Assembly (NCBI GenBank): GCA_002352205.1
Contig: DEHZ01000015.1
Location: 186,001-250,000, forward strand
Direction: 5' to 3'
Origin: Flavobacterium sp. UBA2787
Lineage (GTDB): Bacteria > Bacteroidota > Bacteroidia > Flavobacteriales > Flavobacteriaceae
DNA length: 64,000 nt
Under the pieces are notes generated by a model. The model did no database searches. It saw nothing but the letters and a program-made list of their open reading frames with translations, and was not told the origin of the DNA. The position numbers were made by a program, and so were the translations under genes. This document shows, piece by piece, positions 1-64,000 of this stretch (positions are counted from its first letter, which is position 1; each line of letters starts with the position of its first letter).

Positions 1-171
1 AAAAAAACTTTTAATTTTTATAAAATATACTAAAAATGTGATTTACTATCTTTTCTTCAAAGTCAGGGTCATTCGCAGAAAAATATGTTAGTTATTTTAT
101 AGGACAAATTTAGAGCATCTGATAATATACAATAATTAATAGTAATTTTAAAATTTACGAGACTAATATAT

Positions 172-735
172 TTATTTATTATTTGTAATTTCATTTAAAA
201 AAATATTTAATCTTTCTGCCAAATTCACTGAATAAAAGTCAAATAGAATAATGTTTTTATTTTTAAAATGCAAAAACAAACGAACACCTTGATTTAGCTT
301 ATCTAATTTTATAAGTTTACAGTTAAAATTATCAATTTCATTGAATTTTCCATGTATATCTTCAACTTTTAAAATTATTTTCATATAATTTGACCTTTTT
401 AAATAAAATATTTTTGATTTTAAATCTAAAATTATAACATTATTTGTGAGAAGTTTGTTGTAATTTTTTTTTATAATAAAACCTACCCAGATTATAATAA
501 AAATAATCAACAAGAAAAAACCATCTTTAATGTTAAAATAAAAATATAGAAAAATAAATATTGAGGGTATTAGAAATAAGAAAAAGAAATTTAAAATAAG
601 ACTTATAAATTTGTATTCCTTTATTTTACTAATTATAACTTTATTATCCTCAAATTCAATTTTTGGATCCCTAAATAAATTATATGTGTTTTTATATTCC
701 CGAAAAAAGGTATCAAATTTAAAATTGTTATCCAT
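172..735 (-). CDS. Two-helix membrane protein with PH-like tail (possible Rhs immunity partner)
   Basis: Predicted 187-aa protein beginning MDNNFKF. This start lies 8 bp past the stop of the large Rhs gene, so I prefer it to an upstream in-frame ATG that would overlap that gene by about 50 bp. Two adjacent hydrophobic stretches near residues 50-95 (SLILNFFFLFL and FFLLIIFIIIWVGF) predict an inner-membrane hairpin. The remaining C-terminal part has the beta-rich pattern of PH-like domains that follow such hairpins (YcxB-like proteins), but I do not recognise the family with certainty. The position directly downstream of an Rhs gene in the same operon is where an immunity protein against the Rhs C-terminus would sit; that role is inferred from position only. 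Confidence 0.6.
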   Translation of the reverse strand: MDNNFKFDTFFREYKNTYNLFRDPKIEFEDNKVIISKIKEYKFISLILNFFFLFLIPSIFIFLYFYFNIKDGFFLLIIFIIIWVGFIIKKNYNKLLTNNVIILDLKSKIFYLKRSNYMKIILKVEDIHGKFNEIDNFNCKLIKLDKLNQGVRLFLHFKNKNIILFDFYSVNLAERLNIFLNEITNNK

Positions 736-742
736 CACTAAA

Positions 743-3700
743 TTAAAATTTATAACTGTAATTTTTACTAGGAGAAGTTGGATTATTGACATAAATTGCG
801 TCCTCTCTAAAGTGAACCATTATAGTTGAGTGCCGCACACCACCTTTAACATTAACAGCAGTAAAAGGACTAGCTTCAGCTCCTCCAGATAATCCTCCAT
901 AAACACTAACCCAAGTAACTTTTCCATTTGGATTAACTGCAACATCTACGCCAACCTGTCCACCTATTCCGGGTGTTAATCCCGCTTCAACATAACCAGA
1001 GTATCCTAAAAAATCCATAGCACTAATCTCACTGACTGTACCATTATATTGCTTTATCGAACCATAAATTGAAGCTGTCACCTCAGCACCATCTCCTATT
1101 GAAACTGAAGGGCCAATTGTTAAATAAGGCACAAAGCTTCTATCTTTACCTCTAATTATCCAATTAAACTCTAAATCTATATCACCTCCCAAAAATACAT
1201 TAAAAGCATAACCTCCTCCGATTGAAAATCCATCTCCAGTTTTATTTCTTATAAATTCACTATTCCATAAGTGTTTACTATCTGTTTTAGTTGAATAGAT
1301 TGAATTTAAAACAATTTCATCTAAAACACTACCATTTCCATTTTTTATAACATATGAATCCTTGATACCGTATCGATAATTAGTGTTAATTGCTTCAGGG
1401 TTTTCAAATCTATCACCTTGAAAACCTCTAAACGCCCACGCTACATCCCTCCAAAATTTTGATGACCATCCTCCATCAGAATCAATACTGCTAATAGGGT
1501 TATTATCCATCCCTAAATATGGCGAATGATATTGTCCATAAGGGTCGGGCGTAAGCCATCTTCCTAATCTTCCATCCCAAAGTCTGAGTTGAAAAGCTTC
1601 CATTCCAGTTTCACCGTCTTTTTCTTGGCCTTGATAAGCATATCGGTAACTACCGTCTAACGAGTTTCTTTCTGGTAACTGTTCTCCAAAAGGGTAATAA
1701 TCGGCATAGGAAAGTAATGCAACTAGATTCGGGTTTGAGCTGTCTTTTTGCACTACTGCTCGGACATTGCCTAAGTGATCCGTTATTTGATAACTTCTAG
1801 TTTCAGAATTAAACACTGTTTTGTAACATACTCCTAATCGTGTTGCACCATATATTGGCATTTCTATTTGTCTTATTATGTCAATTACAGGTTTATTATA
1901 AACAGACATTATATTTCCGGATAGGTCAAGTAGATAATACGTTGTGCTTTGTAATGTGTTAGGTTGTATGGTGCTATAACTTTCTTTTCTTATACGTTGG
2001 CCGCGTTCATTATAATAAAATTTAACTATAGGGTAAGCAATGCTTGGGTCTAAATTCCCTCCTTTAATTTCAGTAACTAGTCCACTGGTATTGTAAAAGT
2101 AATGGGTTTGTTCTTGTTTGTTTAGCGTTAGCTGACCAATTGCATTATATACATAATTACCTGCTTGTTGTCCTGAGTCAATATCATTATTGAATTGTGG
2201 TGATGCAGGTACAGCATCAGTAACTTGTGTTAGTTGGTTTTTGCCTGTAGTGGCATAATTATAGGTTAAGTTGTCTATAGTTGTTCCTGTTTCATTGGTT
2301 CTTTGTAATTTGGTTATGTTTCCGTTAGCATCATACTCAAGCCCTTTTTCTTGGTATTTATTAGCAAGAGGCGTTATACTTCCTGAGGTATTCGCATTAC
2401 CAAAAGTAGCATCGGTTAACCAGTTGTTTCGATCATAATTATACAAGTAGCCTTTTTGGTTAATGTTACCATTTTGGTCTAAATCCATATGTGAGCTTTC
2501 TTTGGTAGCCCATCGAGTTGCTTTGATGTTTCCATTGTAATCAGGAGTAATACTTGGTGAGGTTATGATGTTTGTATTTATACGATTGTAATCACCACTA
2601 TAATAGTCTAACGTAATGCCAAAAACATCATTAGGGTCATTTCCTGGGTCTTTTGCTTGTTCTAAACTTGGGTGGTTTATACTCTTTAACATACCACCAA
2701 GCGTATAGACATAGTCTAGTCCTTGTGCACCTTCTGCTATATTAAGCCTTTTTAATTCTCCAGATATATAATAAGTATATTCTGCGTCGGTTGAAAATGA
2801 AATGTCATTTATTGATGTTTCTACCTTTTCAAGTGTATTATTAATATCATAAGTGTATTTGTGAACAAAAAGCTCATTTGGAGTATATTTTTGATAATAT
2901 ACCTTACTTACATTGCCTTTATCGTTGTATTCATAATGAATCGTTTTAGTCCCCAAGTCAACATTGTATTGTGCAACCCATTCTAATCTGCCATAAATAT
3001 CATAACTGTACCACGAAATTGCATCCAATGTACCCACGTTAGTTAGTGATTCTTTATAAGTTATAGCTACATTACCTGCTAAATTGTGTTGTTGATAACC
3101 CGGTAATTGATTTTGTAAGGAAAGTATATTTGGAATAAAAATGGAAAGATTTCCATCATTGCCAACATAATCATAAATAGTGAATGTTCTTTCACTTGAT
3201 GTTGTATTTAGTATTAATATATTACTGTCAACATTATTATTTGCTTCATCCCAAATAGTTGCGTCCCCTGTTAATATACCACCTTCAATCGGCCTGCCGT
3301 AAGTATCATAATTGGTATATGAAACTTGGTTTAAAGATAGTTGAAGCTCACTTTGAGAATACCTAATTTGTCCATCTTTTCGGTAAGCATACCTGCTAGT
3401 TCCTTCATCTGGGCTGGAGATTACTATTACTTGCCCAAATGTGTTGTGTTCTACTTTTGTGATAAAATCACTTGCATTAGGTTGCATATATGCCGGAACT
3501 GCTTGCATGGTTATTGCCGATGGAAAAGCCGCTGCAAAAGCATTTGGTTGAATAGTTTTTATATTTCTTCCTGTTTTATCGTAAACATTGATGGCATAAT
3601 CGTAATAATTAACTTTATAAGAAATTCCCAAAACGTAATTATCTGTTGTTATTGCACCAGATGAAGTATTAACGTATGTTCTTGGGTTATTTGTAGGTAT

Positions 3701-5404
3701 AGTATTAGCAACTATTCTGTAGGCATTTCCTCCAGATAATGGAGTTGAAATTATACCTCCTGTTTTTAAATCATATATCGAGTAATTTGAAGCTGAACCG
3801 AGTAATGAAATATCAGAGGAAGTAATTCCGGCAGGAATATGAACGTCTATATATCCCTGCGTTCCAATTAGGGAAACAACAGGATATTTGTGAGAACCAC
3901 CAGAACGTGCTGATGCTAAAGCTTTTCCTTCTCCATCTGTAAATACAACATTCTCAACTCCATTGGCATCTACTGATACGGATTTATAAAATTTTGTAAT
4001 TATTTCTTCTTTGTCTGGAAAATTTGTACTTGTAGGTCCATCAAAATAATCATACCCATAGATATAATGCATCTCTTGTGCGGCAGGAACAGTAAAGCCA
4101 TATCCCGTTTTCCAACTGCCATTGATTTGATTTCCTCCAACTACGTTAATTACATTACCCGGATTTAATTTATCGTAGTTAATTTCTGTGTAGGGCTGTT
4201 CTGCTGTGGCCTGATAAGCTTCTAGTGCATTATTATTACTATAATATTTATCTAAAAAATTAGTTTTAAGAATTGAATTGGATAAAAAATTTACTTTATC
4301 AAAATTAAAACAAGATATTGCCGGAAAAGATTCTTTCCATTTTCTTCCAAAATTATCATATACTACTTCTTTTCCCCAAACTAAATCATTTTTGTAATCT
4401 TTTGAAAGCGAAGTAACGGGTCTACCTAAATCATCAAAATAGGTTTTTGAACGACCATTTTCAATCCCACTTTTTACATCATACGAATAGGCTTCCGTAT
4501 AATTAGAATTGCTAGAACTGTGTAGATAGTAAAAATATGGATCTAATGGTCGGGTAGGCACAACCATCCCGTTAGATAATTCCATTGGGGTTGCTAAACC
4601 TCTACTATATACAATAGGATTACCAGTATAGTAACTCGACACATCTGACCTGAAAATACTGGCTTTACCAAAAATTGTTTCAGTGGGTTCATCATCGGGA
4701 ACATATATAATTGTACCATCTTGAAGCTGTACTGGATGATAAAAAAGTATGTTTCCAATTGCACCATTGAAAATACCACCATCGCCATTGTCTATCCTAG
4801 GGGAAATGTTTATGGTATATTCTTGAAGCTGCAAAAAATCTAAAGGGTCGGCATTAGTAAATATTCTTTGATTATCATTGTTATAAGAAACTTCGTCTAC
4901 TATTTTTCCTTGTGGTGTTGTTAATCTAACTTTATCAAGATTGTTATACAAAACCATAGTGTTTTGTAAAATGATATCATTTTCAGGATTACTACTAATA
5001 GACTCTGGGATAGGGAATAATTCTAAAAATTTGGAACGTCCTCCTATAAAGGAAGGTGCATAATTTGTATAAGCATAAAAGCCATTATAAGTAATTATTT
5101 TAAACCCCCCCGGTTCGATAATCAAATTACTATGATTATTCATTAGCCCATCAGCTTGCAATTTAAACGATGTATGGTTATCCGAAATAACCCATCCTTC
5201 TAAATCAATAGCCTCATTTGATGAGTTGTATAATTCAATATATTCTCCAAAAGTATGATATCTTCTAGAAATATCTTCACAATATCGAGAATCAAAGTAA
5301 ATTTCTGATATAACTAAAGTACCATAATCAGATGTCTCACACTGAGAATAGATTTTTGCTGAAAACAACAAAAAAACAAAAAAAAGTTGAATCAATTGCC
5401 TCAT
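743..5404 (-). CDS. Secreted Rhs/YD-repeat protein with N-terminal lamin-tail domain and complete RHS core
   Basis: 1553 aa. A signal peptide ends near IYSQ (residue 21) and is followed by a lamin-tail-like domain, residues about 25-115, with ISEIYF, GEYIELYN and LEGWVISD. The middle holds YD-type repeats (TYGRPIEGG, YNYDRNNWLTDATF). An RHS-associated core lies near residues 1210-1310: DHLGNVRAVV, YYPFGEQLPERN, GQEKDGETG, LRLWDGRLGRWLTPDPYG. After the core comes a variable C-terminus of about 240 aa that is glycine-rich and beta-patterned and contains no nuclease, deaminase or protease motif I recognise. Rhs proteins wrap a C-terminal cargo in a beta-barrel shell and often act in contact-dependent killing or surface functions. 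Export is presumably by the Sec pathway, then an outer-membrane system. It lies in a minus-strand run with a TPR protein and another Rhs protein. The function of the C-terminus is unknown. Confidence 0.9.
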   Translation of the reverse strand: MRQLIQLFFVFLLFSAKIYSQCETSDYGTLVISEIYFDSRYCEDISRRYHTFGEYIELYNSSNEAIDLEGWVISDNHTSFKLQADGLMNNHSNLIIEPGGFKIITYNGFYAYTNYAPSFIGGRSKFLELFPIPESISSNPENDIILQNTMVLYNNLDKVRLTTPQGKIVDEVSYNNDNQRIFTNADPLDFLQLQEYTINISPRIDNGDGGIFNGAIGNILFYHPVQLQDGTIIYVPDDEPTETIFGKASIFRSDVSSYYTGNPIVYSRGLATPMELSNGMVVPTRPLDPYFYYLHSSSNSNYTEAYSYDVKSGIENGRSKTYFDDLGRPVTSLSKDYKNDLVWGKEVVYDNFGRKWKESFPAISCFNFDKVNFLSNSILKTNFLDKYYSNNNALEAYQATAEQPYTEINYDKLNPGNVINVVGGNQINGSWKTGYGFTVPAAQEMHYIYGYDYFDGPTSTNFPDKEEIITKFYKSVSVDANGVENVVFTDGEGKALASARSGGSHKYPVVSLIGTQGYIDVHIPAGITSSDISLLGSASNYSIYDLKTGGIISTPLSGGNAYRIVANTIPTNNPRTYVNTSSGAITTDNYVLGISYKVNYYDYAINVYDKTGRNIKTIQPNAFAAAFPSAITMQAVPAYMQPNASDFITKVEHNTFGQVIVISSPDEGTSRYAYRKDGQIRYSQSELQLSLNQVSYTNYDTYGRPIEGGILTGDATIWDEANNNVDSNILILNTTSSERTFTIYDYVGNDGNLSIFIPNILSLQNQLPGYQQHNLAGNVAITYKESLTNVGTLDAISWYSYDIYGRLEWVAQYNVDLGTKTIHYEYNDKGNVSKVYYQKYTPNELFVHKYTYDINNTLEKVETSINDISFSTDAEYTYYISGELKRLNIAEGAQGLDYVYTLGGMLKSINHPSLEQAKDPGNDPNDVFGITLDYYSGDYNRINTNIITSPSITPDYNGNIKATRWATKESSHMDLDQNGNINQKGYLYNYDRNNWLTDATFGNANTSGSITPLANKYQEKGLEYDANGNITKLQRTNETGTTIDNLTYNYATTGKNQLTQVTDAVPASPQFNNDIDSGQQAGNYVYNAIGQLTLNKQEQTHYFYNTSGLVTEIKGGNLDPSIAYPIVKFYYNERGQRIRKESYSTIQPNTLQSTTYYLLDLSGNIMSVYNKPVIDIIRQIEMPIYGATRLGVCYKTVFNSETRSYQITDHLGNVRAVVQKDSSNPNLVALLSYADYYPFGEQLPERNSLDGSYRYAYQGQEKDGETGMEAFQLRLWDGRLGRWLTPDPYGQYHSPYLGMDNNPISSIDSDGGWSSKFWRDVAWAFRGFQGDRFENPEAINTNYRYGIKDSYVIKNGNGSVLDEIVLNSIYSTKTDSKHLWNSEFIRNKTGDGFSIGGGYAFNVFLGGDIDLEFNWIIRGKDRSFVPYLTIGPSVSIGDGAEVTASIYGSIKQYNGTVSEISAMDFLGYSGYVEAGLTPGIGGQVGVDVAVNPNGKVTWVSVYGGLSGGAEASPFTAVNVKGGVRHSTIMVHFREDAIYVNNPTSPSKNYSYKF

Positions 5405-5410
5405 AACAAA

Positions 5411-6928
5411 CTAATTTCTGGTTAATACAAAATTATCTTGGGGATTATTTTCATAAAGGCGACTTAGTAATGCCCCTGCTTCTTCATTTTTTCCTAATGC
5501 TATGTAAGAAGAGTGTAACAAATAGTATAATACTAAATTATCTTTAAACACATCTTTTTGTTTATTGTTTGCTAAATTTTTAATTAAAGATAGTTTTGGA
5601 TTTAGGATGATTAATTCATCTAAATCGCCTTCAAGTTCTTTAACTCCAATAAGTAGTATTTGCGTAGCTTCCTGAAATTTTGCTTCTAAAAAACTAATTT
5701 TAGCGTAGGAATGTATTAATTTGTTATTCATTCCCACAGAAGTAGATTTAACTTTTACCATAGTTTCCTCTAATAATTGTTTGGCTTCTACAAACCTATT
5801 TTGCAACAATAAGATTTTAGCGGTTTTAACTACTACATCTATTTCTTGTTCAAAATTTAAAGTCCAATTGTTTTTTAAATTGTAACCTACTGAAATGGCT
5901 TCATCTAATGTGGCGGTTGAAGCTTGATTTTTTTTGTAGGCTAATTCCATAGCATCCATCAGCCCTAAAAATCCATATAAATTATTACTAGCATTAGCAT
6001 AGTTTCTTCTAACTTCTATAAAGTCAAAATATCTATTGTTAATATAATAGGATTTTTTAACCTTGTTTAATGACAATGGATCTTTGTAGTCGATTTGAAA
6101 TAATTGTTCAGCATTTTCTATTTTTTCTTGATTTGTTAAACTAGTCCTTTTTAAGAGGATGTTATAAAAAAATTTCTTTTGCTTAAGTATATTTATTCTT
6201 CTATGTTCAATTTCAAAAATATCAATTAGTGGTCTTCTATTTTTAGCATCAATTCTAGCAATTAATAATTTTAATTCTTCATTTGTTTTGCTAGTAATGG
6301 CTGACTTATATTCATTTTTATGTTGAACTTTAATATTTTTATAAACCCTATTTATTCTAAAATCAGCTTCAAATTCAGCAATCTGAATTTTATGCATTAC
6401 TTTTTCTAAACCTATATACAGATATTGTTTTGTATCATCTATTAGGATTGCTTGTTGGTATAAAATTACAGCGTCATTTAGAAGAGAGAGCGTATTAAAT
6501 GAATTTTTATAATCAATAGATGATTTTTTATTACCGTTTTGCAATCTCATTAATGATTTGGCTGCCCTATCATAAAAAGCAATTTTGTTAGTGTTAATTG
6601 CTAAAGCATTTTTGAAAAGTAGTGCACTTTCAAGATTTTTGTTTTGTGACCCAAAAACATTATCTAATCCATCATAAAACTGAATATAATTCGGTGCAAG
6701 ATTTATTGCTTGTAAATATAAACTTTCAGCAAGAATATAATTTTTTAAATAAAATTTTTGTCTAGCCTGTGCAGCTAATTCTTTGGCAGTTAAAAAATCA
6801 TTAGATAATGATTGATTTTTACTTGTTGGCGAGAGAGTTAATGCCGATATGGCATCTAAAGGCAACATCGCTGCTAATATACTCCAAGAAGAAATACGAA
6901 TAAAATCTTTCCTACTTATATCACTCAT
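5411..6928 (-). CDS. TPR-like repeat protein with Tat-like N-terminus
   Basis: 505 aa, starting MSDISRKDFIRISSW, which resembles a twin-arginine signal of the SRRxFLK type with Arg-Lys in place of Arg-Arg, followed by a hydrophobic stretch to about residue 35. Helical repeats with TPR spacing follow, for example ARQKFYLKNYILAESLYLQA and LESALLFKNALAINTN near residues 50-130, and again near 370-500 (NRFVEAKQLLEETM, KFQEATQILLIG, GKNEEAGALLSRLY). It lies between two Rhs genes, 6 bp upstream of one, so it probably belongs to the same transcription unit and may scaffold or assist the exported Rhs proteins; this is inference. A 9-bp inverted repeat (AAGGAGAAG at 6953 and CTTCTCCTT at 7035) sits upstream. 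Confidence 0.8.
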   Translation of the reverse strand: MSDISRKDFIRISSWSILAAMLPLDAISALTLSPTSKNQSLSNDFLTAKELAAQARQKFYLKNYILAESLYLQAINLAPNYIQFYDGLDNVFGSQNKNLESALLFKNALAINTNKIAFYDRAAKSLMRLQNGNKKSSIDYKNSFNTLSLLNDAVILYQQAILIDDTKQYLYIGLEKVMHKIQIAEFEADFRINRVYKNIKVQHKNEYKSAITSKTNEELKLLIARIDAKNRRPLIDIFEIEHRRINILKQKKFFYNILLKRTSLTNQEKIENAEQLFQIDYKDPLSLNKVKKSYYINNRYFDFIEVRRNYANASNNLYGFLGLMDAMELAYKKNQASTATLDEAISVGYNLKNNWTLNFEQEIDVVVKTAKILLLQNRFVEAKQLLEETMVKVKSTSVGMNNKLIHSYAKISFLEAKFQEATQILLIGVKELEGDLDELIILNPKLSLIKNLANNKQKDVFKDNLVLYYLLHSSYIALGKNEEAGALLSRLYENNPQDNFVLTRN

Positions 6929-7083
6929 TTTATAAAAGAATTAAGGAAAGAAAAGGAGAAGAGCTGGTTTAAATTAAATAAATTTAGAACATCTTTGAGT
7001 ACGAGCTTGACGCAAAACTTCTTTTTATAAGATACTTCTCCTTATGCTTTCAAAATTAATATTTTTTTTTATTATTCCAAATT

Positions 7084-10000
7084 TTATTGTAAACTTTTAT
7101 ATCTTATGTTGTTTTTTGATTTTAATTTAAATCCACCAGGAGTACCGTCAGAAAAATCAATAACTTCTACATGGGTTTCTTTTAATCTACCACCAGCATC
7201 GTACTCAAATTTTGTAGCTAGTCCATTATTACCAATAATGAATGTTAGTTCATCAAATTCATTATATACATAGCCTGTTACTGAAGATGCTATTGGTCGA
7301 ATCATTAAATCATCATAGAAGATTTCATTTGAAGAACTAGTTACGTAAATAAATTTTTCTGTTATTGGGCAATCAAAATAGTGTGTTAATAAAGCCCAAT
7401 TACCAGCATTGGAAACCTCTCCATTAAATGCGATATTTGTGCCATCCACATTCACTCTTGCATACGGTAAATCAGTTTTATAAACCCAAACAGATAATTT
7501 ATATTTGCCTGCTCTATGTTGATCTTCTCGCATTACTACACCAAATTTTCCGCTTGAGTTTGTTGAAATGGAGTATTTGCCAGTATGTGATTTTTCCTGA
7601 CTTCTTGAAGCACCATCTTGAATCCTAACCTCTGGTTCAAGCCAAAATCCATTTGATATGTATTCACCACCAGCGTAGAACATTTCATTATAGCCAGCAT
7701 TTCCGGAAGCCATTAATTTAGTGTTGTTATCACCCATTTTAGTAGAAGCAAAATTTCCGTTTATATCTTTTACTTCTAAAGGAGTAGAATAATGATTATA
7801 TAAAGTTATTTCAGATGTTTGTTTCCATTTTAAATTTGTTTGCGATAGACCAACTCCCCATACAAAATCATCATCTGTATTATTATTGTTATAGTTGGTA
7901 AATATTCCATTTGAATCTTTTATTCCATTCCATATGTAAGTTTTATGTTTTCTCCATACTCCTACCTCTGAGGCAGGATTACTCGTATTTCCACCAATAT
8001 CTTTATAACTCCAGATGTTATTCCAAGTAGTAATACCAACTCCTGTCTCTTTCCAGACACCATTATCTAAAATATACGAATACTCTGCAGCAGTTTGAGA
8101 TAACATGTTTTTGTTGTTTATGTTATCCACTTTATTGCCCATTGCAGAATATTTTGTGTATGCAGGAACTGTTTTTGTTTTATAAGATCTACCGTAGCTA
8201 GAAGTTGTAATTGTTTCTAAAGCTTTACCAGTTTGTATATCATAGCCAGAGAATGATGTTGTAGTTTCAAAATTGTTTGCAGTACTTTTTATACTATTTA
8301 ATTTTAAAGGATATGTAATCTTGGTTGTATTTGCTAAATTGATATCTGAAGTTGTTGGCCATTGATCATGTGGTCTTGAATATATTCTTTCTAAAGAACT
8401 GAAGTTTTCTTGAATGATACCATTTTCAAAAACATTACTTTCATAATTGTTAATAACTTTTAATAGTTGATGATTATCATTATTGTATGTTTTCTTATTA
8501 ATTAGGCTACCTAATAGAGATAGTTTATCAGAAATAATAAATTTAGATTTTTTCAATGGAATATTTGAATAAGCATGATTTACCGTCACTGGTAAATATT
8601 CTACTTGAGAGGACTCTTCAGTTATTTGAAAAAAATTGCCTAAAGAATATTTGATGTCTCCATCCAAAATATACTTTGGAAGAACATTGAAGTGATATTC
8701 GTTAATAATATTTTCTTTAGCAACCGTTACATACTCATAAATTACTCCAGGCCCAGGAATATAATTTCCATAGGGTATTTCTTTAAAATGTTTTGAAGGA
8801 GCAAAACTGGTAACTCCCGAAGATTCATAGTTAGTGTCATTTGGAGACACAGAAGTTCCAGGTTTATTATAATAATGCTTGGTAATATATTTACCGTCAA
8901 CAATTATATTTTTTACTCTAATGCCACCACCTTTTAAATTACTATTGTTTAGCCTTGAAAATAATTTGATTTTAACTTTATCATTGTCATTTCCTGGCTC
9001 ACCACAATGAAACTCTCTAAGTTCTTCACGCCAATTAGATGTTCTGCTTACCACTTCATTATACCATCTATAAAACGTCCAAACTTCATTCTGACAATTA
9101 GCGTCTCTTCTTACATCATTTCCTATAAATATATTTGGTAATTTGAATTTAACTTGATTTTGTGATACAGAAATAACTAAGCACTCATTTGCTATATCTG
9201 CCACACGGTGGGCTCCGTTGTGATCTGGATTCCACCAATACTGAACGTCTATATAATCAAATTCTCCAACTTTAAAAAATTCTCTAAAATCTATATTTTG
9301 TCTAGAATCGTTGTTTATATGATTTCTTACTTCTAGATATTTATCACCGTCAGATGTACCTGTAAATTTTAATTGTAAATTAAAATCTAGTACAAGATTT
9401 TTTGTTGCTGCTTCATATGCATAGTCGTCACTTTCATATTGAATATCTAAGCTTGCTCCAGTTGGTGTCTTAATTTGTTTTAAACTACCATTTTCAGGGT
9501 TAAACTTTTTATATCCCCATTCATCAATTTGACTAGAGCTGTAGCTTAAATTATTGTAGCTAAATGTATAAGGTGGTATAATATTTACACCTTGTTTTCC
9601 GTAATTATGTAAACTTTTCAAAGTTAATTTTCCAGAATTAACGGAGTTAGGACTATTTGTGGCTAATGAATAGTCATATTTAAACCCAATTACTTTAACT
9701 GCTTTATTTTTTAGTGAAACAAAATCTGAATCATTATTATCAATTACATTAGAGTAATATTCTCCAAAATATTGAGAGTCTACATATGCTATAAATCCTG
9801 TACTATATTCATCATCACCAACTAAATTAACTTTTTCATCAAAAATCATATCTGAAGCTAATTTAGGTGTAGATTGTGGATTTAACATATTTAAAGTTGA
9901 GGGAATATCAGTGTTTTTTAATAAAATTATTTCTTTTAACCTTAAAGTTTTATGATTAAATGATTCAGCATATTGACGATTAATAATTTCGTAAACGGAG

Positions 10001-12162
10001 TATCCGGCTGAACTATAAGGTGCAGAAGATGTAGAAATCGTAGAATAGGCTCCTGGGAAATAAATCTTTCCATCGGTACCTCGATATAAAGGTAAATTAT
10101 TTTGATAACTATAATAAACAGCAGTATTAGAGTTAGGATTTGATCTACTTGTTCCAACTTTCCCATTAATAGAATTATAATCATTTCGTAATTCTTTTAT
10201 AAAAAAAGCAGTATGTGATCTAGTTTTTATACTATTAAGGTAATATATTTCTTTAACCCCCCAACTATAACTCTTACTGTTTGATCCATATGTATATCCA
10301 GAGGCTGGGATTCTCCATGAAAAACCATCTGACCATTTACCATAATCAAACTTGACCCAATAGCCATAATCGTCTTCATCTAATTCGTTATTGCCATTAA
10401 TATCTATATAGTCGGGACCTGTAATTCCTGTTAATAGCCAATGTGTCGCATAAGGACTTAATGACTGTTGTTCTGTAAACTTTTCATTTATATTATCATT
10501 ATACTTGGCTGTTCTAGAAAACTTTTCTTTTTGGTAAACAGGAATTGAATAGTGATAAATCTTACCGTCAGCAACCGTTATTTTAAATGCACCTATACCA
10601 TCTTGATCAAGATTAGTTCTGTTAATATTAGCGTTTAAAATTAAAAGAGGATTAGTAAGTAATTCTCGGTTTGTATAAGACTCTATAAACGAACTTTGTT
10701 TCAATCTATTTTTATTAGCAACATATCCTTGTTGCGTGATTGTATTAGGTACTGCAACAGTCTCAGAAAATCCATACATTTCACCACTATAATTATTTGA
10801 ATATTGCCATAAAGATAAAGCTGATGAGGTCAAATTATAATAGGACGACAATTCGTTATTGATTTGAAAATTAATACGTTTGCTTTCTATAGGATTATCT
10901 ATAGATTTTGAAAAATCATTTTTGTTATAATAATATAAGCCCTCCAAATCTCTTGTATTCCCATTAATAATAATGCTTCCTTCAAAACCAGAACTAAATG
11001 CATTGTGTAATAAACCAGTTTCTAATATATATGGTGTCATTGATGCCGTAATTCCTTGAGCGGATATATCATATTGATCGTAAGAAACAAAAGTAGGGTT
11101 GTTACTTGCCAACTCAGTACTAGAATTCATGGCTTTATAAACACTTTCGGCACTGTCAAATTCGTGAAAATGAGGTAGAACTTTTCCAAAATAGCCGTTA
11201 TTGCCATCTAATATATCATTTAATTCGCCTGCGTATAACAATCCAGTACTCCCGTAGGTTTTTTCATCAAAATGCCAATATTTAATTTTTTGTCTAGAAT
11301 ATCCAATTCTTAACGGCCCAATAGAAGCATTGATTGAAAATTTATCGCCAACCCTCATAGCACTTAATGCAGAAGAACTGTTACTAGATGTTCTGTTATT
11401 ATCACCAACTATAGAGAAACTAGCACCTCCACTTGCAGATAAGGAAATTCCTAATCCATTTTTTTGAGACAAATTTACTCCACCCGATATACTATTCCCG
11501 TCACCATCAGTTAAAAGGTTGCCACCTAAACCTATTCCCATCCCTGATTGTGAATTATATGAAAAATTATTATAGTTAGCAGAAAAATTACCATTACTTG
11601 AGTATCCAATTCCATAACTTTGATTATTTATATTTGCAGTTGCATTTATAGAGTAAGAATGAGAAGTCTCTCCTCCAAAAGCTCTGTTAGTTGTAAAATT
11701 TGCCGATACTCCAATTGAATTCTTGTCATCATCCCCCCATCCAACACCAACAAAAAAAGAATCGTAAGTAGAAGTGCCTCCTATATTTTTAGTTATCGTA
11801 GAATTTAGCCCATCTTTCCAATCATCAGGTTGTCCACTTACATTTCTATTAATAGCTCCAGGATTTAGAGACCAGCCTAAACCCACCCAAGAGGCTTCTT
11901 GCTCCATCGCTATACCAGCATGATATGAAATTGCTAAAGGATAACCACCCTCTGGAGAAGGGATGTTTATAAGAGGTAATACATAAGATAAATCACCTGT
12001 AGCTAAATTAACCATGTCAGTAGCATCTACAGGTTCAAAACTGGAAGCTTCAGGGGATTTTGGACCTTGTGCAAATAATTTATTATTCGAGATCAAGCCA
12101 TAAAAAAAGAATAGCCATAAAAAAACATAAGTAACATAGTTATATTTAATAGATTTACTCAT
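7084..12162 (-). CDS. Giant secreted SpvB/Rhs-type YD-repeat protein without RHS core
   Basis: 1692 aa. The signal peptide ends near NKLFAQ (about residue 32). The N-terminus has the Bacteroidota Rhs/SpvB-like opening with TGDLSYVLPLINIPSPEGGYPL, cut short here to its key residues YPLAISYHAGIAMEQEASW and VGLGWSLNPGAI. Low-complexity Ser/Asn/Gly stretches lie near residues 150-270, then a long beta-rich region. Only a short YD-like unit is present at the C-terminus (TKFEYDAGGRLKETHVEV), and the protein ends without the RHS core (no DHLGN or YPFG motif) and without a toxin-like tail. It could therefore be a shell or surface partner of the Rhs protein encoded downstream, or the A/B half of an ABC-toxin-like arrangement; that is inference. 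It starts 38 bp after the lipoprotein gene upstream on the same strand, suggesting one operon. Confidence 0.85.
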   Translation of the reverse strand: MSKSIKYNYVTYVFLWLFFFYGLISNNKLFAQGPKSPEASSFEPVDATDMVNLATGDLSYVLPLINIPSPEGGYPLAISYHAGIAMEQEASWVGLGWSLNPGAINRNVSGQPDDWKDGLNSTITKNIGGTSTYDSFFVGVGWGDDDKNSIGVSANFTTNRAFGGETSHSYSINATANINNQSYGIGYSSNGNFSANYNNFSYNSQSGMGIGLGGNLLTDGDGNSISGGVNLSQKNGLGISLSASGGASFSIVGDNNRTSSNSSSALSAMRVGDKFSINASIGPLRIGYSRQKIKYWHFDEKTYGSTGLLYAGELNDILDGNNGYFGKVLPHFHEFDSAESVYKAMNSSTELASNNPTFVSYDQYDISAQGITASMTPYILETGLLHNAFSSGFEGSIIINGNTRDLEGLYYYNKNDFSKSIDNPIESKRINFQINNELSSYYNLTSSALSLWQYSNNYSGEMYGFSETVAVPNTITQQGYVANKNRLKQSSFIESYTNRELLTNPLLILNANINRTNLDQDGIGAFKITVADGKIYHYSIPVYQKEKFSRTAKYNDNINEKFTEQQSLSPYATHWLLTGITGPDYIDINGNNELDEDDYGYWVKFDYGKWSDGFSWRIPASGYTYGSNSKSYSWGVKEIYYLNSIKTRSHTAFFIKELRNDYNSINGKVGTSRSNPNSNTAVYYSYQNNLPLYRGTDGKIYFPGAYSTISTSSAPYSSAGYSVYEIINRQYAESFNHKTLRLKEIILLKNTDIPSTLNMLNPQSTPKLASDMIFDEKVNLVGDDEYSTGFIAYVDSQYFGEYYSNVIDNNDSDFVSLKNKAVKVIGFKYDYSLATNSPNSVNSGKLTLKSLHNYGKQGVNIIPPYTFSYNNLSYSSSQIDEWGYKKFNPENGSLKQIKTPTGASLDIQYESDDYAYEAATKNLVLDFNLQLKFTGTSDGDKYLEVRNHINNDSRQNIDFREFFKVGEFDYIDVQYWWNPDHNGAHRVADIANECLVISVSQNQVKFKLPNIFIGNDVRRDANCQNEVWTFYRWYNEVVSRTSNWREELREFHCGEPGNDNDKVKIKLFSRLNNSNLKGGGIRVKNIIVDGKYITKHYYNKPGTSVSPNDTNYESSGVTSFAPSKHFKEIPYGNYIPGPGVIYEYVTVAKENIINEYHFNVLPKYILDGDIKYSLGNFFQITEESSQVEYLPVTVNHAYSNIPLKKSKFIISDKLSLLGSLINKKTYNNDNHQLLKVINNYESNVFENGIIQENFSSLERIYSRPHDQWPTTSDINLANTTKITYPLKLNSIKSTANNFETTTSFSGYDIQTGKALETITTSSYGRSYKTKTVPAYTKYSAMGNKVDNINNKNMLSQTAAEYSYILDNGVWKETGVGITTWNNIWSYKDIGGNTSNPASEVGVWRKHKTYIWNGIKDSNGIFTNYNNNNTDDDFVWGVGLSQTNLKWKQTSEITLYNHYSTPLEVKDINGNFASTKMGDNNTKLMASGNAGYNEMFYAGGEYISNGFWLEPEVRIQDGASRSQEKSHTGKYSISTNSSGKFGVVMREDQHRAGKYKLSVWVYKTDLPYARVNVDGTNIAFNGEVSNAGNWALLTHYFDCPITEKFIYVTSSSNEIFYDDLMIRPIASSVTGYVYNEFDELTFIIGNNGLATKFEYDAGGRLKETHVEVIDFSDGTPGGFKLKSKNNIRYKSLQ

Positions 12163-12199
12163 AGTGTTTAATTAAAATTTTTTAATATTCTTTATAATC

Positions 12200-12802
12200 T
12201 TAAAAATTTAACGTAGGTTGGTTTTTTATTTTTTTTGGATTTATTTTTATGGTAACCTCGCCGGTATAAAACCCTAAATCTTGAATAGTAAAATTCAAAT
12301 AGTCTTGGTCAAACATTTTTTTATCGTTGGGATAAACCAACATAATTGTTGTCGAGTTACTCATCCCGTACATTCTAGGGTAGATAAAGTCAGTCATGGC
12401 GATGGTGTCTTTTACAGGAGTGATTAAATGAACTTTTTCTTCCATCCCAAAGGCTAAGTCATTCACCATTTGACCAAATTTAGCTTTGTCATTAGCTACA
12501 TTAGTCAACAATTCCTGATTATTTAGTGACATAGAAAGATTAAAGTAGAGGTATTTGCCATACTTATCTCTTAGACTATCAACTAATTCCTTATTTACTT
12601 TTTCTCCCATCTCTTGTTTTACAAGCAAATCCGTAGGACGGTATTGCAAAATGTAATCAACGCCATTCACATTTTTAAAATAGCGATATCCGTTTTCTTC
12701 CTCTGCTATATAATCCATCATTTCCTGTTCACTATCAAACGAAGTTGAGCAGGAAAAAGTGAGAAAAGCAAGAGCGATAAAACAAATACTATTTTTTATC
12801 AT
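12200..12802 (-). CDS. Lipoprotein of unknown function
   Basis: 200 aa. The N-terminus MIKNSICFIALAFLTFSC is a lipoprotein signal with lipobox LTFS-Cys at residue 18. The mature part is acidic and mixed alpha/beta, with no family I recognise. The start codon overlaps the end of the OmpH-like gene by 14 bp, indicating translational coupling. The gene is followed by the giant YD-repeat gene. A periplasmic or outer-membrane lipoprotein encoded with a chaperone and a very large exported protein could help in its folding or export, but nothing in the sequence proves this. Confidence 0.75.
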   Translation of the reverse strand: MIKNSICFIALAFLTFSCSTSFDSEQEMMDYIAEEENGYRYFKNVNGVDYILQYRPTDLLVKQEMGEKVNKELVDSLRDKYGKYLYFNLSMSLNNQELLTNVANDKAKFGQMVNDLAFGMEEKVHLITPVKDTIAMTDFIYPRMYGMSNSTTIMLVYPNDKKMFDQDYLNFTIQDLGFYTGEVTIKINPKKIKNQPTLNF

Positions 12803-13322
12803 ATTGAGCGTTTAATCCTTTTAAAACTTCTTCTGTTAAATCAGCTGCTTCATCGGCATACATAATGTTTCCACCGCCACTGGCACCAAAAATGATTTTG
12901 TATCCTTTCTTTTTACCATATTCTTTTACGTAATCATTGATGTCGTTAATAACCGTTTGGGTAGTTTTTTTGTCTTCTTCCTGTATTTGTTTTTGGATGG
13001 CTTCCTGATAACTGTTGATTTGTTGTTGCTTGTTGCCTAACAATTCCTGTTTTAGTTCCAATTCTTTAGCAGAAAGGGAAGCTCTTTCTTCTTCGTAGGT
13101 TTGTAATTCTTTTTGCCATCTGGTGATTAAAGAATCTACATTGGCTTTTAGAACCGTTGCTTTTTTTTCAAATTCTTCTTTAGCTGTTTTGGTTCTTTTA
13201 TAGCCTTCAATTAATTTATTTACATCCACATACACTAATTCAGAACTGTTGTATGATTTATAGATGCTAAAGGCACTAAAAATAAAAGCTATAATAGCTA
13301 GATAAAGCGGTATTTTCTTCAT
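12789..13322 (-). CDS. OmpH/Skp-family periplasmic chaperone
   Basis: 177 aa with an N-terminal hydrophobic signal or anchor (LAIIAFIFSAFSIY, residues 7-20), then VYVDVNKLIEGYKRTKTA, the usual start of OmpH/Skp proteins. A long charged coiled coil follows (residues 40-125, many Glu/Lys/Gln), and then the family's closing segment with GYKIIFGAS and the D-A-A-D-L-T-E region. Skp-type proteins bind unfolded outer-membrane and exported proteins in the periplasm. The length is typical. It starts an operon transcribed leftward through a lipoprotein and the giant Rhs-like proteins, so it is a plausible dedicated chaperone for them. It is divergent from the secretion operon that begins at 13442. Confidence 0.88.
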   Translation of the reverse strand: MKKIPLYLAIIAFIFSAFSIYKSYNSSELVYVDVNKLIEGYKRTKTAKEEFEKKATVLKANVDSLITRWQKELQTYEEERASLSAKELELKQELLGNKQQQINSYQEAIQKQIQEEDKKTTQTVINDINDYVKEYGKKKGYKIIFGASGGGNIMYADEAADLTEEVLKGLNAQYDKK

Positions 13323-13441
13323 TGTTTTTTCTTTCCTACAATACTATTAATTAAATTTTAAATTAACAAGTATTTATGTTAAATTATTTTAACTTTTTTT
13401 TTGCATTTTTTTTATACTTTTGAAAAATAGAAGTTAATAAT

Positions 13442-13843
13442 ATGAAATTAAAAAAAATACCTTCGTTTAATTTGCAGGAAATGCTCGTTGTTTTAGCCAT
13501 CATTGGAATTCTATTACTACTGGCTTTACCTAACTTAATGCCTTTAATTTCAAAAACAAAAAGCATAGAGGCACAAACCCAATTGAAGTACATTTACAAT
13601 GCTCAAAAGCAGTATCATTTTATGTACTCTAAGTACAGCTCTGAATTTACCGAGTTAGATTTTGAAGCTCCCAAAACAGTAAAAGAAAATGGTACAGCTA
13701 ACTATATGTATGAAATTCTAAATGTTTCCAATACTGACTTTAAAGTAAGAGCAACCGCCGTTACCGATTTTGATGGAGATGGTGTTTTTAATGTTTGGGA
13801 AATTGATCAGAATGGTAATGCTATTCAAGTCGTAAATGATTGA
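13442..13843 (+). CDS. Type II secretion major pseudopilin-like protein (GspG-like)
   Basis: 133 aa. It has a type IV pilin-like N-terminus with S-FNLQE followed by a hydrophobic helix (MLVVLAIIGILLLLALP). Glu is at +5 as in pseudopilins, but the residue before the cleavage point is Ser rather than the usual Gly. The globular part is short, with the acidic stretch FDGDGVFNVWEIDQNG near the C-terminus, similar to the Ca-binding end of GspG. It is the first gene of a plus-strand operon, and the stop TGA overlaps the start of the prepilin peptidase gene. It is likely the major subunit of the pseudopilus. The TGA stop here is immediately followed by TAA. Confidence 0.85.
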   Translation: MKLKKIPSFNLQEMLVVLAIIGILLLLALPNLMPLISKTKSIEAQTQLKYIYNAQKQYHFMYSKYSSEFTELDFEAPKTVKENGTANYMYEILNVSNTDFKVRATAVTDFDGDGVFNVWEIDQNGNAIQVVND

Positions 13844-14339
13844 TAAAAGTAGTTTGACAGTAATATTCACTGTTTTACAAATAGTTGTATTACTGTTTAT
13901 TTTTTTTCAAGACTACAAGGAAAGAATGGTGTACTGGTTTTTATTTCCGGTAGTTGGAATTATTGGAGGATTAATTCAAATCAATCTATTTCCGAAAGAA
14001 GTTTTTTTCTTAAACAGTCTCTATAATTTGATTCTGGTTAGTTTACTTTTGGGTATCGGAGGGATTTATATGAAATTGATTAGAAAAAAGAGTTTTGTGA
14101 ATGAGAGCATGGGAAGTGGTGATATTCTTTTTTTTATATTTCTGTGTTTTTGTTTTCCAACAATTACTTTTGTTGTGCTTTTAGTTTTTTCCTTATTTTT
14201 TAGTTTAGTCATTCATATTATATTGATAAAAAAAGAGCAAAATAAGACGGTACCGCTTGCTGGACTTATGGCGTTGTTTTTTGGCTCCGTATATTTTTTA
14301 TCACTATTTACTCCAAAATCATTAATTTTCAGTTATTAA
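13836..14339 (+). CDS. Prepilin peptidase, A24 family (short form)
   Basis: 167 aa, almost entirely hydrophobic, with about six membrane segments. The two aspartates of A24 aspartic proteases can be placed: Asp in FFQDYKERMVYW (near residue 25) and the GxGD motif in MGSGDILFF (near residue 90). The N-terminal cytoplasmic methyltransferase domain of PilD/GspO is absent, so this is a peptidase-only form. It overlaps the pseudopilin gene by 8 bp and is followed 2 bp later by the ATPase gene. It is expected to process the pseudopilins of this cluster, which carry Ser rather than Gly at -1. Confidence 0.85.
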   Translation: MIDKSSLTVIFTVLQIVVLLFIFFQDYKERMVYWFLFPVVGIIGGLIQINLFPKEVFFLNSLYNLILVSLLLGIGGIYMKLIRKKSFVNESMGSGDILFFIFLCFCFPTITFVVLLVFSLFFSLVIHIILIKKEQNKTVPLAGLMALFFGSVYFLSLFTPKSLIFSY

Positions 14340-14341
14340 TT

Positions 14342-15745
14342 ATGAGTTTTCAATTATCCTTTGAATTACAGCGTATACTGAGCACGGAATTAGCTTATCA
14401 TTACAGGATTGTTCCCTATGAAATAATTGGAAATACAATTAAGTTCAAGACGGACACACAGAACTTGGAAGAGTTGGAAAAGGAACTGAAAATTGTGCTG
14501 AACAAAGACCTTATTCTTGAAAATGATACGTCAGAAAATATTAATCGGTATTTATCAACCAATTATAGAATAGCTAAACAAGACAAGGTTTCGAGTATTA
14601 AATATTCTACTGATTTTCTTGAAAAGATTGTATTGACTGCAAAAGAGATCGGAAGCAGTGATATTCATTTTGAACCTTACGAGACCAAAGCTAGAGTTAG
14701 GTTCAGATTAGACGGAAAACTCAAAGAACAATTTCATATTGAAAAGGAGGAATATCCGGTGATTGTAAATAAAATAAAAATTAAATCACAGCTTGATATT
14801 TCTGAGAAAAGATTACCTCAAGACGGTCGTATTTCGATTGTGACTGACATAGATGATTTTGATGTCAGGGTTTCGGTTTTACCGACTCTTCACGGAGAGA
14901 AAATAGTACTTCGTCTATTGAGTAAGGATACCAATCATTTGCAATTAGCAAATTTAGGATTTACTGAATCGGAATTAAAAGTTTATTTAGAGGGAATTAA
15001 GAAACCCAATGGAATTGTTCTGATTTCCGGACCAACCGGTTCCGGTAAAACAACTACCTTGTATGCCACACTCAAACACCTGAATCAAACCAACACTAAT
15101 ATTTTAACCGTTGAAGACCCTATAGAATATACCCTTGAAGGAATCAATCAAGTGCAGTTAAAAGAAAACATTGGATTGGATTTTGCCTCCACCTTACGAA
15201 CATTTTTAAGACAAGACCCTGACATTATCATGGTGGGTGAAATACGGGATGTAGCAACAGCAAATATGGCTATCAGGGCTGCACTGACAGGACACTTGGT
15301 GTTGTCAACGATTCATACTAATTCGGCTTGGGCAACAGTTTCAAGGTTAATTGATATGGGAGTGCCTTCTTTTTTGATAGCCAGTACGCTAAATATAAGT
15401 ATAGCACAACGTTTGGTGCGAAAATTATGTCCTGATTGTAAAACCAAAAAAGATGTTACTCAAGATTTATTTCCAATAGGTTTTGTTATTCCTCAAGAAT
15501 TAGAACATCACTATGAACCGGTGGGTTGTCAAGAATGTTATCATACTGGGTATTCAGGTCGTAAAGCGATTTATGAACTCTTACCAATTACTAAACCGGT
15601 TTCTGAATTTATCAAAAAAAATCAGTTGTCTATCGATGATTATTTACAAGAAAATAAGATTTGTACCTTGAAAGAAAATGCACTTTCACTCATTAAAGAC
15701 GGGACAACTTCAATAGAAGAAGTTTTTTCTTTGTTAATGGATTAA
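14342..15745 (+). CDS. gspE: T2SS/T4P assembly ATPase GspE
   Basis: 467 aa. An N-terminal MshEN/N1E-like region (residues 1-75) is followed by the secretion ATPase core. Walker A is GPTGSGKTTTLY (about residue 230), the Asp box is IDDFDVRVSVLPT, Walker B is DPDIIMVGEIRD (about residue 298), and the His box is LTGHLVLSTIHTNSA. A four-cysteine zinc motif, CPDC then CQEC about 40 residues later, is typical of GspE/PilB. It powers pseudopilus extension at the inner membrane and should contact the GspL-like and GspF proteins of this locus. All key residues are present, and its length is somewhat short but normal for Bacteroidota homologues. Confidence 0.95.
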   Translation: MSFQLSFELQRILSTELAYHYRIVPYEIIGNTIKFKTDTQNLEELEKELKIVLNKDLILENDTSENINRYLSTNYRIAKQDKVSSIKYSTDFLEKIVLTAKEIGSSDIHFEPYETKARVRFRLDGKLKEQFHIEKEEYPVIVNKIKIKSQLDISEKRLPQDGRISIVTDIDDFDVRVSVLPTLHGEKIVLRLLSKDTNHLQLANLGFTESELKVYLEGIKKPNGIVLISGPTGSGKTTTLYATLKHLNQTNTNILTVEDPIEYTLEGINQVQLKENIGLDFASTLRTFLRQDPDIIMVGEIRDVATANMAIRAALTGHLVLSTIHTNSAWATVSRLIDMGVPSFLIASTLNISIAQRLVRKLCPDCKTKKDVTQDLFPIGFVIPQELEHHYEPVGCQECYHTGYSGRKAIYELLPITKPVSEFIKKNQLSIDDYLQENKICTLKENALSLIKDGTTSIEEVFSLLMD

Positions 15746-15783
15746 AAAAATTATATTTGAAACTGATAATAGCCAAAACTTTG

Positions 15784-17925
15784 ATGAAAAAATTACTCCT
15801 CCTTTTTTGTGTATTGCTAACTGTCTCAACCTATGCTCAGGACAATAGAATTTTTCAAATAAAAAATAGTATAGATGCTTTAACTCCTGATGTTCCGGGA
15901 TTATCTCAAAAAATCAATATTGCTATAAAAGAGGCAGATATGTCCGGTTTTTTGATGGCAATTTCGGAGGTGCATAAGGTTAATATTAGTGTTGCTCCCA
16001 ACTTGAAACAAATCTCCATTGTCAATAATTTTACCGATGTAACTGTTGGTGATGTACTAGTCTTTTTGTGTAAAGAATATAATCTGACGATTGATTTTAC
16101 GGGTAATATCTTATCGATTAAATCATTTGAAAAACCAAAAGAGATTCCGGTTCCTAAAGAAATTCAAGCTTCTTATCAGATTGATAGCGATTTGTTATCA
16201 CTTGATTTGAAGGACGATAAATTATATGAGGTTTTTAAAAGAATTATGGATGTGAGTGGTAAAAATTTAGTTTTTTCACCCGGATTGGAAAATAAATTGC
16301 TTACTGCTTATATTAAAAATGTACCTTTTGAAGATGCATTAAACAAATTGGCTTATGGGAATAATTTGTATGTAGAAAAATCAAAAGATAATTTTTACCT
16401 TTTTGAATCGGGTGATAATACAGAACCATCAGTTTCCACAGAGAAAGGGATAGCAACACAAAGACAATCAAAACCAAATCGCCAAAGAAAATCAAACTTC
16501 TTTTTTAATATTATTGACCGAGATAAAAAATTATTAGAAGTAGATTTTGAAAACACACCTGTAGCGAATATTATTTACGATATCGGTCATGAACTGGAAT
16601 TGGATATGTTTATTTCCAGTCCGTTAGACCGTGCAGGAAATGCTACGGTAAAGGCAAAAGAAATCACCTTTGATGAATTATTAAGTAAAATATTTGAATC
16701 TAATTCATCAGCTACTAATCCTAATCAACAAAACAATCAAAATAATTTAAACATTCAGCCTATTCAAAATAGTGGAGGTGGCGACATGTATTCTTTTCTT
16801 ATTAAAAACGGGGTTTACTATTTTGGTCTGAAAAATCAGCTAACAATTAGAAAGATAAAATCGATTCCGTTAATGCATCGTTCGATTGAACTTTTAAGTG
16901 ACCCTAACAAAGAGGGTAGAAGTGTGGGAAGGTTAAATAACCAAACCAATTTTACCAATTTTAATTCAGGAGAGAACAGAGGCTCTTCATTTCAACAGAA
17001 TCAAGGTGGAGGAAGTGGGGAAAGTTCTTCGACTTCAGAATCCATTTTAAAATTGGTGCCTAACGAAATAATGGAAGGGCTTGATATTAAGGTGGATACG
17101 GAACTAAACAGTTTTGTGGTAAGTGGACCAAGTGAAAACATCAATCGTTTTGAATCTTTTGTTCAATATATTGATAAACCCATACCGGTTATTTTAATAG
17201 AAGTGATGCTCTTAGAAGTGAGTAGAAGTGCAATTTTAGAAACGGGGATTTCTGCCGGTTTAGGAGATAAACCAGTTCAAACCACTGGTTCTGTTTTTCC
17301 TAGTCCGGATATTACTTTAGGTGCACAATCCATCAATAAAATTATCAATCGTTTTGATGGTTTTGGATCGCTCAATATTGGTAGTGTTCTTCCTGATTTT
17401 TATTTGAATATAAAAGCGATGGAGTCTAACGGTGATTTAAAAATTAGGTCTTCGCCACGTTTGTCAACCTTAAATGGGCACAGGGCATTTCTATCCATAG
17501 GAGAAACAACTTATTATGTTGTTACCAATCAAAATTTTTATGGATCACAGATTCCTCAAGCATCTGAAATTAAAAATTATCAACCCATTGATGCTGAATT
17601 ATCACTGACGATAAAACCTTTGGTTTCTGGTGACGGTCAAATTACGATGGATATCAAAGTGATTCAATCTACTTTTAACGGTCAGAGAATTGACAATGAC
17701 GCTCCTCCGGGAATTAACTCTCGGGAATTTACCTCCATTATCAGAGTGCGAGATCAAGACCTTATTGTACTGGGAGGTCTTGAGGAGAAAGTGAAGAATG
17801 ATTCCGGATCAGGAATACCACTATTGGCAAGAGTGCCAATCATCAAATGGCTATTCAGTTCCAGAAAAAGAGAAGATTCCCGAAAAAAACTAACCGTATT
17901 AATCAAGCCAACCGTTATTGAATAA
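15784..17925 (+). CDS. gspD: Outer-membrane secretin GspD
   Basis: About 713 aa from the ATG at 15784, chosen because it begins the signal peptide MKKLLLLFCVLLTVSTYAQ; an upstream TTG in frame is less likely. Periplasmic N-domains are seen (residues 30-280, for example DMSGFLMAISEVHKVNISVAP and NTPVANIIYDIGHEL), then a Ser/Gly/Asn-rich linker near 380-430. The secretin domain occupies the C-terminus: VILIEVMLLEVSRS, RSSPRLSTLNGHRAFLSIGE, and the closing LIVLGGLEEK...GIPLLARVPIIKWLF and KLTVLIKPTVI. It forms the outer-membrane pore of the secretion system. The start codon of the next gene overlaps its stop (TAATG). Confidence 0.95.
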   Translation: MKKLLLLFCVLLTVSTYAQDNRIFQIKNSIDALTPDVPGLSQKINIAIKEADMSGFLMAISEVHKVNISVAPNLKQISIVNNFTDVTVGDVLVFLCKEYNLTIDFTGNILSIKSFEKPKEIPVPKEIQASYQIDSDLLSLDLKDDKLYEVFKRIMDVSGKNLVFSPGLENKLLTAYIKNVPFEDALNKLAYGNNLYVEKSKDNFYLFESGDNTEPSVSTEKGIATQRQSKPNRQRKSNFFFNIIDRDKKLLEVDFENTPVANIIYDIGHELELDMFISSPLDRAGNATVKAKEITFDELLSKIFESNSSATNPNQQNNQNNLNIQPIQNSGGGDMYSFLIKNGVYYFGLKNQLTIRKIKSIPLMHRSIELLSDPNKEGRSVGRLNNQTNFTNFNSGENRGSSFQQNQGGGSGESSSTSESILKLVPNEIMEGLDIKVDTELNSFVVSGPSENINRFESFVQYIDKPIPVILIEVMLLEVSRSAILETGISAGLGDKPVQTTGSVFPSPDITLGAQSINKIINRFDGFGSLNIGSVLPDFYLNIKAMESNGDLKIRSSPRLSTLNGHRAFLSIGETTYYVVTNQNFYGSQIPQASEIKNYQPIDAELSLTIKPLVSGDGQITMDIKVIQSTFNGQRIDNDAPPGINSREFTSIIRVRDQDLIVLGGLEEKVKNDSGSGIPLLARVPIIKWLFSSRKREDSRKKLTVLIKPTVIE

Positions 17926-19118
17926 TGTCTGGATTAAAATCATTTTTGCTAGGCAATACATTTCTAGGAATTGAACTCTTTACACGAAACGGAAAGGATT
18001 GTTTTGATGTAGTGGAAGTACGCAAGAAAAAAAATGATTTAGTCATTGCCAATCAACAACAAGTAGAAAAGTTAGAAGAGATAAACAAAACGGACTTCCC
18101 TGTTTATTTGGCGATTAATACGAGCCAAGTGCTTTACAAAGAAGTTGAAAGCACCGATTCCAATGATTTAAAATTGGTACAGAAAGCTTTCCCAAATTTG
18201 AGCATGGATGATTTTTGTTTTGAAATCTGGCGATTGGAATCGAAATCGCTTGTTTTTATTTGTAGAAAGGAATACGTAAACAGTATCATCAAAAATTGTA
18301 ACAAGCAGCATATTAAATTGTTCGGATTTAGCTTGGGCTTAGCTAGTTTGGCTCAGGTTGCTCCTTTTTTAAAAGAAAGTATCGTAAGCACAAATAGTTT
18401 TAGAATTGACTTTGCATCTGAGGATAAATTATTGTCGACTCCTTCAGATAGAAATAATGAAAAGTATACTATTAATGGATTAGTAGTAAATAACACTAGT
18501 CTTGTTTCTTTTTCATCTGCACTAAGTGTGCTTTTGAATGGAAATAACAACTCAGGAAATGTTTCTTCTGAAAACACAATGGTGGCTGATAACTACTATC
18601 AAACTGCTTTTTTTTCAAAAGGGTTTAAGGTTATGATTGGTTTTGTGCTAAGTGTTTTATTGCTTAATTTCTTTGTGTTCAACCATTATTTTAAAAAGGG
18701 TCAAGAGGTTTCGGAGTCCTTAGCAATAAATAAATCCTCTATTGAAAGGATAAAAAATCTAAAAGAAGAAATAAAAAATAAAGAAGAACGGGTCAAAAGT
18801 TTTTCAGTTTCAAACGCTACAAAGAGTTCCCTGATTTTAAATGAAATTGCCAGGAGTGTTCCCTCTTCAGTATTACTTGACAATTTGGTCTATAATCCCT
18901 TGCAAAAAAGGGTAAAACCAAATGAACAAATCCTCACAGATAGCAATACATTACTTATATCGGGTAGCTCCATAGATAAAGCTGAATTTACAAGTTGGAT
19001 AACCTATTTAGAAACCCTTTCTTGGATTTCCTCTGTAAGCATTGTTCATTATGGTAATGAAGATGGTAAAGGAGCTTCTTTTGAAATTAAACTACTATGG
19101 CAAGATGAAATTAAATAG
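17925..19118 (+). CDS. GspL/PilM-PilN-like inner-membrane platform protein
   Basis: 397 aa. The first 215 residues are soluble and resemble the actin-like cytoplasmic domain of GspL/PilM in size and position. One membrane helix lies at about residues 235-253 (VMIGFVLSVLLLNFFVF). It is followed by a coiled coil rich in Lys/Glu and a small ferredoxin-like periplasmic domain resembling PilN/GspL (SSVLLDNLVYNPL, LISGSSIDKAEFTSWI). Such proteins link the ATPase to the pseudopilus and to GspM. Assignment rests on topology and on being encoded between the secretin and a PilO-like gene, because sequence similarity is weak. The stop overlaps the following gene by 14 bp. Confidence 0.75.
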   Translation: MSGLKSFLLGNTFLGIELFTRNGKDCFDVVEVRKKKNDLVIANQQQVEKLEEINKTDFPVYLAINTSQVLYKEVESTDSNDLKLVQKAFPNLSMDDFCFEIWRLESKSLVFICRKEYVNSIIKNCNKQHIKLFGFSLGLASLAQVAPFLKESIVSTNSFRIDFASEDKLLSTPSDRNNEKYTINGLVVNNTSLVSFSSALSVLLNGNNNSGNVSSENTMVADNYYQTAFFSKGFKVMIGFVLSVLLLNFFVFNHYFKKGQEVSESLAINKSSIERIKNLKEEIKNKEERVKSFSVSNATKSSLILNEIARSVPSSVLLDNLVYNPLQKRVKPNEQILTDSNTLLISGSSIDKAEFTSWITYLETLSWISSVSIVHYGNEDGKGASFEIKLLWQDEIK

Positions 19119-19626
19119 AAAAAATAAGATTCTCTTAGTTGGTTTTTTTATGGTTTTGTTGATTTGTTATTCGCTAGGATTTTCAAAGACCATCGATTAT
19201 TATCAACGCTATAAAGCCGAAAGTGAATTGTTGAAAGACAGTTCAGGCAATTCTGAATTAGTAAAAAAATTACTAGCCAAACAAAAGCAGTTGAATCAAG
19301 TGCTTGAACAAAATGATTTTAAAGGTGAAACTTCTTTCCAAAATGAACTGTTAAAGAATTTGAATGCATCCATTGAAAACACAGAGGTTAAAATAACCGA
19401 TTTTAAAGAAGAGCACCTTTTTGCTGATAAAGGATCCACAACCGTAAGTTATCTTTTTACATTGGAAGGTTCTTTTAACAATGTTCTAAAAACCATTAAC
19501 CACATAGAGAACAAACCCTACTTGGGGATTGTTAAACACGTTTCGGTAAATAAAAAAATGAATTATTCTACTAATTCTTTTTATTTGCAGACGCAGGTGT
19601 TGTTGCAAAGGAGTTTGGGGGAGTAA
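19105..19626 (+). CDS. GspM/PilO-like platform protein
   Basis: About 173 aa from ATG 19105 (MKLNRKNKILLVG). The longer in-frame start at 19042 lies inside the preceding gene in another frame and would place non-membrane residues ahead of the anchor. A single N-terminal helix (ILLVGFFMVLLICYSLGF) is followed by a coiled coil and a ferredoxin-like fold with the PilO pattern: KITDFKEEHLF, VSYLFTLEGSFNNVLKTINHIE. It is expected to dimerise with the preceding GspL-like protein in the inner membrane. It is the last gene of the plus-strand operon and converges on gspF, with about 30 bp between the two stops. Confidence 0.75.
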   Translation: MKLNRKNKILLVGFFMVLLICYSLGFSKTIDYYQRYKAESELLKDSSGNSELVKKLLAKQKQLNQVLEQNDFKGETSFQNELLKNLNASIENTEVKITDFKEEHLFADKGSTTVSYLFTLEGSFNNVLKTINHIENKPYLGIVKHVSVNKKMNYSTNSFYLQTQVLLQRSLGE

Positions 19627-19654
19627 AGGAAGTTTTTTAAAATTCAAAACAGAT

Positions 19655-20794
19655 CTACCCAATCGCACTACTCAACTGAAACATCGGTAAATACATGGCA
19701 ATGAGTAAAATCCCTACTATAAAGCCAACGATGATAATAATCACAGGTTCTAAAAAAGTGGATACCGCTTTTGATTGTTGAATGACTTCCTGATTAAATT
19801 GTTCATTAAGCTCTTGAAAGACATATTCGGTTTGGTTGGTTTCTTCGGCAACTTTTACTAAGGATATGATTCGATTATTAAAAAGCGTGGTGTCTTTCAT
19901 ACTTTTGCTCAAACTATTTCCTTTAAGAATTTCAGTTTCCACATGTTGCAAATCATTTTGTAGCGGATAGAATTCAATCATTTTTTTGACCATTTGAACA
20001 CTATTGAGCAAAGGTACTTTAGAACCTGTTAAAAGGGCTACTGCTTGCGTAAATTGTGCTAAATAAACTTTACTCACAAATACTCCGATAACCGGAATTT
20101 TTAAGGTAAAATAATCTAAAGCAGATTTAAGTTTTGGAAATCGTTTTTTGGAAAATAAGAAGGCAAAAACAATTCCACCAACAAGTAAAAATAATACCGT
20201 TCCATATTGTTTTACAAAAGTTGAAGCACTTATAATCATCTTGGTTAACACAGGCAGTTCCATATTGTTTTGTTTAAAGATGTCTTGAAACATCGGAACC
20301 ACATAACTAAGCATAAAAATAATAACTAAGACGGCTGTGGTTAACACAATCAACGGATACGTTAAGGCCGCAATAACAATTCTTTTCTGCTCATTTTTTC
20401 GTTCAAAAAACACTCCTAATTGCTGTACTACTTTGGCAATTGTGCCGGTTTCCTCCCCTATTTGTATAGAATAAAATTCATATTCAGAAAAACAGTTGGT
20501 AGCTGCCATAGCATCCGAAAGAGATTTACCATTTACCACATCATTCAAAATAGATTGAATGATTTCTTTGTCAGATGGTTTGGAAAGATTTTCACTAATC
20601 AGTGTTAAAGACTCCCGAATAGTTATACCGGCTTTAAGCAGTACACTTAACTCTAAATATAGATTCTGTTTTTTTTTCGCATTAAAACGACTGCCAAAAA
20701 GAGTAATTTCTTTTTTGAGTAGCGTATCCAAGTCAGATTTGTTAGTAATCTGTTTCTGTTTGTCCTTTTGAATGGTATCTAAATTAAAGCCCAT
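19655..20794 (-). CDS. gspF: T2SS/T4P inner-membrane platform protein GspF
   Basis: 379 aa with two GspF domains. The first (about residues 45-165) contains LLKAGITIRESL, GKSLSDAM, and EFYSIQIGEETGTIAKVVQQL. The second (about 245-365) contains LALLTGSKVPLLNS-like and LVKVAEETNQTEYVFQEL, and the protein ends with the usual membrane segment EPVIIIIVGFIVGILLIAMYLPMFQLSS. Membrane helices are at the ends of each domain. GspF is the polytopic membrane protein on which the ATPase acts. It is encoded on the minus strand, downstream of the minor pseudopilins and convergent with the gspE/gspD operon, so the machine is split over two transcripts. Confidence 0.93.
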   Translation of the reverse strand: MGFNLDTIQKDKQKQITNKSDLDTLLKKEITLFGSRFNAKKKQNLYLELSVLLKAGITIRESLTLISENLSKPSDKEIIQSILNDVVNGKSLSDAMAATNCFSEYEFYSIQIGEETGTIAKVVQQLGVFFERKNEQKRIVIAALTYPLIVLTTAVLVIIFMLSYVVPMFQDIFKQNNMELPVLTKMIISASTFVKQYGTVLFLLVGGIVFAFLFSKKRFPKLKSALDYFTLKIPVIGVFVSKVYLAQFTQAVALLTGSKVPLLNSVQMVKKMIEFYPLQNDLQHVETEILKGNSLSKSMKDTTLFNNRIISLVKVAEETNQTEYVFQELNEQFNQEVIQQSKAVSTFLEPVIIIIVGFIVGILLIAMYLPMFQLSSAIG

Positions 20795-21254
20795 TTTGAT
20801 TCATGTATTGAGTGGCGTCGTTTTTTTTATAAACAAAGAAAGTGTAATCGGGTATCTCTTTTATAGCAGAAAAATCGATGGCATCAATCAGACCGCTTTC
20901 GACAGTATTTCCATCTAAATAGACATTTTCAATTTTCAACTGTACTTTTAACGTGTCTTCATTTCTAATCACATATTCATCTTCAAATTGATATGCAATT
21001 GAGTCTATTTCATTTTTAAAAAACATATTTTGATGGCTTTCATCTATATTAATTTGTTGAAAAATATTAAAATCTCTCCAAAATTTTTCTTCAAAAAGAG
21101 CTAATTGGGTTGTTTTTTGGTAATTTTTTTCAATGCCTTTGATTTGTTTTTTGACTAATAGTAAAACAGAAAAAGCGATTCCTACCACAATAACGGTAAT
21201 GATCATCACCACAATGAGTTCAGAGAGTGTGAAGGATTTTACTTTTTTAATCAT
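20784..21254 (-). CDS. Minor pseudopilin (GspH/GspJ-like)
   Basis: 156 aa beginning MIKKVKSFTLSELIVVMIIT, a clear class III signal: S-FTLSE with Glu at +5, then a hydrophobic helix. As in the major pseudopilin of this locus, Ser stands where Gly is usual at -1. The periplasmic domain is beta-rich. The reading frame overlaps both neighbours by a few bases, showing tight operon packing with gspF downstream and another pseudopilin upstream. Which minor subunit it corresponds to (H, I or J) cannot be settled from sequence alone. Confidence 0.82.
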   Translation of the reverse strand: MIKKVKSFTLSELIVVMIITVIVVGIAFSVLLLVKKQIKGIEKNYQKTTQLALFEEKFWRDFNIFQQINIDESHQNMFFKNEIDSIAYQFEDEYVIRNEDTLKVQLKIENVYLDGNTVESGLIDAIDFSAIKEIPDYTFFVYKKNDATQYMNQNGL

Positions 21255-21582
21255 GAATAATTAGGTTGCTTTTAATCTCCTTTTTAGTTTCGTTGTTTTT
21301 AGCCACTATAAATATATCCTTTTTTTTGTTTTCAGAAACAGCAATAATTTCGATCTCCCATTTACCAAATTCTTCTTGGTAAGGTAAGGTGATTTGATTA
21401 TGGGTAATCGAATACTCCAATTGATGAATTCTATTTTCGATATGATGAGAATTGTTCTTAAATACATTTGCAAACAAATTGTTCAACACTAAACTGGCAA
21501 TAATAAAGACGACAACAATTAATACAGTTGCCACTAACACTTCAATCAAAGAGGATGATTTTATTTTCTTTAGTATAACCAT
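21247..21582 (-). CDS. Minor pseudopilin (GspI-like, short)
   Basis: 111 aa. The N-terminus MVILKKIKSSSLIEVLVATVLI has the pseudopilin pattern S-SSLIEV, with Glu at +5 and Ser at -1, followed by a long hydrophobic helix (VLIVVVFIIASLVLNNLF). Its small size and the SLIEVLVA motif are closest to GspI-type minor pseudopilins. It overlaps the following pseudopilin gene by 8 bp and the preceding one by 13 bp. It is probably part of the pseudopilus tip. Confidence 0.8.
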   Translation of the reverse strand: MVILKKIKSSSLIEVLVATVLIVVVFIIASLVLNNLFANVFKNNSHHIENRIHQLEYSITHNQITLPYQEEFGKWEIEIIAVSENKKKDIFIVAKNNETKKEIKSNLIIHD

Positions 21583-22865
21583 TTAATAATCGATTTTTTC
21601 TTGCTGATTTGAAGGTTGTTTTCAAATAAAATTCCAGCAAATTCCGGTTGAATTTTTTCGCTGGAAATTTTTGCATTAAACAAATGATTCATAAAAACTG
21701 AACCTGCTTTATTAGACACAAATTGATGAGCATAGAGTGTTCCGTTTATCCATCCCATTACTTCAATATTCCCTTCACAATAGAGTTCACCTCTAACTTG
21801 TGATTGAGGTTGCAAGATGACTTGGGTTCCAAAATTGTTTTCTACAGCTGTACTAAAATAACAAACTGTTCCGGAAACTATTGTCCCGGAATCAATAAAA
21901 ATTTGATTATTTGGAGAGCTATAATTAGCAACCTCTTTTTCTTGATTCACTAAAATGAGAGCTGAAGGATAATTGAGTGTGCAATTTTTTTGAATACGAA
22001 TAGATTTGGTACTAAATACTTGTAAATTTCCATTGAACCCCTCTTCAATCTCTACATAAGGAGCCACAACAATAATGTCTCTTAGTAAGGCAGATTTTCT
22101 AATAGAAACAAGCGTGTCAGATTTTACAATAATATTTCCAGTTAAAGAACAGTTTTCAAGCCTTACTATTTGACTACTTTTTATATACTTGGTTGGACTA
22201 AAAAAAGAGTTTGTGTTCTTTGGATTTCCATTTTCTAAGTAGTTTTCGTTTGTAAGTTGAAAATTGCTTGAAATGAATTGAGAAACAAAATTTTTGACCG
22301 ATTTTTTTATTTCCGGTAGTTTGACACCTGATTTTTGAGTTGGACCGTAAATAAGTTGAGTGCCATAATAGCTTTCTCCGGCAATATTCCCTGATTTTAC
22401 GCCTTGCTCCGGCAAAAAAGAAAGCCCTCTAATTTCTGTTTCACCAACCACCACAAGCGGTTTAAATGTCTCTTTTAAATACAAAGCAGGTCTATTTTCC
22501 TCTTTAAAAGAAGAGCCAATCAAACCGATTTTTTTAAATTTCCTAGTTCTGTAACTTGTTTCGACCCAACCCTTTTCAAAAATTCCCCAATTGGATTGAT
22601 GGGTTCTTATTTGATAACTATTCTCCTCATCGTTTTTGGAAAAAAGTAGAGTGTCGTTGCGATTGTCATCTGAATTAAAAAGATGTTGAAAACCATCATT
22701 TGAATTTTTAATGATTTTAATCGAGGCTTTGGATTGTTCTATAAAAAAACGATGCACATAGGTTAAAGTAAGAACAGCAGCAAGTAATATAGCAATCACC
22801 GCAATGATAAAAACAGTGAGTTGAAGTGCACCGGATTTTAATTTTAGGTTAAACCAATTACTCAT
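21570..22865 (-). CDS. GspK-like minor pseudopilin with bactofilin-like repeat body
   Basis: 431 aa. The N-terminus carries K-SG-ALQLTVFIIAVIAILLA, which resembles GspK (G-VALxxV and no Glu at +5) rather than other pseudopilins. The body is unusual for GspK: residues about 220-400 show short beta repeats with hydrophobic spacing like polymer-forming or parallel-beta proteins (LTGNIIVKSDTLVSIRKS, VEIEEGFNGNLQVF, GELYCEGNIEVMGW). It may be a tip subunit with a Bacteroidota-specific passenger domain. The name is inferred from the N-terminus and from the operon. It overlaps the GspC-like gene upstream by 8 bp. Confidence 0.65.
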   Translation of the reverse strand: MSNWFNLKLKSGALQLTVFIIAVIAILLAAVLTLTYVHRFFIEQSKASIKIIKNSNDGFQHLFNSDDNRNDTLLFSKNDEENSYQIRTHQSNWGIFEKGWVETSYRTRKFKKIGLIGSSFKEENRPALYLKETFKPLVVVGETEIRGLSFLPEQGVKSGNIAGESYYGTQLIYGPTQKSGVKLPEIKKSVKNFVSQFISSNFQLTNENYLENGNPKNTNSFFSPTKYIKSSQIVRLENCSLTGNIIVKSDTLVSIRKSALLRDIIVVAPYVEIEEGFNGNLQVFSTKSIRIQKNCTLNYPSALILVNQEKEVANYSSPNNQIFIDSGTIVSGTVCYFSTAVENNFGTQVILQPQSQVRGELYCEGNIEVMGWINGTLYAHQFVSNKAGSVFMNHLFNAKISSEKIQPEFAGILFENNLQISKKKSIIKWLY

Positions 22866-23334
22866 TTATTAAAAAGGTATCTGTGAAATTTTTGTATTTC
22901 AGCTTCACTTCATTTTTATTCCCTCCTTTTAGCGTAATTTCATTTTGAGTTTGCCCTATTCTCATTAAACAATTTTTACCCCCGATTACAATTAAAAAAA
23001 CTTTTGTTTTGTCTTTAGTATCAGACACAATTCCTTTGTATTTAATGTCAGGCCAAAGAATTCCCTCAGGTTCTATGCTTTTTATTTGAACGGTAGAATT
23101 TGATTTTTTATCTTTTTGTTCTTTATATATTTTACCTAAAAAGGGGTCTCTGTAATTTATATCGATAGTGAAAGTATCAATCTGCTCAATCTTCTCTAAT
23201 TTGTTAGTCAAATTAGGTTCGAAATCAGGAATAGTTGATTCTGAGGTAGAATAAGAAAAAAACTGATATATCAACATACCCCATATAAAAAGAACAATAG
23301 GGAGTAATATATATATCGTTTTCTTATTTTTCAT
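22858..23334 (-). CDS. GspC/PilP-like periplasmic linker
   Basis: 158 aa with an N-terminal membrane anchor (YILLPIVLFIWGMLIYQFF), a linker, and a small beta domain beginning NYRDPFLGK, a typical opening of GspC-HR/PilP domains. WPDIKYKGIV, FLIVIGGKNC and ITLKGGNKNEVKLKYKNF follow. GspC and PilP connect the inner-membrane platform to the secretin in the outer membrane. Size, topology and placement next to pseudopilins and near gspD fit that role. Assignment is moderate because homologues outside Bacteroidota are very divergent. Confidence 0.68.
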   Translation of the reverse strand: MKNKKTIYILLPIVLFIWGMLIYQFFSYSTSESTIPDFEPNLTNKLEKIEQIDTFTIDINYRDPFLGKIYKEQKDKKSNSTVQIKSIEPEGILWPDIKYKGIVSDTKDKTKVFLIVIGGKNCLMRIGQTQNEITLKGGNKNEVKLKYKNFTDTFLINE

Positions 23335-23336
23335 TT

Positions 23337-24266
23337 TTAATCAATTGTAAAACTGAAAGTTGTACTTTGAGTACCGATGTTTCCTGCCTCATCAGAGGCT
23401 AACACTACCCAATAATAAGTTCCATCATCCAAGGTTGTCGTAAAGGGACTAGTTGCCTCACTTTCTTCAATAAGATTAGTTAGACCACTATCCGAATAAA
23501 TTTTAATGGTATCACTTTCGTTACTTCCACTAATGGCTGTTCTTGACCAAGTGAATGTAATATCATTTTCCACTACAGTAGAATTGTTAGCGGGTAAAGA
23601 GAGAGTAGGTGTATTTGGGGCAGTGGTATCAACCAAAATTGATCTGGAACTATATAATGTTTGAAGTGTTCCATTCGATGCTCTAACACGCCATTGAAAA
23701 TTTCCATCAGCGAAAGTATAATTATAATTTGAACTAGTCAATGTTTGATCCAATACCAAAACATTTGAAGCATTATTTACTTGAAGTTGGTAAGAAACTG
23801 CACCAATTACAGGTTGCCAACTTAAGTTTTGAGCACTGATGTTTGTGATTAAATTATTAGATGGTGATAAGAGCACAACTGTATTGTTTTGAAAATCATC
23901 ATTACTGATAACGTTTATTGTTCGAGTGGTATAGGCGGTTTCGTAAGCACTATTTACAGCTTTCACTCTCCACTGATAAGTTCCAATATTTAATTGCTGG
24001 GTTGAGAAAGTTTCCGCAGTTAATTCATCCACAACAATTTCTAAAGGGTTTTCAAAATTCGGTCTTGCGATTTGTACTCTATACTCATCTGCATCCTCAA
24101 CTGGCTCCCATGAAAATGTAATCCCGGTAGAAGTAAACGTTGCATTGTTGGAAGGAGCAACTAGTGTAACGGTTTGGTCTGAAATATCACTTTCCAGTAA
24201 AATCTCTTCACATGAAAAACAAGTAACTAATAATATAAACAGAATAAATCGAAAAGGTTTTATCAT
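23337..24266 (-). CDS. Lipoprotein with three fibronectin type III-like domains
   Basis: 309 aa. The signal MIKPFRFILFILLVTCFSC ends in a lipobox Cys at about residue 19. The mature protein holds three Ig/FN3-like repeats of about 90 aa, each with the pattern LVAPSNNATF...FSWEPVEDADEYRVQI...YQWRVKAVN. The third ends in DGTYYWVVLASDEAGN. Repeated use of W-x-P-V and Y-x-W-R-V defines the repeats. It is likely a surface or periplasmic lipoprotein that binds other proteins or polysaccharide. It is first in the minus-strand secretion-associated run (2 bp from the GspC-like gene), so it may be a component or client of that system. Confidence 0.8.
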   Translation of the reverse strand: MIKPFRFILFILLVTCFSCEEILLESDISDQTVTLVAPSNNATFTSTGITFSWEPVEDADEYRVQIARPNFENPLEIVVDELTAETFSTQQLNIGTYQWRVKAVNSAYETAYTTRTINVISNDDFQNNTVVLLSPSNNLITNISAQNLSWQPVIGAVSYQLQVNNASNVLVLDQTLTSSNYNYTFADGNFQWRVRASNGTLQTLYSSRSILVDTTAPNTPTLSLPANNSTVVENDITFTWSRTAISGSNESDTIKIYSDSGLTNLIEESEATSPFTTTLDDGTYYWVVLASDEAGNIGTQSTTFSFTID

Positions 24267-24288
24267 CGTATAATTTTTTAAGCTTTTA

Positions 24289-25017
24289 TTACATTCTAAA
24301 TAAGCTTTTGGTTTTCTTTTTATTAGAAACTTTTTTTACTGTATTTCCTTTGCAAGATTCGCAAATTGCAATTAAGTCTATGACTTCCCATTTTCCGGGC
24401 TTAATCTCACTCCAACAGAATCTACCTTCCTCATAACCTAAGACGGGTGCTGTACTTATTTCTAAAACATCCGTTTGTTTTCCTTGTTTAAATAATCCAA
24501 GGGAATACTTTTGATCTTTTTTGTTTATAAGATAAAATTCATCAGCATTTTTTATTTTTTGCAAATCATCTTCTTTAAGAACAATTGCAATAGAAGAGAT
24601 TACTTTAGCCTTTTTAGTTTCTTTGATTAATCTGTTTATTTTAGTATTTTCAGGACTGTTTATTTCACGGCAATAACCATTTATATCTAGTATGGAAATA
24701 GTTACTAGTTCAGGTTTAACTGGAATACTATCTACATAGTTAATCTTTGCAAGATTTTGGTTGTTTTTAGTTTTGGATAGATAGACTTTGTTTGACCTTT
24801 TTGAAAAAGGAACAACACTAACGTTAACCTTAATTTTTGATGTCAATTCAGGATAGGCTTTTGAATTGAACTTTTTATTAAAGAACATGCCTTTACTATG
24901 TCCAATTACTCCTAGTTCTACTTTTGAAGAATTAGTGTTATACGTTGCATTTTCAATTTTTACTGTTTGACAGGAATATAAGACCAATATACAAGCAAGT
25001 GAAATCCAGTTTTTCAT
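24289..25017 (-). CDS. Lipoprotein of unknown function
   Basis: About 242 aa from the ATG at 25017 (MKNWISLACILVLYSC, lipobox LYS-Cys at residue 16). An in-frame ATG 111 bp upstream would add an extra hydrophobic stretch and bury the lipobox, so it is disfavoured. The mature part is lysine-rich with no recognised domain. The C-terminal CESCKGNTV segment has a CxxC pair, and an upstream Cys lies in GYCREINSP. Its leader ends in the AT-rich style of the neighbouring genes. Possibly the first gene of the leftward secretion operon (22 bp before the FN3 lipoprotein). Confidence 0.65.
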   Translation of the reverse strand: MKNWISLACILVLYSCQTVKIENATYNTNSSKVELGVIGHSKGMFFNKKFNSKAYPELTSKIKVNVSVVPFSKRSNKVYLSKTKNNQNLAKINYVDSIPVKPELVTISILDINGYCREINSPENTKINRLIKETKKAKVISSIAIVLKEDDLQKIKNADEFYLINKKDQKYSLGLFKQGKQTDVLEISTAPVLGYEEGRFCWSEIKPGKWEVIDLIAICESCKGNTVKKVSNKKKTKSLFRM

Positions 25018-25173
25018 CAAGATAAATTTTTGTAAAAATAGGAAAAACTTTAGTATTGAAAAGATTAAAATAAGAATTGAGAAAAATACAATATAAATAA
25101 GGGATATGTGAGAGAATTTAAAGGTCAAATCAAGAAATATAGATATTAATAATTCACCTTCATTAAATTTTTT

Positions 25174-25425
25174 TTACCTTTTCAATGAATCAATTTTCAA
25201 AAGTTTGACACTTTCAAGATTTAAAATCATTGGAGTTGCAGGATTAATCTTAGATGCGATAAAAGTATTCTCGTCGAAGTAAAGCTTATCAGGAAAAAGA
25301 CTGGCTGTAATTTTCTTTTTAATTGAGGTAGATGCTTCTAGATAAACTTGATCGATTTGATGCAAAAATGAAATTCCGTTAATTAAATGTTTTTCAAAGT
25401 CTTTATCATGATTGTTTATTTTTTT
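25174..25425 (-). pseudogene. Remnant of the C-terminus of a Bacteroidota serine recombinase
   Basis: An 83-codon open stretch with an upstream in-frame TAA and no ATG. It reads NGISFLHQIDQVYLEAS...KKKITASLFPDKLYFDENTF...SKINPA, which matches my memory of the closing segment of Bacteroidota site-specific serine recombinases (L-x-N-I-D-x-x-Y-x-x-A, KxxIxGSIFPEKLxFD, RxxRINEA). No catalytic domain is found nearby on either strand. It looks like the scar of an older mobile element. Identification is by pattern recall, so it is moderately secure. Confidence 0.6.
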
Positions 25426-25503
25426 TTAAAACATAAAATATAGTCTTTGTACTGTCATATATTTGTAAAGCAACAAAATTTACACACTAACAAAAACAAT
25501 AAA

Positions 25504-25968
25504 ATGAGATTAGCAATATTAGTTATCGGCTTACAAGACTCTGGTAAAACTTCCACAATTAAACATTTGATTAGCTTGTATAATGGTCGGTCTTTAAAAG
25601 TTATGAGAGCCGGTTGGAAAGATATATTCTTAAATTCAATTTTCAAATCGCTAAGAGTTCATTTTTACTGTATTCCAGCCTCTCCATCAGAAACGGATAT
25701 GGAGCTTACAACCAGATTTGCTGAATGGACTTGGTTGCCTGAAACATTAGTTATAGCTGAACAAGCAGGTGGAAGACATTACACAAGTACAATTAATTTT
25801 CTTACCGCAAATGGATATCATATATTGAGATATGATATACTTGCTACAAGTGGTACATCAGATTGGGAACGATTTAATACTGGCAACATGACCGCTAAAT
25901 TAGGCGGAAGAGCAAATCAAATAGTTGCAGATATTAAAGGTTTTCTCAGAATAAATGGAATAATTTAA
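25504..25968 (+). CDS. Small P-loop NTPase-like protein
   Basis: 154 aa from the ATG at 25504. The in-frame upstream start would add a poor N-terminus ahead of MRLAILVIG. A Walker A motif GLQDSGKTS lies at residues 9-17, right after a beta strand, as in small GTP- or ATP-binding proteins. A possible Walker B-like strand is TLVIAEQAGG (about residue 85). The C-terminal half resembles small nucleotide kinases or dethiobiotin-synthetase-like folds in strand pattern, but I do not recognise a family. A TAnnTTTG (-7 type) box occurs about 35 bp upstream (TATATTTG near 25458). Followed by a strong bidirectional terminator. Confidence 0.65.
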   Translation: MRLAILVIGLQDSGKTSTIKHLISLYNGRSLKVMRAGWKDIFLNSIFKSLRVHFYCIPASPSETDMELTTRFAEWTWLPETLVIAEQAGGRHYTSTINFLTANGYHILRYDILATSGTSDWERFNTGNMTAKLGGRANQIVADIKGFLRINGII

Positions 25969-26041
25969 ATTATCAAACCACATCGAAACTAGGGATAATA
26001 CTTCACAATTAGTATAAACCAAAAATTTCAGATTAATCAAA

Positions 26042-26068
26042 AAAACCGCTATATAAAATAGCGGTTTT
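26042..26068. terminator. Bidirectional hairpin terminator
   Basis: Perfect inverted repeat AAAACCGCTAT ... ATAGCGGTTTT with a 5-base loop between the convergent genes ending at 25968 and 26078. A-run and T-run flanks suit Rho-independent termination on both strands. Confidence 0.75.
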
Positions 26069-26077
26069 CTTTTGGAG

Positions 26078-26404
26078 TCAGGTAAAAAAGCTTTTCAAAA
26101 AATCCAATAAGCTATTAAAAAGTGTTTCTGCTTTATCAGGATATAAAATCCCAAAAACAAGCAAGACAAAAAAAAGTAAAACAACAATTAGTATCAAAAG
26201 CTTTGATTTTCCATCATTCTTAGGAAATTCTGGAGACGGTGTTGTTATAGAATTACCTCCTACATTTACATTTATTATAGAATTTTTATTATTACTGATA
26301 CTATAACATTTAACTTGCTCAATAACTTTAGCAGAAACATGTGAAGTAAAAGCAAAAAACATAATAAAAACCCCTAACACTTTTCCCCGAAAGGATACCT
26401 TCAT
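26078..26404 (-). CDS. Small secreted/membrane protein of unknown function
   Basis: About 108 aa from ATG 26404, chosen because it starts a good signal peptide, MKVSFRGKVLGVFIMFFAF, cleaved near VSA. A longer version from ATG 26500 adds 32 residues of uncharacteristic sequence ahead of it. The mature part has an Asn/Ser/Gly segment (NNKNSIINVNVGG), a second hydrophobic helix (LLILIVVLLFFVLLVFGILY) and a short basic/Phe-rich tail. It ends at a standard TGA. No family recognised. It is transcribed away from the T9SS gene cluster. Confidence 0.45.
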   Translation of the reverse strand: MKVSFRGKVLGVFIMFFAFTSHVSAKVIEQVKCYSISNNKNSIINVNVGGNSITTPSPEFPKNDGKSKLLILIVVLLFFVLLVFGILYPDKAETLFNSLLDFLKSFFT

Positions 26405-26500
26405 TGAGCCTAGTAATTCAGCTCGATTAAATAATGGTGGAAAAAATACGATTGTATTTTTATCAAGATTACTAACACCTAAAATTACAGCTCGACTCAT

Positions 26501-27047
26501 AATTATTAGGTTTTAAATTCTAACTCAAATCTACTTACTTATTTTTAATTTGAAATGTTAAAACCTTAACGAATCGGTAAAAAACCAAATACACCGACAA
26601 AATACATTCTTTACATAAAAAAAGCAACAAATAGAATATTTGTTGCTTAATGAAGAGGAAGTTACTTTTAGTACCCAAATATAAGTGTCGAGCTGTAAAT
26701 TAGGTTGTAACTTCCAATTATTTATAACTAAAAAACTCTCTAATACAAGAGAATGATTGTTTGAAAAAATTGCCTATAAAATTGATTGGGTTGTAGAGCT
26801 AAGTCAGAAGAAAGCGTATGTATTTTGTTGGGAGTTAAACTCAATTTCGTAAGTTCAATATATGTCTGATTATCAGCCACTATTTTCTTTTTAAAATTGT
26901 TAATACAGTTACTCTTTTCATATTTTAAATAAATTCTCTTTTAAAAGAGATATACAAATGTACAGTTCTTTTTTTAACAACCAAATGAATTTTACTATTT
27001 TAGCATATACCTACTTTCCTAATATTCTTTTAAGTCAATAATCAATT
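26501..27047. other. 547-bp intergenic region with several inverted repeats
   Basis: No gene is supported here. Structures seen: a perfect hairpin AAGCAACAAATA/TATTTGTTGCTT (26622-26648), a long-loop inverted repeat GGAAGTTAC (26657-26665) with GTAACTTCC (26707-26715), and a perfect 16-bp palindrome TCTCTTTTAAAAGAGA (26935-26950). The first is terminator-like. The second could fold into a structured RNA. The region separates the small membrane protein gene from the 3' end of the T9SS cargo gene. Confidence 0.5.
26622..26648. terminator. Hairpin terminator
   Basis: Perfect 12-bp inverted repeat (AAGCAACAAATA, 3-base spacer, TATTTGTTGCTT) preceded by a run of A. It is AT-rich but symmetrical and lies in an intergenic region. 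Confidence 0.55.
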
Positions 27048-29771
27048 TCAACTTTTCACAACCTTCAAAGCCTTAATCCCTTTATCAGTTTTAACTTTTA
27101 CCAAATAAATAGCATTCGGTAAATCTTCAATAGAAATCTGAACTTCATTATGATTATCGCCTTTTATGTTCCTGATGGTTCTACCTTGAATATCTAGTAG
27201 CTCAACATTTTCTATCAGTTCATTTCCTGATGAGACATTCATCATGTCAATAACAGGGTTTGGATACAGTTTTATTTCCTGACCAACAACATGGTTATCA
27301 CCGATTGATAAAGCATCATAAGAAACCTTTACAAAAGCCTGTTCATAGTAGGTTCCGTTGATAGTAAATGGAAATCTTGAAATCATTAAAAACGAATCTT
27401 CATCGGGGTTATCAATAAATTCTAATTCTTCAAAATAGGCATAGTATGTACTGTTAAGCTCTGTATAAGATTTATGTCTAACAATATTTAATGTTTGAAA
27501 AGAAGTGTCTAAAATTCCATCCATACTCATTCTTCTTAAATCATAGGATATCATGTAGCCACCTGAGATGTCTTCTACTTCTGTTGCTACTAAAACATAA
27601 ATTTTATTGTCTTTGATAAAAGACCTAATTACCAGCGGAGTGGTTGCACCCCATTCTCCTGAACCAGTAAGTGGTAACTGATGATTAAAAGGAACTTCAT
27701 TATTTGTTGCCAAATCTATTTTTTTGAAAAACCCTAAATTGACATTTATATAACCTCCTACGTAGAGATAACCATCGTGGTAAGTAACATGAGAAACAGT
27801 AAGAGCATCAAGATGCGTGTATCTTGTTGTTAATACACCATTTGCATTGATTCTTCCTATGGTAGCTTTACGAACACCTTCTGAACCATTAGCATTGATT
27901 TGATCGAATGAGCAATAACTTTCTCTGCCGGGTAGATACGCTAAAGTTTCGTTATTGGGTAAAGGAAGAAGCCTCGTATTGAAAAAGGTATGGTAGTAAT
28001 TGCTATTACAATTTTGTTGACTATCAGTATTGTAATTCAAGACAACAGATTGGAAGCTTTCCTCAACATCGCCATCGGTTTTTAATAAGTTGAGATGATT
28101 AAAGAAACGTATTTCTTTACACGTCCCTGGATACCATTCAAAACCGCTCACATTTTCAACAACTTGTTGAGCCCAAATAATTTTATTATCATCTCTTACA
28201 TAACCCGTGTTTTCAAGATGGTATGAAAGTAAATTGGGATAACCGAGTTTAAAATAATCTTGAAGCCCAAAAAATGTATTATCCATAGTTCCGTTTGCGG
28301 TAAGTTGTAAAAAAGAAGCTGCATATTCTGTACCACCGGTATTAAATTTCTTGTTGGTTAAAAACAAGAAGATATTTCCTGATGGTGTTAAACTAAAATC
28401 TCTAATATGAGTATATTTCAGATTACTTGGAAGGTTCAAGTTGGAGTGGTTAAATAAAAAGGTATTGTCTAATGCTCCAGTATTGGTAAACCTTGCGAGA
28501 GAATGTCTTTTATTATTAATATAAACTTCTGAAAGTAATATTTTATCATTTTGCCTTTTTATTTTGATTGGGTTACCCGTGAAATTAGTAGCCAAATCAG
28601 GACTGATTACCTCAACAAAACTATGCAGTGAAAAATTACTTCCAAACTGAAAACTTGGAATCCTATTTATATCATCATTAGTTTTAAAAATCTGATAGGT
28701 AAATTCATTATTGTATTTCACAAATTCTCCCGAAAAAATAAAACCACCATTATTTCTTGAAATAATATGTTTGACAGCTCCACTTTCAAAATCATATCCT
28801 GAATTATTTTCCGGTACTCCGTTCGTTGTATTGACAACAATAAAATCTTCTGCATTTTGATTGTTATATTGTGTAAAAGCACCACCTATCAATAACTTGT
28901 TACTTTGAGTAATTGCAATCGAAGAAGGAGCAACATTAAATCCTGTATTAGCATTGTGAAACGTAGTATCTAAATTTCCGTTGAGATCAATTTTAGCTAT
29001 TCTGTTCACTGTAATTCCTTTGTAAGTGATAAAGTTGCCTATAGCATAGAGTTTGTTATCAGTCGACTTTTGAATTTTGTTGGCAGAAGCATTAAACCCT
29101 GTCTCAATATTAAAAGACGTATCAAGTGTTCCATCGGATTGGAGAGAAACAATTCTGTTTCTATTACTACCGTTTACGGTTGTAAAATCACCCACGGCAA
29201 TTACATTATTATTAGCTATGACAAAATCATAAACCTTTCCGTTGGTTGTTACTGGAGCAAAAGATGAATCGGTTGAGCCATCTTCGTTGAGTCTTTGGAT
29301 TTGGGTATTTCTCCCTACCATGATTTTACCATTTGGCAAAACATACAACGCAGTAACTTCGTTTGCGTCTGCGGAAGCTGAAAATCCAAAGTCCCTTGTT
29401 CCGTCAGGATTCACTCTTACCAACCTTGCAGAAACCGTCGTGCTGTTGTAGGAAGTGAAATTTCCACCGACTAAAATTTTATTGTCTGTTACGGGAGTCA
29501 ACGCATTAATACTAGCTTGTAGTTCAACAGAAAACTCATTTACAGTTCCGTCTTGGTTTAAGAGTTCTAACTTAAGTTTAGATTTATCAGCGGTAAACCA
29601 CACTTTACCATCGATTCTCTCTGTAATGAGATGAAAACTATTCATCGTTTTGACAAATTTTAGACTTGGGTCTAAAAATGGGGTTATAGTCTGTCCGTAG
29701 AAATGGATGCTAAACAAAAGCAAAAAGAAGCTAATAAAATTCTTGTTTTTCAATGTTGTAAAATCACTCAT
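27048..29771 (-). CDS. Delta-60 repeat protein with type IX secretion C-terminal sorting domain
   Basis: 907 aa. The N-terminal signal peptide ends near IHFYGQ (residue 26). The body consists of about ten repeats of the delta-60/beta-propeller type, with motifs such as KIMVGRNTQIQRLNEDGSTD, GTLDTSFNIETGF, NKLLIGGAFTQYNNQ and VNRIAKIDLNGNLDTTFHNA. The last 80 residues form a T9SS type A sorting domain: LYPNPVIDMMNVSS, ELLDIQGRTIRNI, LPNAIYLVKVKTDKGIKALKVVKS. It should be exported across the outer membrane by the T9SS and attached to or released from the surface. It stops at a standard TGA. Monocistronic. Confidence 0.93.
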   Translation of the reverse strand: MSDFTTLKNKNFISFFLLLFSIHFYGQTITPFLDPSLKFVKTMNSFHLITERIDGKVWFTADKSKLKLELLNQDGTVNEFSVELQASINALTPVTDNKILVGGNFTSYNSTTVSARLVRVNPDGTRDFGFSASADANEVTALYVLPNGKIMVGRNTQIQRLNEDGSTDSSFAPVTTNGKVYDFVIANNNVIAVGDFTTVNGSNRNRIVSLQSDGTLDTSFNIETGFNASANKIQKSTDNKLYAIGNFITYKGITVNRIAKIDLNGNLDTTFHNANTGFNVAPSSIAITQSNKLLIGGAFTQYNNQNAEDFIVVNTTNGVPENNSGYDFESGAVKHIISRNNGGFIFSGEFVKYNNEFTYQIFKTNDDINRIPSFQFGSNFSLHSFVEVISPDLATNFTGNPIKIKRQNDKILLSEVYINNKRHSLARFTNTGALDNTFLFNHSNLNLPSNLKYTHIRDFSLTPSGNIFLFLTNKKFNTGGTEYAASFLQLTANGTMDNTFFGLQDYFKLGYPNLLSYHLENTGYVRDDNKIIWAQQVVENVSGFEWYPGTCKEIRFFNHLNLLKTDGDVEESFQSVVLNYNTDSQQNCNSNYYHTFFNTRLLPLPNNETLAYLPGRESYCSFDQINANGSEGVRKATIGRINANGVLTTRYTHLDALTVSHVTYHDGYLYVGGYINVNLGFFKKIDLATNNEVPFNHQLPLTGSGEWGATTPLVIRSFIKDNKIYVLVATEVEDISGGYMISYDLRRMSMDGILDTSFQTLNIVRHKSYTELNSTYYAYFEELEFIDNPDEDSFLMISRFPFTINGTYYEQAFVKVSYDALSIGDNHVVGQEIKLYPNPVIDMMNVSSGNELIENVELLDIQGRTIRNIKGDNHNEVQISIEDLPNAIYLVKVKTDKGIKALKVVKS

Positions 29772-29896
29772 AATAAAATATTTTTAAGCAATTTTAAAAC
29801 AAAAAGCCTTGATTTAATAGGCAAAAAGGAGTTATTTACTCTACATAGCTTTTTAGAGGTTGAACCTTATAAAACGTACAGTAAACAGGAATTCAT

Positions 29897-30673
29897 TTAA
29901 AGGTTTTTTGACGTTAAAAGCGTGTGTTTTACTTTTTCAAGATAGACTTCTCCTATTGGAATTTCGAGAATTGTATCTTTTATAGTAAAGATTTCATCCA
30001 ACCTCATCTTGCTTTTTTCTGTGATTTCAAAAACACCCGTTTTGGCATGAAGCATTATAATCTTTAGTGTAGTGTTCATTTTTTCAATATAATTGATGTT
30101 AACTATATATGATTTATGACACCGAAGAAATGTTTTTGGAAGTAAGTTTTCAATTTCCTTCATCGGTTTGGTTACTGTAATCTTTTTATCATTCAAGCGA
30201 TGAATATTACAGTAGGAACCATCAGATTGGATATATAAAATGCTTTCATGTTTAACGAGCCAATGGGCAGTTTTATCTTTGATGCTAATGTGGTTTTTCA
30301 GTTCCGAAATTCGTTTCTTAAACTTGTTTATTGCAATAGTAAGTTTTACCGAATTAATAGGCTTATCCAAATAAAAAAGCATATCATAATTGATTGCTTT
30401 TTTGGCATATTTCTCAAATTCCGAAATAACAATCACAAAGGGAGGTTCGTTAAAATAGGAGTTGGTTTCCCTGAGTATTTCAAAACCTATTCCATCGTTT
30501 AGTTCCACATCTAAAAAGATAATATTCGGCTTTTGGGTCAAGGTAAGCACAATCCCATCATTAACCGATGAAGCAATTCCCAAGCAAATAAATTCAGGGT
30601 AATTTTTGAGTTCATTCTGCAAATGTTCCAAGCACTCCTTTTGGTCTTCAATAATGATGTAACTGTAGTTCAT
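29897..30673 (-). CDS. LytTR-family response regulator
   Basis: 258 aa. A receiver domain (residues 1-120) contains YIIIEDQKECLEHL, the phospho-acceptor region PNIIFLDVELNDGIGFEIL, and YLDKPI with the conserved Lys. A LytTR DNA-binding domain (about 140-240) contains ILYIQSDGSYCNIHRL, TVTKPMKEIENLLPKTFLRCHKSYIVN. No histidine kinase is adjacent, so its partner is elsewhere. LytTR regulators often control surface or extracellular proteins. It lies just upstream of the T9SS cargo gene on the same strand (125 bp gap), which it might control. Confidence 0.9.
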   Translation of the reverse strand: MNYSYIIIEDQKECLEHLQNELKNYPEFICLGIASSVNDGIVLTLTQKPNIIFLDVELNDGIGFEILRETNSYFNEPPFVIVISEFEKYAKKAINYDMLFYLDKPINSVKLTIAINKFKKRISELKNHISIKDKTAHWLVKHESILYIQSDGSYCNIHRLNDKKITVTKPMKEIENLLPKTFLRCHKSYIVNINYIEKMNTTLKIIMLHAKTGVFEITEKSKMRLDEIFTIKDTILEIPIGEVYLEKVKHTLLTSKNL

Positions 30674-30961
30674 AACGATGGTCTGTTAAAGACAAACATC
30701 ATCGAAAATAATCACATAATAAAGAGATACAAAGTGAAACATAAGTTAATTTGACTTTACTTTCTGAACGAGTTAAATTTTGAGATAAAACACAGAAAAC
30801 AGCTTGTTTAACTATTTTAAATATAAAGAAATATGCAATATCCACCCACTTATCTGATTTGAATTTCTAGGCGTATTGTTAAATAATCTATATATTTGAT
30901 AAGCAATTAATAATATTGAGTATCAGGCTCAACATAACATTCTAATCTCTGTAAATAATAT

Positions 30962-31579
30962 ATGGGAACAAAAAGTATTGCTAGTTTAAAAAGAGAACAA
31001 AAGAGGAATAATCCGGAAACTATTAAGTTTAAAAATAAAGTTATTGAATTCTTGAAAAGTGCTAAACCGGAAATAGAATATGCAATAAAAAGAGATTTAG
31101 CAATTATGACCAGTATGCCTTTTTACAAAGACCGACCAAAAGTTGTTAGATTTAAAATGAAACCTATAGATTTAATTTGTGAATATGCTGAACTTTTTAC
31201 CACATGCTCTGATAAAGAATTTATTAGTGATCTTATTAAAAAACTCAGCACTAATCAAAATCAAACGATAAGAAAAGCAGCCCCCAGAATTGGCAAAAAA
31301 GCAGATATTTGGGAACACGTAATCCCTGTAAAAGTTATTGCGAATGAACTAACTGAAATGGTACTTAGTAAGGATTTAAGCGATTTACGAAAAATGCTAG
31401 AAATTTATGAGCGTGCAGGACAAAGAGGGCTAACAAATGAACAAAATAAATTATTGGACAAGTATCGCTGTTCTATGCCATCGGGTTGGGATTGGCGACT
31501 TAGCAATATTAATCCGCTAGCAAGACATACAGAAGTTGGAATCTATCATGAAGACCTAAAAATAAACATAACGAACTAA
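30962..31579 (+). CDS. Hypothetical protein upstream of a GmrSD-like gene
   Basis: 205 aa, no recognised family. It is mostly helical and charged, with WEHVIPVKVIANEL near residue 120, which recalls the E-H-x-x-P core of HNH-type nucleases, and a conserved-looking C-terminus (MPSGWDWRL, PLARHTEVGI). It ends 4 bp before the DUF262 gene, so the two are very likely co-translated. Candidate roles are a nuclease or an accessory protein of the neighbouring restriction gene. A TATATTTG (-7 type) box lies at about 30887, 75 bp upstream. Confidence 0.6.
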   Translation: MGTKSIASLKREQKRNNPETIKFKNKVIEFLKSAKPEIEYAIKRDLAIMTSMPFYKDRPKVVRFKMKPIDLICEYAELFTTCSDKEFISDLIKKLSTNQNQTIRKAAPRIGKKADIWEHVIPVKVIANELTEMVLSKDLSDLRKMLEIYERAGQRGLTNEQNKLLDKYRCSMPSGWDWRLSNINPLARHTEVGIYHEDLKINITN

Positions 31580-31583
31580 AGTA

Positions 31584-33260
31584 ATGCAAACTGGAAAATC
31601 AACAGTAAAAACAATTTTTGACGGAACACGGATATTCAACATCCCGATCTATCAGAGGTCATATTCGTGGGACAAAGGTAATCTACAAGACTTCCTTACT
31701 GACCTTGTTAACCAATATAAAGACAGGAAATACTTTTTAGGCTCTTTCTTATTTCATATTAACGATACAAGGGAAGAATTTACAGTGATTGATATTGTTG
31801 ACGGACAACAGCGATTGACTACTTTTATAATTTTCATTCAGACACTGATAAAAAAATTAGTTAAAAAAAAATCTTCACTAGTTTCTCAAAGAACCCAAAG
31901 AATTTTCATAAAAGATGAAGATGTCTACAAACTTGAATTATCGAATGAGGACACTTCTTTTTTGCACAATTATATTCTATCAGATTATCCTTTTGAAAAA
32001 ATAAAAACCAAAACACCTTCACAGTCATTATTACTTCAGTCAAAGATATTCTTCACAGAGGAACTGGATAACTTTGATATTGAAATTTTAGAAAAATTAT
32101 ATTATACCTCTACTGAAGCGGATGTTTTACTTTACGTGGTTGACGAAATAAATTCTGCAACCCAAATATTTGAACTCTTAAATGACAGAGGAAAACCGCT
32201 TACTGATTTAGAAGCAATAAAAAGTTTCCTAATGTATAACATTGGGTTAGTTTCTAAAAACCCCAATCAGTTAATTAAAAATATTCAAAGTAATTTCGGA
32301 GAAATATATCGGTTAATTGAGCAGAATGAACTTAATGAAAAAGATATTCTTCGATATCATACTATCGCTTTTGAAGGTTCCGAAGAAGATGCAAAGAAGT
32401 TTATTAAAGCAAAAGTTCTGAATTTAATAAAGACTGGAGTTACAGAAAAGGTCATCACAACCATTTCTAATTATGCGATTAGACTGAGGGAAAGTTTTGA
32501 GGTATTTGTTCAAATCCAACAGCTAAAATCATCAAATCCTGAATTGAGTAAACTGTTTATGATTGGGAGAGTCGCTCCCTTTTATCCTGTACTTATGAGA
32601 ATAAAAAAAGAGGAAGACAATCTGTTTAATATGTTATTGCAAAATATCAATAGTTTTACTTTCAGAGCATCGCTAATTGGATTAAGAAGTAATGCTGAAA
32701 GCCAATTAAACAATTCTCTGAGAGATAATGCACACCTTTTAGATATTGTAAACTTAACCCAAATAATTACTGTCAATAATTGGTGGAACATTAATGAAAG
32801 GGCAAAAGAAACACTTGTCAGTAAATACATTTATCTTTCTTTGGGGAATAATATTTTAAAATTCATATTGTTTAGTTATGAAAATAGTTTGCGACAAAAA
32901 AAGGGGTTTCCGCAATTAGGATTTAATGAGTATTTTGCCGAAAATGAAAGAGAGAAATTAAGTATTGAGCACATAACCGCTCAAAAAACAAGAGGCTTAG
33001 ATCTTGATGAAGATTTCGAAAATAACTATTTGCATAACATTGGAAATTTAGTTATTGATTGTAAAGCATCTAACTCAAGCAAAGGGAGGAAAAATACAGA
33101 AGATAAAATGAATGCTTATCAAACAGCACCGCTTATGTCTCAAAATGAGTTAGATGATATAAAATGTAATTGGCAAGACTTAGCAAGTGTAAAACAATAT
33201 ATTAATGATAGAGAAATAATTTTAAAAGAGTTTATTAAAACACATTTCGGCTTAATTTGA
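31584..33260 (+). CDS. GmrSD-like DUF262/DUF1524 restriction nuclease
   Basis: 558 aa. The N-terminal DUF262 (ParB-like NTPase/nuclease) domain has IPIYQRSYSWDKGNLQDFLTD cut to its core IPIYQRSYSW (residues 20-29) and IVDGQQRLTTF (about 70-80), plus IFELLNDRGKPLTDLEAIKS near 205. The C-terminal DUF1524 HNH-like domain carries LSIEHITAQKTRG (about residue 457), HNIGNLVID and NSSKGRKNTEDK. This architecture is that of GmrSD type IV restriction enzymes (cleavage of modified DNA) and related phage-defence proteins. The HNH core has E-H-I-T-A-Q where E-H-I-x-P-Q is usual. It ends in a standard TGA. It is co-directional with several accessory genes. Confidence 0.88.
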   Translation: MQTGKSTVKTIFDGTRIFNIPIYQRSYSWDKGNLQDFLTDLVNQYKDRKYFLGSFLFHINDTREEFTVIDIVDGQQRLTTFIIFIQTLIKKLVKKKSSLVSQRTQRIFIKDEDVYKLELSNEDTSFLHNYILSDYPFEKIKTKTPSQSLLLQSKIFFTEELDNFDIEILEKLYYTSTEADVLLYVVDEINSATQIFELLNDRGKPLTDLEAIKSFLMYNIGLVSKNPNQLIKNIQSNFGEIYRLIEQNELNEKDILRYHTIAFEGSEEDAKKFIKAKVLNLIKTGVTEKVITTISNYAIRLRESFEVFVQIQQLKSSNPELSKLFMIGRVAPFYPVLMRIKKEEDNLFNMLLQNINSFTFRASLIGLRSNAESQLNNSLRDNAHLLDIVNLTQIITVNNWWNINERAKETLVSKYIYLSLGNNILKFILFSYENSLRQKKGFPQLGFNEYFAENEREKLSIEHITAQKTRGLDLDEDFENNYLHNIGNLVIDCKASNSSKGRKNTEDKMNAYQTAPLMSQNELDDIKCNWQDLASVKQYINDREIILKEFIKTHFGLI

Positions 33261-33307
33261 TGGAAAACAACAATTGCTCACAGTTAGCGTAATTAAAAAG
33301 TATCAAG

Positions 33308-34417
33308 ATGATAGAAATCAGGAATGGTAATATTGAATATACAATTGAACATTTAGTTCGAGATAAAATAGAAACATACCCCGAAATAATAGAAAGACTA
33401 GATAAACTAAACACTCAGCTTTTTTATAATATTATAAGTTCTCCCGAATGCAGGTATGAAAAAAAATTTGGAGAGAGGATTAAGAGTGAGTTTAAAACTA
33501 TGTCACCCGAAGAGCGTTTTCAAAATATATTTAAGGAAAGGATTTTATATGCAAATCCGAAAGGCTATTTTGTAAATAAAGTTCATGACGATTCTGCAAA
33601 ATCTTTAAACGATATATTATCAGTTAGTTTTTCATTGGCTAGTTTAGAAGAGTTGCCAGAGCATTTTAGAGCAAGAGGATCGGAATTTGGCATTTGTTTT
33701 TTTCACGACTTTTTACAAAACCGAGGGCTTCGCCAAGTAGAGTATTTAAACGACAATGATTTATCTACAAATGAGAAAATGATTTTTAATTCTCCTCACT
33801 TGGTAGAAGTTTACTTTGAAGGACAGTATGATATGCGATGGGAAAAAGAATGGCGGATTAATGGAAATCTTCCATTTACAGCCAGTGACATAGCATTTGT
33901 CATTGTTCCTCACGACAAATATTTCTTTTATTCAAATTGGTTTTTTGAACTATCGAATTCCTCTGATGATGCCTTCGAGTTTCCAATTCTGTCTTCGATT
34001 ACCTATAAATCATATTTAGGTAATTTACTTTTTTTACCCCAAATGGATAACAGTTGGAATCAGGTTGCTGTTTATCGAAGCGGTGGCAATGATGGTTTTA
34101 AAATTACGCCATCAGAGCTTCCTGAACTTCATCAAAATGAAATTCATTCTATGAATTCAAATTACTTGCACGAATTAAAATGCTTGGCAAAAAACACCAT
34201 CTTAAACTTCTATGAAGATAGGTACACAACAAAGTTTAAAAACTTTCTAGATAAAATAAGTACTATATCATTAGACACAACAATAGTTGAGGACTTAAAA
34301 AAAATAAAACTAAATTCTACAGAACCAAGCGAGTCTGAACGAGATCTAGTGTGTAGTTTGTTTACAAATATTCATCAAATACTTGCTCAAAATAATCGCT
34401 TAGATTTAGAGCCATAA
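33308..34417 (+). CDS. AbiGi-like/DUF2971-like protein (putative abortive-infection component)
   Basis: 369 aa. Residues about 115-185 read LPEHFRARGSEFGICFFHDF, RGLRQVEYLN and, further on, MRWEKEWRIN. This pattern (a Gly-Ile-Cys/Ala-Phe strand followed by a Val-x-Tyr segment, then E-x-E-W-R) is that of the AbiGi/DUF2971 group, in which AbiGi is described as the antitoxin-side member of an abortive-infection pair. The C-terminal 120 residues are helical. It follows the GmrSD-like gene by 48 bp on the same strand, inside an island of accessory genes. The family call is moderate; no matching AbiGii nucleotidyltransferase-like gene is evident beside it. Confidence 0.5.
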   Translation: MIEIRNGNIEYTIEHLVRDKIETYPEIIERLDKLNTQLFYNIISSPECRYEKKFGERIKSEFKTMSPEERFQNIFKERILYANPKGYFVNKVHDDSAKSLNDILSVSFSLASLEELPEHFRARGSEFGICFFHDFLQNRGLRQVEYLNDNDLSTNEKMIFNSPHLVEVYFEGQYDMRWEKEWRINGNLPFTASDIAFVIVPHDKYFFYSNWFFELSNSSDDAFEFPILSSITYKSYLGNLLFLPQMDNSWNQVAVYRSGGNDGFKITPSELPELHQNEIHSMNSNYLHELKCLAKNTILNFYEDRYTTKFKNFLDKISTISLDTTIVEDLKKIKLNSTEPSESERDLVCSLFTNIHQILAQNNRLDLEP

Positions 34418-34470
34418 ATAATCCGTAGTGACAGAGCGTTAGTTTCTTTGCACTTTAATGTTAACTATAA

Positions 34471-35670
34471 ATGGAAAAAGCCAAAAAAACCTTTGACTAT
34501 CTTTTAAAAGATTTCAGCCCCAATTTTGATTATAGAGATTCTTGGATTCCATCGGAGTATGGTGGGAGCAAAACTCTTGAGCGTTATAGCATTGAACTGC
34601 CAAAAGAACTTAGGATTTCTCATCCCTTCATAGTCTTTCTAATGTTCAAAGAGATTAAGGAATATCCAAATTTGGGTATGTTTGAAAAAGTTTTATGGGA
34701 AATACCAATTTTCTATAAAGATATTCAATTTGTATTAGCCCATAAAAAATTTGGATTTAGTATATGTGCTAATGAAAAAAAAGAAAATTATGTAGAACTA
34801 GGATTAGAAGCAATGAGCCTAATCCACAAGGCTATTCCCTTTACAGAAGCTCTTGTCAATTCGATTATCCATGAAAAGGTTAATCAAGGTAATGTAACAA
34901 TTGAGAGTAAATACAATAAGATGAGAAACCGTTATCTTTTCTTTAGAGAAAAAGCATTGAATGGGGATGTCTGCGATGGTACAAGACTTACTGATTTGAA
35001 AAACAAATCCGATATTTCAAATTTTAGTAATGGCGAAGAATATGAAGCACACTATAAATTAATGTCTCGCTATTCATCAGCAAAAACATACTATTTATTA
35101 GCAATGATTGATGCTTACTTTAGTTTGTTGGAGCATATCTCAATTCTATTACTGCCTTTTGTGAAAGAGGTAAAAATTAGAGAAATTAAAATTGATAATT
35201 TTTTAGGATTGACTTGGAAAGCTAAATTGCGAACAGTATTACAATACAAAACCAATAAGACTGCATCAAAATACTTGGAAATTCTTGATGAGATAAAGGA
35301 GCAGATAAGAAACCCTGCTTCTCATGGAGACTACTTTAAAAATGGTAATTCATTTTATGTTCACATTAGTGGTACAGGAGCCATACCATTCACATTGACA
35401 AAACCCCAGCAAAATTTTAAATTTAGTGATACAAGTAAAAGTTTTATCACAATACAGAACATAATTAAGCACTTTGATGATTTCGACCAGTATTTGGATA
35501 CATCTGACATCCGTTTCGGAATGATGTATATAAAAAAAGATTTACCTGTTGCGTTCGATAGTAAATCCGTAACATCTTGTAGAAGAAGAATTAGGATAGA
35601 GAAATCAACAAAAAAATATATTGATGATACAATCAGAGAGATTGAAAACAGCATGAATATGGATTGGTAA
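34471..35670 (+). CDS. HEPN-like protein of unknown function
   Basis: 399 aa. The second half is strongly helical (AKTYYLLAMIDAYFSLLEHI and ISILLLPFVKEV near residues 205-230) and contains EQIRNPASHGDYF at about residue 280, which fits the R-x4-H motif of HEPN ribonuclease-like domains. HEPN proteins are common as toxin or effector components in defence systems. The N-terminal half (residues 1-140) is not recognised. A basic C-terminus (SCRRRIRIEKSTKKY) may bind nucleic acid. It lies 53 bp after the AbiGi-like gene. Its role as an RNase is inferred only from that motif. Confidence 0.5.
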   Translation: MEKAKKTFDYLLKDFSPNFDYRDSWIPSEYGGSKTLERYSIELPKELRISHPFIVFLMFKEIKEYPNLGMFEKVLWEIPIFYKDIQFVLAHKKFGFSICANEKKENYVELGLEAMSLIHKAIPFTEALVNSIIHEKVNQGNVTIESKYNKMRNRYLFFREKALNGDVCDGTRLTDLKNKSDISNFSNGEEYEAHYKLMSRYSSAKTYYLLAMIDAYFSLLEHISILLLPFVKEVKIREIKIDNFLGLTWKAKLRTVLQYKTNKTASKYLEILDEIKEQIRNPASHGDYFKNGNSFYVHISGTGAIPFTLTKPQQNFKFSDTSKSFITIQNIIKHFDDFDQYLDTSDIRFGMMYIKKDLPVAFDSKSVTSCRRRIRIEKSTKKYIDDTIREIENSMNMDW

Positions 35671-35708
35671 TACAACATTCATTTCTATCAACTCTATCTT
35701 ATAAAAAA

Positions 35709-36353
35709 ATGACAAAATATAAAATCGGGATTTTAGCATACGGTTCATTAATAGACAATGCTGGTAAAGAAATTGCACCCATAATTATTGATAGAATAAA
35801 TTGTAAGACACCCTTCAAAGTTGAATTCGCACGCACCAGTAGTTCAAGAGGAGGTGCTCCAACTTTAATTCCTCACGAAACAGGCAATCATGTTAATGCG
35901 GTGATTCTAGTTTTAAAAAATTCAACCGATTTGGATTACGCAAAATCAATATTGTGGAGAAGAGAGAGACATAAGTTTGATGGTAAAAAATATGTCAATG
36001 TTATAAATCCGACCATTAATCAAGTCGAAGTCTTATCAATTAAAGATTTTGAGGATGTTGAAACCGTAATATATACATCAATCAGAAAAAATATTGAAGA
36101 AGCAATCGATGCTGAAAAACTTTCGCATTTAGCTATAAAATCTATTCTTAGTGAAGCAGGAAATGAAAAAAAGGATGGAGTACGCTATTTACTCGATGCT
36201 AAAAATAATTCAATTGTTACCCGTCTTAGCGGAGAATATGAACAATTGATTCTCAACAAGACTAAAACAGAAACATTAGAGGAGGCAATTGAAAAATTAG
36301 ATTTACAAAGAATAAACAACCCCAATAGTAACTTGCCCTCTGATTTTAAGTAA
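35709..36353 (+). CDS. Gamma-glutamylcyclotransferase-fold-like protein
   Basis: 214 aa from ATG 35709 (MTKYKIGILAYGSLIDNAGK). The earlier start at 35664 overlaps the previous gene. The opening strand-loop AYGSLI matches the substrate-binding Y-G-S-L motif of the GGCT/AIG2 fold, and FARTSSSRGGAPTLIPHETG suits the second half of the pocket. The acid residue expected in active GGCTs is not obvious, so the activity could differ. Gene context (accessory island with nuclease genes) suggests a defence or housekeeping accessory role that cannot be specified. Confidence 0.45.
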   Translation: MTKYKIGILAYGSLIDNAGKEIAPIIIDRINCKTPFKVEFARTSSSRGGAPTLIPHETGNHVNAVILVLKNSTDLDYAKSILWRRERHKFDGKKYVNVINPTINQVEVLSIKDFEDVETVIYTSIRKNIEEAIDAEKLSHLAIKSILSEAGNEKKDGVRYLLDAKNNSIVTRLSGEYEQLILNKTKTETLEEAIEKLDLQRINNPNSNLPSDFK

Positions 36354-36486
36354 GTTATTCACTCTTTTTTATCTACCTTCGTTTCTTTTAACAAAGAAAA
36401 AAAATCATTAAGTTACAATTACGGTTATTAGCAAAATTGCAAGATCAAGTGGAACACATAAAAAGAACAACATTAAATTAATTAAT

Positions 36487-37005
36487 ATGCGAGAACTATA
36501 TAAAATTGGAGATTTTGTGAAATATACTGGGGACTATTCCACTATGGATGCAATAAGACGAAATGAAGATATTGCTAAAATAATCTTGCTAAAAAAAACA
36601 GAAGCCTATTGGTTTGTTGGATTGCAATTAAACAAAAATGAAACAAAAATTTCTTGCCTAGTTGACCTAATTCGTCCTATAGCTACAGATGATATACATT
36701 TAAGAAAACTTGGTTTTAAAGAGCATCAACTTCAACCAAAAGGTAAATATTTTGAAAGAGATGGGATACTAATTTCAGGAATCGCAATTTCAATCCCTAA
36801 AAATAATTATTTATTCTCATCTGGTTTTTGTTTAGGAGATTTGACCAACTTAAGTAAGGACGAAATTCAGCTTCATATTAAAGATGGTGCAATAGATGTA
36901 AAATCATTCTACAGTAAATATCCTGGATTAAATAACATTAATGACATATTTGAAATTCTTAAAAATAAGGGGTTAGAAGTTGATGAAAAATCTGTGATAT
37001 CCTGA
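36487..37005 (+). CDS. Hypothetical protein
   Basis: 172 aa, not recognised. An N-terminal beta-rich segment (YKIGDFVKYTGDYSTMDAIR) and an alternating hydrophobic pattern suggest a small mixed alpha/beta protein. A short leader with AT-rich sequence precedes the ATG. It ends at a standard TGA (37003-37005), the last standard TGA stop before the recoded region further right. The gene after it starts 20 bp later on the same strand. Confidence 0.55.
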   Translation: MRELYKIGDFVKYTGDYSTMDAIRRNEDIAKIILLKKTEAYWFVGLQLNKNETKISCLVDLIRPIATDDIHLRKLGFKEHQLQPKGKYFERDGILISGIAISIPKNNYLFSSGFCLGDLTNLSKDEIQLHIKDGAIDVKSFYSKYPGLNNINDIFEILKNKGLEVDEKSVIS

Positions 37006-37024
37006 TAAACCATATTTAATACTT

Positions 37025-38356
37025 ATGAAAACTGCAATTCCAATTAACAAAAAACTCTTTGATATTTATCTTCTTTTTACGAGAGAGCCTTTTGTGCAGT
37101 ACTTTTCGAAAGAATTGGAATTCTATTCTAATGGGAATGGTGGTCTATTAGGCCTAATTAGTTTAGATATTACAGATAACGACTACTATGGTTGTATTCT
37201 ATCAAGAGACAAATCAAAACAGTATAGAGCCGAACTGGTTACTGCAAGCGTAGAGACCATCGAAGAAATCAGAGATTGGATTGATGAAATGATGAGCAGT
37301 AACTCGATAGTGTTTCACGACAACAAGTATGAATACTTCGACCTTTTTCAAGACCTTAATAATGATAAAAATCAACACCCTAATTACAAGTTATTAAATT
37401 CCGGTATTGCTCTTTCTTCTGCTAAGGAAGCAGTAAAAGAAGTTTCCTATCATTACAAAGACATCGATGGAAATTTCATAGACCAATTTCAGTCAATTAA
37501 CGGATTCGATTCCAGAGTATGGGAACTTTTTTTATTTTGCTTTTTTAGAGAGCAATTTTTTTCATTTAAAAGGAACTTTAATGCTCCTGATTATATGATT
37601 GAAAAATTCAATCAGGAAATTGCTATAGAAGCGGTAATTGTAAGTAGGAAAACAGATTTGAAAGGTAAGCCAAAAAGACCTGATGAAATTCAAAAAAAAT
37701 TGGATAATGAAACCCCTTTACTTTTTGGAAATGCTTTGTTTGATAAAATGAAAAAGAAATATTGGGAAAAGGAACATGTAAAAGGCAAGCCATTTGTAAT
37801 AGCAATAGCCGATTTTCATGATACTATGTCGATGACATGGACCTTTAATGCTCTATCAGATTACCTTTATGGATATAGGTATGAATATTCACATGATAAA
37901 CAAGGAAAACTTATTATTAGACCTGTAAAGATTGGTAATTATAAAAAACCAAATGGAACTGAAGTACCAAGTGGTTTTTTCTTTCATCCAGATTCTGAAA
38001 ATGTCAGTGCGATAATTTTTTCTTCGTGTGGTACTTTATCAAAGTTTAACAGAATGGGTAAACAGGCTAAACTTGGAAGTGATGTTCCAATTTTAATCAG
38101 AATGGGTAGTTTTTATAATCACGAGCCAAATGCAGATAAAGCAAATATTATTTCATATAAAGTTGATGAAAACAGCAATGAGACTTGGTCAGAAGGTGTT
38201 GTGGTATTTCATAATCCAAATGCTAAAATCCCTTTGAATCCAGCATTTTTTGATGATAGAGTTGCCCAATGTTTCTTTGAAGACAATTTTATCCGTAGCA
38301 TAATGCCTAAATATTTTCCATATAATTCGTTTACACAAAATTTAATACCAAAATAA
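37025..38356 (+). CDS. Hypothetical protein, possibly nuclease-like
   Basis: 443 aa. The middle portion contains the strand-rich IAIEAVIVSRKTDLKGKPKR and KPFVIAIADFHDTMSMTW (near residues 198-270). A protein of this length with these segments is familiar to me as a widely distributed conserved hypothetical, but I cannot name a function. The first segment recalls a PD-(D/E)xK-type strand order without a clear catalytic set. SAIIFSSCGTLSKFNRMG near residue 325 may be part of a second domain. It follows the 172-aa gene closely and probably shares its transcript. Confidence 0.55.
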   Translation: MKTAIPINKKLFDIYLLFTREPFVQYFSKELEFYSNGNGGLLGLISLDITDNDYYGCILSRDKSKQYRAELVTASVETIEEIRDWIDEMMSSNSIVFHDNKYEYFDLFQDLNNDKNQHPNYKLLNSGIALSSAKEAVKEVSYHYKDIDGNFIDQFQSINGFDSRVWELFLFCFFREQFFSFKRNFNAPDYMIEKFNQEIAIEAVIVSRKTDLKGKPKRPDEIQKKLDNETPLLFGNALFDKMKKKYWEKEHVKGKPFVIAIADFHDTMSMTWTFNALSDYLYGYRYEYSHDKQGKLIIRPVKIGNYKKPNGTEVPSGFFFHPDSENVSAIIFSSCGTLSKFNRMGKQAKLGSDVPILIRMGSFYNHEPNADKANIISYKVDENSNETWSEGVVVFHNPNAKIPLNPAFFDDRVAQCFFEDNFIRSIMPKYFPYNSFTQNLIPK

Positions 38357-38420
38357 GAAAAAGAAAAAACAAAAAAATAGTATTAGGCAAGAGCAATTAT
38401 AAATCAAAGACAAATTATAT

Positions 38421-39023
38421 ATGATGAAACTAGAAAACACCTTACTAGAAACTCTTTTAAAAAAGCAAAAATATAAAAAGTCATTTTCTGAAATAGTGGA
38501 GAATTTTGAGGAGAAACTTGCCAATTTTGATCCTATAAATAATTGTATTGAAATTGAAAAGTATTTTAGTGTGGGAAATGTACCGACATCCATCAGAAAG
38601 AGACTATTAGCAGATAATGTTTTCAAATCCGAGGACATCTACACTTATGAAACCAAAGGTGGAAAAAACAAAACGGATGTAAAAGGGATTTATATTTTCA
38701 TCCATGAAAACACTCCAATATACATCGGAATATCAAGGAGGCTTATATATAGGACATTGCAACATTTACGAGGAAATAGTCACAATACATCTTCACTAGC
38801 ATACAATATAGGATTGATTAAATATGAAATTTCACAAGGAGAAAAGTATATTGGAAAGCGTAAAGAATTTGATTTTAATCACAATGTAACTCCTGCAAAA
38901 GATTTCCTATTCAAACAAAAAATAGCTTTCCTACCAATTGAAAACAGCGAAGAATTATATTTGTTTGAAATATTTTGTGCTATGAAACTCGGATGTTGGT
39001 TAAATAAATTTGAAACTCATTAA
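38421..39023 (+). CDS. GIY-YIG domain protein
   Basis: 200 aa. The C-terminal half carries GIYIFIHENTPIYIG (about residues 90-104), matching the GIY-x10-YIG nuclease signature, followed by RRLIYRTLQHL with the Arg and His expected of the fold. A downstream Glu (SEELYLFEIF, about residue 178) is positioned like the catalytic metal ligand. The N-terminal 80 residues are helical and unknown. It may be a stand-alone nuclease of a defence island or a remnant of a mobile element. Stop is TAA. Confidence 0.7.
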   Translation: MMKLENTLLETLLKKQKYKKSFSEIVENFEEKLANFDPINNCIEIEKYFSVGNVPTSIRKRLLADNVFKSEDIYTYETKGGKNKTDVKGIYIFIHENTPIYIGISRRLIYRTLQHLRGNSHNTSSLAYNIGLIKYEISQGEKYIGKRKEFDFNHNVTPAKDFLFKQKIAFLPIENSEELYLFEIFCAMKLGCWLNKFETH

Positions 39024-39198
39024 AATAATTTGAATGAAATTTTTATATTTGTAGTAGGTATTTTGGTATGCCTGCTCGTTCGTGCAAAGATTTCATCAAC
39101 CATTACTAGATAATATAACCTTCAGAGCTTATTATCCGACCAAAGTTTACGAACGCAAAATCTCAGGATAATAATCTTTGAAATAAAAGGATTATATT

Positions 39199-39657
39199 AT
39201 GAATACTATTGATTACTTCAAACTTCAAGCAAAAAATCTACACAAAGATTTTAAAACAAAAACTCCTGTTTTAGACAAAACGGCAACTTCTTTTCTATAC
39301 GAATACACACCCAAGTATTTTGACATAGAAATGGTTATTGCAGACTTTGACATTGACGAAGAAAATTTCAGTCTTATGAATGCTCAACATGTTATTGCAA
39401 AAATTGCAAACTTTGATAAGTGGGCATCGCTATTAAAAGCACCAACAGCAGAATTGGAGCTTGCGAAATTATTGTATGACCATCAAAATAGAATTGACCT
39501 CATGGGATGGCAATTTTACATTGCTGAAGCACAGACTATGAACGAAGACGAACTTGACGCTGAGATTCAAGTTGAGATATTTAAACAAGTTGTTGTCGAA
39601 GATAATATTTTTGATGATGTGGAAATAGAAAGCTATCTGTTGAAGCACTACGATTAA
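39199..39657 (+). CDS. Hypothetical acidic protein
   Basis: 152 aa, acidic (many Asp/Glu), no membrane segment and no recognised domain. It begins MNTIDYFKLQAKNLHKDFKT; this N-terminus and the mention of FDIEMVIADFDIDEENFSLM suggest a small helical cytoplasmic protein. A TAnnTTTG-type box (TATATTTG near 39043) lies about 150 bp upstream, with a short leader that contains a repeat of AGGATAATAATC/AGGATTATA. Likely a Bacteroidota accessory gene. Function unknown. Confidence 0.55.
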   Translation: MNTIDYFKLQAKNLHKDFKTKTPVLDKTATSFLYEYTPKYFDIEMVIADFDIDEENFSLMNAQHVIAKIANFDKWASLLKAPTAELELAKLLYDHQNRIDLMGWQFYIAEAQTMNEDELDAEIQVEIFKQVVVEDNIFDDVEIESYLLKHYD

Positions 39658-39817
39658 GGATTTTCAAAACTATGTACAACCTATCCGACTTTGAAATTAG
39701 GCTTCTAGAATAATAAAATCTCTTGATTTCTTCTTCATTTTGGTTATGCTGACCCAAATTTCAGTATAACTGAGAGCAAGATTATTTTTGATTAACTTTG
39801 TATAAATCAACCTTATT

Positions 39818-40147
39818 ATGAGCAAAGAAAAAGCAATTGAAAAATTACAGTCGATGGCAGATGAGCCAAAGGACAGTCTTAAGAAATTTTTAGCCAAGGA
39901 AATATTAACCCACGATGAGCCATTAGATTTCTTTTCGCTAGTTAAGAAATTCGGAATGGAAACCGTTTATCATTATGAGGATTTGGACGAGGAACAAATG
40001 CAGGAATTTTATAACACCTATTCCAAAGAAATTATTGAATTACAGGAAGAAAACAAAGTTCAACATCAAACCGATACCGAACGTAGTTGGTATGCTTTGG
40101 AAAAAATAACCGAAAAAATAAGCAAAGAGTTAGATTTGGAACGATAA
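39818..40147 (+). CDS. Hypothetical small acidic helical protein
   Basis: 109 aa, all helical and highly charged (Glu/Lys), with no recognised domain. A TAnnTTTG box (TAACTTTG near 39797) lies just upstream, consistent with a Bacteroidota promoter. Its TAA stop is only 7 bp from the TAA stop of the recoded recombinase gene on the opposite strand, so the boundary between standard-code and recoded DNA is extremely tight here. It is apparently complete. Confidence 0.55.
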   Translation: MSKEKAIEKLQSMADEPKDSLKKFLAKEILTHDEPLDFFSLVKKFGMETVYHYEDLDEEQMQEFYNTYSKEIIELQEENKVQHQTDTERSWYALEKITEKISKELDLER

Positions 40148-40154
40148 AAATTTA

Positions 40155-42095
40155 TTATTGGCTTGAAGAAATTCGAACATTATTTTGGCTCACTTCATCC
40201 AATCAATATAAAATTTCTTGTTGTGGTGTAAGACTGTGATGTTGGTCAAATAAATTCTTATTTACGCTATAGGAAAACTGAATAATTGGCTTCAGGACTG
40301 CGAAATCCATCTCTTTAACAATACTATTGACATGTTCGAAATTCTCCCGATTATCTCCATTATCTGTGGTAAACACCCTATCTAATGATGACTTAGCCTT
40401 GAATACAACTTGCTTTTCGGGTGTTATAATCATGTTCGAAAACAGCAAAGAAGTAATTTTTCTCTTTCGAACATAAGGGGCATTATCATACATCTTGTTC
40501 ATTTTATCAAGTCATCGAAGAAATCAATCAAGTTCCAATATAGTGTTTCTGTGATTAACAGAGAGTTTACCCAGTTCGTTCTGTAAATAATCAATTTGAC
40601 TCTCATACTTTTGTATATCATTTTGATATACTTTTTTTTGAAATTCATCAGGATTATTCTGCCTGTTAAAATTTCTTGCATAATTTTCCATTAAAGAACT
40701 AACATGATTAATCTGAAGTTGTAATTTTCTCCTTGTTTCATTTATACTTTTCATTGTACGGTCATATTCTTTAATTTGGAATTCCCTGTATTGTTCATAA
40801 TTGTTTTCGTTGATTTGGAAAGATTTCTTGAGAAAGTTGGAGACTATCCTAATAAGTTCATCTCAACGAAAAGAAAGTTGTTTGTGGTCAATTTTTATAC
40901 CAGTTAACTTATAATTAATCTGATGAGGTTTAACGACATCTTTCAGGGTTGCATTGGGATTGTTTACTTTTAGTTTTTCTAGTGCTTTACGATGCCTTTT
41001 AGGATTAGGCAATTCAAAAACAAACCCATGTGTCCCATTATATTGTATAAACTGATTTGGAAATAACTTTATCTCATCATATTCATCAATAGTTTTGTAT
41101 GACCTCAAAGAAACGGGGTTTACTAGTAAATGCCTATCCAATAATACTTGATGTTCTTCTTCTGTAATGAGCGGCTGATAATGTGGGTTTGCTCCGTCAC
41201 GTAAATCAATCTCATTGTTACCACTAATGAGTATTCCATAATAAAAAGGGTCTAGCCAAATTCTGTACAATCATTTTACGTTGAGTTTAGATTCCCTGTT
41301 TTTGTTTTTAAATTTTCTTTTATATCCTGTCGAGATAATATATTTCCCAATAGTTTCGTCTGTTTGGTTCTCATGTATTTTTCTTCTGAATGCTTCTTTC
41401 CAAACATCAAAGTATTCGGGGTCGGGTTCGTGATATTTTCCTTCATTGATTATATATCCGTATTTATGCTTACCATCTGCCTGACCTCTTTCATTAACCC
41501 CCAACTTTCCACGCCCGATATTTTTACTAAGAACATCCGAGTAATTGTAAGAGATTACAAAATTGATTCATAGTATCATCCTTCCGTTTTCATTGTTCTC
41601 AAAGGTAAAGTTGGTATATTGTACATCTAAGTAGTTTTGATCTATCAGCTGAACCAACTCTCCACTTTCTACAAGATTTCTAGCGTGCCTATCAGGAGCA
41701 TAACTAAGTATTCATTTGATTTTTCATCTCTTTACCAAGCTAATGAGTTTGCTTCGTAGTGGTCTGTTGTTTGGCGTTTTAGCCGATTTTTGTTCCACAA
41801 CATAAAACAAGCCTTTGGCTCTTTCCAATATGGACTGTTCATAAGAACCTTTGCATTCACTATTCCGTCTTTGAAAACTTTCATCACGGAAAAATTCATC
41901 AGTTAATTCATTGTGATGTGCTACACTCAACTTTTTTTGTTCGGCATAATCCAAACAAGACCTTAATTGGTCTAAAAGACTTTGCTTTTGTCCATCACTG
42001 CTTTCTTCTCTAGATTTTCTGCAATAAATGACATACTTTATATGATCCCTATCCAATATAGGGTTCTTCGTTGAGACTCTTTTATTTTTGAGCAT
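40155..42095 (-). CDS. Large serine recombinase, TGA read as glycine (8 in-frame TGA)
   Basis: 646 aa when TGA is translated. The frame runs from ATG 42095 to TAA 40155 with TGA codons at 41724, 41712, 41568, 41271, 40863, 40524, 40512 and 40203 and no TAA or TAG. The resolvase domain is at the start: YVIYCRKSREESSDGQKQS with the catalytic Ser in CRKS, then KIK-TGA-ILSYAPDRHARN and GRMIL-TGA-INFVISYNYSDVLS. In both, families have Gly at the TGA site. The recombinase domain follows (GRGKLGVNERGQADGKH, NVK-TGA-LYRIWLDPFYYG), and the C-terminus is a long coiled coil. It would catalyse integration or excision of the element. In a standard-code host it is cut after about 123 residues. It is convergent with the gene to its left. 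Confidence 0.9.
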
Positions 42096-42186
42096 TTCGA
42101 TATATAAAATGTAAATGTTCGATTTAGATAAATTTATTATACAGATATGGTTTAAAATTGCAAATTATAATCGAACATTTAAGCTA

Positions 42187-42216
42187 CAAAAAAAGCTACC
42201 TCGTTTTTGAGGTAGC
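42187..42216 (-). terminator. Rho-independent terminator (minus strand)
   Basis: Stem GCTACCTC (42195-42202) pairs with GAGGTAGC (42209-42216), followed on the minus strand by seven T. The TAG stop of the preceding 73-aa recoded gene lies inside the stem. Confidence 0.8.
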
Positions 42217-42417
42217 TTCAGTTTCTTTTTCAATTTGCTCAATTATCCGCAGGAGTTCGGATAAAATCTGTCATTCAGAAATATTCTCTTTATTCTCTTT
42301 ATCAAACTCCAATCTAAATCAGGTAATAATAAAGTTTTTATTTCCAAAAGGTTTCTGTTTTTCTAGTGATTGAACGGTTCATGAGGATTTTACTTGGCTT
42401 TTTATTTTTCTCTTCAT
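42196..42417 (-). CDS. Small protein, TGA read as glycine (3 in-frame TGA)
   Basis: 73 aa, ATG 42417 to TAG 42196, with TGA codons at 42379, 42319 and 42271. It reads MKRKIKSQVKSS-G-TVQSLE, then FIIT-G-FRLEFDKENKEN, and ends in a helical acidic segment (LRIIEQIEKETEA). No family recognised; it is basic at the start and acidic at the end, like small DNA-binding or antitoxin-type proteins. It sits between the methylase and the recombinase on the same strand, 27 bp from the former. The clean continuation through three TGA and the terminator overlapping its stop support it as a real gene. Confidence 0.65.
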
Positions 42418-42444
42418 TTTTGTTTTTACAGGATAAAAACCAAA

Positions 42445-43269
42445 CTATATTGGATAATTAGCCACAAGTACTTCTTTTTTTCTTCTGACAGTTCAGCCGT
42501 TTGTGTTGTGACTGGCCGATAATGGCTTGTCAAAAGTTTTAACATACCAATTATGCTTTTTGATAAACTCATCTAGAATTTCAGAAGGATAATTAGATAA
42601 CAGGAATTTTCATTTCACGTTTGCCAACACTTCCAAATCACGAATAAAATGTTCTTTTTCATAACCTCCGTAGTGTCATTGGTTTGTTCAGATATAAGGC
42701 GGGTCGCAATAGATGAATGCATCAATTCTGTCTCTACTTTGAATAACCTTATAAGCATCATTTTGTTCAATTTGGGTATGGCGAAGTCTTTCCATTAAAT
42801 CAATTCCAAACATCTCAACTTTGTTTTTAAATACTTGGGATGACCTTTTTTCCTTGTCGTATCATCGGCTACCAATTTTATTCAGAAAGCCTTGATTGGT
42901 TACGACATAAAATGCTCGTGCTTGAATGACTTTATCATCTGCAAACAACCAAGGGCAATCATAAATCAGCAATGCTTTTCTGTAGGTTTCTCTACTGTGG
43001 AGCGTATCCTTGATTTTCTTTTCAAGTTCACTTCAATTGTTTTTCAATACCTGATAGAAGTTAATCACGTTCATGTTTACATCATTAATAACTTCACACT
43101 TGGCAGGTTTCTTTGCTCGATATAGACTTCCTCATCAAAAGAACGGCTCAATGTAAATGTTGTGTTCGGGTATAAGCGGAAGAATATGTTTAAGCATATT
43201 CTGTTTTCAACCGTAATAAGATATAGGTGTTTTTAGTAGTACGTTGGGGTTGTTTGAGTTTTTATTCAT
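42445..43269 (-). CDS. D12-class DNA adenine methyltransferase, TGA read as glycine (9 in-frame TGA)
   Basis: 274 aa, ATG 43269 to TAG 42445. The D12 motif I region reads TPISYYG-TGA-K (43207), then YIEPFF-TGA-TGA-GS (43135, 43132). In this family these positions are YYGGK and PFFGGG, so all three TGA stand on invariant glycines. The catalytic DPPY motif is at 42694-42705, followed by I-TGA-TNQ-TGA-HYGGY. Further TGA are at 43033, 42862, 42610 and 42493. The enzyme would methylate the N6 of adenine (Dam-like), probably protecting the element or regulating it. The reading frame has no other interruption. Under the standard code it ends after about 20 residues. Confidence 0.93.
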
Positions 43270-43362
43270 TTTATTTTTTAAGAATATAAAATATGTTGAA
43301 TATTTGATTGTCAAATGAAAATGGCTCGTAAAAAACAAGCCATTAGTAATGTGGAAAAGGAT

Positions 43363-43758
43363 TTAAGAATTCTTATCCTTTCCAATTAGTTCTTTCTTCT
43401 CGGTAGTGTTTTGTGGTTTTGCTTTCTCATTAGATTGAGATTCCGGATTTTCCTTAACCGTTTCTTTGTTCTCTACCGGTGCGGAGATTACCTCCTTGCT
43501 CCACTTGTTGGTAACATAAGAAATGATACTAAAATCATCCCCAATCACTCTAAGTAAATCTGCATTTTCCATATCCACCAACTGATATCCTTCAGGGATA
43601 TTCCCATCATAAATATGGTTGATGATCTCGATGAGTTCCTTTCTTGAAAAGTACTTCAACAAATCGGGTGAGATTTGTTTGATGTTGTTTTCTTCTTTTG
43701 CTCTGTTTTTTAGCATCAATGAGAAAAGTTTCATTAATGCCCATTTTTGTTTTTCCAT
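43363..43758 (-). CDS. Accessory protein, duplicated-family member (131 aa)
   Basis: 131 aa from ATG 43758 (MEKQKWALMKLF), preferred over an upstream TTG. The central part, SRKELIEIINHIYDGNIPEGY and LLRVIGDDFSIISYVTNKW, is clearly paralogous to the middle of the 201-aa protein encoded at 44725-45330 (TKDDLMDIAKWLY..., LLEAIGDDFHILSFEIEQ). The C-terminus is a low-complexity Lys/Glu/Asn tail. Glycine codons are all GGN and the stop is TAA, unlike the recoded gene next door. Function unknown; typical of small plasmid or conjugative-element genes. Confidence 0.65.
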   Translation of the reverse strand: MEKQKWALMKLFSLMLKNRAKEENNIKQISPDLLKYFSRKELIEIINHIYDGNIPEGYQLVDMENADLLRVIGDDFSIISYVTNKWSKEVISAPVENKETVKENPESQSNEKAKPQNTTEKKELIGKDKNS

Positions 43759-43796
43759 AATGGTTTGATTTAAATATTTAATTTTTGTTTTACTTT

Positions 43797-43997
43797 TTAC
43801 TGTGGTAATCTCCAAAGTCCTCTCACTTTGGAATTTTCTTCAGTTATTGTTTCTTCTTTTTCTATAAGTTCCCTGCGGACTTTTTCGGCTTCTTCTTTTG
43901 TTTGGTAATACGGTTTTGGAACTGTATAAACCCAATCAAAATTGCCTTTGCTATCCGATAGAGAAACTATGTAAACAGGAATCATTTCGTTTGCCAT
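43797..43997 (-). CDS. Small accessory protein (66 aa), paralogous to the end of the 201-aa protein
   Basis: 66 aa. IPVYIVSLSDSKGNFDWVYT and YYQTKEEAEKVRRELIEKEE parallel the C-terminus of the neighbouring 201-aa protein (VPVFGIYDSSVSEEDKYFVT, FFTTKEEATQALSEMIKTG). The ancestor was therefore probably one protein that is fused in one copy and split in the other. It ends in TAA. It sits between the 84-aa and 131-aa genes in a single minus-strand run. Function unknown. Confidence 0.6.
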   Translation of the reverse strand: MANEMIPVYIVSLSDSKGNFDWVYTVPKPYYQTKEEAEKVRRELIEKEETITEENSKVRGLWRLPQ

Positions 43998-44008
43998 ATT
44001 TTTTCTTT

Positions 44009-44263
44009 TTATTGAATTAAACCATCCAAACCGAGCCTTTTATAGATTTCCATGTTGTGGTCAAATGCACCTTTACAACGATGGTTTGGCTCACGGTTCT
44101 TGCCTTCTGTTACATGACAAATCTGATGTGCTTTAAATAAGGTTCTTTTGATTACTTCATTAGCAAGAGGCATATCCTGATAAAATCCTTGACCATTAGG
44201 TTTGAATGGACAGGTCTTGCAATGTGAAGTCATTACAGGAAGTCGCTCAGGGTCTATTTTCAT
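44009..44263 (-). CDS. Small Cys-rich protein (84 aa), probable metal binder
   Basis: 84 aa. HCKTCPFKPNGQGFYQ near residue 15 gives CxxC, followed by HQICHVTEG and HRCKGAFDH, so four Cys and several His could bind zinc or an Fe-S cluster. It lies 1 bp after the 141-aa gene and 11 bp before the 66-aa gene, in a tightly packed minus-strand run. Proteins of this kind are common on phages and plasmids, but no function is assigned. Standard code throughout. Confidence 0.6.
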   Translation of the reverse strand: MKIDPERLPVMTSHCKTCPFKPNGQGFYQDMPLANEVIKRTLFKAHQICHVTEGKNREPNHRCKGAFDHNMEIYKRLGLDGLIQ

Positions 44264-44264
44264 A

Positions 44265-44690
44265 TTATTTTAGCCAAATTTTTGTAGCCTTATCAAAACC
44301 AACCCGTTGATTATTTTGATCATAGCCTCTTGTGGCAAGTTCATACCTGATTAGTTTTTCAACAGGAATTTTACCCGCTAGAATAAAACGCAGGATTTCT
44401 CCATGAGTAGACGAGAACAGTCCAATCATTTCTTCCCAATGATGCAATGGGTTTACAATGGTACGTATTGCCTCAATCTGCTCGTAGGTCATTTCACAAT
44501 AGTCATTTGGTATTGGAATAAGACTGGATTTTCTCCTGCCTTTTGTTTCCACCACATTGTACCAATGAGCTTTCTTATCCTGAATGACCCCATAGCTTCT
44601 TTCATCAATACGGTACTTGAAGTTCATCCATAGTGCAACGTCGATGGCTCTTTGCAGGGAAGGATGTGATTTATTGATTTCACTTTCCAT
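44265..44690 (-). CDS. Accessory protein (141 aa), paralogue of the 150-aa protein
   Basis: 141 aa. The segments RAIDVALWMNFKYRIDERSY and IPVEKLIRYELATRGYDQNN, then VGFDKATKIW, are repeated almost exactly in the protein encoded at 45355-45807 (IPVEKLIRFELANRGFDQNN, VGFDKAKEIW). The two are a recent duplication. All-helical with Trp/His residues (HHWEEMIGLF). No family known. Located in the minus-strand run of small genes. Stop TAA; no TGA in frame. Confidence 0.65.
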   Translation of the reverse strand: MESEINKSHPSLQRAIDVALWMNFKYRIDERSYGVIQDKKAHWYNVVETKGRRKSSLIPIPNDYCEMTYEQIEAIRTIVNPLHHWEEMIGLFSSTHGEILRFILAGKIPVEKLIRYELATRGYDQNNQRVGFDKATKIWLK

Positions 44691-44724
44691 AGATTTTAAT
44701 TTTAATTAAAGATTAATTCCTTTT

Positions 44725-45330
44725 TTACAGCATCATTACTTTTGCTTCTCCTTTTTTGAGTTGCCCTGTTTTAATCATTTCCGATAAAGCTTGTGTTGCT
44801 TCTTCTTTGGTTGTAAAGAACTTGGGCGGTGGAGTGGTAACAAAATATTTATCCTCTTCACTGACAGAACTATCATAGATACCAAACACAGGAACAGGAT
44901 TGCCTGCCTTATGAGATAAAACTCTGTAATTTGAATAATCATATTCGTCCCACTCAGCAATAGGTTTATCTCTCAAATAATGGCTTTCTTGCCCTAACTG
45001 TTCTAAGGTTTTAAAAACACTTTGAGGAGTGATTTTTGTGCTTTCATATAATTCCAGCATAGCTTGTTCAATTTCAAAGGATAGAATATGAAAATCATCT
45101 CCGATGGCTTCCAAGAGTGCTTCTTTATCCATTTCATCAAATGTTAACCACTCGGGTACTGTAGGAACATATAACCACTTGGCAATGTCCATCAGGTCAT
45201 CTTTGGTGTAAATTTTAAGCCAAACTTTATCCATCGTTCCGACTTCATCAGTTTCCATTCTCTGCTTGAGTTTTCTGAGGAAGTACTGAACCACCAAGCG
45301 TCTTTTTGTTTTTGTTTGTATTTTTTTCAT
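44725..45330 (-). CDS. Accessory protein (201 aa), fused counterpart of the 131-aa and 66-aa proteins
   Basis: 201 aa. Three parts: a basic N-terminus (KTKRRLVVQYFLRKLKQR), a middle IGDDFHILSF-containing region paralogous to the 131-aa protein, and a C-terminal strand-rich piece paralogous to the 66-aa protein. This shows a duplicated cassette in which the domain order is preserved but one copy is split. It follows the 150-aa gene by 24 bp on the same strand. Function unknown. Standard code throughout. Confidence 0.65.
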   Translation of the reverse strand: MKKIQTKTKRRLVVQYFLRKLKQRMETDEVGTMDKVWLKIYTKDDLMDIAKWLYVPTVPEWLTFDEMDKEALLEAIGDDFHILSFEIEQAMLELYESTKITPQSVFKTLEQLGQESHYLRDKPIAEWDEYDYSNYRVLSHKAGNPVPVFGIYDSSVSEEDKYFVTTPPPKFFTTKEEATQALSEMIKTGQLKKGEAKVMML

Positions 45331-45354
45331 GAGAATTAAAGTTTTGTTTTTAAA

Positions 45355-45807
45355 TTATGAATTATTCAAGTTTTCATTTTGCCAAATCTCTTTGGCTTTA
45401 TCAAATCCGACCCATTGATTGTTTTGGTCAAACCCACGGTTAGCCAATTCAAAGCGGATAAGTTTTTCTACAGGAATCTGATACAGCAGTATAAAGCGGA
45501 GCAGTTCTCCTTCCATCACGGAAAACTTACCGAGTAAATTTTCCCAATGCTCATGAATGTAGGATTCCTTAGCAATAGCTTGTAGCCTTTCATAGGAAAG
45601 GTTTTTGTAATCTTTGGTTAGGGGATAAAAGTTAGAGTCCAATTCCATATCCTGTGCGGTCTGCAAATCTGAAACAGCATAGTTGTCTTCGGGTCCATCA
45701 TAGACCACAAATTGTTTTTTTGTGTTTCTGTATTCAAATTGCAACCAAACCGCCCTGTCAATGGCATTGTCAAGTTCGTTGTAGAATTCCAAAATGTTTT
45801 GTTTCAT
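45355..45807 (-). CDS. Accessory protein (150 aa), paralogue of the 141-aa protein
   Basis: 150 aa, with the duplicated motifs described for the 141-aa protein: DRAVWLQFEYRNTKK, PVEKLIRFELANRGFDQNN, VGFDKAKEIW. Strongly helical, no domain recognised. It is second in the minus-strand run behind the 74-aa gene, with a leader ending AAAACAAAACC before the ATG that is shared in style with neighbouring genes. Standard code, stop TAA. Confidence 0.65.
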   Translation of the reverse strand: MKQNILEFYNELDNAIDRAVWLQFEYRNTKKQFVVYDGPEDNYAVSDLQTAQDMELDSNFYPLTKDYKNLSYERLQAIAKESYIHEHWENLLGKFSVMEGELLRFILLYQIPVEKLIRFELANRGFDQNNQWVGFDKAKEIWQNENLNNS

Positions 45808-45833
45808 GGTTTTGTTTTTGAGTTAAAATGTTT

Positions 45834-46058
45834 CTAGTCTCCTTCTTCCTCTGGGTCTTTTGGTTCGCAGTAAATCATGATGGTTGAAAGCAAATGATTG
45901 TAGTCTCCACTCATGGCTTCTTCAATCACAGTTTCAATTTCCTGTTCACTCCAACCTTCTCTTCTTGCCTGACGGCGGAACAAGCCCATAATGGCATACG
46001 CATTTCCATCCACACCCACGAGTTCGAGGTTGAGGGTTTTTCCGATTTTGTTTTCCAT
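45834..46058 (-). CDS. Small conserved plasmid/phage-type protein (74 aa)
   Basis: 74 aa. KTLNLELVGVDGNAYAIMGLF, shortened to its key LVGVDGNAYAIMG, and RREGWSEQEIETVIEEAMSG, DYNHLL and a final CEP segment are characteristic of a small family I have seen widely on phages and plasmids but that has no known function. It is the first gene of the minus-strand run, divergent from the coupling ATPase. Stop is TAG, glycine codons all GGN. Confidence 0.65.
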   Translation of the reverse strand: MENKIGKTLNLELVGVDGNAYAIMGLFRRQARREGWSEQEIETVIEEAMSGDYNHLLSTIMIYCEPKDPEEEGD

Positions 46059-46475
46059 ACGTTTTGTTTTAAGGATTGATAAATTGTTTTAGGTATTTAC
46101 ATTTTTGTTTTCCGTGATTTGATAGGTTCACGGACGGTGGTGCTTGTAAGGATTTTTAATCTTTTTACAAGGGAATCAATCGCAGTTCGACTTTACATTT
46201 TCTAAATATGTCAATAGTAAAATCAGAAAGAAAAAAAGTGTATTTCAATGGGGTTCTTGCATGAAAAAAAGCAGGTATTTCTTGGTGTAGAGTGACATTT
46301 TTCATCTCCTTTGGAGGTTCTCAAAAAGGTAGTTATAAAGGTTGTCAAAACGGTACGCACCAATAGGTGTGGATTTTAAACCTCTTTATGAAAGAACTTG
46401 CATTTTGATGTGAAACAGATATGTACCACCTTCCGTTTTAGTTCTTACTCCATCCAAAAAAATGAAATACTTTAA
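46059..46475. other. 417-bp divergent intergenic region of the element
   Basis: Lies between the leftward run of small genes and the rightward ATPase. It contains an inverted repeat CTTGTAA (46143-46149)/TTACAAG (46165-46171). Between about 46250 and 46475 there are short open stretches in shifting plus frames (with a TGA in each) that could be decayed or frameshifted N-terminal coding sequence of the ATPase. No intact gene is supported. Divergent promoters, and possibly a transfer or replication origin, would be expected here, but I see no recognisable element. Confidence 0.4.
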
Positions 46476-47816
46476 ACGCCTTATTGACTTTGTCCAACTA
46501 ACTGTCAACCTCTATTTTTTAGACCCAAGCCTGTTCCAGTTTACCTTCAATCAATAAAGAGGCATCTCATTATTACGTGAAGAACTGGTTCAGGCAAATC
46601 CGTATTTCTTCAATCATTGTTCTACCAACTTCAATACTCATCGCATAAGAAACAACAGTATAGCATCATCTTAGTAGACCCACATGGAGATTTGGCAGAG
46701 CGTGTATTTGCATTCCGTTTGAACTGACCTAAACCCGAGCGTATCGTGTATATCGACCCACAATGGGAAAAGGATAAAATTCCCTGCATCAATCCGTTTT
46801 GGAAAAAAGTCACCAATCCTATGATGGTTGATTTACTCGCTCAACAGCGAGCCAAAACATTCACAGAACTCATTCCCGATGCAGGTATGTCTCTGCAGAT
46901 GGAAACGCTTTTAAAGCCCTGCTTGGCAGTATTGTTCTCACAAGGAGAATGTGGGTTGTCGGACTTACAAGACTTTATGAATGACCAAGTCAACCAAAAG
47001 CGAATTGAACTGTGAAAAAAGGTTAAGCATCCTGTGTATAGAAATTTCTTTGCCAATGCCTTTCAAAATAAAAGGTATAGCGGAACTAAACTTGCTGTTT
47101 ATACAAGGCTTCAGCACCTGCAAAACAATTACCGTTTTTACCAAATGATGAATGGCAAATCTGAATTTGATTTGAAAAAGGAAATGCAACAAGGAAAGGT
47201 CATTCTTTTTAATCTCTCAAAATGAAAACTGGGCGAGGATACGAGCAAGGCACTTTGAAAATTCATTTCAGCAACACTTTTGAGCATTGCTTTGCAAAGG
47301 GCATTCGAGGATGAAAAATTTAGAAAATCCTGTTATTTGTTTATCGATGAATTTCATAATTCTTGAAGCGGAAGTATTGAAACTATTTTCAGTGAAGCAA
47401 GAAAATATAAATTGCATCTTATTGTATGAACTCAAAGCATAAACCAACTCTCTGCTACGCTCAGGGATATGGTTATCAATAATACGGCTGTCAAACTTGT
47501 TTGAATGAACGGACTTGTGGCATTAAAGGCTCAGGCGTGAGATATAGGAGTATCATTTAACACTTTGAAATTCCTTCCACCTTTTTATTTCTACTTGAAA
47601 CAAGATCATTATCCCTCAGTAAAAATTAAAAGTCCGGACTTTTTATTAAAGCATCCTAAAAGGTATTTTTTATCCAAGACGGAACAAGCAAAACTGAAAA
47701 CTAAAATTCTTGCTAATACGCTACTGTATAGAAATAATGAAGAGGATTTGTCAGCTACTTGAACTCAAAACAGCATAGAGTCCAGCGATAATTTTAAACC
47801 CAAGTTCAAATTATAA
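46476..47816 (+). CDS. Conjugative coupling-type ATPase (VirD4/TraG/DUF87-like), TGA read as glycine
   Basis: About 446 codons from the first in-frame codon after a TAA at 46473 to TAA 47814, with no clear start codon, so the N-terminus may be incomplete. The Walker A reads RHLIIT-TGA-RTGSGKS (TGA 46578), where GxTGSGKS demands glycine. IILVDPHGDLAERVF is Walker B-like, and LFIDEFHNS and the region ARKYKLHLIV-TGA-TQS follow as in coupling or DNA-transfer ATPases. NLSK-TGA-KLGEDTSKAL-TGA-KF (47223, 47256) again has TGA at expected glycines. Ten TGA from 46578 on (46725, 47013, 47364, 47427, 47502, 47538, 47760 as well). It would move DNA during conjugation-like transfer. Confidence 0.85.
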
Positions 47817-47873
47817 TTTTCGTCGATATAAGAAAGAGGGCATTTTGCCTTTTTATTTTTTGAAAATATCGAC

Positions 47874-48725
47874 ATGCTAACCAAAAGACTCTTTTTTAAA
47901 ACACTGTCTCCATCTCAAGAAAAGATCCTACTTTCTTTGGCTCGTTATAAATTCCTAACTACTGGACAAATGCTTCGTTTATGAATTATGACCGATAGAG
48001 CCAACCTCAACAAACAAATCTCAGAACTCAGGTATTGGAAGAACCCGCTTGTGGGTTCTGCTACATTTGGAGTCCATCCGAAATTATGAAAATTAGAAAG
48101 TGTTCATCATTTGACTTCCCACGGAGCAAAATTGATTGAAGAACGTTTGAGTCCGATGGCTCAGATTAAGTTTCCAAAAGGAAACACAGTGCTTTTTCAG
48201 CAGGATTATTTTCATAGAATCCATACGATTGATATTCACATTGTCATACAGGAACGAGCATCCAACAATAACGTTGAATTGCTCTTTTTCTCAACCTATT
48301 TCGATAAAATATCCACCGGAAAAACAAAAAGTTTTAGGGCAGAAACCACTATTCAATTTTGAAAAAACGAGTATCTAATTGCCGATGCTATGTGTATGCT
48401 TCAAACCCAAAACAGGAAAGAGCTGTATGCCCTTGAAATGTACAATGGAATGGACGTTAACCGTGTGCATCAATCCTTACTACAACATCTTTTAGCCTTA
48501 AAAGATGGACAACCTAGCAGACAATTTGAACTCGAATACGGGTCTAGAGTTTTGTGTGTTTTTGAATTGGAGTCCTGTAAAGTTCAGGTAATGAAAAGGC
48601 TCTGTGAAGATGAACGCTTTGCTTTTGTAAAAGAGTATTTTTTGTTTAAAACACTCGGTGAAGTAAAGGATAATGTGTATGATGGGTGGTGATTGTTTGA
48701 TGAGCAAAGAGTAACTATTTTTTAG
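47874..48725 (+). CDS. Replication-relaxation-like protein, TGA read as glycine (4 in-frame TGA)
   Basis: 283 aa, ATG 47874 to TAG 48723, with TGA at 47982, 48087, 48360 and 48690. A winged-helix start (EKILLSLARYKFLTTGQMLRL-G-IM shortened to LARYKFLTTGQML), NKQISELRYW and GVHPKL-G-KLESVHHLTSHGA match the replication-relaxation family (Replic_Relax, relaxosome or plasmid replication accessory). The rest, QKDYFHRIHTIDIHIVIQE-like and FRAETTIQF, fits its nuclease-like C-terminal half. It follows the ATPase by 57 bp and is probably co-transcribed with it. Together they suggest a conjugative or mobilisable element. Confidence 0.85.
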
Positions 48726-48867
48726 TATGATTATTGAATACTTAAATTAAGATGTCAATATTTGAATTTATCCTTTTCTGTTTAATATTCAAATAATTAC
48801 TAAATAAAATCCCAATTATTTTATTATTTTTGGTTTTCATTCAAATTAATAAGATTCCCTTTATAAT

Positions 48868-51800
48868 ATGGCGGATTATAGAACAATTCCAGATGCGGAT
48901 TTATCTAGTGCTGGAGATGATTTTCACATACTTTGGGCTATTAAAAAATCTCTTGAATTATTAAATTTCGATAATTCAAGTTTGAAAGCTATTACTATTG
49001 AAGGATTTGAAAAAAATCTAACGAGAAAAATCGATCCCTTCGGAGAAAAGTTTTTAGGAATTGATTTAACAGAATATTTTGGGGGAAAAGATTTTGAAAG
49101 TGCTGAATCTATTCTTATTTCTCAATTAAAATATAGCACAAGAAGAGCGAATGAAAATTTCACTTTTTCAAAGCTGTATGAGGGTAAGAAGGTAAATTCC
49201 AATGCAGGGTCAATAATTCACAGATTAGCAACTATTTTTAAAACGTTTTTAGATGAATTTGGAAGAGATGAGGTTATAAAGAAAGTCAAAATTAAGTTAG
49301 TCAGCAACAGAAATATTAATACTTCTCATTTAGACCAAATTAATCAAATCCAAAATTATTTAATTAAAAACAAAAGAACTTTAAGTTTTAATACTATTCT
49401 AAAGGAATTTCCTGAAATCTCAAAAGAGCCTTACTCTAAATTAAGAAAGGCTTCTGGATTAAATTTAAATGACTTCTCAGACTTCATAAGATTATTAGAT
49501 TTTGAAGATTGTGGGACAAGTTCAAGGCAAGTCCTCAAATTTGATTTAATAAAATCCATATCCAAAGCTAGCATAAAATCCCAAAATCAATTCAACTCAT
49601 TGTTCAAAATGATTTGGGATAAAATGATGCCTGAAAATCGTGAAGAAAGAACTATAACATTGATAGATATTGTAGCCAACTTTGGATTTAGTAGTATAGA
49701 AAATCTATTTCCTGTATCTCAACATTTTGAAAATAATCCCAATACAATTCAAAGAGAACAACTAAATGAAATTATATCAGTTATTGAAGGCAATAAATCC
49801 TATTTACCAATCTGTATTCACGGAGGTGCAGGAATAGGAAAATCAACTATTGTTCATCAAATAAAAAATACATTACCCGAATATTCTGAGTGTATTCTAT
49901 TTGATTGTTATGGAGCAGGAAAATATCAAAATCCAGAAGACAAAAGGCATTTACATAGAAATGCAATTATTCATTTAGCAAATGAGTTGGCAAAAAAAGT
50001 AGGAACAGAATTTTTACTTGTGCAAAATGAATCGGATGATGTATATTTAAGAGAGCTTATAAAAAGAATAAGAGATGGTGTTGAGATTTTAAGAAATAGA
50101 AACTCACTTGCTTTTTTAGTATTTATAATTGATGCCGCTGATAATAGTATCACAGCAGCAAGAAATAATGGAGAAAAGAGTTTTGTAGAAGAACTTTTGC
50201 ATATTGAAATTCCAGACGGATGTCACATTATAGTAACTTCAAGAAGTTATAGAAAAGAATCTCTAAATCTTCCCAATAAATATACTGATGTTGAATTAAA
50301 ACCTTTTAGTTTAGAGGAAACTACATTATTTGCAAGAAAGAGCTTTTCAAGTATAATTAATGAAGAAATTACAGAATTTCATCAATTCACCAAAGGAATT
50401 CCCAGAGTTCAATTTTATTCCTTAAGCCTGAAAAAACAAGGAATAAATGAGATTATTAATTATCTAAAACCAAATGGAAAAGATGTAGGAGATTTGATTT
50501 TAGATAAAATTGAACACGCTATAGTCAGAATCGGAAAAGATAAAAAACCTCTTGTAGAGCAGTTTTTTAAATTACTAATTTCTTTACCAAGACCTGTACC
50601 TATTGGTTATTTATCAGAAATAATGGAAGTTGAATTAGATTTTCTGAAAGACCTGTCTTCTGATATTTGGAATGGACTTATTTTTGACGAGGATTTGTTC
50701 AGTTTTAGGGATGAGGATTTTGAGAATTATATTGGAGAAACATATCAAATTAGCTTAGAAGAGCTACAACAAATTACTCGAATATTTTTGAGCAAATCTG
50801 AAACAGACGAATATGCTTCAGTTAATTTAGGAAGCCTTTTATTTACCGCTGAATATAAAACGGAGTTAGTGGATATTGTCTTGAACAGAAAACTATTAAT
50901 CCTTCCAAAAGATCCGATAAGAAACAAGGAAGTTTATATAAACAGAACAAAGTTAGCCTTAAAAGTAAGTAATGATATTCATGATGATTTAACCTATTTC
51001 AAGTTATTATTCATAGCTGCGGAAGAATCAAAAACAGATAAGGCACTTAGTAATTTATTAATTAACTACCCGGATTTAGTATCAAGATATGGAGACGAGG
51101 TTTCATTATCCCGACTCAAACTAAAATCCGAGGAAAAACCTTGGGCAGGAGCATTTCATTTGAAACTAGCTGGAGTATATTCACGTAAACCAGAAACTAA
51201 AGAAATTTCTTTAAAGCATTTAAGAACCGCTAGGGAATGGTTGAATTGGAGAAGTCAAAAAAAGAAAGAAGAATTAAAAGATTATCCTATCAGCAGTCTT
51301 GATATTGCCTATGAGGTTGAGGCTGTATTAAGATTATTTGGATTATCTGAGGCTGTCGATGCAATAAACAGATGGAAACCAAGAGAAGTTAGGTTGTCAT
51401 CGGGAAAATATCTGATAGAAAATATCATCAGCTTTTCTTCGAAAGAAAACATTGAAGAATGGTTAAAACACTCTATTTTTCGTATAGATACAAAGTTGTT
51501 TATAATCTGCAAACTCTTTCAATGCAATCAACCCATCAATTTCGATTTAAAGGTAACAGCCAATCATCTTTTAAGTATTTTATCAAAAAAGCAAATTAAA
51601 TTTGAGGAGGATTTTTGGCAACTCATTCCGCAATTTTGTAGAATATTAGCACAACATAAAATAGAAGCAAAAACTATACTTGATATTCTAAATTTTGTCA
51701 ATTCAAAGCCAATAGACAAGATTCCTTATTTTCATAATGATTACGCGGATGCAAAAGAGGAAATTGCAATGGACATTACTTTGGCTAAAGAAACCTTAAT

Positions 51801-54800
51801 TCATTCATTAAAAAATGAGGAAGTCAGTTTAGAGTATTTTTATCCTAGCAAGTTCAAAGAAGTAGATAAAATTAAAGATTATGAAAAAAGAAATTCTTTA
51901 GAAAGTGATAAAAGAGAATTTACCCTGTTCTATAAATATGTTATTCCTATTTATCAGCTGAAGTCTGATTTACATACTGGACGAATTCCTGAATCGGAAT
52001 GCTCAGTTAAATTCGAAGATATATGCAAAAGTATAAATAAAGATTATAATTTTAAACATCAATTCGGATATTGGGCAAATGATAGATTCATCTTTTTGTC
52101 TGGAAAATTAACAGAGATTGCTCTGCTGTTTGATGATAAAACTACGCCTATCAATCTTATAATTAACTCTTTAGACAGTCAGACAGACAAACTGAAACTT
52201 AGGTTTGAAGTTTTAGATAAAATAGTTTTGCTGAAAGATTTAATTAAAACCTCATTTAGATTATTAAATGAGTTAGATAGAATAATTAATGATTCTCAAT
52301 TATCTTCAAAAGAAATTATTGAAAACTATATTAAGTGCTTATTAATGAGTCATAAAATTAATGATTCCTTAAGTAAAGACTTTTTTGACAAAGCGATAAA
52401 AGCAACTTCCGATATAGATTATGAAGCGTTTATGCAAATTCTAAGCATCTATTACCTATCAGAAATAGGAATTACTAAACCCAACCCTAAATTAGCTTAT
52501 GAATATGCTCGTTTTATTGAATATTGTGATATAAAATTGGGAGCTTATGACAAAAAGCATTTTCCCTACACGGAAGGGTTGTTAGGAATAGGCAATATAG
52601 ATACACCTTCAATGTTTGCTACAATCTGTAGGTGGCATCATAGAAATATAATTGAAATTGGTAGAAGAATAAATTCGTTAATCAAAAAGGCTTTAGAAAA
52701 AGGATACATTGACCATATTGTTGCGGGTTCTCTGCTTAATTTGAAAACAAACTATAGTTATGAAGAATTAGAACAAATATATAAACTACTACTCCTAAAA
52801 TTTGACGAATTAGGCAATTCTGAATTAAAAAGCAGTTTTATAGAATTAGAATTTCGGAATTTAAGACTTGATAAGGATAAGCATTTTACAAGAAAAATCT
52901 ATGATGAAATAAAGTCTGGAAAATTTGTTGATAGAAATATTGTTTCTGAAATAAAGAACTATATAGATTTTTTAGATACGCTTGAAGATAAAAAGAGTAA
53001 GACAGAAGAAAATAATAATTTCAAAAAAGAAGACTTTACCCATAATATTGATTTAACTAAGATAGATTATACTTCAACCAAAGAAATAGAAAAAGCTATT
53101 GACTCCATAATCACAAACAATACTGACAGTTACAATCACCGATGGAGTATAGATAATTTTCTATCAGATATTTTAGACAAATGCTCTCTTAATGAATACA
53201 CTCCATTTTTGAATGCTTTAGTTGATGTCAGTGATAATTTATTAAGTTTTCATTCTTTTGAAAAAATATTGAAAAAAGCTATTAATGAGTGGGATTTTTA
53301 CCCAGAAGTAAAAAAGTGGAAACAAGAAAAATTTAGATACATCTTACTAACAAAACTTCAACATTTTGACTATGGGAACACTTTAAGTATTTGGTCATTA
53401 CGACAGTTTACAGGTTTATTTAATATTAATGATTCTCAATTAGCAGATATTATAGTGGATATTTTGCCTCAAAAAATAGACCTGCTGTCTGATGAATCTA
53501 TTTATAGTTCCTTTGAGTTGATTAAAAGTAGATTGTCTCCAAGTGAAAATGAAAAATTATTGGTATGGATTCTGGAAAAATGGAATTCAAAAATTAAACC
53601 TGAACTTGCAGATGGTTTTTGGGGCGAAGAATTGAAACCTCCGACTAATGCTAATGAAAATGTAGCTTATTTGTTAAGATTCGGTTTGGGGCATCCAGAC
53701 AAAAAATTACGTTGGAGAGCAATTCATTCTATCAGAAGATTGGTAAATCTTAATAATGTAGAAATACTTAAAGTATTATTAGACAACCAAAATAAAAAAG
53801 AATGTTTCCCTTTTCAGAATAAGGAATATATTTATTATTGGATGTCTTCTAAGTTATATCTTTGGATTGCAATAGATAGAATTTCTCTTGAAAATCCTGA
53901 AAAACTTATTCCTTTTAAGGATATTTTTTATAATGAGCTAATGAATAATGAGTTGCCTCATGTTCTTATCAGACATTACATTCAAAAATCTTGTTTGAAC
54001 CTTCACAACTTTAATAATTTTATATATTCAGAAGCTGAATTTCAAATTATCCAAGGAGTTAATAAGACTAAAATAGGATATGTTGAAGAGAAAAAATACA
54101 GCAGACAACAAAGGAAATATTCTACAAAGTCTAAAAAAGAATGGCGATTCAGATTTGATTCAATTGATACTTTACCCTACTGGTACAGCAGAGTTGGAGA
54201 CGCCTTTAATTTATCAGAGTATGATGTGGCTGATGTAGCCGACAAGTTTATTACTGAAAATTGGGGTTATACAGGAAATCCTAATAAAGATGATTTTATC
54301 GGAAGCCAATTGTATGATAGAGATTTGTATTTAACGAGAAATGACCACGGAAGTAATCCTGAGATAGAAGATTTATCGATATACTTTGAATACCATGCAA
54401 TGTATTGTGCTGCTAATTTTTTATTAGAAAACGAACCTCTATTAGAGACAGACTCTTGGGATAGTTGGGATTATTGGTTAGATTCGGAAGCTAATGCCTT
54501 TAATGATTTTTGGTTGTCGGATTTAAGAGACCCTCGTCCTTTAATCCCAAAATATTGGAAAAATGATGTTGATAAATTTGACAAATTATGGAGAGATTTT
54601 ATTGCAGAAGAATACTTTGATGAAGGCGTAGGATTTTTGGATGATAGAGATAACAAGTTTTTAAATATATACGGAGGAATTTCAAAAAATGTTGGAGCCA
54701 ATCAAGAGACAATAAGTTTTAGTTCTTGCCTTGTACCAAATAAAGGAGCCGATGCTTTATTGCGAGCATTACAAACTACTAAAGATAGCCACGATTATTC

Positions 54801-55326
54801 AATTCCTTTTGATGAAGAAGACCAAAATGATAGGCCTACCTTTGATGAAGATGGTTTTTATTTAACAGGATGGGTTGTGGATATTAGAAGTGAGTTTGAA
54901 GGTCTTGATTCAGATGATGCTTTTTTTAATAATACTTCTAAAGGATATATAAAATTTGGTAAAACAGTACATACTCATTTTAATATCAAATATGATAATC
55001 TCTATAAATATGGCTACTTAAAAAATCGTCCTATAAGTGTATTTGAAAATTGGAATGAGATATCAGATGAAGAATACAGGTACAAAAAATACAATACAGA
55101 TACTGAATCTTCAGGAAGTGTTTTTAAAGTTGATACTAATTTTATATTAAGTTTTCTGAACGCAGAACAAAAATCCTTAATTATAAAATGTGTAATAGAT
55201 AGGCAACTCGAAGAACGAAAATACAAGGAAAGATATGATGATAACAGAACTCACGTAAAACTATATTTAATTAAACAAGATGGAACAGTCAAAACGCTCA
55301 GAGGACGAAATTATAAAATTGGGTGA
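48868..55326 (+). CDS. Giant STAND NTPase with N-terminal nuclease-like domain (Avs-like)
   Basis: 2152 aa, standard code. The N-terminus SSAGDDFHILWAIKKSLELL, then ILISQLKYSTRR (residues 80-92, Q-x-K), resembles PD-(D/E)xK nuclease-like effector domains of the Cap4/DUF4297 kind. A NACHT/STAND-type P-loop GGAGIGKST is at residues 319-327, with Walker B FLVFIIDAAD at about 414 and a TSRSYR sensor-like motif at about 458. The remaining 1500 residues are alpha-helical repeats, the usual sensor part. Such proteins detect phage proteins and degrade DNA. It has no in-frame TGA and only GGN glycines, and its stop is TGA at 55324, overlapping the next gene by 47 bp. It therefore reads as standard-code DNA inside a recoded element. 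Confidence 0.85.
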   Translation: MADYRTIPDADLSSAGDDFHILWAIKKSLELLNFDNSSLKAITIEGFEKNLTRKIDPFGEKFLGIDLTEYFGGKDFESAESILISQLKYSTRRANENFTFSKLYEGKKVNSNAGSIIHRLATIFKTFLDEFGRDEVIKKVKIKLVSNRNINTSHLDQINQIQNYLIKNKRTLSFNTILKEFPEISKEPYSKLRKASGLNLNDFSDFIRLLDFEDCGTSSRQVLKFDLIKSISKASIKSQNQFNSLFKMIWDKMMPENREERTITLIDIVANFGFSSIENLFPVSQHFENNPNTIQREQLNEIISVIEGNKSYLPICIHGGAGIGKSTIVHQIKNTLPEYSECILFDCYGAGKYQNPEDKRHLHRNAIIHLANELAKKVGTEFLLVQNESDDVYLRELIKRIRDGVEILRNRNSLAFLVFIIDAADNSITAARNNGEKSFVEELLHIEIPDGCHIIVTSRSYRKESLNLPNKYTDVELKPFSLEETTLFARKSFSSIINEEITEFHQFTKGIPRVQFYSLSLKKQGINEIINYLKPNGKDVGDLILDKIEHAIVRIGKDKKPLVEQFFKLLISLPRPVPIGYLSEIMEVELDFLKDLSSDIWNGLIFDEDLFSFRDEDFENYIGETYQISLEELQQITRIFLSKSETDEYASVNLGSLLFTAEYKTELVDIVLNRKLLILPKDPIRNKEVYINRTKLALKVSNDIHDDLTYFKLLFIAAEESKTDKALSNLLINYPDLVSRYGDEVSLSRLKLKSEEKPWAGAFHLKLAGVYSRKPETKEISLKHLRTAREWLNWRSQKKKEELKDYPISSLDIAYEVEAVLRLFGLSEAVDAINRWKPREVRLSSGKYLIENIISFSSKENIEEWLKHSIFRIDTKLFIICKLFQCNQPINFDLKVTANHLLSILSKKQIKFEEDFWQLIPQFCRILAQHKIEAKTILDILNFVNSKPIDKIPYFHNDYADAKEEIAMDITLAKETLIHSLKNEEVSLEYFYPSKFKEVDKIKDYEKRNSLESDKREFTLFYKYVIPIYQLKSDLHTGRIPESECSVKFEDICKSINKDYNFKHQFGYWANDRFIFLSGKLTEIALLFDDKTTPINLIINSLDSQTDKLKLRFEVLDKIVLLKDLIKTSFRLLNELDRIINDSQLSSKEIIENYIKCLLMSHKINDSLSKDFFDKAIKATSDIDYEAFMQILSIYYLSEIGITKPNPKLAYEYARFIEYCDIKLGAYDKKHFPYTEGLLGIGNIDTPSMFATICRWHHRNIIEIGRRINSLIKKALEKGYIDHIVAGSLLNLKTNYSYEELEQIYKLLLLKFDELGNSELKSSFIELEFRNLRLDKDKHFTRKIYDEIKSGKFVDRNIVSEIKNYIDFLDTLEDKKSKTEENNNFKKEDFTHNIDLTKIDYTSTKEIEKAIDSIITNNTDSYNHRWSIDNFLSDILDKCSLNEYTPFLNALVDVSDNLLSFHSFEKILKKAINEWDFYPEVKKWKQEKFRYILLTKLQHFDYGNTLSIWSLRQFTGLFNINDSQLADIIVDILPQKIDLLSDESIYSSFELIKSRLSPSENEKLLVWILEKWNSKIKPELADGFWGEELKPPTNANENVAYLLRFGLGHPDKKLRWRAIHSIRRLVNLNNVEILKVLLDNQNKKECFPFQNKEYIYYWMSSKLYLWIAIDRISLENPEKLIPFKDIFYNELMNNELPHVLIRHYIQKSCLNLHNFNNFIYSEAEFQIIQGVNKTKIGYVEEKKYSRQQRKYSTKSKKEWRFRFDSIDTLPYWYSRVGDAFNLSEYDVADVADKFITENWGYTGNPNKDDFIGSQLYDRDLYLTRNDHGSNPEIEDLSIYFEYHAMYCAANFLLENEPLLETDSWDSWDYWLDSEANAFNDFWLSDLRDPRPLIPKYWKNDVDKFDKLWRDFIAEEYFDEGVGFLDDRDNKFLNIYGGISKNVGANQETISFSSCLVPNKGADALLRALQTTKDSHDYSIPFDEEDQNDRPTFDEDGFYLTGWVVDIRSEFEGLDSDDAFFNNTSKGYIKFGKTVHTHFNIKYDNLYKYGYLKNRPISVFENWNEISDEEYRYKKYNTDTESSGSVFKVDTNFILSFLNAEQKSLIIKCVIDRQLEERKYKERYDDNRTHVKLYLIKQDGTVKTLRGRNYKIG

Positions 55327-55969
55327 AAAACTAGTAAAAGAATTAGATTTAGAATATTCCGTAAATACTTTGGCAAGATGGATGTCTCATTATCTTGCTG
55401 AATTAATCCATAACATAGATAATGCAAAATCAAAGGAAGAAAAGAAACTACTTCAAAGAGAGTGTTGTGATTTAATTCTTAAAGTTTGGTCGCAAAAAGA
55501 AAGTTTACCAATTAGAATACCTTCAGACGATTTAAAACCAGTTATAGAGATATTACAAGTTCTTAAAGAAGAAAAAGATTCAGGCATTTTACCACGTTGG
55601 TTTGGCAGAAGTTGGAATTTACCTCATAAAAATCAATGGGCTTCTTTTGTTGATTTAGTTAAAAATAACTCGGAGGAAATTTTTGACAAAGTTGTTCAAA
55701 TGAATTTACATAAAGATATTTTATGCAAGGATGAAAAATGGATTAAAGAAAATAAAGAATTTCTGAGTAAAGAAGAGATAAATTTCCTTGAACTTCTGGA
55801 TGTTCTTAGCCAAAATGACAAAAATAAAAGTGGGGTTATTGATTTGAATGATTTTGAGTTATCAGATGATAATGAACAGAGAATAGATTTTATGTTTAAC
55901 GAATTAGAAAGACTTATTGATGAGCAGAAACAAGAATTATTAAAGATTAAAATGAGCTACAAGAAATAA
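55280..55969 (+). CDS. Companion protein of the STAND NTPase
   Basis: 229 aa, helical and charged, overlapping the end of the STAND gene by 47 bp. It contains ARWMSHYLAELI, CCDLILKVWSQKESLPI, GILPRWFGRSW and a C-terminal acidic helix (FNELERLIDEQKQELL). Small proteins encoded beside STAND defence genes may be accessories, for example regulators or adaptors; this role is inferred from context. No known domain. It ends in TAA, 26 bp before the end of the recoded 137-aa gene on the opposite strand. Confidence 0.65.
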   Translation: MEQSKRSEDEIIKLGEKLVKELDLEYSVNTLARWMSHYLAELIHNIDNAKSKEEKKLLQRECCDLILKVWSQKESLPIRIPSDDLKPVIEILQVLKEEKDSGILPRWFGRSWNLPHKNQWASFVDLVKNNSEEIFDKVVQMNLHKDILCKDEKWIKENKEFLSKEEINFLELLDVLSQNDKNKSGVIDLNDFELSDDNEQRIDFMFNELERLIDEQKQELLKIKMSYKK

Positions 55970-55994
55970 TTCATTTTATAATTATCAAAAAGGA

Positions 55995-56408
55995 TTATGC
56001 TTTCACATAATCCGCTAGGTTATTTAAAACATATCCTGTTAGTCTTGAATAGAAAAGGTACTGTCACAGTTGGAGTAAGCCTACCATTCATCTTGATTGG
56101 TCAAATCAAAATTCATTTAAGGCATCGTCAATCCACCATTGGAACTTTGGTGCCTTTTCCCATAAAACAGAATTATAAATATCAACTTGCGAATCAGCCC
56201 ATTCACTTGCTAGGTCACAATAGTGGTTTCAGTCTTTATTTTGGTCATTTCGGTAATCACAACCTTCAGTAATTTCAATTTCATAAGACGATAAGAAATC
56301 GTTCGCATACTCCAATAATTGTGAATTAGTTAGCACATCATAAAAGTCGGTGTCGCAAAACTCTAATTGCTTAAGGAAGTTTTCTGTTGATTTTTCGAAG
56401 TAAGTCAT
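55995..56408 (-). CDS. Hypothetical protein (137 aa), TGA read as glycine (4 in-frame TGA)
   Basis: ATG 56408 to TAA 55995 with TGA at 56229, 56106, 56088 and 56064. It reads MTYFEKSTENFLKQLEFCD, EITEGCDYRNDQNKD-G-NHYC, LWEKAPKFQWWIDDALNEF-G-FDQSR-G-MVGLLQL-G-QYLFYSRLTG. The frame is completely clean otherwise, and the sequence has an amphipathic, protein-like composition with Trp/Phe clusters. No family recognised; it could be an antirestriction-like or plasmid-maintenance protein. Its presence on the far side of the standard-code STAND genes shows the recoded element continues past them. Confidence 0.75.
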
Positions 56409-56858
56409 GTGTATTATAATAAGAAATAAAAGAATAATACACTGTCGAAACTTGTAAAGTAGAATAGCTTAAAATCAATATAAAATTCTTACTCCCTGCC
56501 TGTTTGTGTTGATTTTATGCGAGCTTTACATACGACAAAAGTGTAAATTATTCCGTTTTCTATAATGCAACCGGACTTATAAAATCCTGAAAATTCAAGC
56601 TGGAGTTTTTGACACTTCCAATGTGCTACCTTCCAATTTGGAATACCGATTTTCGAGGCTTATCATTGTTGAAGGTTGTGAAAAATGACCAAACAGCGTA
56701 ATGCTCCTGCAAGTGATGCCTCATGTTGATTGTATCTGTTTTGGGAAAATAGGTTGAAGGTGAAGAAAATGAATTGTTGGGAAGATAGGTTTTGAAACAA
56801 TACTTGTTCTATTCAAAAGAGCAGGATTTTTTTCAATCTTTAAACCATAATCGTTTTT
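56409..56858. other. 450-bp region without a supported gene
   Basis: Between the recoded 137-aa gene and the 1052-aa STAND gene. Short open stretches on the minus strand (for example about 33 codons starting MRHHLQEHYAV and ending at a TAG) are too short and isolated to call. I see no repeat, RNA motif or clear terminator. Confidence 0.45.
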
Positions 56859-59800
56859 TTAAAACTTCCATTCGGGATAGATATCATTTTCTACTATTTG
56901 AATTGCTATTTCTTTAAGATACTCTGGCACTTTAAAATTTTCATCTTGAATGGAACTGATTATATTTATTGCTGTCTTTTTAGCTTGAGGTCTTAATGAA
57001 GGATGCCCTAATGCTATTTTGATGTGGTCTCCGTAATGTACTTTTTTAAACAGTATGGGAATTGAGTAATTTATTTCTATTTTCCAACTCATTAAAATAT
57101 ATTTACATGTAGATTCTATAATATTTGGAGTTTCACGATAACTATAAAGTACATTTGTTACAAAATCACGCCTGCTTTTTCTCCAATTTTTAATTATATC
57201 AATAGCTTCTCTTTGCCATAATGCGTGGTTTTTAAAATTAATCCTCAATAGATTAGCATATTGAAAAGATTTTCCTTTTAAAGTTATTTTAAAATTGTGA
57301 TGATTATATATAATTTCTTTTATGACATCATTAACTATAACTGAAAAATGTTTTTCTTTCTCAAAACATAATAATGAGTTGTAAACAATTCTCCAATCAT
57401 ATCTCTTCCAATCCTTTAGAGTTAATAATGCGAATTCTTTATTTCTTGATATTCTTAGACAACTACAAATAGTTCCATAAGGAATTCTAGTCCAATTCCC
57501 ATCATTCAATACATCATCAGAAAATCTTAGTTTTATCTCTTCATCAGCGTACTTTAAGCAGTTATTAATTATTTGTTCAGAAATAGCTTTCCAATTTTCA
57601 TCATTCAATACCTCATTAGAAAATCTTATTTTTATCTGCTCATCAGCATAATTTAAACAGATACATATTATTTCAGCAGAGGTGTGTCTCCAATTTTTAT
57701 CATTTAATACTTCATCTGAGAAACTTTGTTTTATTTCTTCATTGACATAATTTAAACAATTATTGATAATTGCTTGATTATATTTTTCCCAATTTTTATT
57801 ATTTAATACTTTATTTAAGAAATTTTGTTTTATCTCTTCATCTGCATAATTTAAACAGATACAAATTATTTCAGCAGAAATGTGCCTCAAATTTTTATCA
57901 TTTAATATTTTATTTGAGAAACTTTGTTTTAGTTTTTCATTCTTAGAAATAATTAAGCAGTCTATTAATATTGCAGAAGGAATATCTTCCCATTGTCTTT
58001 CATTCAAAATGTCATCTGAGAATTGTAATTTTAATGATTCATCCGCAAAATTTTTTAAAACTATACTTATAAAAAGGGGATTAAAATTAAGTAATTGCTG
58101 AACACTTAAAATATTTGAAATATTTTTACTTATAAGCTTATCTTTTTTATAAGTTTTGGCATAGAAATTCCAAAAAGCAGGCACATAAATTTTTTTATCC
58201 CATAATTTCTCTGCGTATTCTTTTATAAGTTCATCTTCTAAGTTCATGCCAATGAGGCTTATTAAGTAATAATAGTAGCTATTATTTTTTGCTAATAATT
58301 TATTAATCAGCAGTAATTTTTCTTTCCTATTAGTAAATATTTGTTTTTCTCTTTTTAGCATAGTCCCCAAGAATGTAGAGGCAGAATTATTATCCCCAAA
58401 ATCAGTAATTACTTCTAATAAATCGACCTTCACTATATCACTAAATCCCCAATCTATTTTACTCAATCCTTCGTCAGCCAAAATATCGTGATTGAACTGA
58501 ATGAAATTTTTGTCACTATATTTTCCTAAACTATAATTTTTATTGATATATGTTTTTAGCTTATCTAAAACAGGGTCTTCCATATTCCAACGGCTAAAAT
58601 ATTTGCTGATTAATTTGTTTTCATTATAATGATCTGCAATGACTAAAAAAGTATCATACGAAATAAAAATTCTGTGTTTTTCATAAATACAAGCCCAGTA
58701 ATAAAGAGCTTTGGCTAATCCTTTATATTTTTTATCCTCAGCATTAGTAATAACTTTTAAATCATTTTCAATTATATCAATAAATGCTTTTTGAGGTTTT
58801 GAGAAATTAAGTAGAGTGTTTTTATTTTGATTCGCATACGCCATTATAAAAAGCAACAAGAATAGTGAACATTGATAATTATTCTTATCAGCAAATAATT
58901 GATCTGCTATTTCTTCCCATTCTTTATTATTCTCAATAATTGTTTCAATAATAGATTCATTTTCATCAGGAGATAATAAAATAGGCTCTCCGTCAAGGAG
59001 ATCTTTACATTTTTTTTCAACAATTCTGTCACCAACTACAATTCGCATATTTGTAAATGAATCTGCCTTCTTTAGAAATTTATATGCAATCTCTTTGTCA
59101 TGTTCTGTGATACGATACCAATCTTCTATAATAATCAAAAATGTTATACCGTAGCTTTGTTCAATTTTTGATAAACCTTTGCTGTAAAAATCCTCAAATC
59201 CATTATCATTTAACCAAACAATCTTAATTTGCTTCTGCAAAGGTTTTTGTGTTTCTTCTAGGCTTAATTCAATAGCCAATCTTCTTAGTAAGGTACTCTT
59301 ACCACAGCCTCCACTTCCATAAATTATACTAGATATTCCACTGCTTTGCTCTTTAAAACTTTTTATAACGATGTTTTTAATCTTGATGTAATCTTTTCGG
59401 ATTACATCAAAACTATATAAGATTCCATACCATTGGCAATTTTCATTTTGCTTTGCTGTATAGAATTCTGCCATTGAGAACTCTTGTTTTTTAATATTAT
59501 CAATAAACTCTTCATTGATAATTATTGCTCCTGAAATTTGAAGTGTTTCGATTTTTACATCAGTAGAAATTTGATGTTTCTGTCGAGTAATGCTGGTTGA
59601 TGTTTCTTGTCCATATTCCCGCTCTTGATACTTGCAGAATGCTCTAAAAAAATCAAGTGTCTTGGGATTCTGCTTTGAGTTGTTTTCAGGATTTAGAAAA
59701 TCTTCTATGGTTTCAATATGTATAAGACAGTCATTCAAAAGTTTATCGTAGTAATCAGCTGTTTCTGATTTGTTTTTCAAAAAATTTTTAAAATACTTTG

Positions 59801-60017
59801 TTTCAAACTTACCGATTATTTTAGCTCTGAATTTCTTTTTAGCATTTGTATCATCATTGTTAATCTCTCTGAAATCATCATTGATTGCAACCAATATATC
59901 TCTTACATCATCAATAATCCATTTGTAAATTGCCGATTTAGAACGCATGTTTTTATTACGCTTTTTTTCATCGTCTATATATTTATTTACAAGATTGCGT
60001 AGTGAAAATTGTTCCAT
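56859..60017 (-). CDS. STAND/NACHT-like NTPase with an array of 33-35-residue repeats
   Basis: 1052 aa, standard code, no TGA in frame, stop TAA. A helical N-terminal region (1-175) is followed by a P-loop NTPase with Walker A YGSGGCGKST near residues 229-238 and Walker B-like FLIIIEDWYR. The C-terminal half has about six nearly identical 33-35-residue helical repeats (residues about 645-845) of the form ADEEIK-x-x-FS-x-x-VLNDxNW-x-x-x-x-x-x-II-x-x-CLNY. The best match is between repeats two apart. STAND proteins of this build act as sensors in antiphage defence, with the repeats binding the trigger. No separate effector domain is visible, so the N-terminus may be a novel effector. Confidence 0.8.
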   Translation of the reverse strand: MEQFSLRNLVNKYIDDEKKRNKNMRSKSAIYKWIIDDVRDILVAINDDFREINNDDTNAKKKFRAKIIGKFETKYFKNFLKNKSETADYYDKLLNDCLIHIETIEDFLNPENNSKQNPKTLDFFRAFCKYQEREYGQETSTSITRQKHQISTDVKIETLQISGAIIINEEFIDNIKKQEFSMAEFYTAKQNENCQWYGILYSFDVIRKDYIKIKNIVIKSFKEQSSGISSIIYGSGGCGKSTLLRRLAIELSLEETQKPLQKQIKIVWLNDNGFEDFYSKGLSKIEQSYGITFLIIIEDWYRITEHDKEIAYKFLKKADSFTNMRIVVGDRIVEKKCKDLLDGEPILLSPDENESIIETIIENNKEWEEIADQLFADKNNYQCSLFLLLFIMAYANQNKNTLLNFSKPQKAFIDIIENDLKVITNAEDKKYKGLAKALYYWACIYEKHRIFISYDTFLVIADHYNENKLISKYFSRWNMEDPVLDKLKTYINKNYSLGKYSDKNFIQFNHDILADEGLSKIDWGFSDIVKVDLLEVITDFGDNNSASTFLGTMLKREKQIFTNRKEKLLLINKLLAKNNSYYYYLISLIGMNLEDELIKEYAEKLWDKKIYVPAFWNFYAKTYKKDKLISKNISNILSVQQLLNFNPLFISIVLKNFADESLKLQFSDDILNERQWEDIPSAILIDCLIISKNEKLKQSFSNKILNDKNLRHISAEIICICLNYADEEIKQNFLNKVLNNKNWEKYNQAIINNCLNYVNEEIKQSFSDEVLNDKNWRHTSAEIICICLNYADEQIKIRFSNEVLNDENWKAISEQIINNCLKYADEEIKLRFSDDVLNDGNWTRIPYGTICSCLRISRNKEFALLTLKDWKRYDWRIVYNSLLCFEKEKHFSVIVNDVIKEIIYNHHNFKITLKGKSFQYANLLRINFKNHALWQREAIDIIKNWRKSRRDFVTNVLYSYRETPNIIESTCKYILMSWKIEINYSIPILFKKVHYGDHIKIALGHPSLRPQAKKTAINIISSIQDENFKVPEYLKEIAIQIVENDIYPEWKF

Positions 60018-60067
60018 AGGGCAATTTAAAAAAAAAACGCATTATTGGAAATATAGTACAAAGAATT

Positions 60068-61174
60068 TTATTTATTACTTGCAGGATTAACTTCTAAAAA
60101 GAAAGATATTATTCCGTCATCATTGTAGGTTTCTTCACGAAAAACATGAGTATCATCTTCAGTATATACAATCATAGCGATTAAGCCGTCTTCTTTATTT
60201 TGATATGGAATAAGTAGATTTTTTCTTGTTAGCGTATATAATCATGAAGCAATCAGCATAATAAGATTATCGTTTGCTGGGTCTTCTATAAAATCGGTGT
60301 CAATTTTCACATTTAATCCCAATTGGTTTGCGACTATCTGCATCAATTTATACTGAAAGTCTGCACATTCTTCTATGGAAGTAAAGGGTTTCGCTCCAGC
60401 ATCTTGCAAAAATTCAGTAAGTTTTGAATCTTTTTTGATTCGGGGAAGCGATTCGTTATTCGCGTTATCCTCATTAATGGTATTCAAGTCATGTATGGTA
60501 AACTTACTGTATGTTTTTTCAGCAGGCATCATAGACGAAAAGTGGATACCATCAAGATTGCTGATAGTAATTCCTTTATCATTTACTGTTTCACTATAAT
60601 TCAAATTTTTGAGTTTTAAAAGTTCTACTCACTGTATTGAATTATCCTCCTCATTGGCAAAATTTACTATCTCTTTCCAAATTTTTTCTTTTTTCTGTTC
60701 CAATGTTTCAGGTAAATCCCGAGAACGTGTATTTTGAAAATTTTCTAATTTTTTTCAATCATCGACACGAGAATTCACATATTGTTTGATTTTATCTAAG
60801 GAAATGTATTTGCCATTTTTATACAATATGTGGTCTTCCTTTTGCATATCCAGACTGCCATTTGTTATTGAATTCTGTACCCAAGCAGGAAATTGTCACT
60901 TATATCTTTTTACAATCGAGTCAAAAGTTTCCTGATATTCATCCAGTATATTAAAAAAATCATCTCTTTGTCTTGGTGATAATTCTGATTCTTCATCGTC
61001 CAAACATTCTAAAATACCTTCAAAATAGCTTTGTTTGAATCTCGTTCCGTTTGACAGATGCTTAAATATTTTTTTTGCGAAATCACTTTTCAAAGCCTCA
61101 TAGGGTTTAGAAATAGAACATCTCTTTATCTCTTGTTCTAAGTTGATTTCTTGTAGAAGTTCATTAGATGACAT
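60068..61174 (-). CDS. Hypothetical protein (368 aa), TGA read as glycine (4 in-frame TGA)
   Basis: From ATG 61174 (MSSNELLQEINLEQ; a GTG is one codon earlier) to TAA 60068. TGA at 60896, 60755, 60629 and 60242; no TAA or TAG in 369 codons. It reads VKRYK-G-QFPAWVQNS, NSRVDD-G-KKLENFQNT, NSIQ-G-VELLKLKNL and IMLIAS-G-LYTLTRK. Helical and charged in the first half (SPRQRDDFFNILDEYQETFD), beta-rich in the last part (LNVKIDTDFIEDPANDN, EDDTHVFREETY). No family recognised. It lies 51 bp upstream of the start of the STAND gene on the same strand and could be part of the element's maintenance or transfer machinery. Confidence 0.75.
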
Positions 61175-61590
61175 CACAATTGAAATACAAGTTAAAATAT
61201 ATAATAATCTATTGTAATCATTTTTACGGATTTGTCAAATAAAAACGAACTTAAAAATAAATGCTTAATGTAAGTCATCTATTATTTAGATACTGGAATT
61301 TATAAAAATAAGCATTACAAAAAACACAAAATAAAAAAAGATTAAAAAATAAAATAAAAATTTCAGGTAATGGGAATGTCTTTATTTATATGACCCTGCG
61401 AACTATTTTTTTATTTTTTCCCTTATAAAATCCCTGTTCATTTCTACAGTTATTTCCCGTCACAAAAATTTTGTGATTGAGGAATTTTGCTTCATCAAAC
61501 AAAATTAAAGTTTAGGAATTCTGGAATTAAAACTTCTGAAAACTAAGCATTTTTTAGAAAGAAAAAAGTAAACAATTAAAACTTTTAGAA
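61175..61590. other. 416-bp AT-rich intergenic region, right boundary of recoded genes
   Basis: No gene, no clear terminator. Low-complexity A/T runs (for example near 61320-61360). Marks the transition from the last recoded gene to standard-code genes on the plus strand, so any right-end attachment site of the element would lie here or beyond. Confidence 0.4.
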
Positions 61591-62145
61591 ATGAAAAAGA
61601 TTCCTACCACACCAGACCAAGTTATTCTACAAGCCAAAAAATTTGCTTTAGAATCACATTCAAACCACTTTTACCCTGATGGCAGACCTTACTTTTTCCA
61701 TTTAGAGTCTGTTTCAAATCTGACAAAACAAGCTACATTATATGATTCATCGCTTGATGAAGGAACGCTATTGAGTGTAAGCTATCTCCATGATTCCATA
61801 GAAGATACTCAAGTTCGCTACGAAGATATCGTAGCCCTGTTTGGTTACGAAATTGCTAATGCTGTTGCCTCTCTTACCAAAGACAAAACGCTATCTAAAA
61901 CAGAACAGATTCAGGATAGCCTTAACCGAATTCTTCTGACTTCAAAAGAGGCACAGGTAGTAAAATTGGCTGACCGAATTGCAAACCTCTATCAAACCCT
62001 ACTACTTACAGACAATAAGTGGACTTCACAATATAAAGAATACTACAGACAAGAGTCATTATTTATCAATAAGGCATTGGGAAATTCTTCTCACTTCCTA
62101 AGTAAAAAACTAACTGCCTTGATAAAAATCTATAACAGGATTTAA
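61591..62145 (+). CDS. HD-domain hydrolase related to RelA/SpoT (p)ppGpp hydrolase domain
   Basis: 184 aa. The HD signature can be read: PYFFHLESV with the first His, LLSVSYLHDSIEDT with the HD pair (about residue 70), and VVKLADRIANLYQT with the downstream Asp (about 129). This layout is that of HD_4/RelA-SpoT hydrolase and MESH1-like proteins, which remove pyrophosphate from (p)ppGpp. No synthetase domain is present. It is the first gene of a plus-strand run that continues into JAB and E1-like genes. It is standard code with all GGN glycines. Confidence 0.8.
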   Translation: MKKIPTTPDQVILQAKKFALESHSNHFYPDGRPYFFHLESVSNLTKQATLYDSSLDEGTLLSVSYLHDSIEDTQVRYEDIVALFGYEIANAVASLTKDKTLSKTEQIQDSLNRILLTSKEAQVVKLADRIANLYQTLLLTDNKWTSQYKEYYRQESLFINKALGNSSHFLSKKLTALIKIYNRI

Positions 62146-62324
62146 ACCAAATCGGTTTACTCCTTTATCCGCAAAAAAGGAGTCGTAAAAGTTTAATCTA
62201 AATCCGTAAAGCGATGAGAAAATCCAACAGAAAAGGAGTGGATGAATTGGAGCCAGGCACATTGCACGCTTAGTTCACACTTGCAGGGAAATGAGTGAAG
62301 TACAGTAACTCTCCCACAGATTTT

Positions 62325-62347
62325 GGAGCAGGTATAAAGCCTGCTCC
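62325..62347 (+). terminator. Hairpin GGAGCAGG/CCTGCTCC
   Basis: Perfect 8-bp GC-rich stem (GGAGCAGG at 62325, CCTGCTCC at 62340) with a 7-base loop, followed by ATTTTA. It looks like a terminator or attenuator between the HD gene and the JAB/E1 genes. The 240 bp before 62385 otherwise contain only a 19-codon open stretch (62214-62273). Confidence 0.6.
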
Positions 62348-62384
62348 ATTTTAAAAACAATTTCAACTTTATAAATATTAAACG

Positions 62385-62738
62385 ATGAAAAAAATATATT
62401 CACTTACCAAAGGCACACTTCACAGCCCACAAGTTTACCGATACAAAACCCGAGACGGTAAAGCCGTGTTTACTTTCTCCTACGAACAGGAAGTCGGGTA
62501 CTACGACATTATAATCCATGAACTCCCAAATTTTAATGGTAGGGAAAGTTACCCATCAGTTGCCCATTGGCTTCCATCTGATTTATCTCCTATCAATAAA
62601 AAAGTGTGTTTTATGAACGGCAAAGAACCTGACACTTTGGACAAAGCCAAAAAGATATCCACTCAATACGCAGAATTATTATGGACTTATATTTTGACAG
62701 GTATAACCATTGACGAACAAATTCTCCGCAGAAACTAA
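62385..62738 (+). CDS. Possible E2-like (ubiquitin-conjugating-fold) protein
   Basis: 117 aa. Beta strands at the start (VYRYKTRDGKAVFTFSYEQ, YYDIIIHELP) are followed by SYPSVAHWLPSD and INKKVCFMNG, with a Cys at about residue 79, and a helical tail with LLWTYILTG. A strand sheet, a His-containing loop, then a Cys is what is seen in prokaryotic E2-like proteins found in operons with JAB and E1 genes. The immediately following JAB and ThiF genes support this. The call is from pattern and context; PRTRC-type accessory proteins are an alternative. Confidence 0.45.
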   Translation: MKKIYSLTKGTLHSPQVYRYKTRDGKAVFTFSYEQEVGYYDIIIHELPNFNGRESYPSVAHWLPSDLSPINKKVCFMNGKEPDTLDKAKKISTQYAELLWTYILTGITIDEQILRRN

Positions 62739-62767
62739 ACCAAAATTAATTTTTTAATACTACAATC

Positions 62768-63436
62768 ATGAAACTAAAAATAACCACAGAAGCCTACCAA
62801 AGTATCGTTATGAAAATCGGCTCAGGCATTCCAGAAAAGGGCGGAATCCTTATGGGTAAGGATGGAATTATTACCAATTTTATTTTTGATAAAAATGCCC
62901 ACACCACAGGAAGTACTTATTCACTTGATGTTGCCTACCTCAATCCAATTATCAAGGAACTAAAACTGCAAGGTAAACAGCTTATGGGAATCATCCATTC
63001 CCATCCTTATGGGGCTTTTGAGCTATCAAATCCTGACAAGGAATATTTCATGAGCCAGTTCAAAAATTTTCCTGACTTGGATTTCCTGTACACTCCGATT
63101 GTATTCTCTGCAAAACAGGAAGAGTTTACATTCTTCCCTTATGTATTCCATAAAGATGGAACGGTAGAAACTGGTGAACTTGAAATTCTCCCAAATGATT
63201 ATGAAAAGTACACCCGAAAAGTTGAAGAACCAAACCATGATACAATCGCTCAAAGACAGGAGGTACTAATTGTTATCAAAAAGGAAGCACCTGCTACTAT
63301 CCCTGAAAGGGAACGTCAACCAGAGTTAGAACTATTGCTACTTATAATGCTGTTCTCCAACTTGTACTTTTTTATCCTTGGACTGGCAACTGCCATCGTT
63401 CCTTTAACTTTTTTCTACATAATTAAAAATCTATAA
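62768..63436 (+). CDS. JAMM/JAB (MPN) metalloprotease with C-terminal membrane segment
   Basis: 222 aa. EKGGILMG supplies the Glu, and IIHSHPYGAFELSNPDKEY gives H-x-H-x7-S-x2-D exactly, so the zinc-binding JAMM site is complete. The core ends near residue 150. A charged linker follows, then two C-terminal hydrophobic helices (LELLLLIMLFSNLYFFIL, VPLTFFYIIKNL), an unusual membrane tail. In bacterial ubiquitin-like operons such proteases process Ubl precursors or remove them from targets. Next to an E1-like gene (2 bp spacing). In PRTRC modules a Mov34/MPN-type protein also occurs beside ThiF. Confidence 0.88.
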   Translation: MKLKITTEAYQSIVMKIGSGIPEKGGILMGKDGIITNFIFDKNAHTTGSTYSLDVAYLNPIIKELKLQGKQLMGIIHSHPYGAFELSNPDKEYFMSQFKNFPDLDFLYTPIVFSAKQEEFTFFPYVFHKDGTVETGELEILPNDYEKYTRKVEEPNHDTIAQRQEVLIVIKKEAPATIPERERQPELELLLLIMLFSNLYFFILGLATAIVPLTFFYIIKNL

Positions 63437-63438
63437 TC

Positions 63439-64000
63439 ATGGACTATTCAAGAATACAGGACAGCGTAGATATTGGAATAATCAAAAATTCTCATGTCAT
63501 AGTAGTGGGAGCAGGAGGCTCATACACTTTAGTAACTTCCCTTGCAAGATGTGGTGTTGGAACATTAACCGTATTGGATTTCGATTCCGTAGAAGAGTCC
63601 AACATCGTTCGTCAGGGATATAAAATTTCAGATATCGGAAATTTTAAAGTCGATGCACTGGGCAAAGAAGTTGCAAGTATCAATCCCGAGGTAAGCTACA
63701 ATGGGATTACCAAGAATTTTTTGGATATGGACGAAGAGGAATTGGATGCGATATTCAAACAAGCCGATTTGTTATTATTCTTAACCGATTCATTCAAAGC
63801 TCAAGCCTTTGGAAATGTCATTGCTTTGAAATACAACAAACCTGCAATTTGGTCAGGTTGGTATGCAAAAAGCCGTACTGCTGAATTATTTTTCCAAGTT
63901 CCTGAATATACCACTGCTTGTTTTCGATGTGCAGCCTCCTCACGATACAAAGCCAATGAACAGCAGGAAGTAAAAATATCCTCCAACAGCAATACGATTT
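63439..64000 (+). CDS. E1/ThiF-like adenylyltransferase, cut by the window end
   Basis: First 187 codons. The nucleotide-binding motif VVGAGGSYTLVTSL is followed by TVLDFDSVEESNIVRQGY, which is the E1/ThiF/MoeB core. The KVDALGKEVASINPE segment matches the Arg/Lys region of that fold, and CFRC (about residue 165) can be one half of the zinc site. ThiF-like proteins adenylate the C-terminus of ubiquitin-like or sulfur-carrier proteins. It starts 2 bp after the JAB gene. The end of the gene, and its Ubl partner, lie outside this window. Confidence 0.88.
   Translation, partial: MDYSRIQDSVDIGIIKNSHVIVVGAGGSYTLVTSLARCGVGTLTVLDFDSVEESNIVRQGYKISDIGNFKVDALGKEVASINPEVSYNGITKNFLDMDEEELDAIFKQADLLLFLTDSFKAQAFGNVIALKYNKPAIWSGWYAKSRTAELFFQVPEYTTACFRCAASSRYKANEQQEVKISSNSNTI

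What the first reader, a model, noticed from the sequence alone, without database searches (positions are those of the whole stretch)
40155..61174. Seven genes in which TGA encodes glycine, as in Absconditabacteria/Gracilibacteria
In the recombinase, 73-aa, methylase, ATPase, replication-relaxation, 137-aa and 368-aa genes I count 42 in-frame TGA and no in-frame TAA/TAG until a final TAA (4) or TAG (3). The TGA occur at invariant Gly: Walker A of the ATPase (TGA-RTGSGKS, 46578), YYG-TGA-K (43207) and PFF-TGA-TGA-G (43132-43137) of the methylase, and two resolvase positions. UGA=Gly (table 25) is known only from Absconditabacteria (SR1) and Gracilibacteria lineages and their phages. Trp stays TGG, so TGA=Trp is excluded.
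Basis: partly seen in the sequence, partly recalled or inferred. Interest (0 to 1): 0.95.

Follow-up and report, generated by a model that had tools for sequence, protein, structure and literature searches.

The report
Mobile element written in two codes
A mobile DNA element in ordinary Flavobacteriales bacteria carries one set of genes readable only with the unusual genetic code of the tiny, host-dependent Absconditabacteria and another set readable only with the normal code, which suggests that it shuttles between two kinds of cell that read DNA differently.

Summary
In detail: seven genes carry 43 in-frame TGA, no TAA/TAG, and end in TAA (4) or TAG (3). TGA is glycine. The source is not a CPR bin: the window lies in a 99.98%-complete Flavobacteriales genome that keeps RF2, and no tRNA with anticodon UCA was found (39 of 40 tRNA hits typed). 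Relatives of the element occur in named Chryseobacterium, Motiliproteus and Colwellia strains.

In the TGA-coded genes of the Flavobacteriales elements CGA and CGG are tryptophan; in the standard-code mobility genes of the same elements they are arginine. UGA=Gly plus CGA/CGG=Trp is the published code of Absconditabacteria. Gammaproteobacteria relatives show UGA=Gly with CGA=Arg.

Three gene classes appear: "R" (ATPase, Replic_Relax, recombinase, methylases, Ocr-like antirestriction; Rep3 in relatives), written for the foreign code; "S" (TraG, MobA relaxase, second recombinase), written for the standard code; "B", which largely avoid all three ambiguous codons. Best explanation: a dual-code shuttle between standard-code bacteria and Absconditabacteria/Gracilibacteria. 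The codon meanings are shown; the shuttling is inferred, and no copy was found in a code-25 genome.

The parts
40155..42095 (-). R gene: large serine recombinase, 8 TGA (Gly) and 6 CGA/CGG (read as Trp)
   Evidence: Resolvase PF00239; relatives in L069 and L074 also TGA-coded; codon list
42196..42417 (-). R gene: 73-aa protein, 3 TGA
   Evidence: relative in L069 with 1 TGA
42445..43269 (-). R gene: Dam-type adenine methylase, 9 TGA (Gly), 3 CGA (Trp)
   Evidence: PF02086; sites compared with 75 standard-code homologues; codons; start codon
43363..43815 (-). backbone gene std190, start uncertain; the longer frame holds 1 TGA at its 5' end
44009..44263 (-). B gene std84, no TGA
   Evidence: CGA/CGG 1 of 18 Arg codons over 4 genes
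44265..44690 (-). B gene std141, paralogue of std150
   Evidence: CGA/CGG 2 of 29 Arg codons over 3 genes
44725..45330 (-). TGA-free backbone gene std201; does not clearly avoid CGA/CGG
   Evidence: CGA/CGG 9 of 62 Arg codons over 10 genes
45355..45807 (-). B gene std150
   Evidence: CGA/CGG 0 of 47 Arg codons over 8 genes
45834..46058 (-). B gene std74 (phrog_1933, unknown function)
   Evidence: CGA/CGG 0 of 23 Arg codons over 8 genes
46462..46521 (+). 20-codon ATG leader ending in T TTT TTA (46515-46521); possible -1 frameshift into the ATPase frame
   Evidence: same 60-nt leader and heptamer in 6 of 6 TGA-coded Flavobacteriales ATPases examined
46522..47816 (+). R gene: VirD4/HerA-like coupling ATPase
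   Evidence: DUF87, TrwB_AAD_bind, T4SS-DNA_transf; 11 TGA over 46476-47816
47874..48725 (+). R gene: Replic_Relax protein, 4 TGA
   Evidence: PF13814, 21.3 bits, below its cut-off of 25.3
55995..56408 (-). R gene: Ocr-like anti-restriction protein, 4 TGA
   Evidence: phrog_2568 in 5 of 5 relatives, best E 6e-11, own copy 3e-4
60068..61174 (-). R gene: 368-aa protein of unknown function, 4 TGA
62385..62738 (+). S gene, unknown function, first gene of the standard-code module
   Evidence: 56% identical copy in C. defluvii
62768..63436 (+). S gene: JAB-domain protein
   Evidence: Prok-JAB slightly below cut-off; copy in C. defluvii
63439..64000 (+). S gene: ThiF-like (name by recall), runs past the window; the S module goes on with TraG, DUF2958, MobA relaxase and serine recombinase at L005:513-5824
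37025..38356 (+). standard-code cargo: defence protein PD-T7-1
   Evidence: PADLOC E 6e-155
48868..55326 (+). standard-code cargo: Avs3a defence NTPase, ends in TGA
   Evidence: PADLOC E 2e-246; stop
55280..55969 (+). standard-code cargo: Avs3b
   Evidence: PADLOC E 3e-22
56859..60017 (-). standard-code nSTAND-like gene
   Evidence: weak nSTAND_NTPase5 match, below cut-off; relatives beside the 368-aa gene in C. defluvii and C. candidae

Best explanation
The window holds an integrated mobile element that works in two kinds of cell with different genetic codes. In its standard-code Flavobacteriales host the S genes (TraG coupling protein, MobA relaxase, serine recombinase) integrate and mobilise it, and the cargo supplies phage defence. 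The R genes (recombinase, methylase, Ocr-like antirestriction, coupling ATPase, Replic_Relax; in relatives also a Rep3 replication initiator and a C5 methylase) give correct proteins only where UGA=Gly and CGA/CGG=Trp, that is in an Absconditabacteria cell, where they would protect, establish and pass on the element. Genes that avoid TGA, CGA and CGG can be read in both. Gammaproteobacteria relatives use UGA=Gly with CGA=Arg, as expected of a Gracilibacteria-like partner. SHOWN: the codon meanings, the gene classes, purifying selection on R genes, presence in several hosts. INFERRED: the partner cell, transfer through its type IV secretion system, and the role of each protein.
For: UGA=Gly: logL 229 for Gly against -157 for the next residue over 154 sites in Flavobacteriales R genes, and 49 against -51 over 60 sites in Gammaproteobacteria; 63 of 76 methylase TGA sites have Gly as majority in standard-code viral homologues. 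CGA/CGG=Trp in Flavobacteriales R genes: CGA W 140, R -124 (54 sites); CGG W 83, R -72 (29 sites). In S genes of the same elements, each gene counted once: CGA R 223, W -166 (107 sites); CGG R 59, W -50 (33 sites). Against standard-code homologues 35 of 44 methylase CGA/CGG sites have majority Trp and 0 majority Arg. UGA=Gly with CGA and CGG=Trp is the Absconditabacteria code (passages of PMC8629427). B genes (std74, std84, std141, std150; 23 genes) use CGA/CGG in 3 of 117 Arg codons and four TGA-free ATPases in 1 of 60, against 145 of 457 in 40 S genes and 98 of 470 in 26 host genes. A TraG relative lies on the contig of the ATPase in 11 of 12 elements with a TGA-coded ATPase and in 0 of 7 tested with a TGA-free one (Fisher p 1.6e-4). 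TGA ends 0 of 80 S and std genes with a readable stop, against 7 of 52 host ORFs. No UCA tRNA was found. R genes are under purifying selection. [quoted passage not shown]
Against: No copy was found in an Absconditabacteria or Gracilibacteria genome: the one genome-contig scan gave 24 loci, none titled as CPR; it used two short peptide patterns, and CPR genomes could not be reached otherwise. ATPase clades follow host taxonomy and R-gene GC differs between hosts, so the elements live long in standard-code hosts. In Gammaproteobacteria CGG is undecided (11 sites). Pfam scores hardly change when CGA/CGG are read as Trp. TGA-free Replic_Relax genes (5 of 60), std201 (9 of 62) and c39818 (5 of 14) avoid CGA/CGG weakly or not, while two cargo genes also lack them (0 of 27, 0 of 18), so avoidance is not confined to the backbone. 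G048 has no TraG on the contig of its TGA-coded ATPase, and its Replic_Relax gene has no TGA. Homologues are not independent, so P values are optimistic. Genes of a T4SS channel were not searched for; none was seen among the proteins annotated.
Confidence: 0.82

Rival explanations
1. Regulated code switch inside the standard-code host: the R genes are locked and are expressed only when an unrecognised element- or helper-encoded tRNA set is made, as in code-switching phages.
For: The R set would also make sense as an induced programme; ATPase clades follow host taxonomy; the tRNA inventories have gaps.
Against: No tRNA with a UCA anticodon in the elements or in the typed tRNAs of two hosts; RF2 is kept. 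It would also need CGA/CGG to mean Trp in R genes and Arg in S genes of one cell, and would match the published Absconditabacteria code by coincidence.
Confidence: 0.08
2. Dead insertions: the element belongs to Absconditabacteria/Gracilibacteria, and the copies in other bacteria are one-way, non-functional insertions.
For: The R genes cannot be read correctly by the known machinery of the host that carries them.
Against: A standard-code S module with CGA/CGG=Arg is kept together with the R module; code-neutral genes exist; the cargo is standard-code defence; the architecture recurs across genera.
Confidence: 0.08
3. Assembly chimera, contamination by CPR contigs, or ordinary pseudogenes.
Against: The same architecture lies inside long contigs of named strains C. 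limigenitum SUR2, C. defluvii S00151, C. candidae JC507, Motiliproteus MSK22-1 and Colwellia 1_MG-2023; the seven frames hold no TAA/TAG; pN/pS is 0.09-0.36.
Confidence: 0.02

Closest known systems
Genetic code of Absconditabacteria (UGA=Gly, CGA/CGG=Trp); Gracilibacteria (UGA=Gly, CGG=Trp in some)
   Same: R genes of Flavobacteriales elements show exactly the Absconditabacteria meanings; Gammaproteobacteria relatives show UGA=Gly with CGA=Arg.
   Different: There it is the code of a whole cellular genome with its own UCA tRNA; here it is confined to some genes of an element in a standard-code genome.
Code-switching phages with suppressor tRNAs (described in PMC10746230)
   Same: Standard and recoded genes in one mobile genome.
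   Different: No suppressor tRNA was found here; three codons differ; the recoded genes are establishment and mobility genes, not late structural or lysis genes; a second mobility set exists in the standard code.
Phages linked by spacers to both CPR and standard-code bacteria (PMC10746230)
   Same: Relying on stops other than TGA lets genes be read under both codes, like the B genes here.
   Different: Here separate gene sets are written for each code, and CGA/CGG are involved too.
Integrative mobilisable elements with TraG, MobA and a serine recombinase (kind named from recall)
   Same: The S module is of this kind.
   Different: The second, foreign-code module.

Membership tests
NCBI genetic code 25 (Absconditabacteria/Gracilibacteria) | UGA encodes Gly | tested here: met
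   for the R genes:
NCBI genetic code 25 (Absconditabacteria/Gracilibacteria) | UGA is sense genome-wide and RF2 is absent | tested here: not met
   own genome has RF1-like and SPF-type RF2 proteins (motif by recall); 7 of 52 host ORFs end in TGA
NCBI genetic code 25 (Absconditabacteria/Gracilibacteria) | tRNA-Gly(UCA) | tested here: not met
   none among the 39 of 40 tRNA hits typed in the own genome, none in stretches covering 68 of 70 hits of C. defluvii, none in the elements; inventories have gaps
Absconditabacteria code | CGA and CGG encode Trp | tested here: met
   Flavobacteriales R genes only; Gammaproteobacteria relatives have CGA=Arg, CGG undecided
Code-switching phage | encodes its own suppressor tRNA or release factor | tested here: not met
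   no tRNA in the element; none of the four RF-domain hits of the own genome lies in the element
Integrative mobilisable element | integrase, relaxase and coupling protein | tested here: met
   S module at L005:513-5824
Integrative mobilisable element | attachment-site repeats at both ends | tested here: inconclusive
   tRNA-Asn beside the right end (L005:7601) but no second copy in the 124 kb searched; two tRNA-Asn copies 51 kb apart around the C. defluvii element
Conjugative element (ICE) | own T4SS channel genes | not tested
   no dedicated search

The most novel reading that the evidence does not exclude
Absconditabacteria and Gracilibacteria share a mobilome with the standard-code bacteria they live on, carried by bilingual elements that hold separate gene sets for each code plus code-neutral genes. 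The code of the R genes then names the partner: Absconditabacteria for Flavobacterium-type and Chryseobacterium hosts, Gracilibacteria-like cells for Colwellia and Motiliproteus.
Probability: 0.7. Interest if true: 0.98.

Novelty: categorically new. Interest (0 to 1): 0.97.

Why it matters
A different genetic code is usually seen as a barrier to gene flow. Here one DNA element appears to be written in two cellular codes that differ in three codons, with mobility functions present once in each code and code-neutral genes between them. If it shuttles, it is direct evidence of DNA exchange between CPR bacteria and their hosts, gives a sequence-based way to name the unknown hosts of Absconditabacteria and Gracilibacteria, and offers named carrier strains (Chryseobacterium, Colwellia, Motiliproteus) for experiments. 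Annotation with the standard code would break such genes into fragments, so they are easily missed.

Tried and rejected
Pseudogenes, chimera or contamination: rejected. TGA=Trp or Arg: rejected. Suppressor tRNA in the elements: ARAGORN with several settings, Rfam with relaxed thresholds (window 30-64 kb, L068, L069, L075), and a home-made UCA-cloverleaf scan whose best score was 17.8 against 28-29 for real tRNA-Asn genes and 17-18 for chance GTT hits; a whole-genome anticodon/T-loop pattern search returned 97 places against 75 in its control and was not informative. A tRNA-like structure in the ATPase intergenic region: not supported. Viral scans with the single ATPase, the recombinase and the Ocr-like protein found no relatives; scans with the ATPase alignment and Rep3 found 3 and 2 distant ones. 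Promoter comparison: sigma70-like signal upstream of 18 R genes (z 4.5) but not of 21 S/cargo genes (z -0.3) or 25 host genes (z -0.3); it comes mostly from three related 368-aa genes, and some R start points were approximate, so it is weak. GC of R genes varies with the host. Reading CGA/CGG as Trp hardly changed Pfam scores. Structure prediction of the Ocr-like protein did not run; its profile search of solved structures found nothing.

Rows dropped or not tested: three hits of the standard recombinase query with 8-10 TGA (L068, C. defluvii, C. candidae) are the R recombinase and were left out of the S counts (40 S genes, 39 with a readable stop, plus 41 std genes). In some searches viral homologues with unknown residues or stops were left out (75 of 80 and 79 of 80 used). 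TraG was sought in 17 genomes plus the own one: TGA-coded ATPases are window, L068, L069, L074, L075, L076, L078, L085, L087, L088, L089 and G048; TGA-free ones tested are L070, L071, L072, L073, L077, L081 and L083 (L072 lies in a genome whose TraG hits are on other contigs). TGA-free L080, L082, L086 and L090, and L079, L084 and L091 with one TGA each, were not tested. In the ATPase tree the TGA labels of L080 and L093 come from upstream extension or a long joined frame (0 TGA in their aligned parts), so its seven changes are too many. An earlier count gave the TGA-free group as 6 because L072 was left out there.


Full report
WHERE IT IS. The window is bases 186001-250000 of a 477-kb contig of an unnamed 3.73-Mb genome, 99.98% complete. 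The genome is in the same order as G085 and G151, whose contig lengths and positions are those of Chryseobacterium defluvii and C. candidae, so it belongs to Flavobacteriales. It has RF1-like and RF2-like proteins, the latter with the SPF motif (motif recalled). Of 40 tRNA hits 39 were typed and none has anticodon UCA; the other has two masked bases and looks like a Met tRNA. The left 30 kb reads as ordinary chromosome; the element reaches from about 31 kb to about L005:7228, next to a tRNA-Asn gene. Its exact left end was not found.

THE OBSERVATION. One search gives 43 in-frame TGA in the seven genes, no TAA or TAG, and final stops TAA 4, TAG 3. The R proteins are a serine recombinase, a Dam-type methylase, a VirD4/HerA-like ATPase, a Replic_Relax protein with a score below the family cut-off, and an Ocr-like antirestriction protein (phrog_2568 in 5 of 5 relatives); two have no informative match.

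NOT ONE GENOME. Of 60 genomes (own one included) 2 had ATPase matches at E 1e-8; of 395 of the order 8 had matches at 1e-20, and 4 of these (own, G048, G085, G151) have in-frame TGA in the ATPase. A scan of the named genome collection gave 24 loci. The nine closest are titled Bacteroidetes, Flavobacteriales, Flavobacterium or Chryseobacterium and include two different elements in C. limigenitum; others include Motiliproteus, Colwellia and further Proteobacteria, with 6-7 TGA in the ATPases of L085, L087, L088 and L089. Largely the same genes carry TGA and the same others do not. Exceptions: the ATPase and Replic_Relax genes of L070-L073 and the Replic_Relax gene of G048 are TGA-free, and the std190 frame holds TGA in window, L068 and L070 at its uncertain 5' part. 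In other elements TGA is also found in a Rep3 initiator (L070, L072, L087, G048) and a C5 methylase (L070, L072, L074). The elements are rare: own and C. defluvii were the only TGA-coded ATPases in 395 genomes of the phylum, and Colwellia the only one in 295 and 369 gammaproteobacterial genomes.

WHAT THE CODONS MEAN. A profile test gave Gly for TGA with wide margins in both groups. Against standard-code viral homologues, 52 of 62 Dam and 11 of 14 C5 TGA sites have Gly as the majority. Among columns where orthologues differ between Trp and Arg, TGG stood opposite CGA or CGG again and again. In Flavobacteriales R genes CGA and CGG are Trp, while CGT, CGC, AGA and AGG are Arg. In S genes of the same elements CGA and CGG are Arg (107 and 33 sites, each gene counted once). 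In the methylases 35 of 44 CGA/CGG sites have majority Trp in the standard-code homologues and none majority Arg; the other nine have majority His or Thr. The Gammaproteobacteria R genes have TGA=Gly, CGA=Arg, CGG undecided. Shulgina and Eddy (PMC8629427, passages read) report UGA=Gly with CGA and CGG=Trp for Absconditabacteria, and CGG=Trp in some Gracilibacteria.

THREE CLASSES OF GENES. Forty S genes use CGA/CGG in 145 of 457 Arg codons, 26 host genes in 98 of 470. The backbone genes std74, std84, std141 and std150 (23 genes) use them in 3 of 117, and the four TGA-free ATPases of L070-L073 in 1 of 60. Together with the absence of TGA, these can be read almost alike in both codes. TGA-free Replic_Relax genes (5 of 60), std201 (9 of 62) and c39818 (5 of 14) show this weakly or not, and two cargo genes also lack CGA/CGG (0 of 27, 0 of 18). 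Stops fit: 0 TGA in 80 S and std genes with a readable stop, 7 in 52 host ORFs. Some cargo ends in TGA (Avs3a and 31584-33260), so it is suited to the standard code only.

TWO MOBILITY MODULES. C. defluvii carries the S module of the window's element at 49-72% identity, and a relative of TraG (down to 24% identity in Gammaproteobacteria) lies on the contig of the TGA-coded ATPase in 11 of 12 elements, but of none of 7 TGA-free ones tested. Where no S module was found, the ATPase is TGA-free and, in L070-L073, code-neutral. This is what a division of labour by genetic code predicts.

SELECTION. Between the window and L068 four R genes have dN 0.06-0.16 and dS 0.9-1.7; there TGA stands against GGN 12 times and against other codons twice. 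In more distant pairs other residues catch up (ATPase against L075: 5 and 7). So the genes are, or recently were, translated somewhere with TGA as Gly.

WHERE. No decoder was found in the hosts or elements. The codes match CPR lineages described as host-dependent or predatory (PMC10746230). [quoted passage not shown] Five of nine predicted Gracilibacteria phages match Bacteroidetes spacers (PMC10746230, passages; abstract, introduction and start of the results). Type IV secretion systems and VirD4-like coupling proteins are widespread in Patescibacteria (PMC12102498, abstract and passages), so a coupling ATPase could find a channel there; the same paper finds few relaxases. A groundwater study of Gracilibacteria found no co-occurring host (PMC11452946, passages).

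LIMITS. No CPR copy was found; the only scan that could have shown one used two short peptides. The ATPase tree follows host taxonomy, so elements live long in standard-code lineages. Roles of single proteins are inferred from families. Eight paper searches listed no title or abstract that reports such elements; most subscription journals and preprints are not in that library, and most listed papers were seen in the listing only.

Noticed in passing
window 46462-46521: A 20-codon ATG leader ends in T TTT TTA, a known -1 slippery heptamer (recalled), followed by the ATPase in the -1 frame; same length and heptamer in 6 of 6 TGA-coded Flavobacteriales ATPases examined, with the -1 frame closed upstream by TAA in window, L068 and L069. 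The T-run may also be kept for its Phe-Phe codons in the ATPase frame, since TGA-free L070 has it too.
   Followed up: partly
L005:7601-7675; G085:C3:39748 and 90968; L088:7604: tRNA-Asn(GTT) genes lie beside or near these elements in three genomes, which suggests a preferred integration site.
   Followed up: partly
window about 47832-47860: A short hairpin followed by T-runs lies just before the Replic_Relax start and is present in the relatives shown.
   Followed up: no
window 61174-61264: The 368-aa gene has TTGACA-N17-TACAAT-like sequences upstream in the window and in L069, unlike Bacteroidetes promoters.
   Followed up: partly
window 30962-39657 and 48868-60017: Cargo includes defence genes: PD-T7-1, Avs3a/Avs3b and a HEC-06-type protein at 31584-33260.
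   Followed up: partly
G048:C6:101968-111064: A TGA-coded ATPase (4 TGA) and a TGA-free paralogue lie about 7 kb apart, with a Rep3 gene nearby that also holds TGA.
   Followed up: partly
   Followed up: partly
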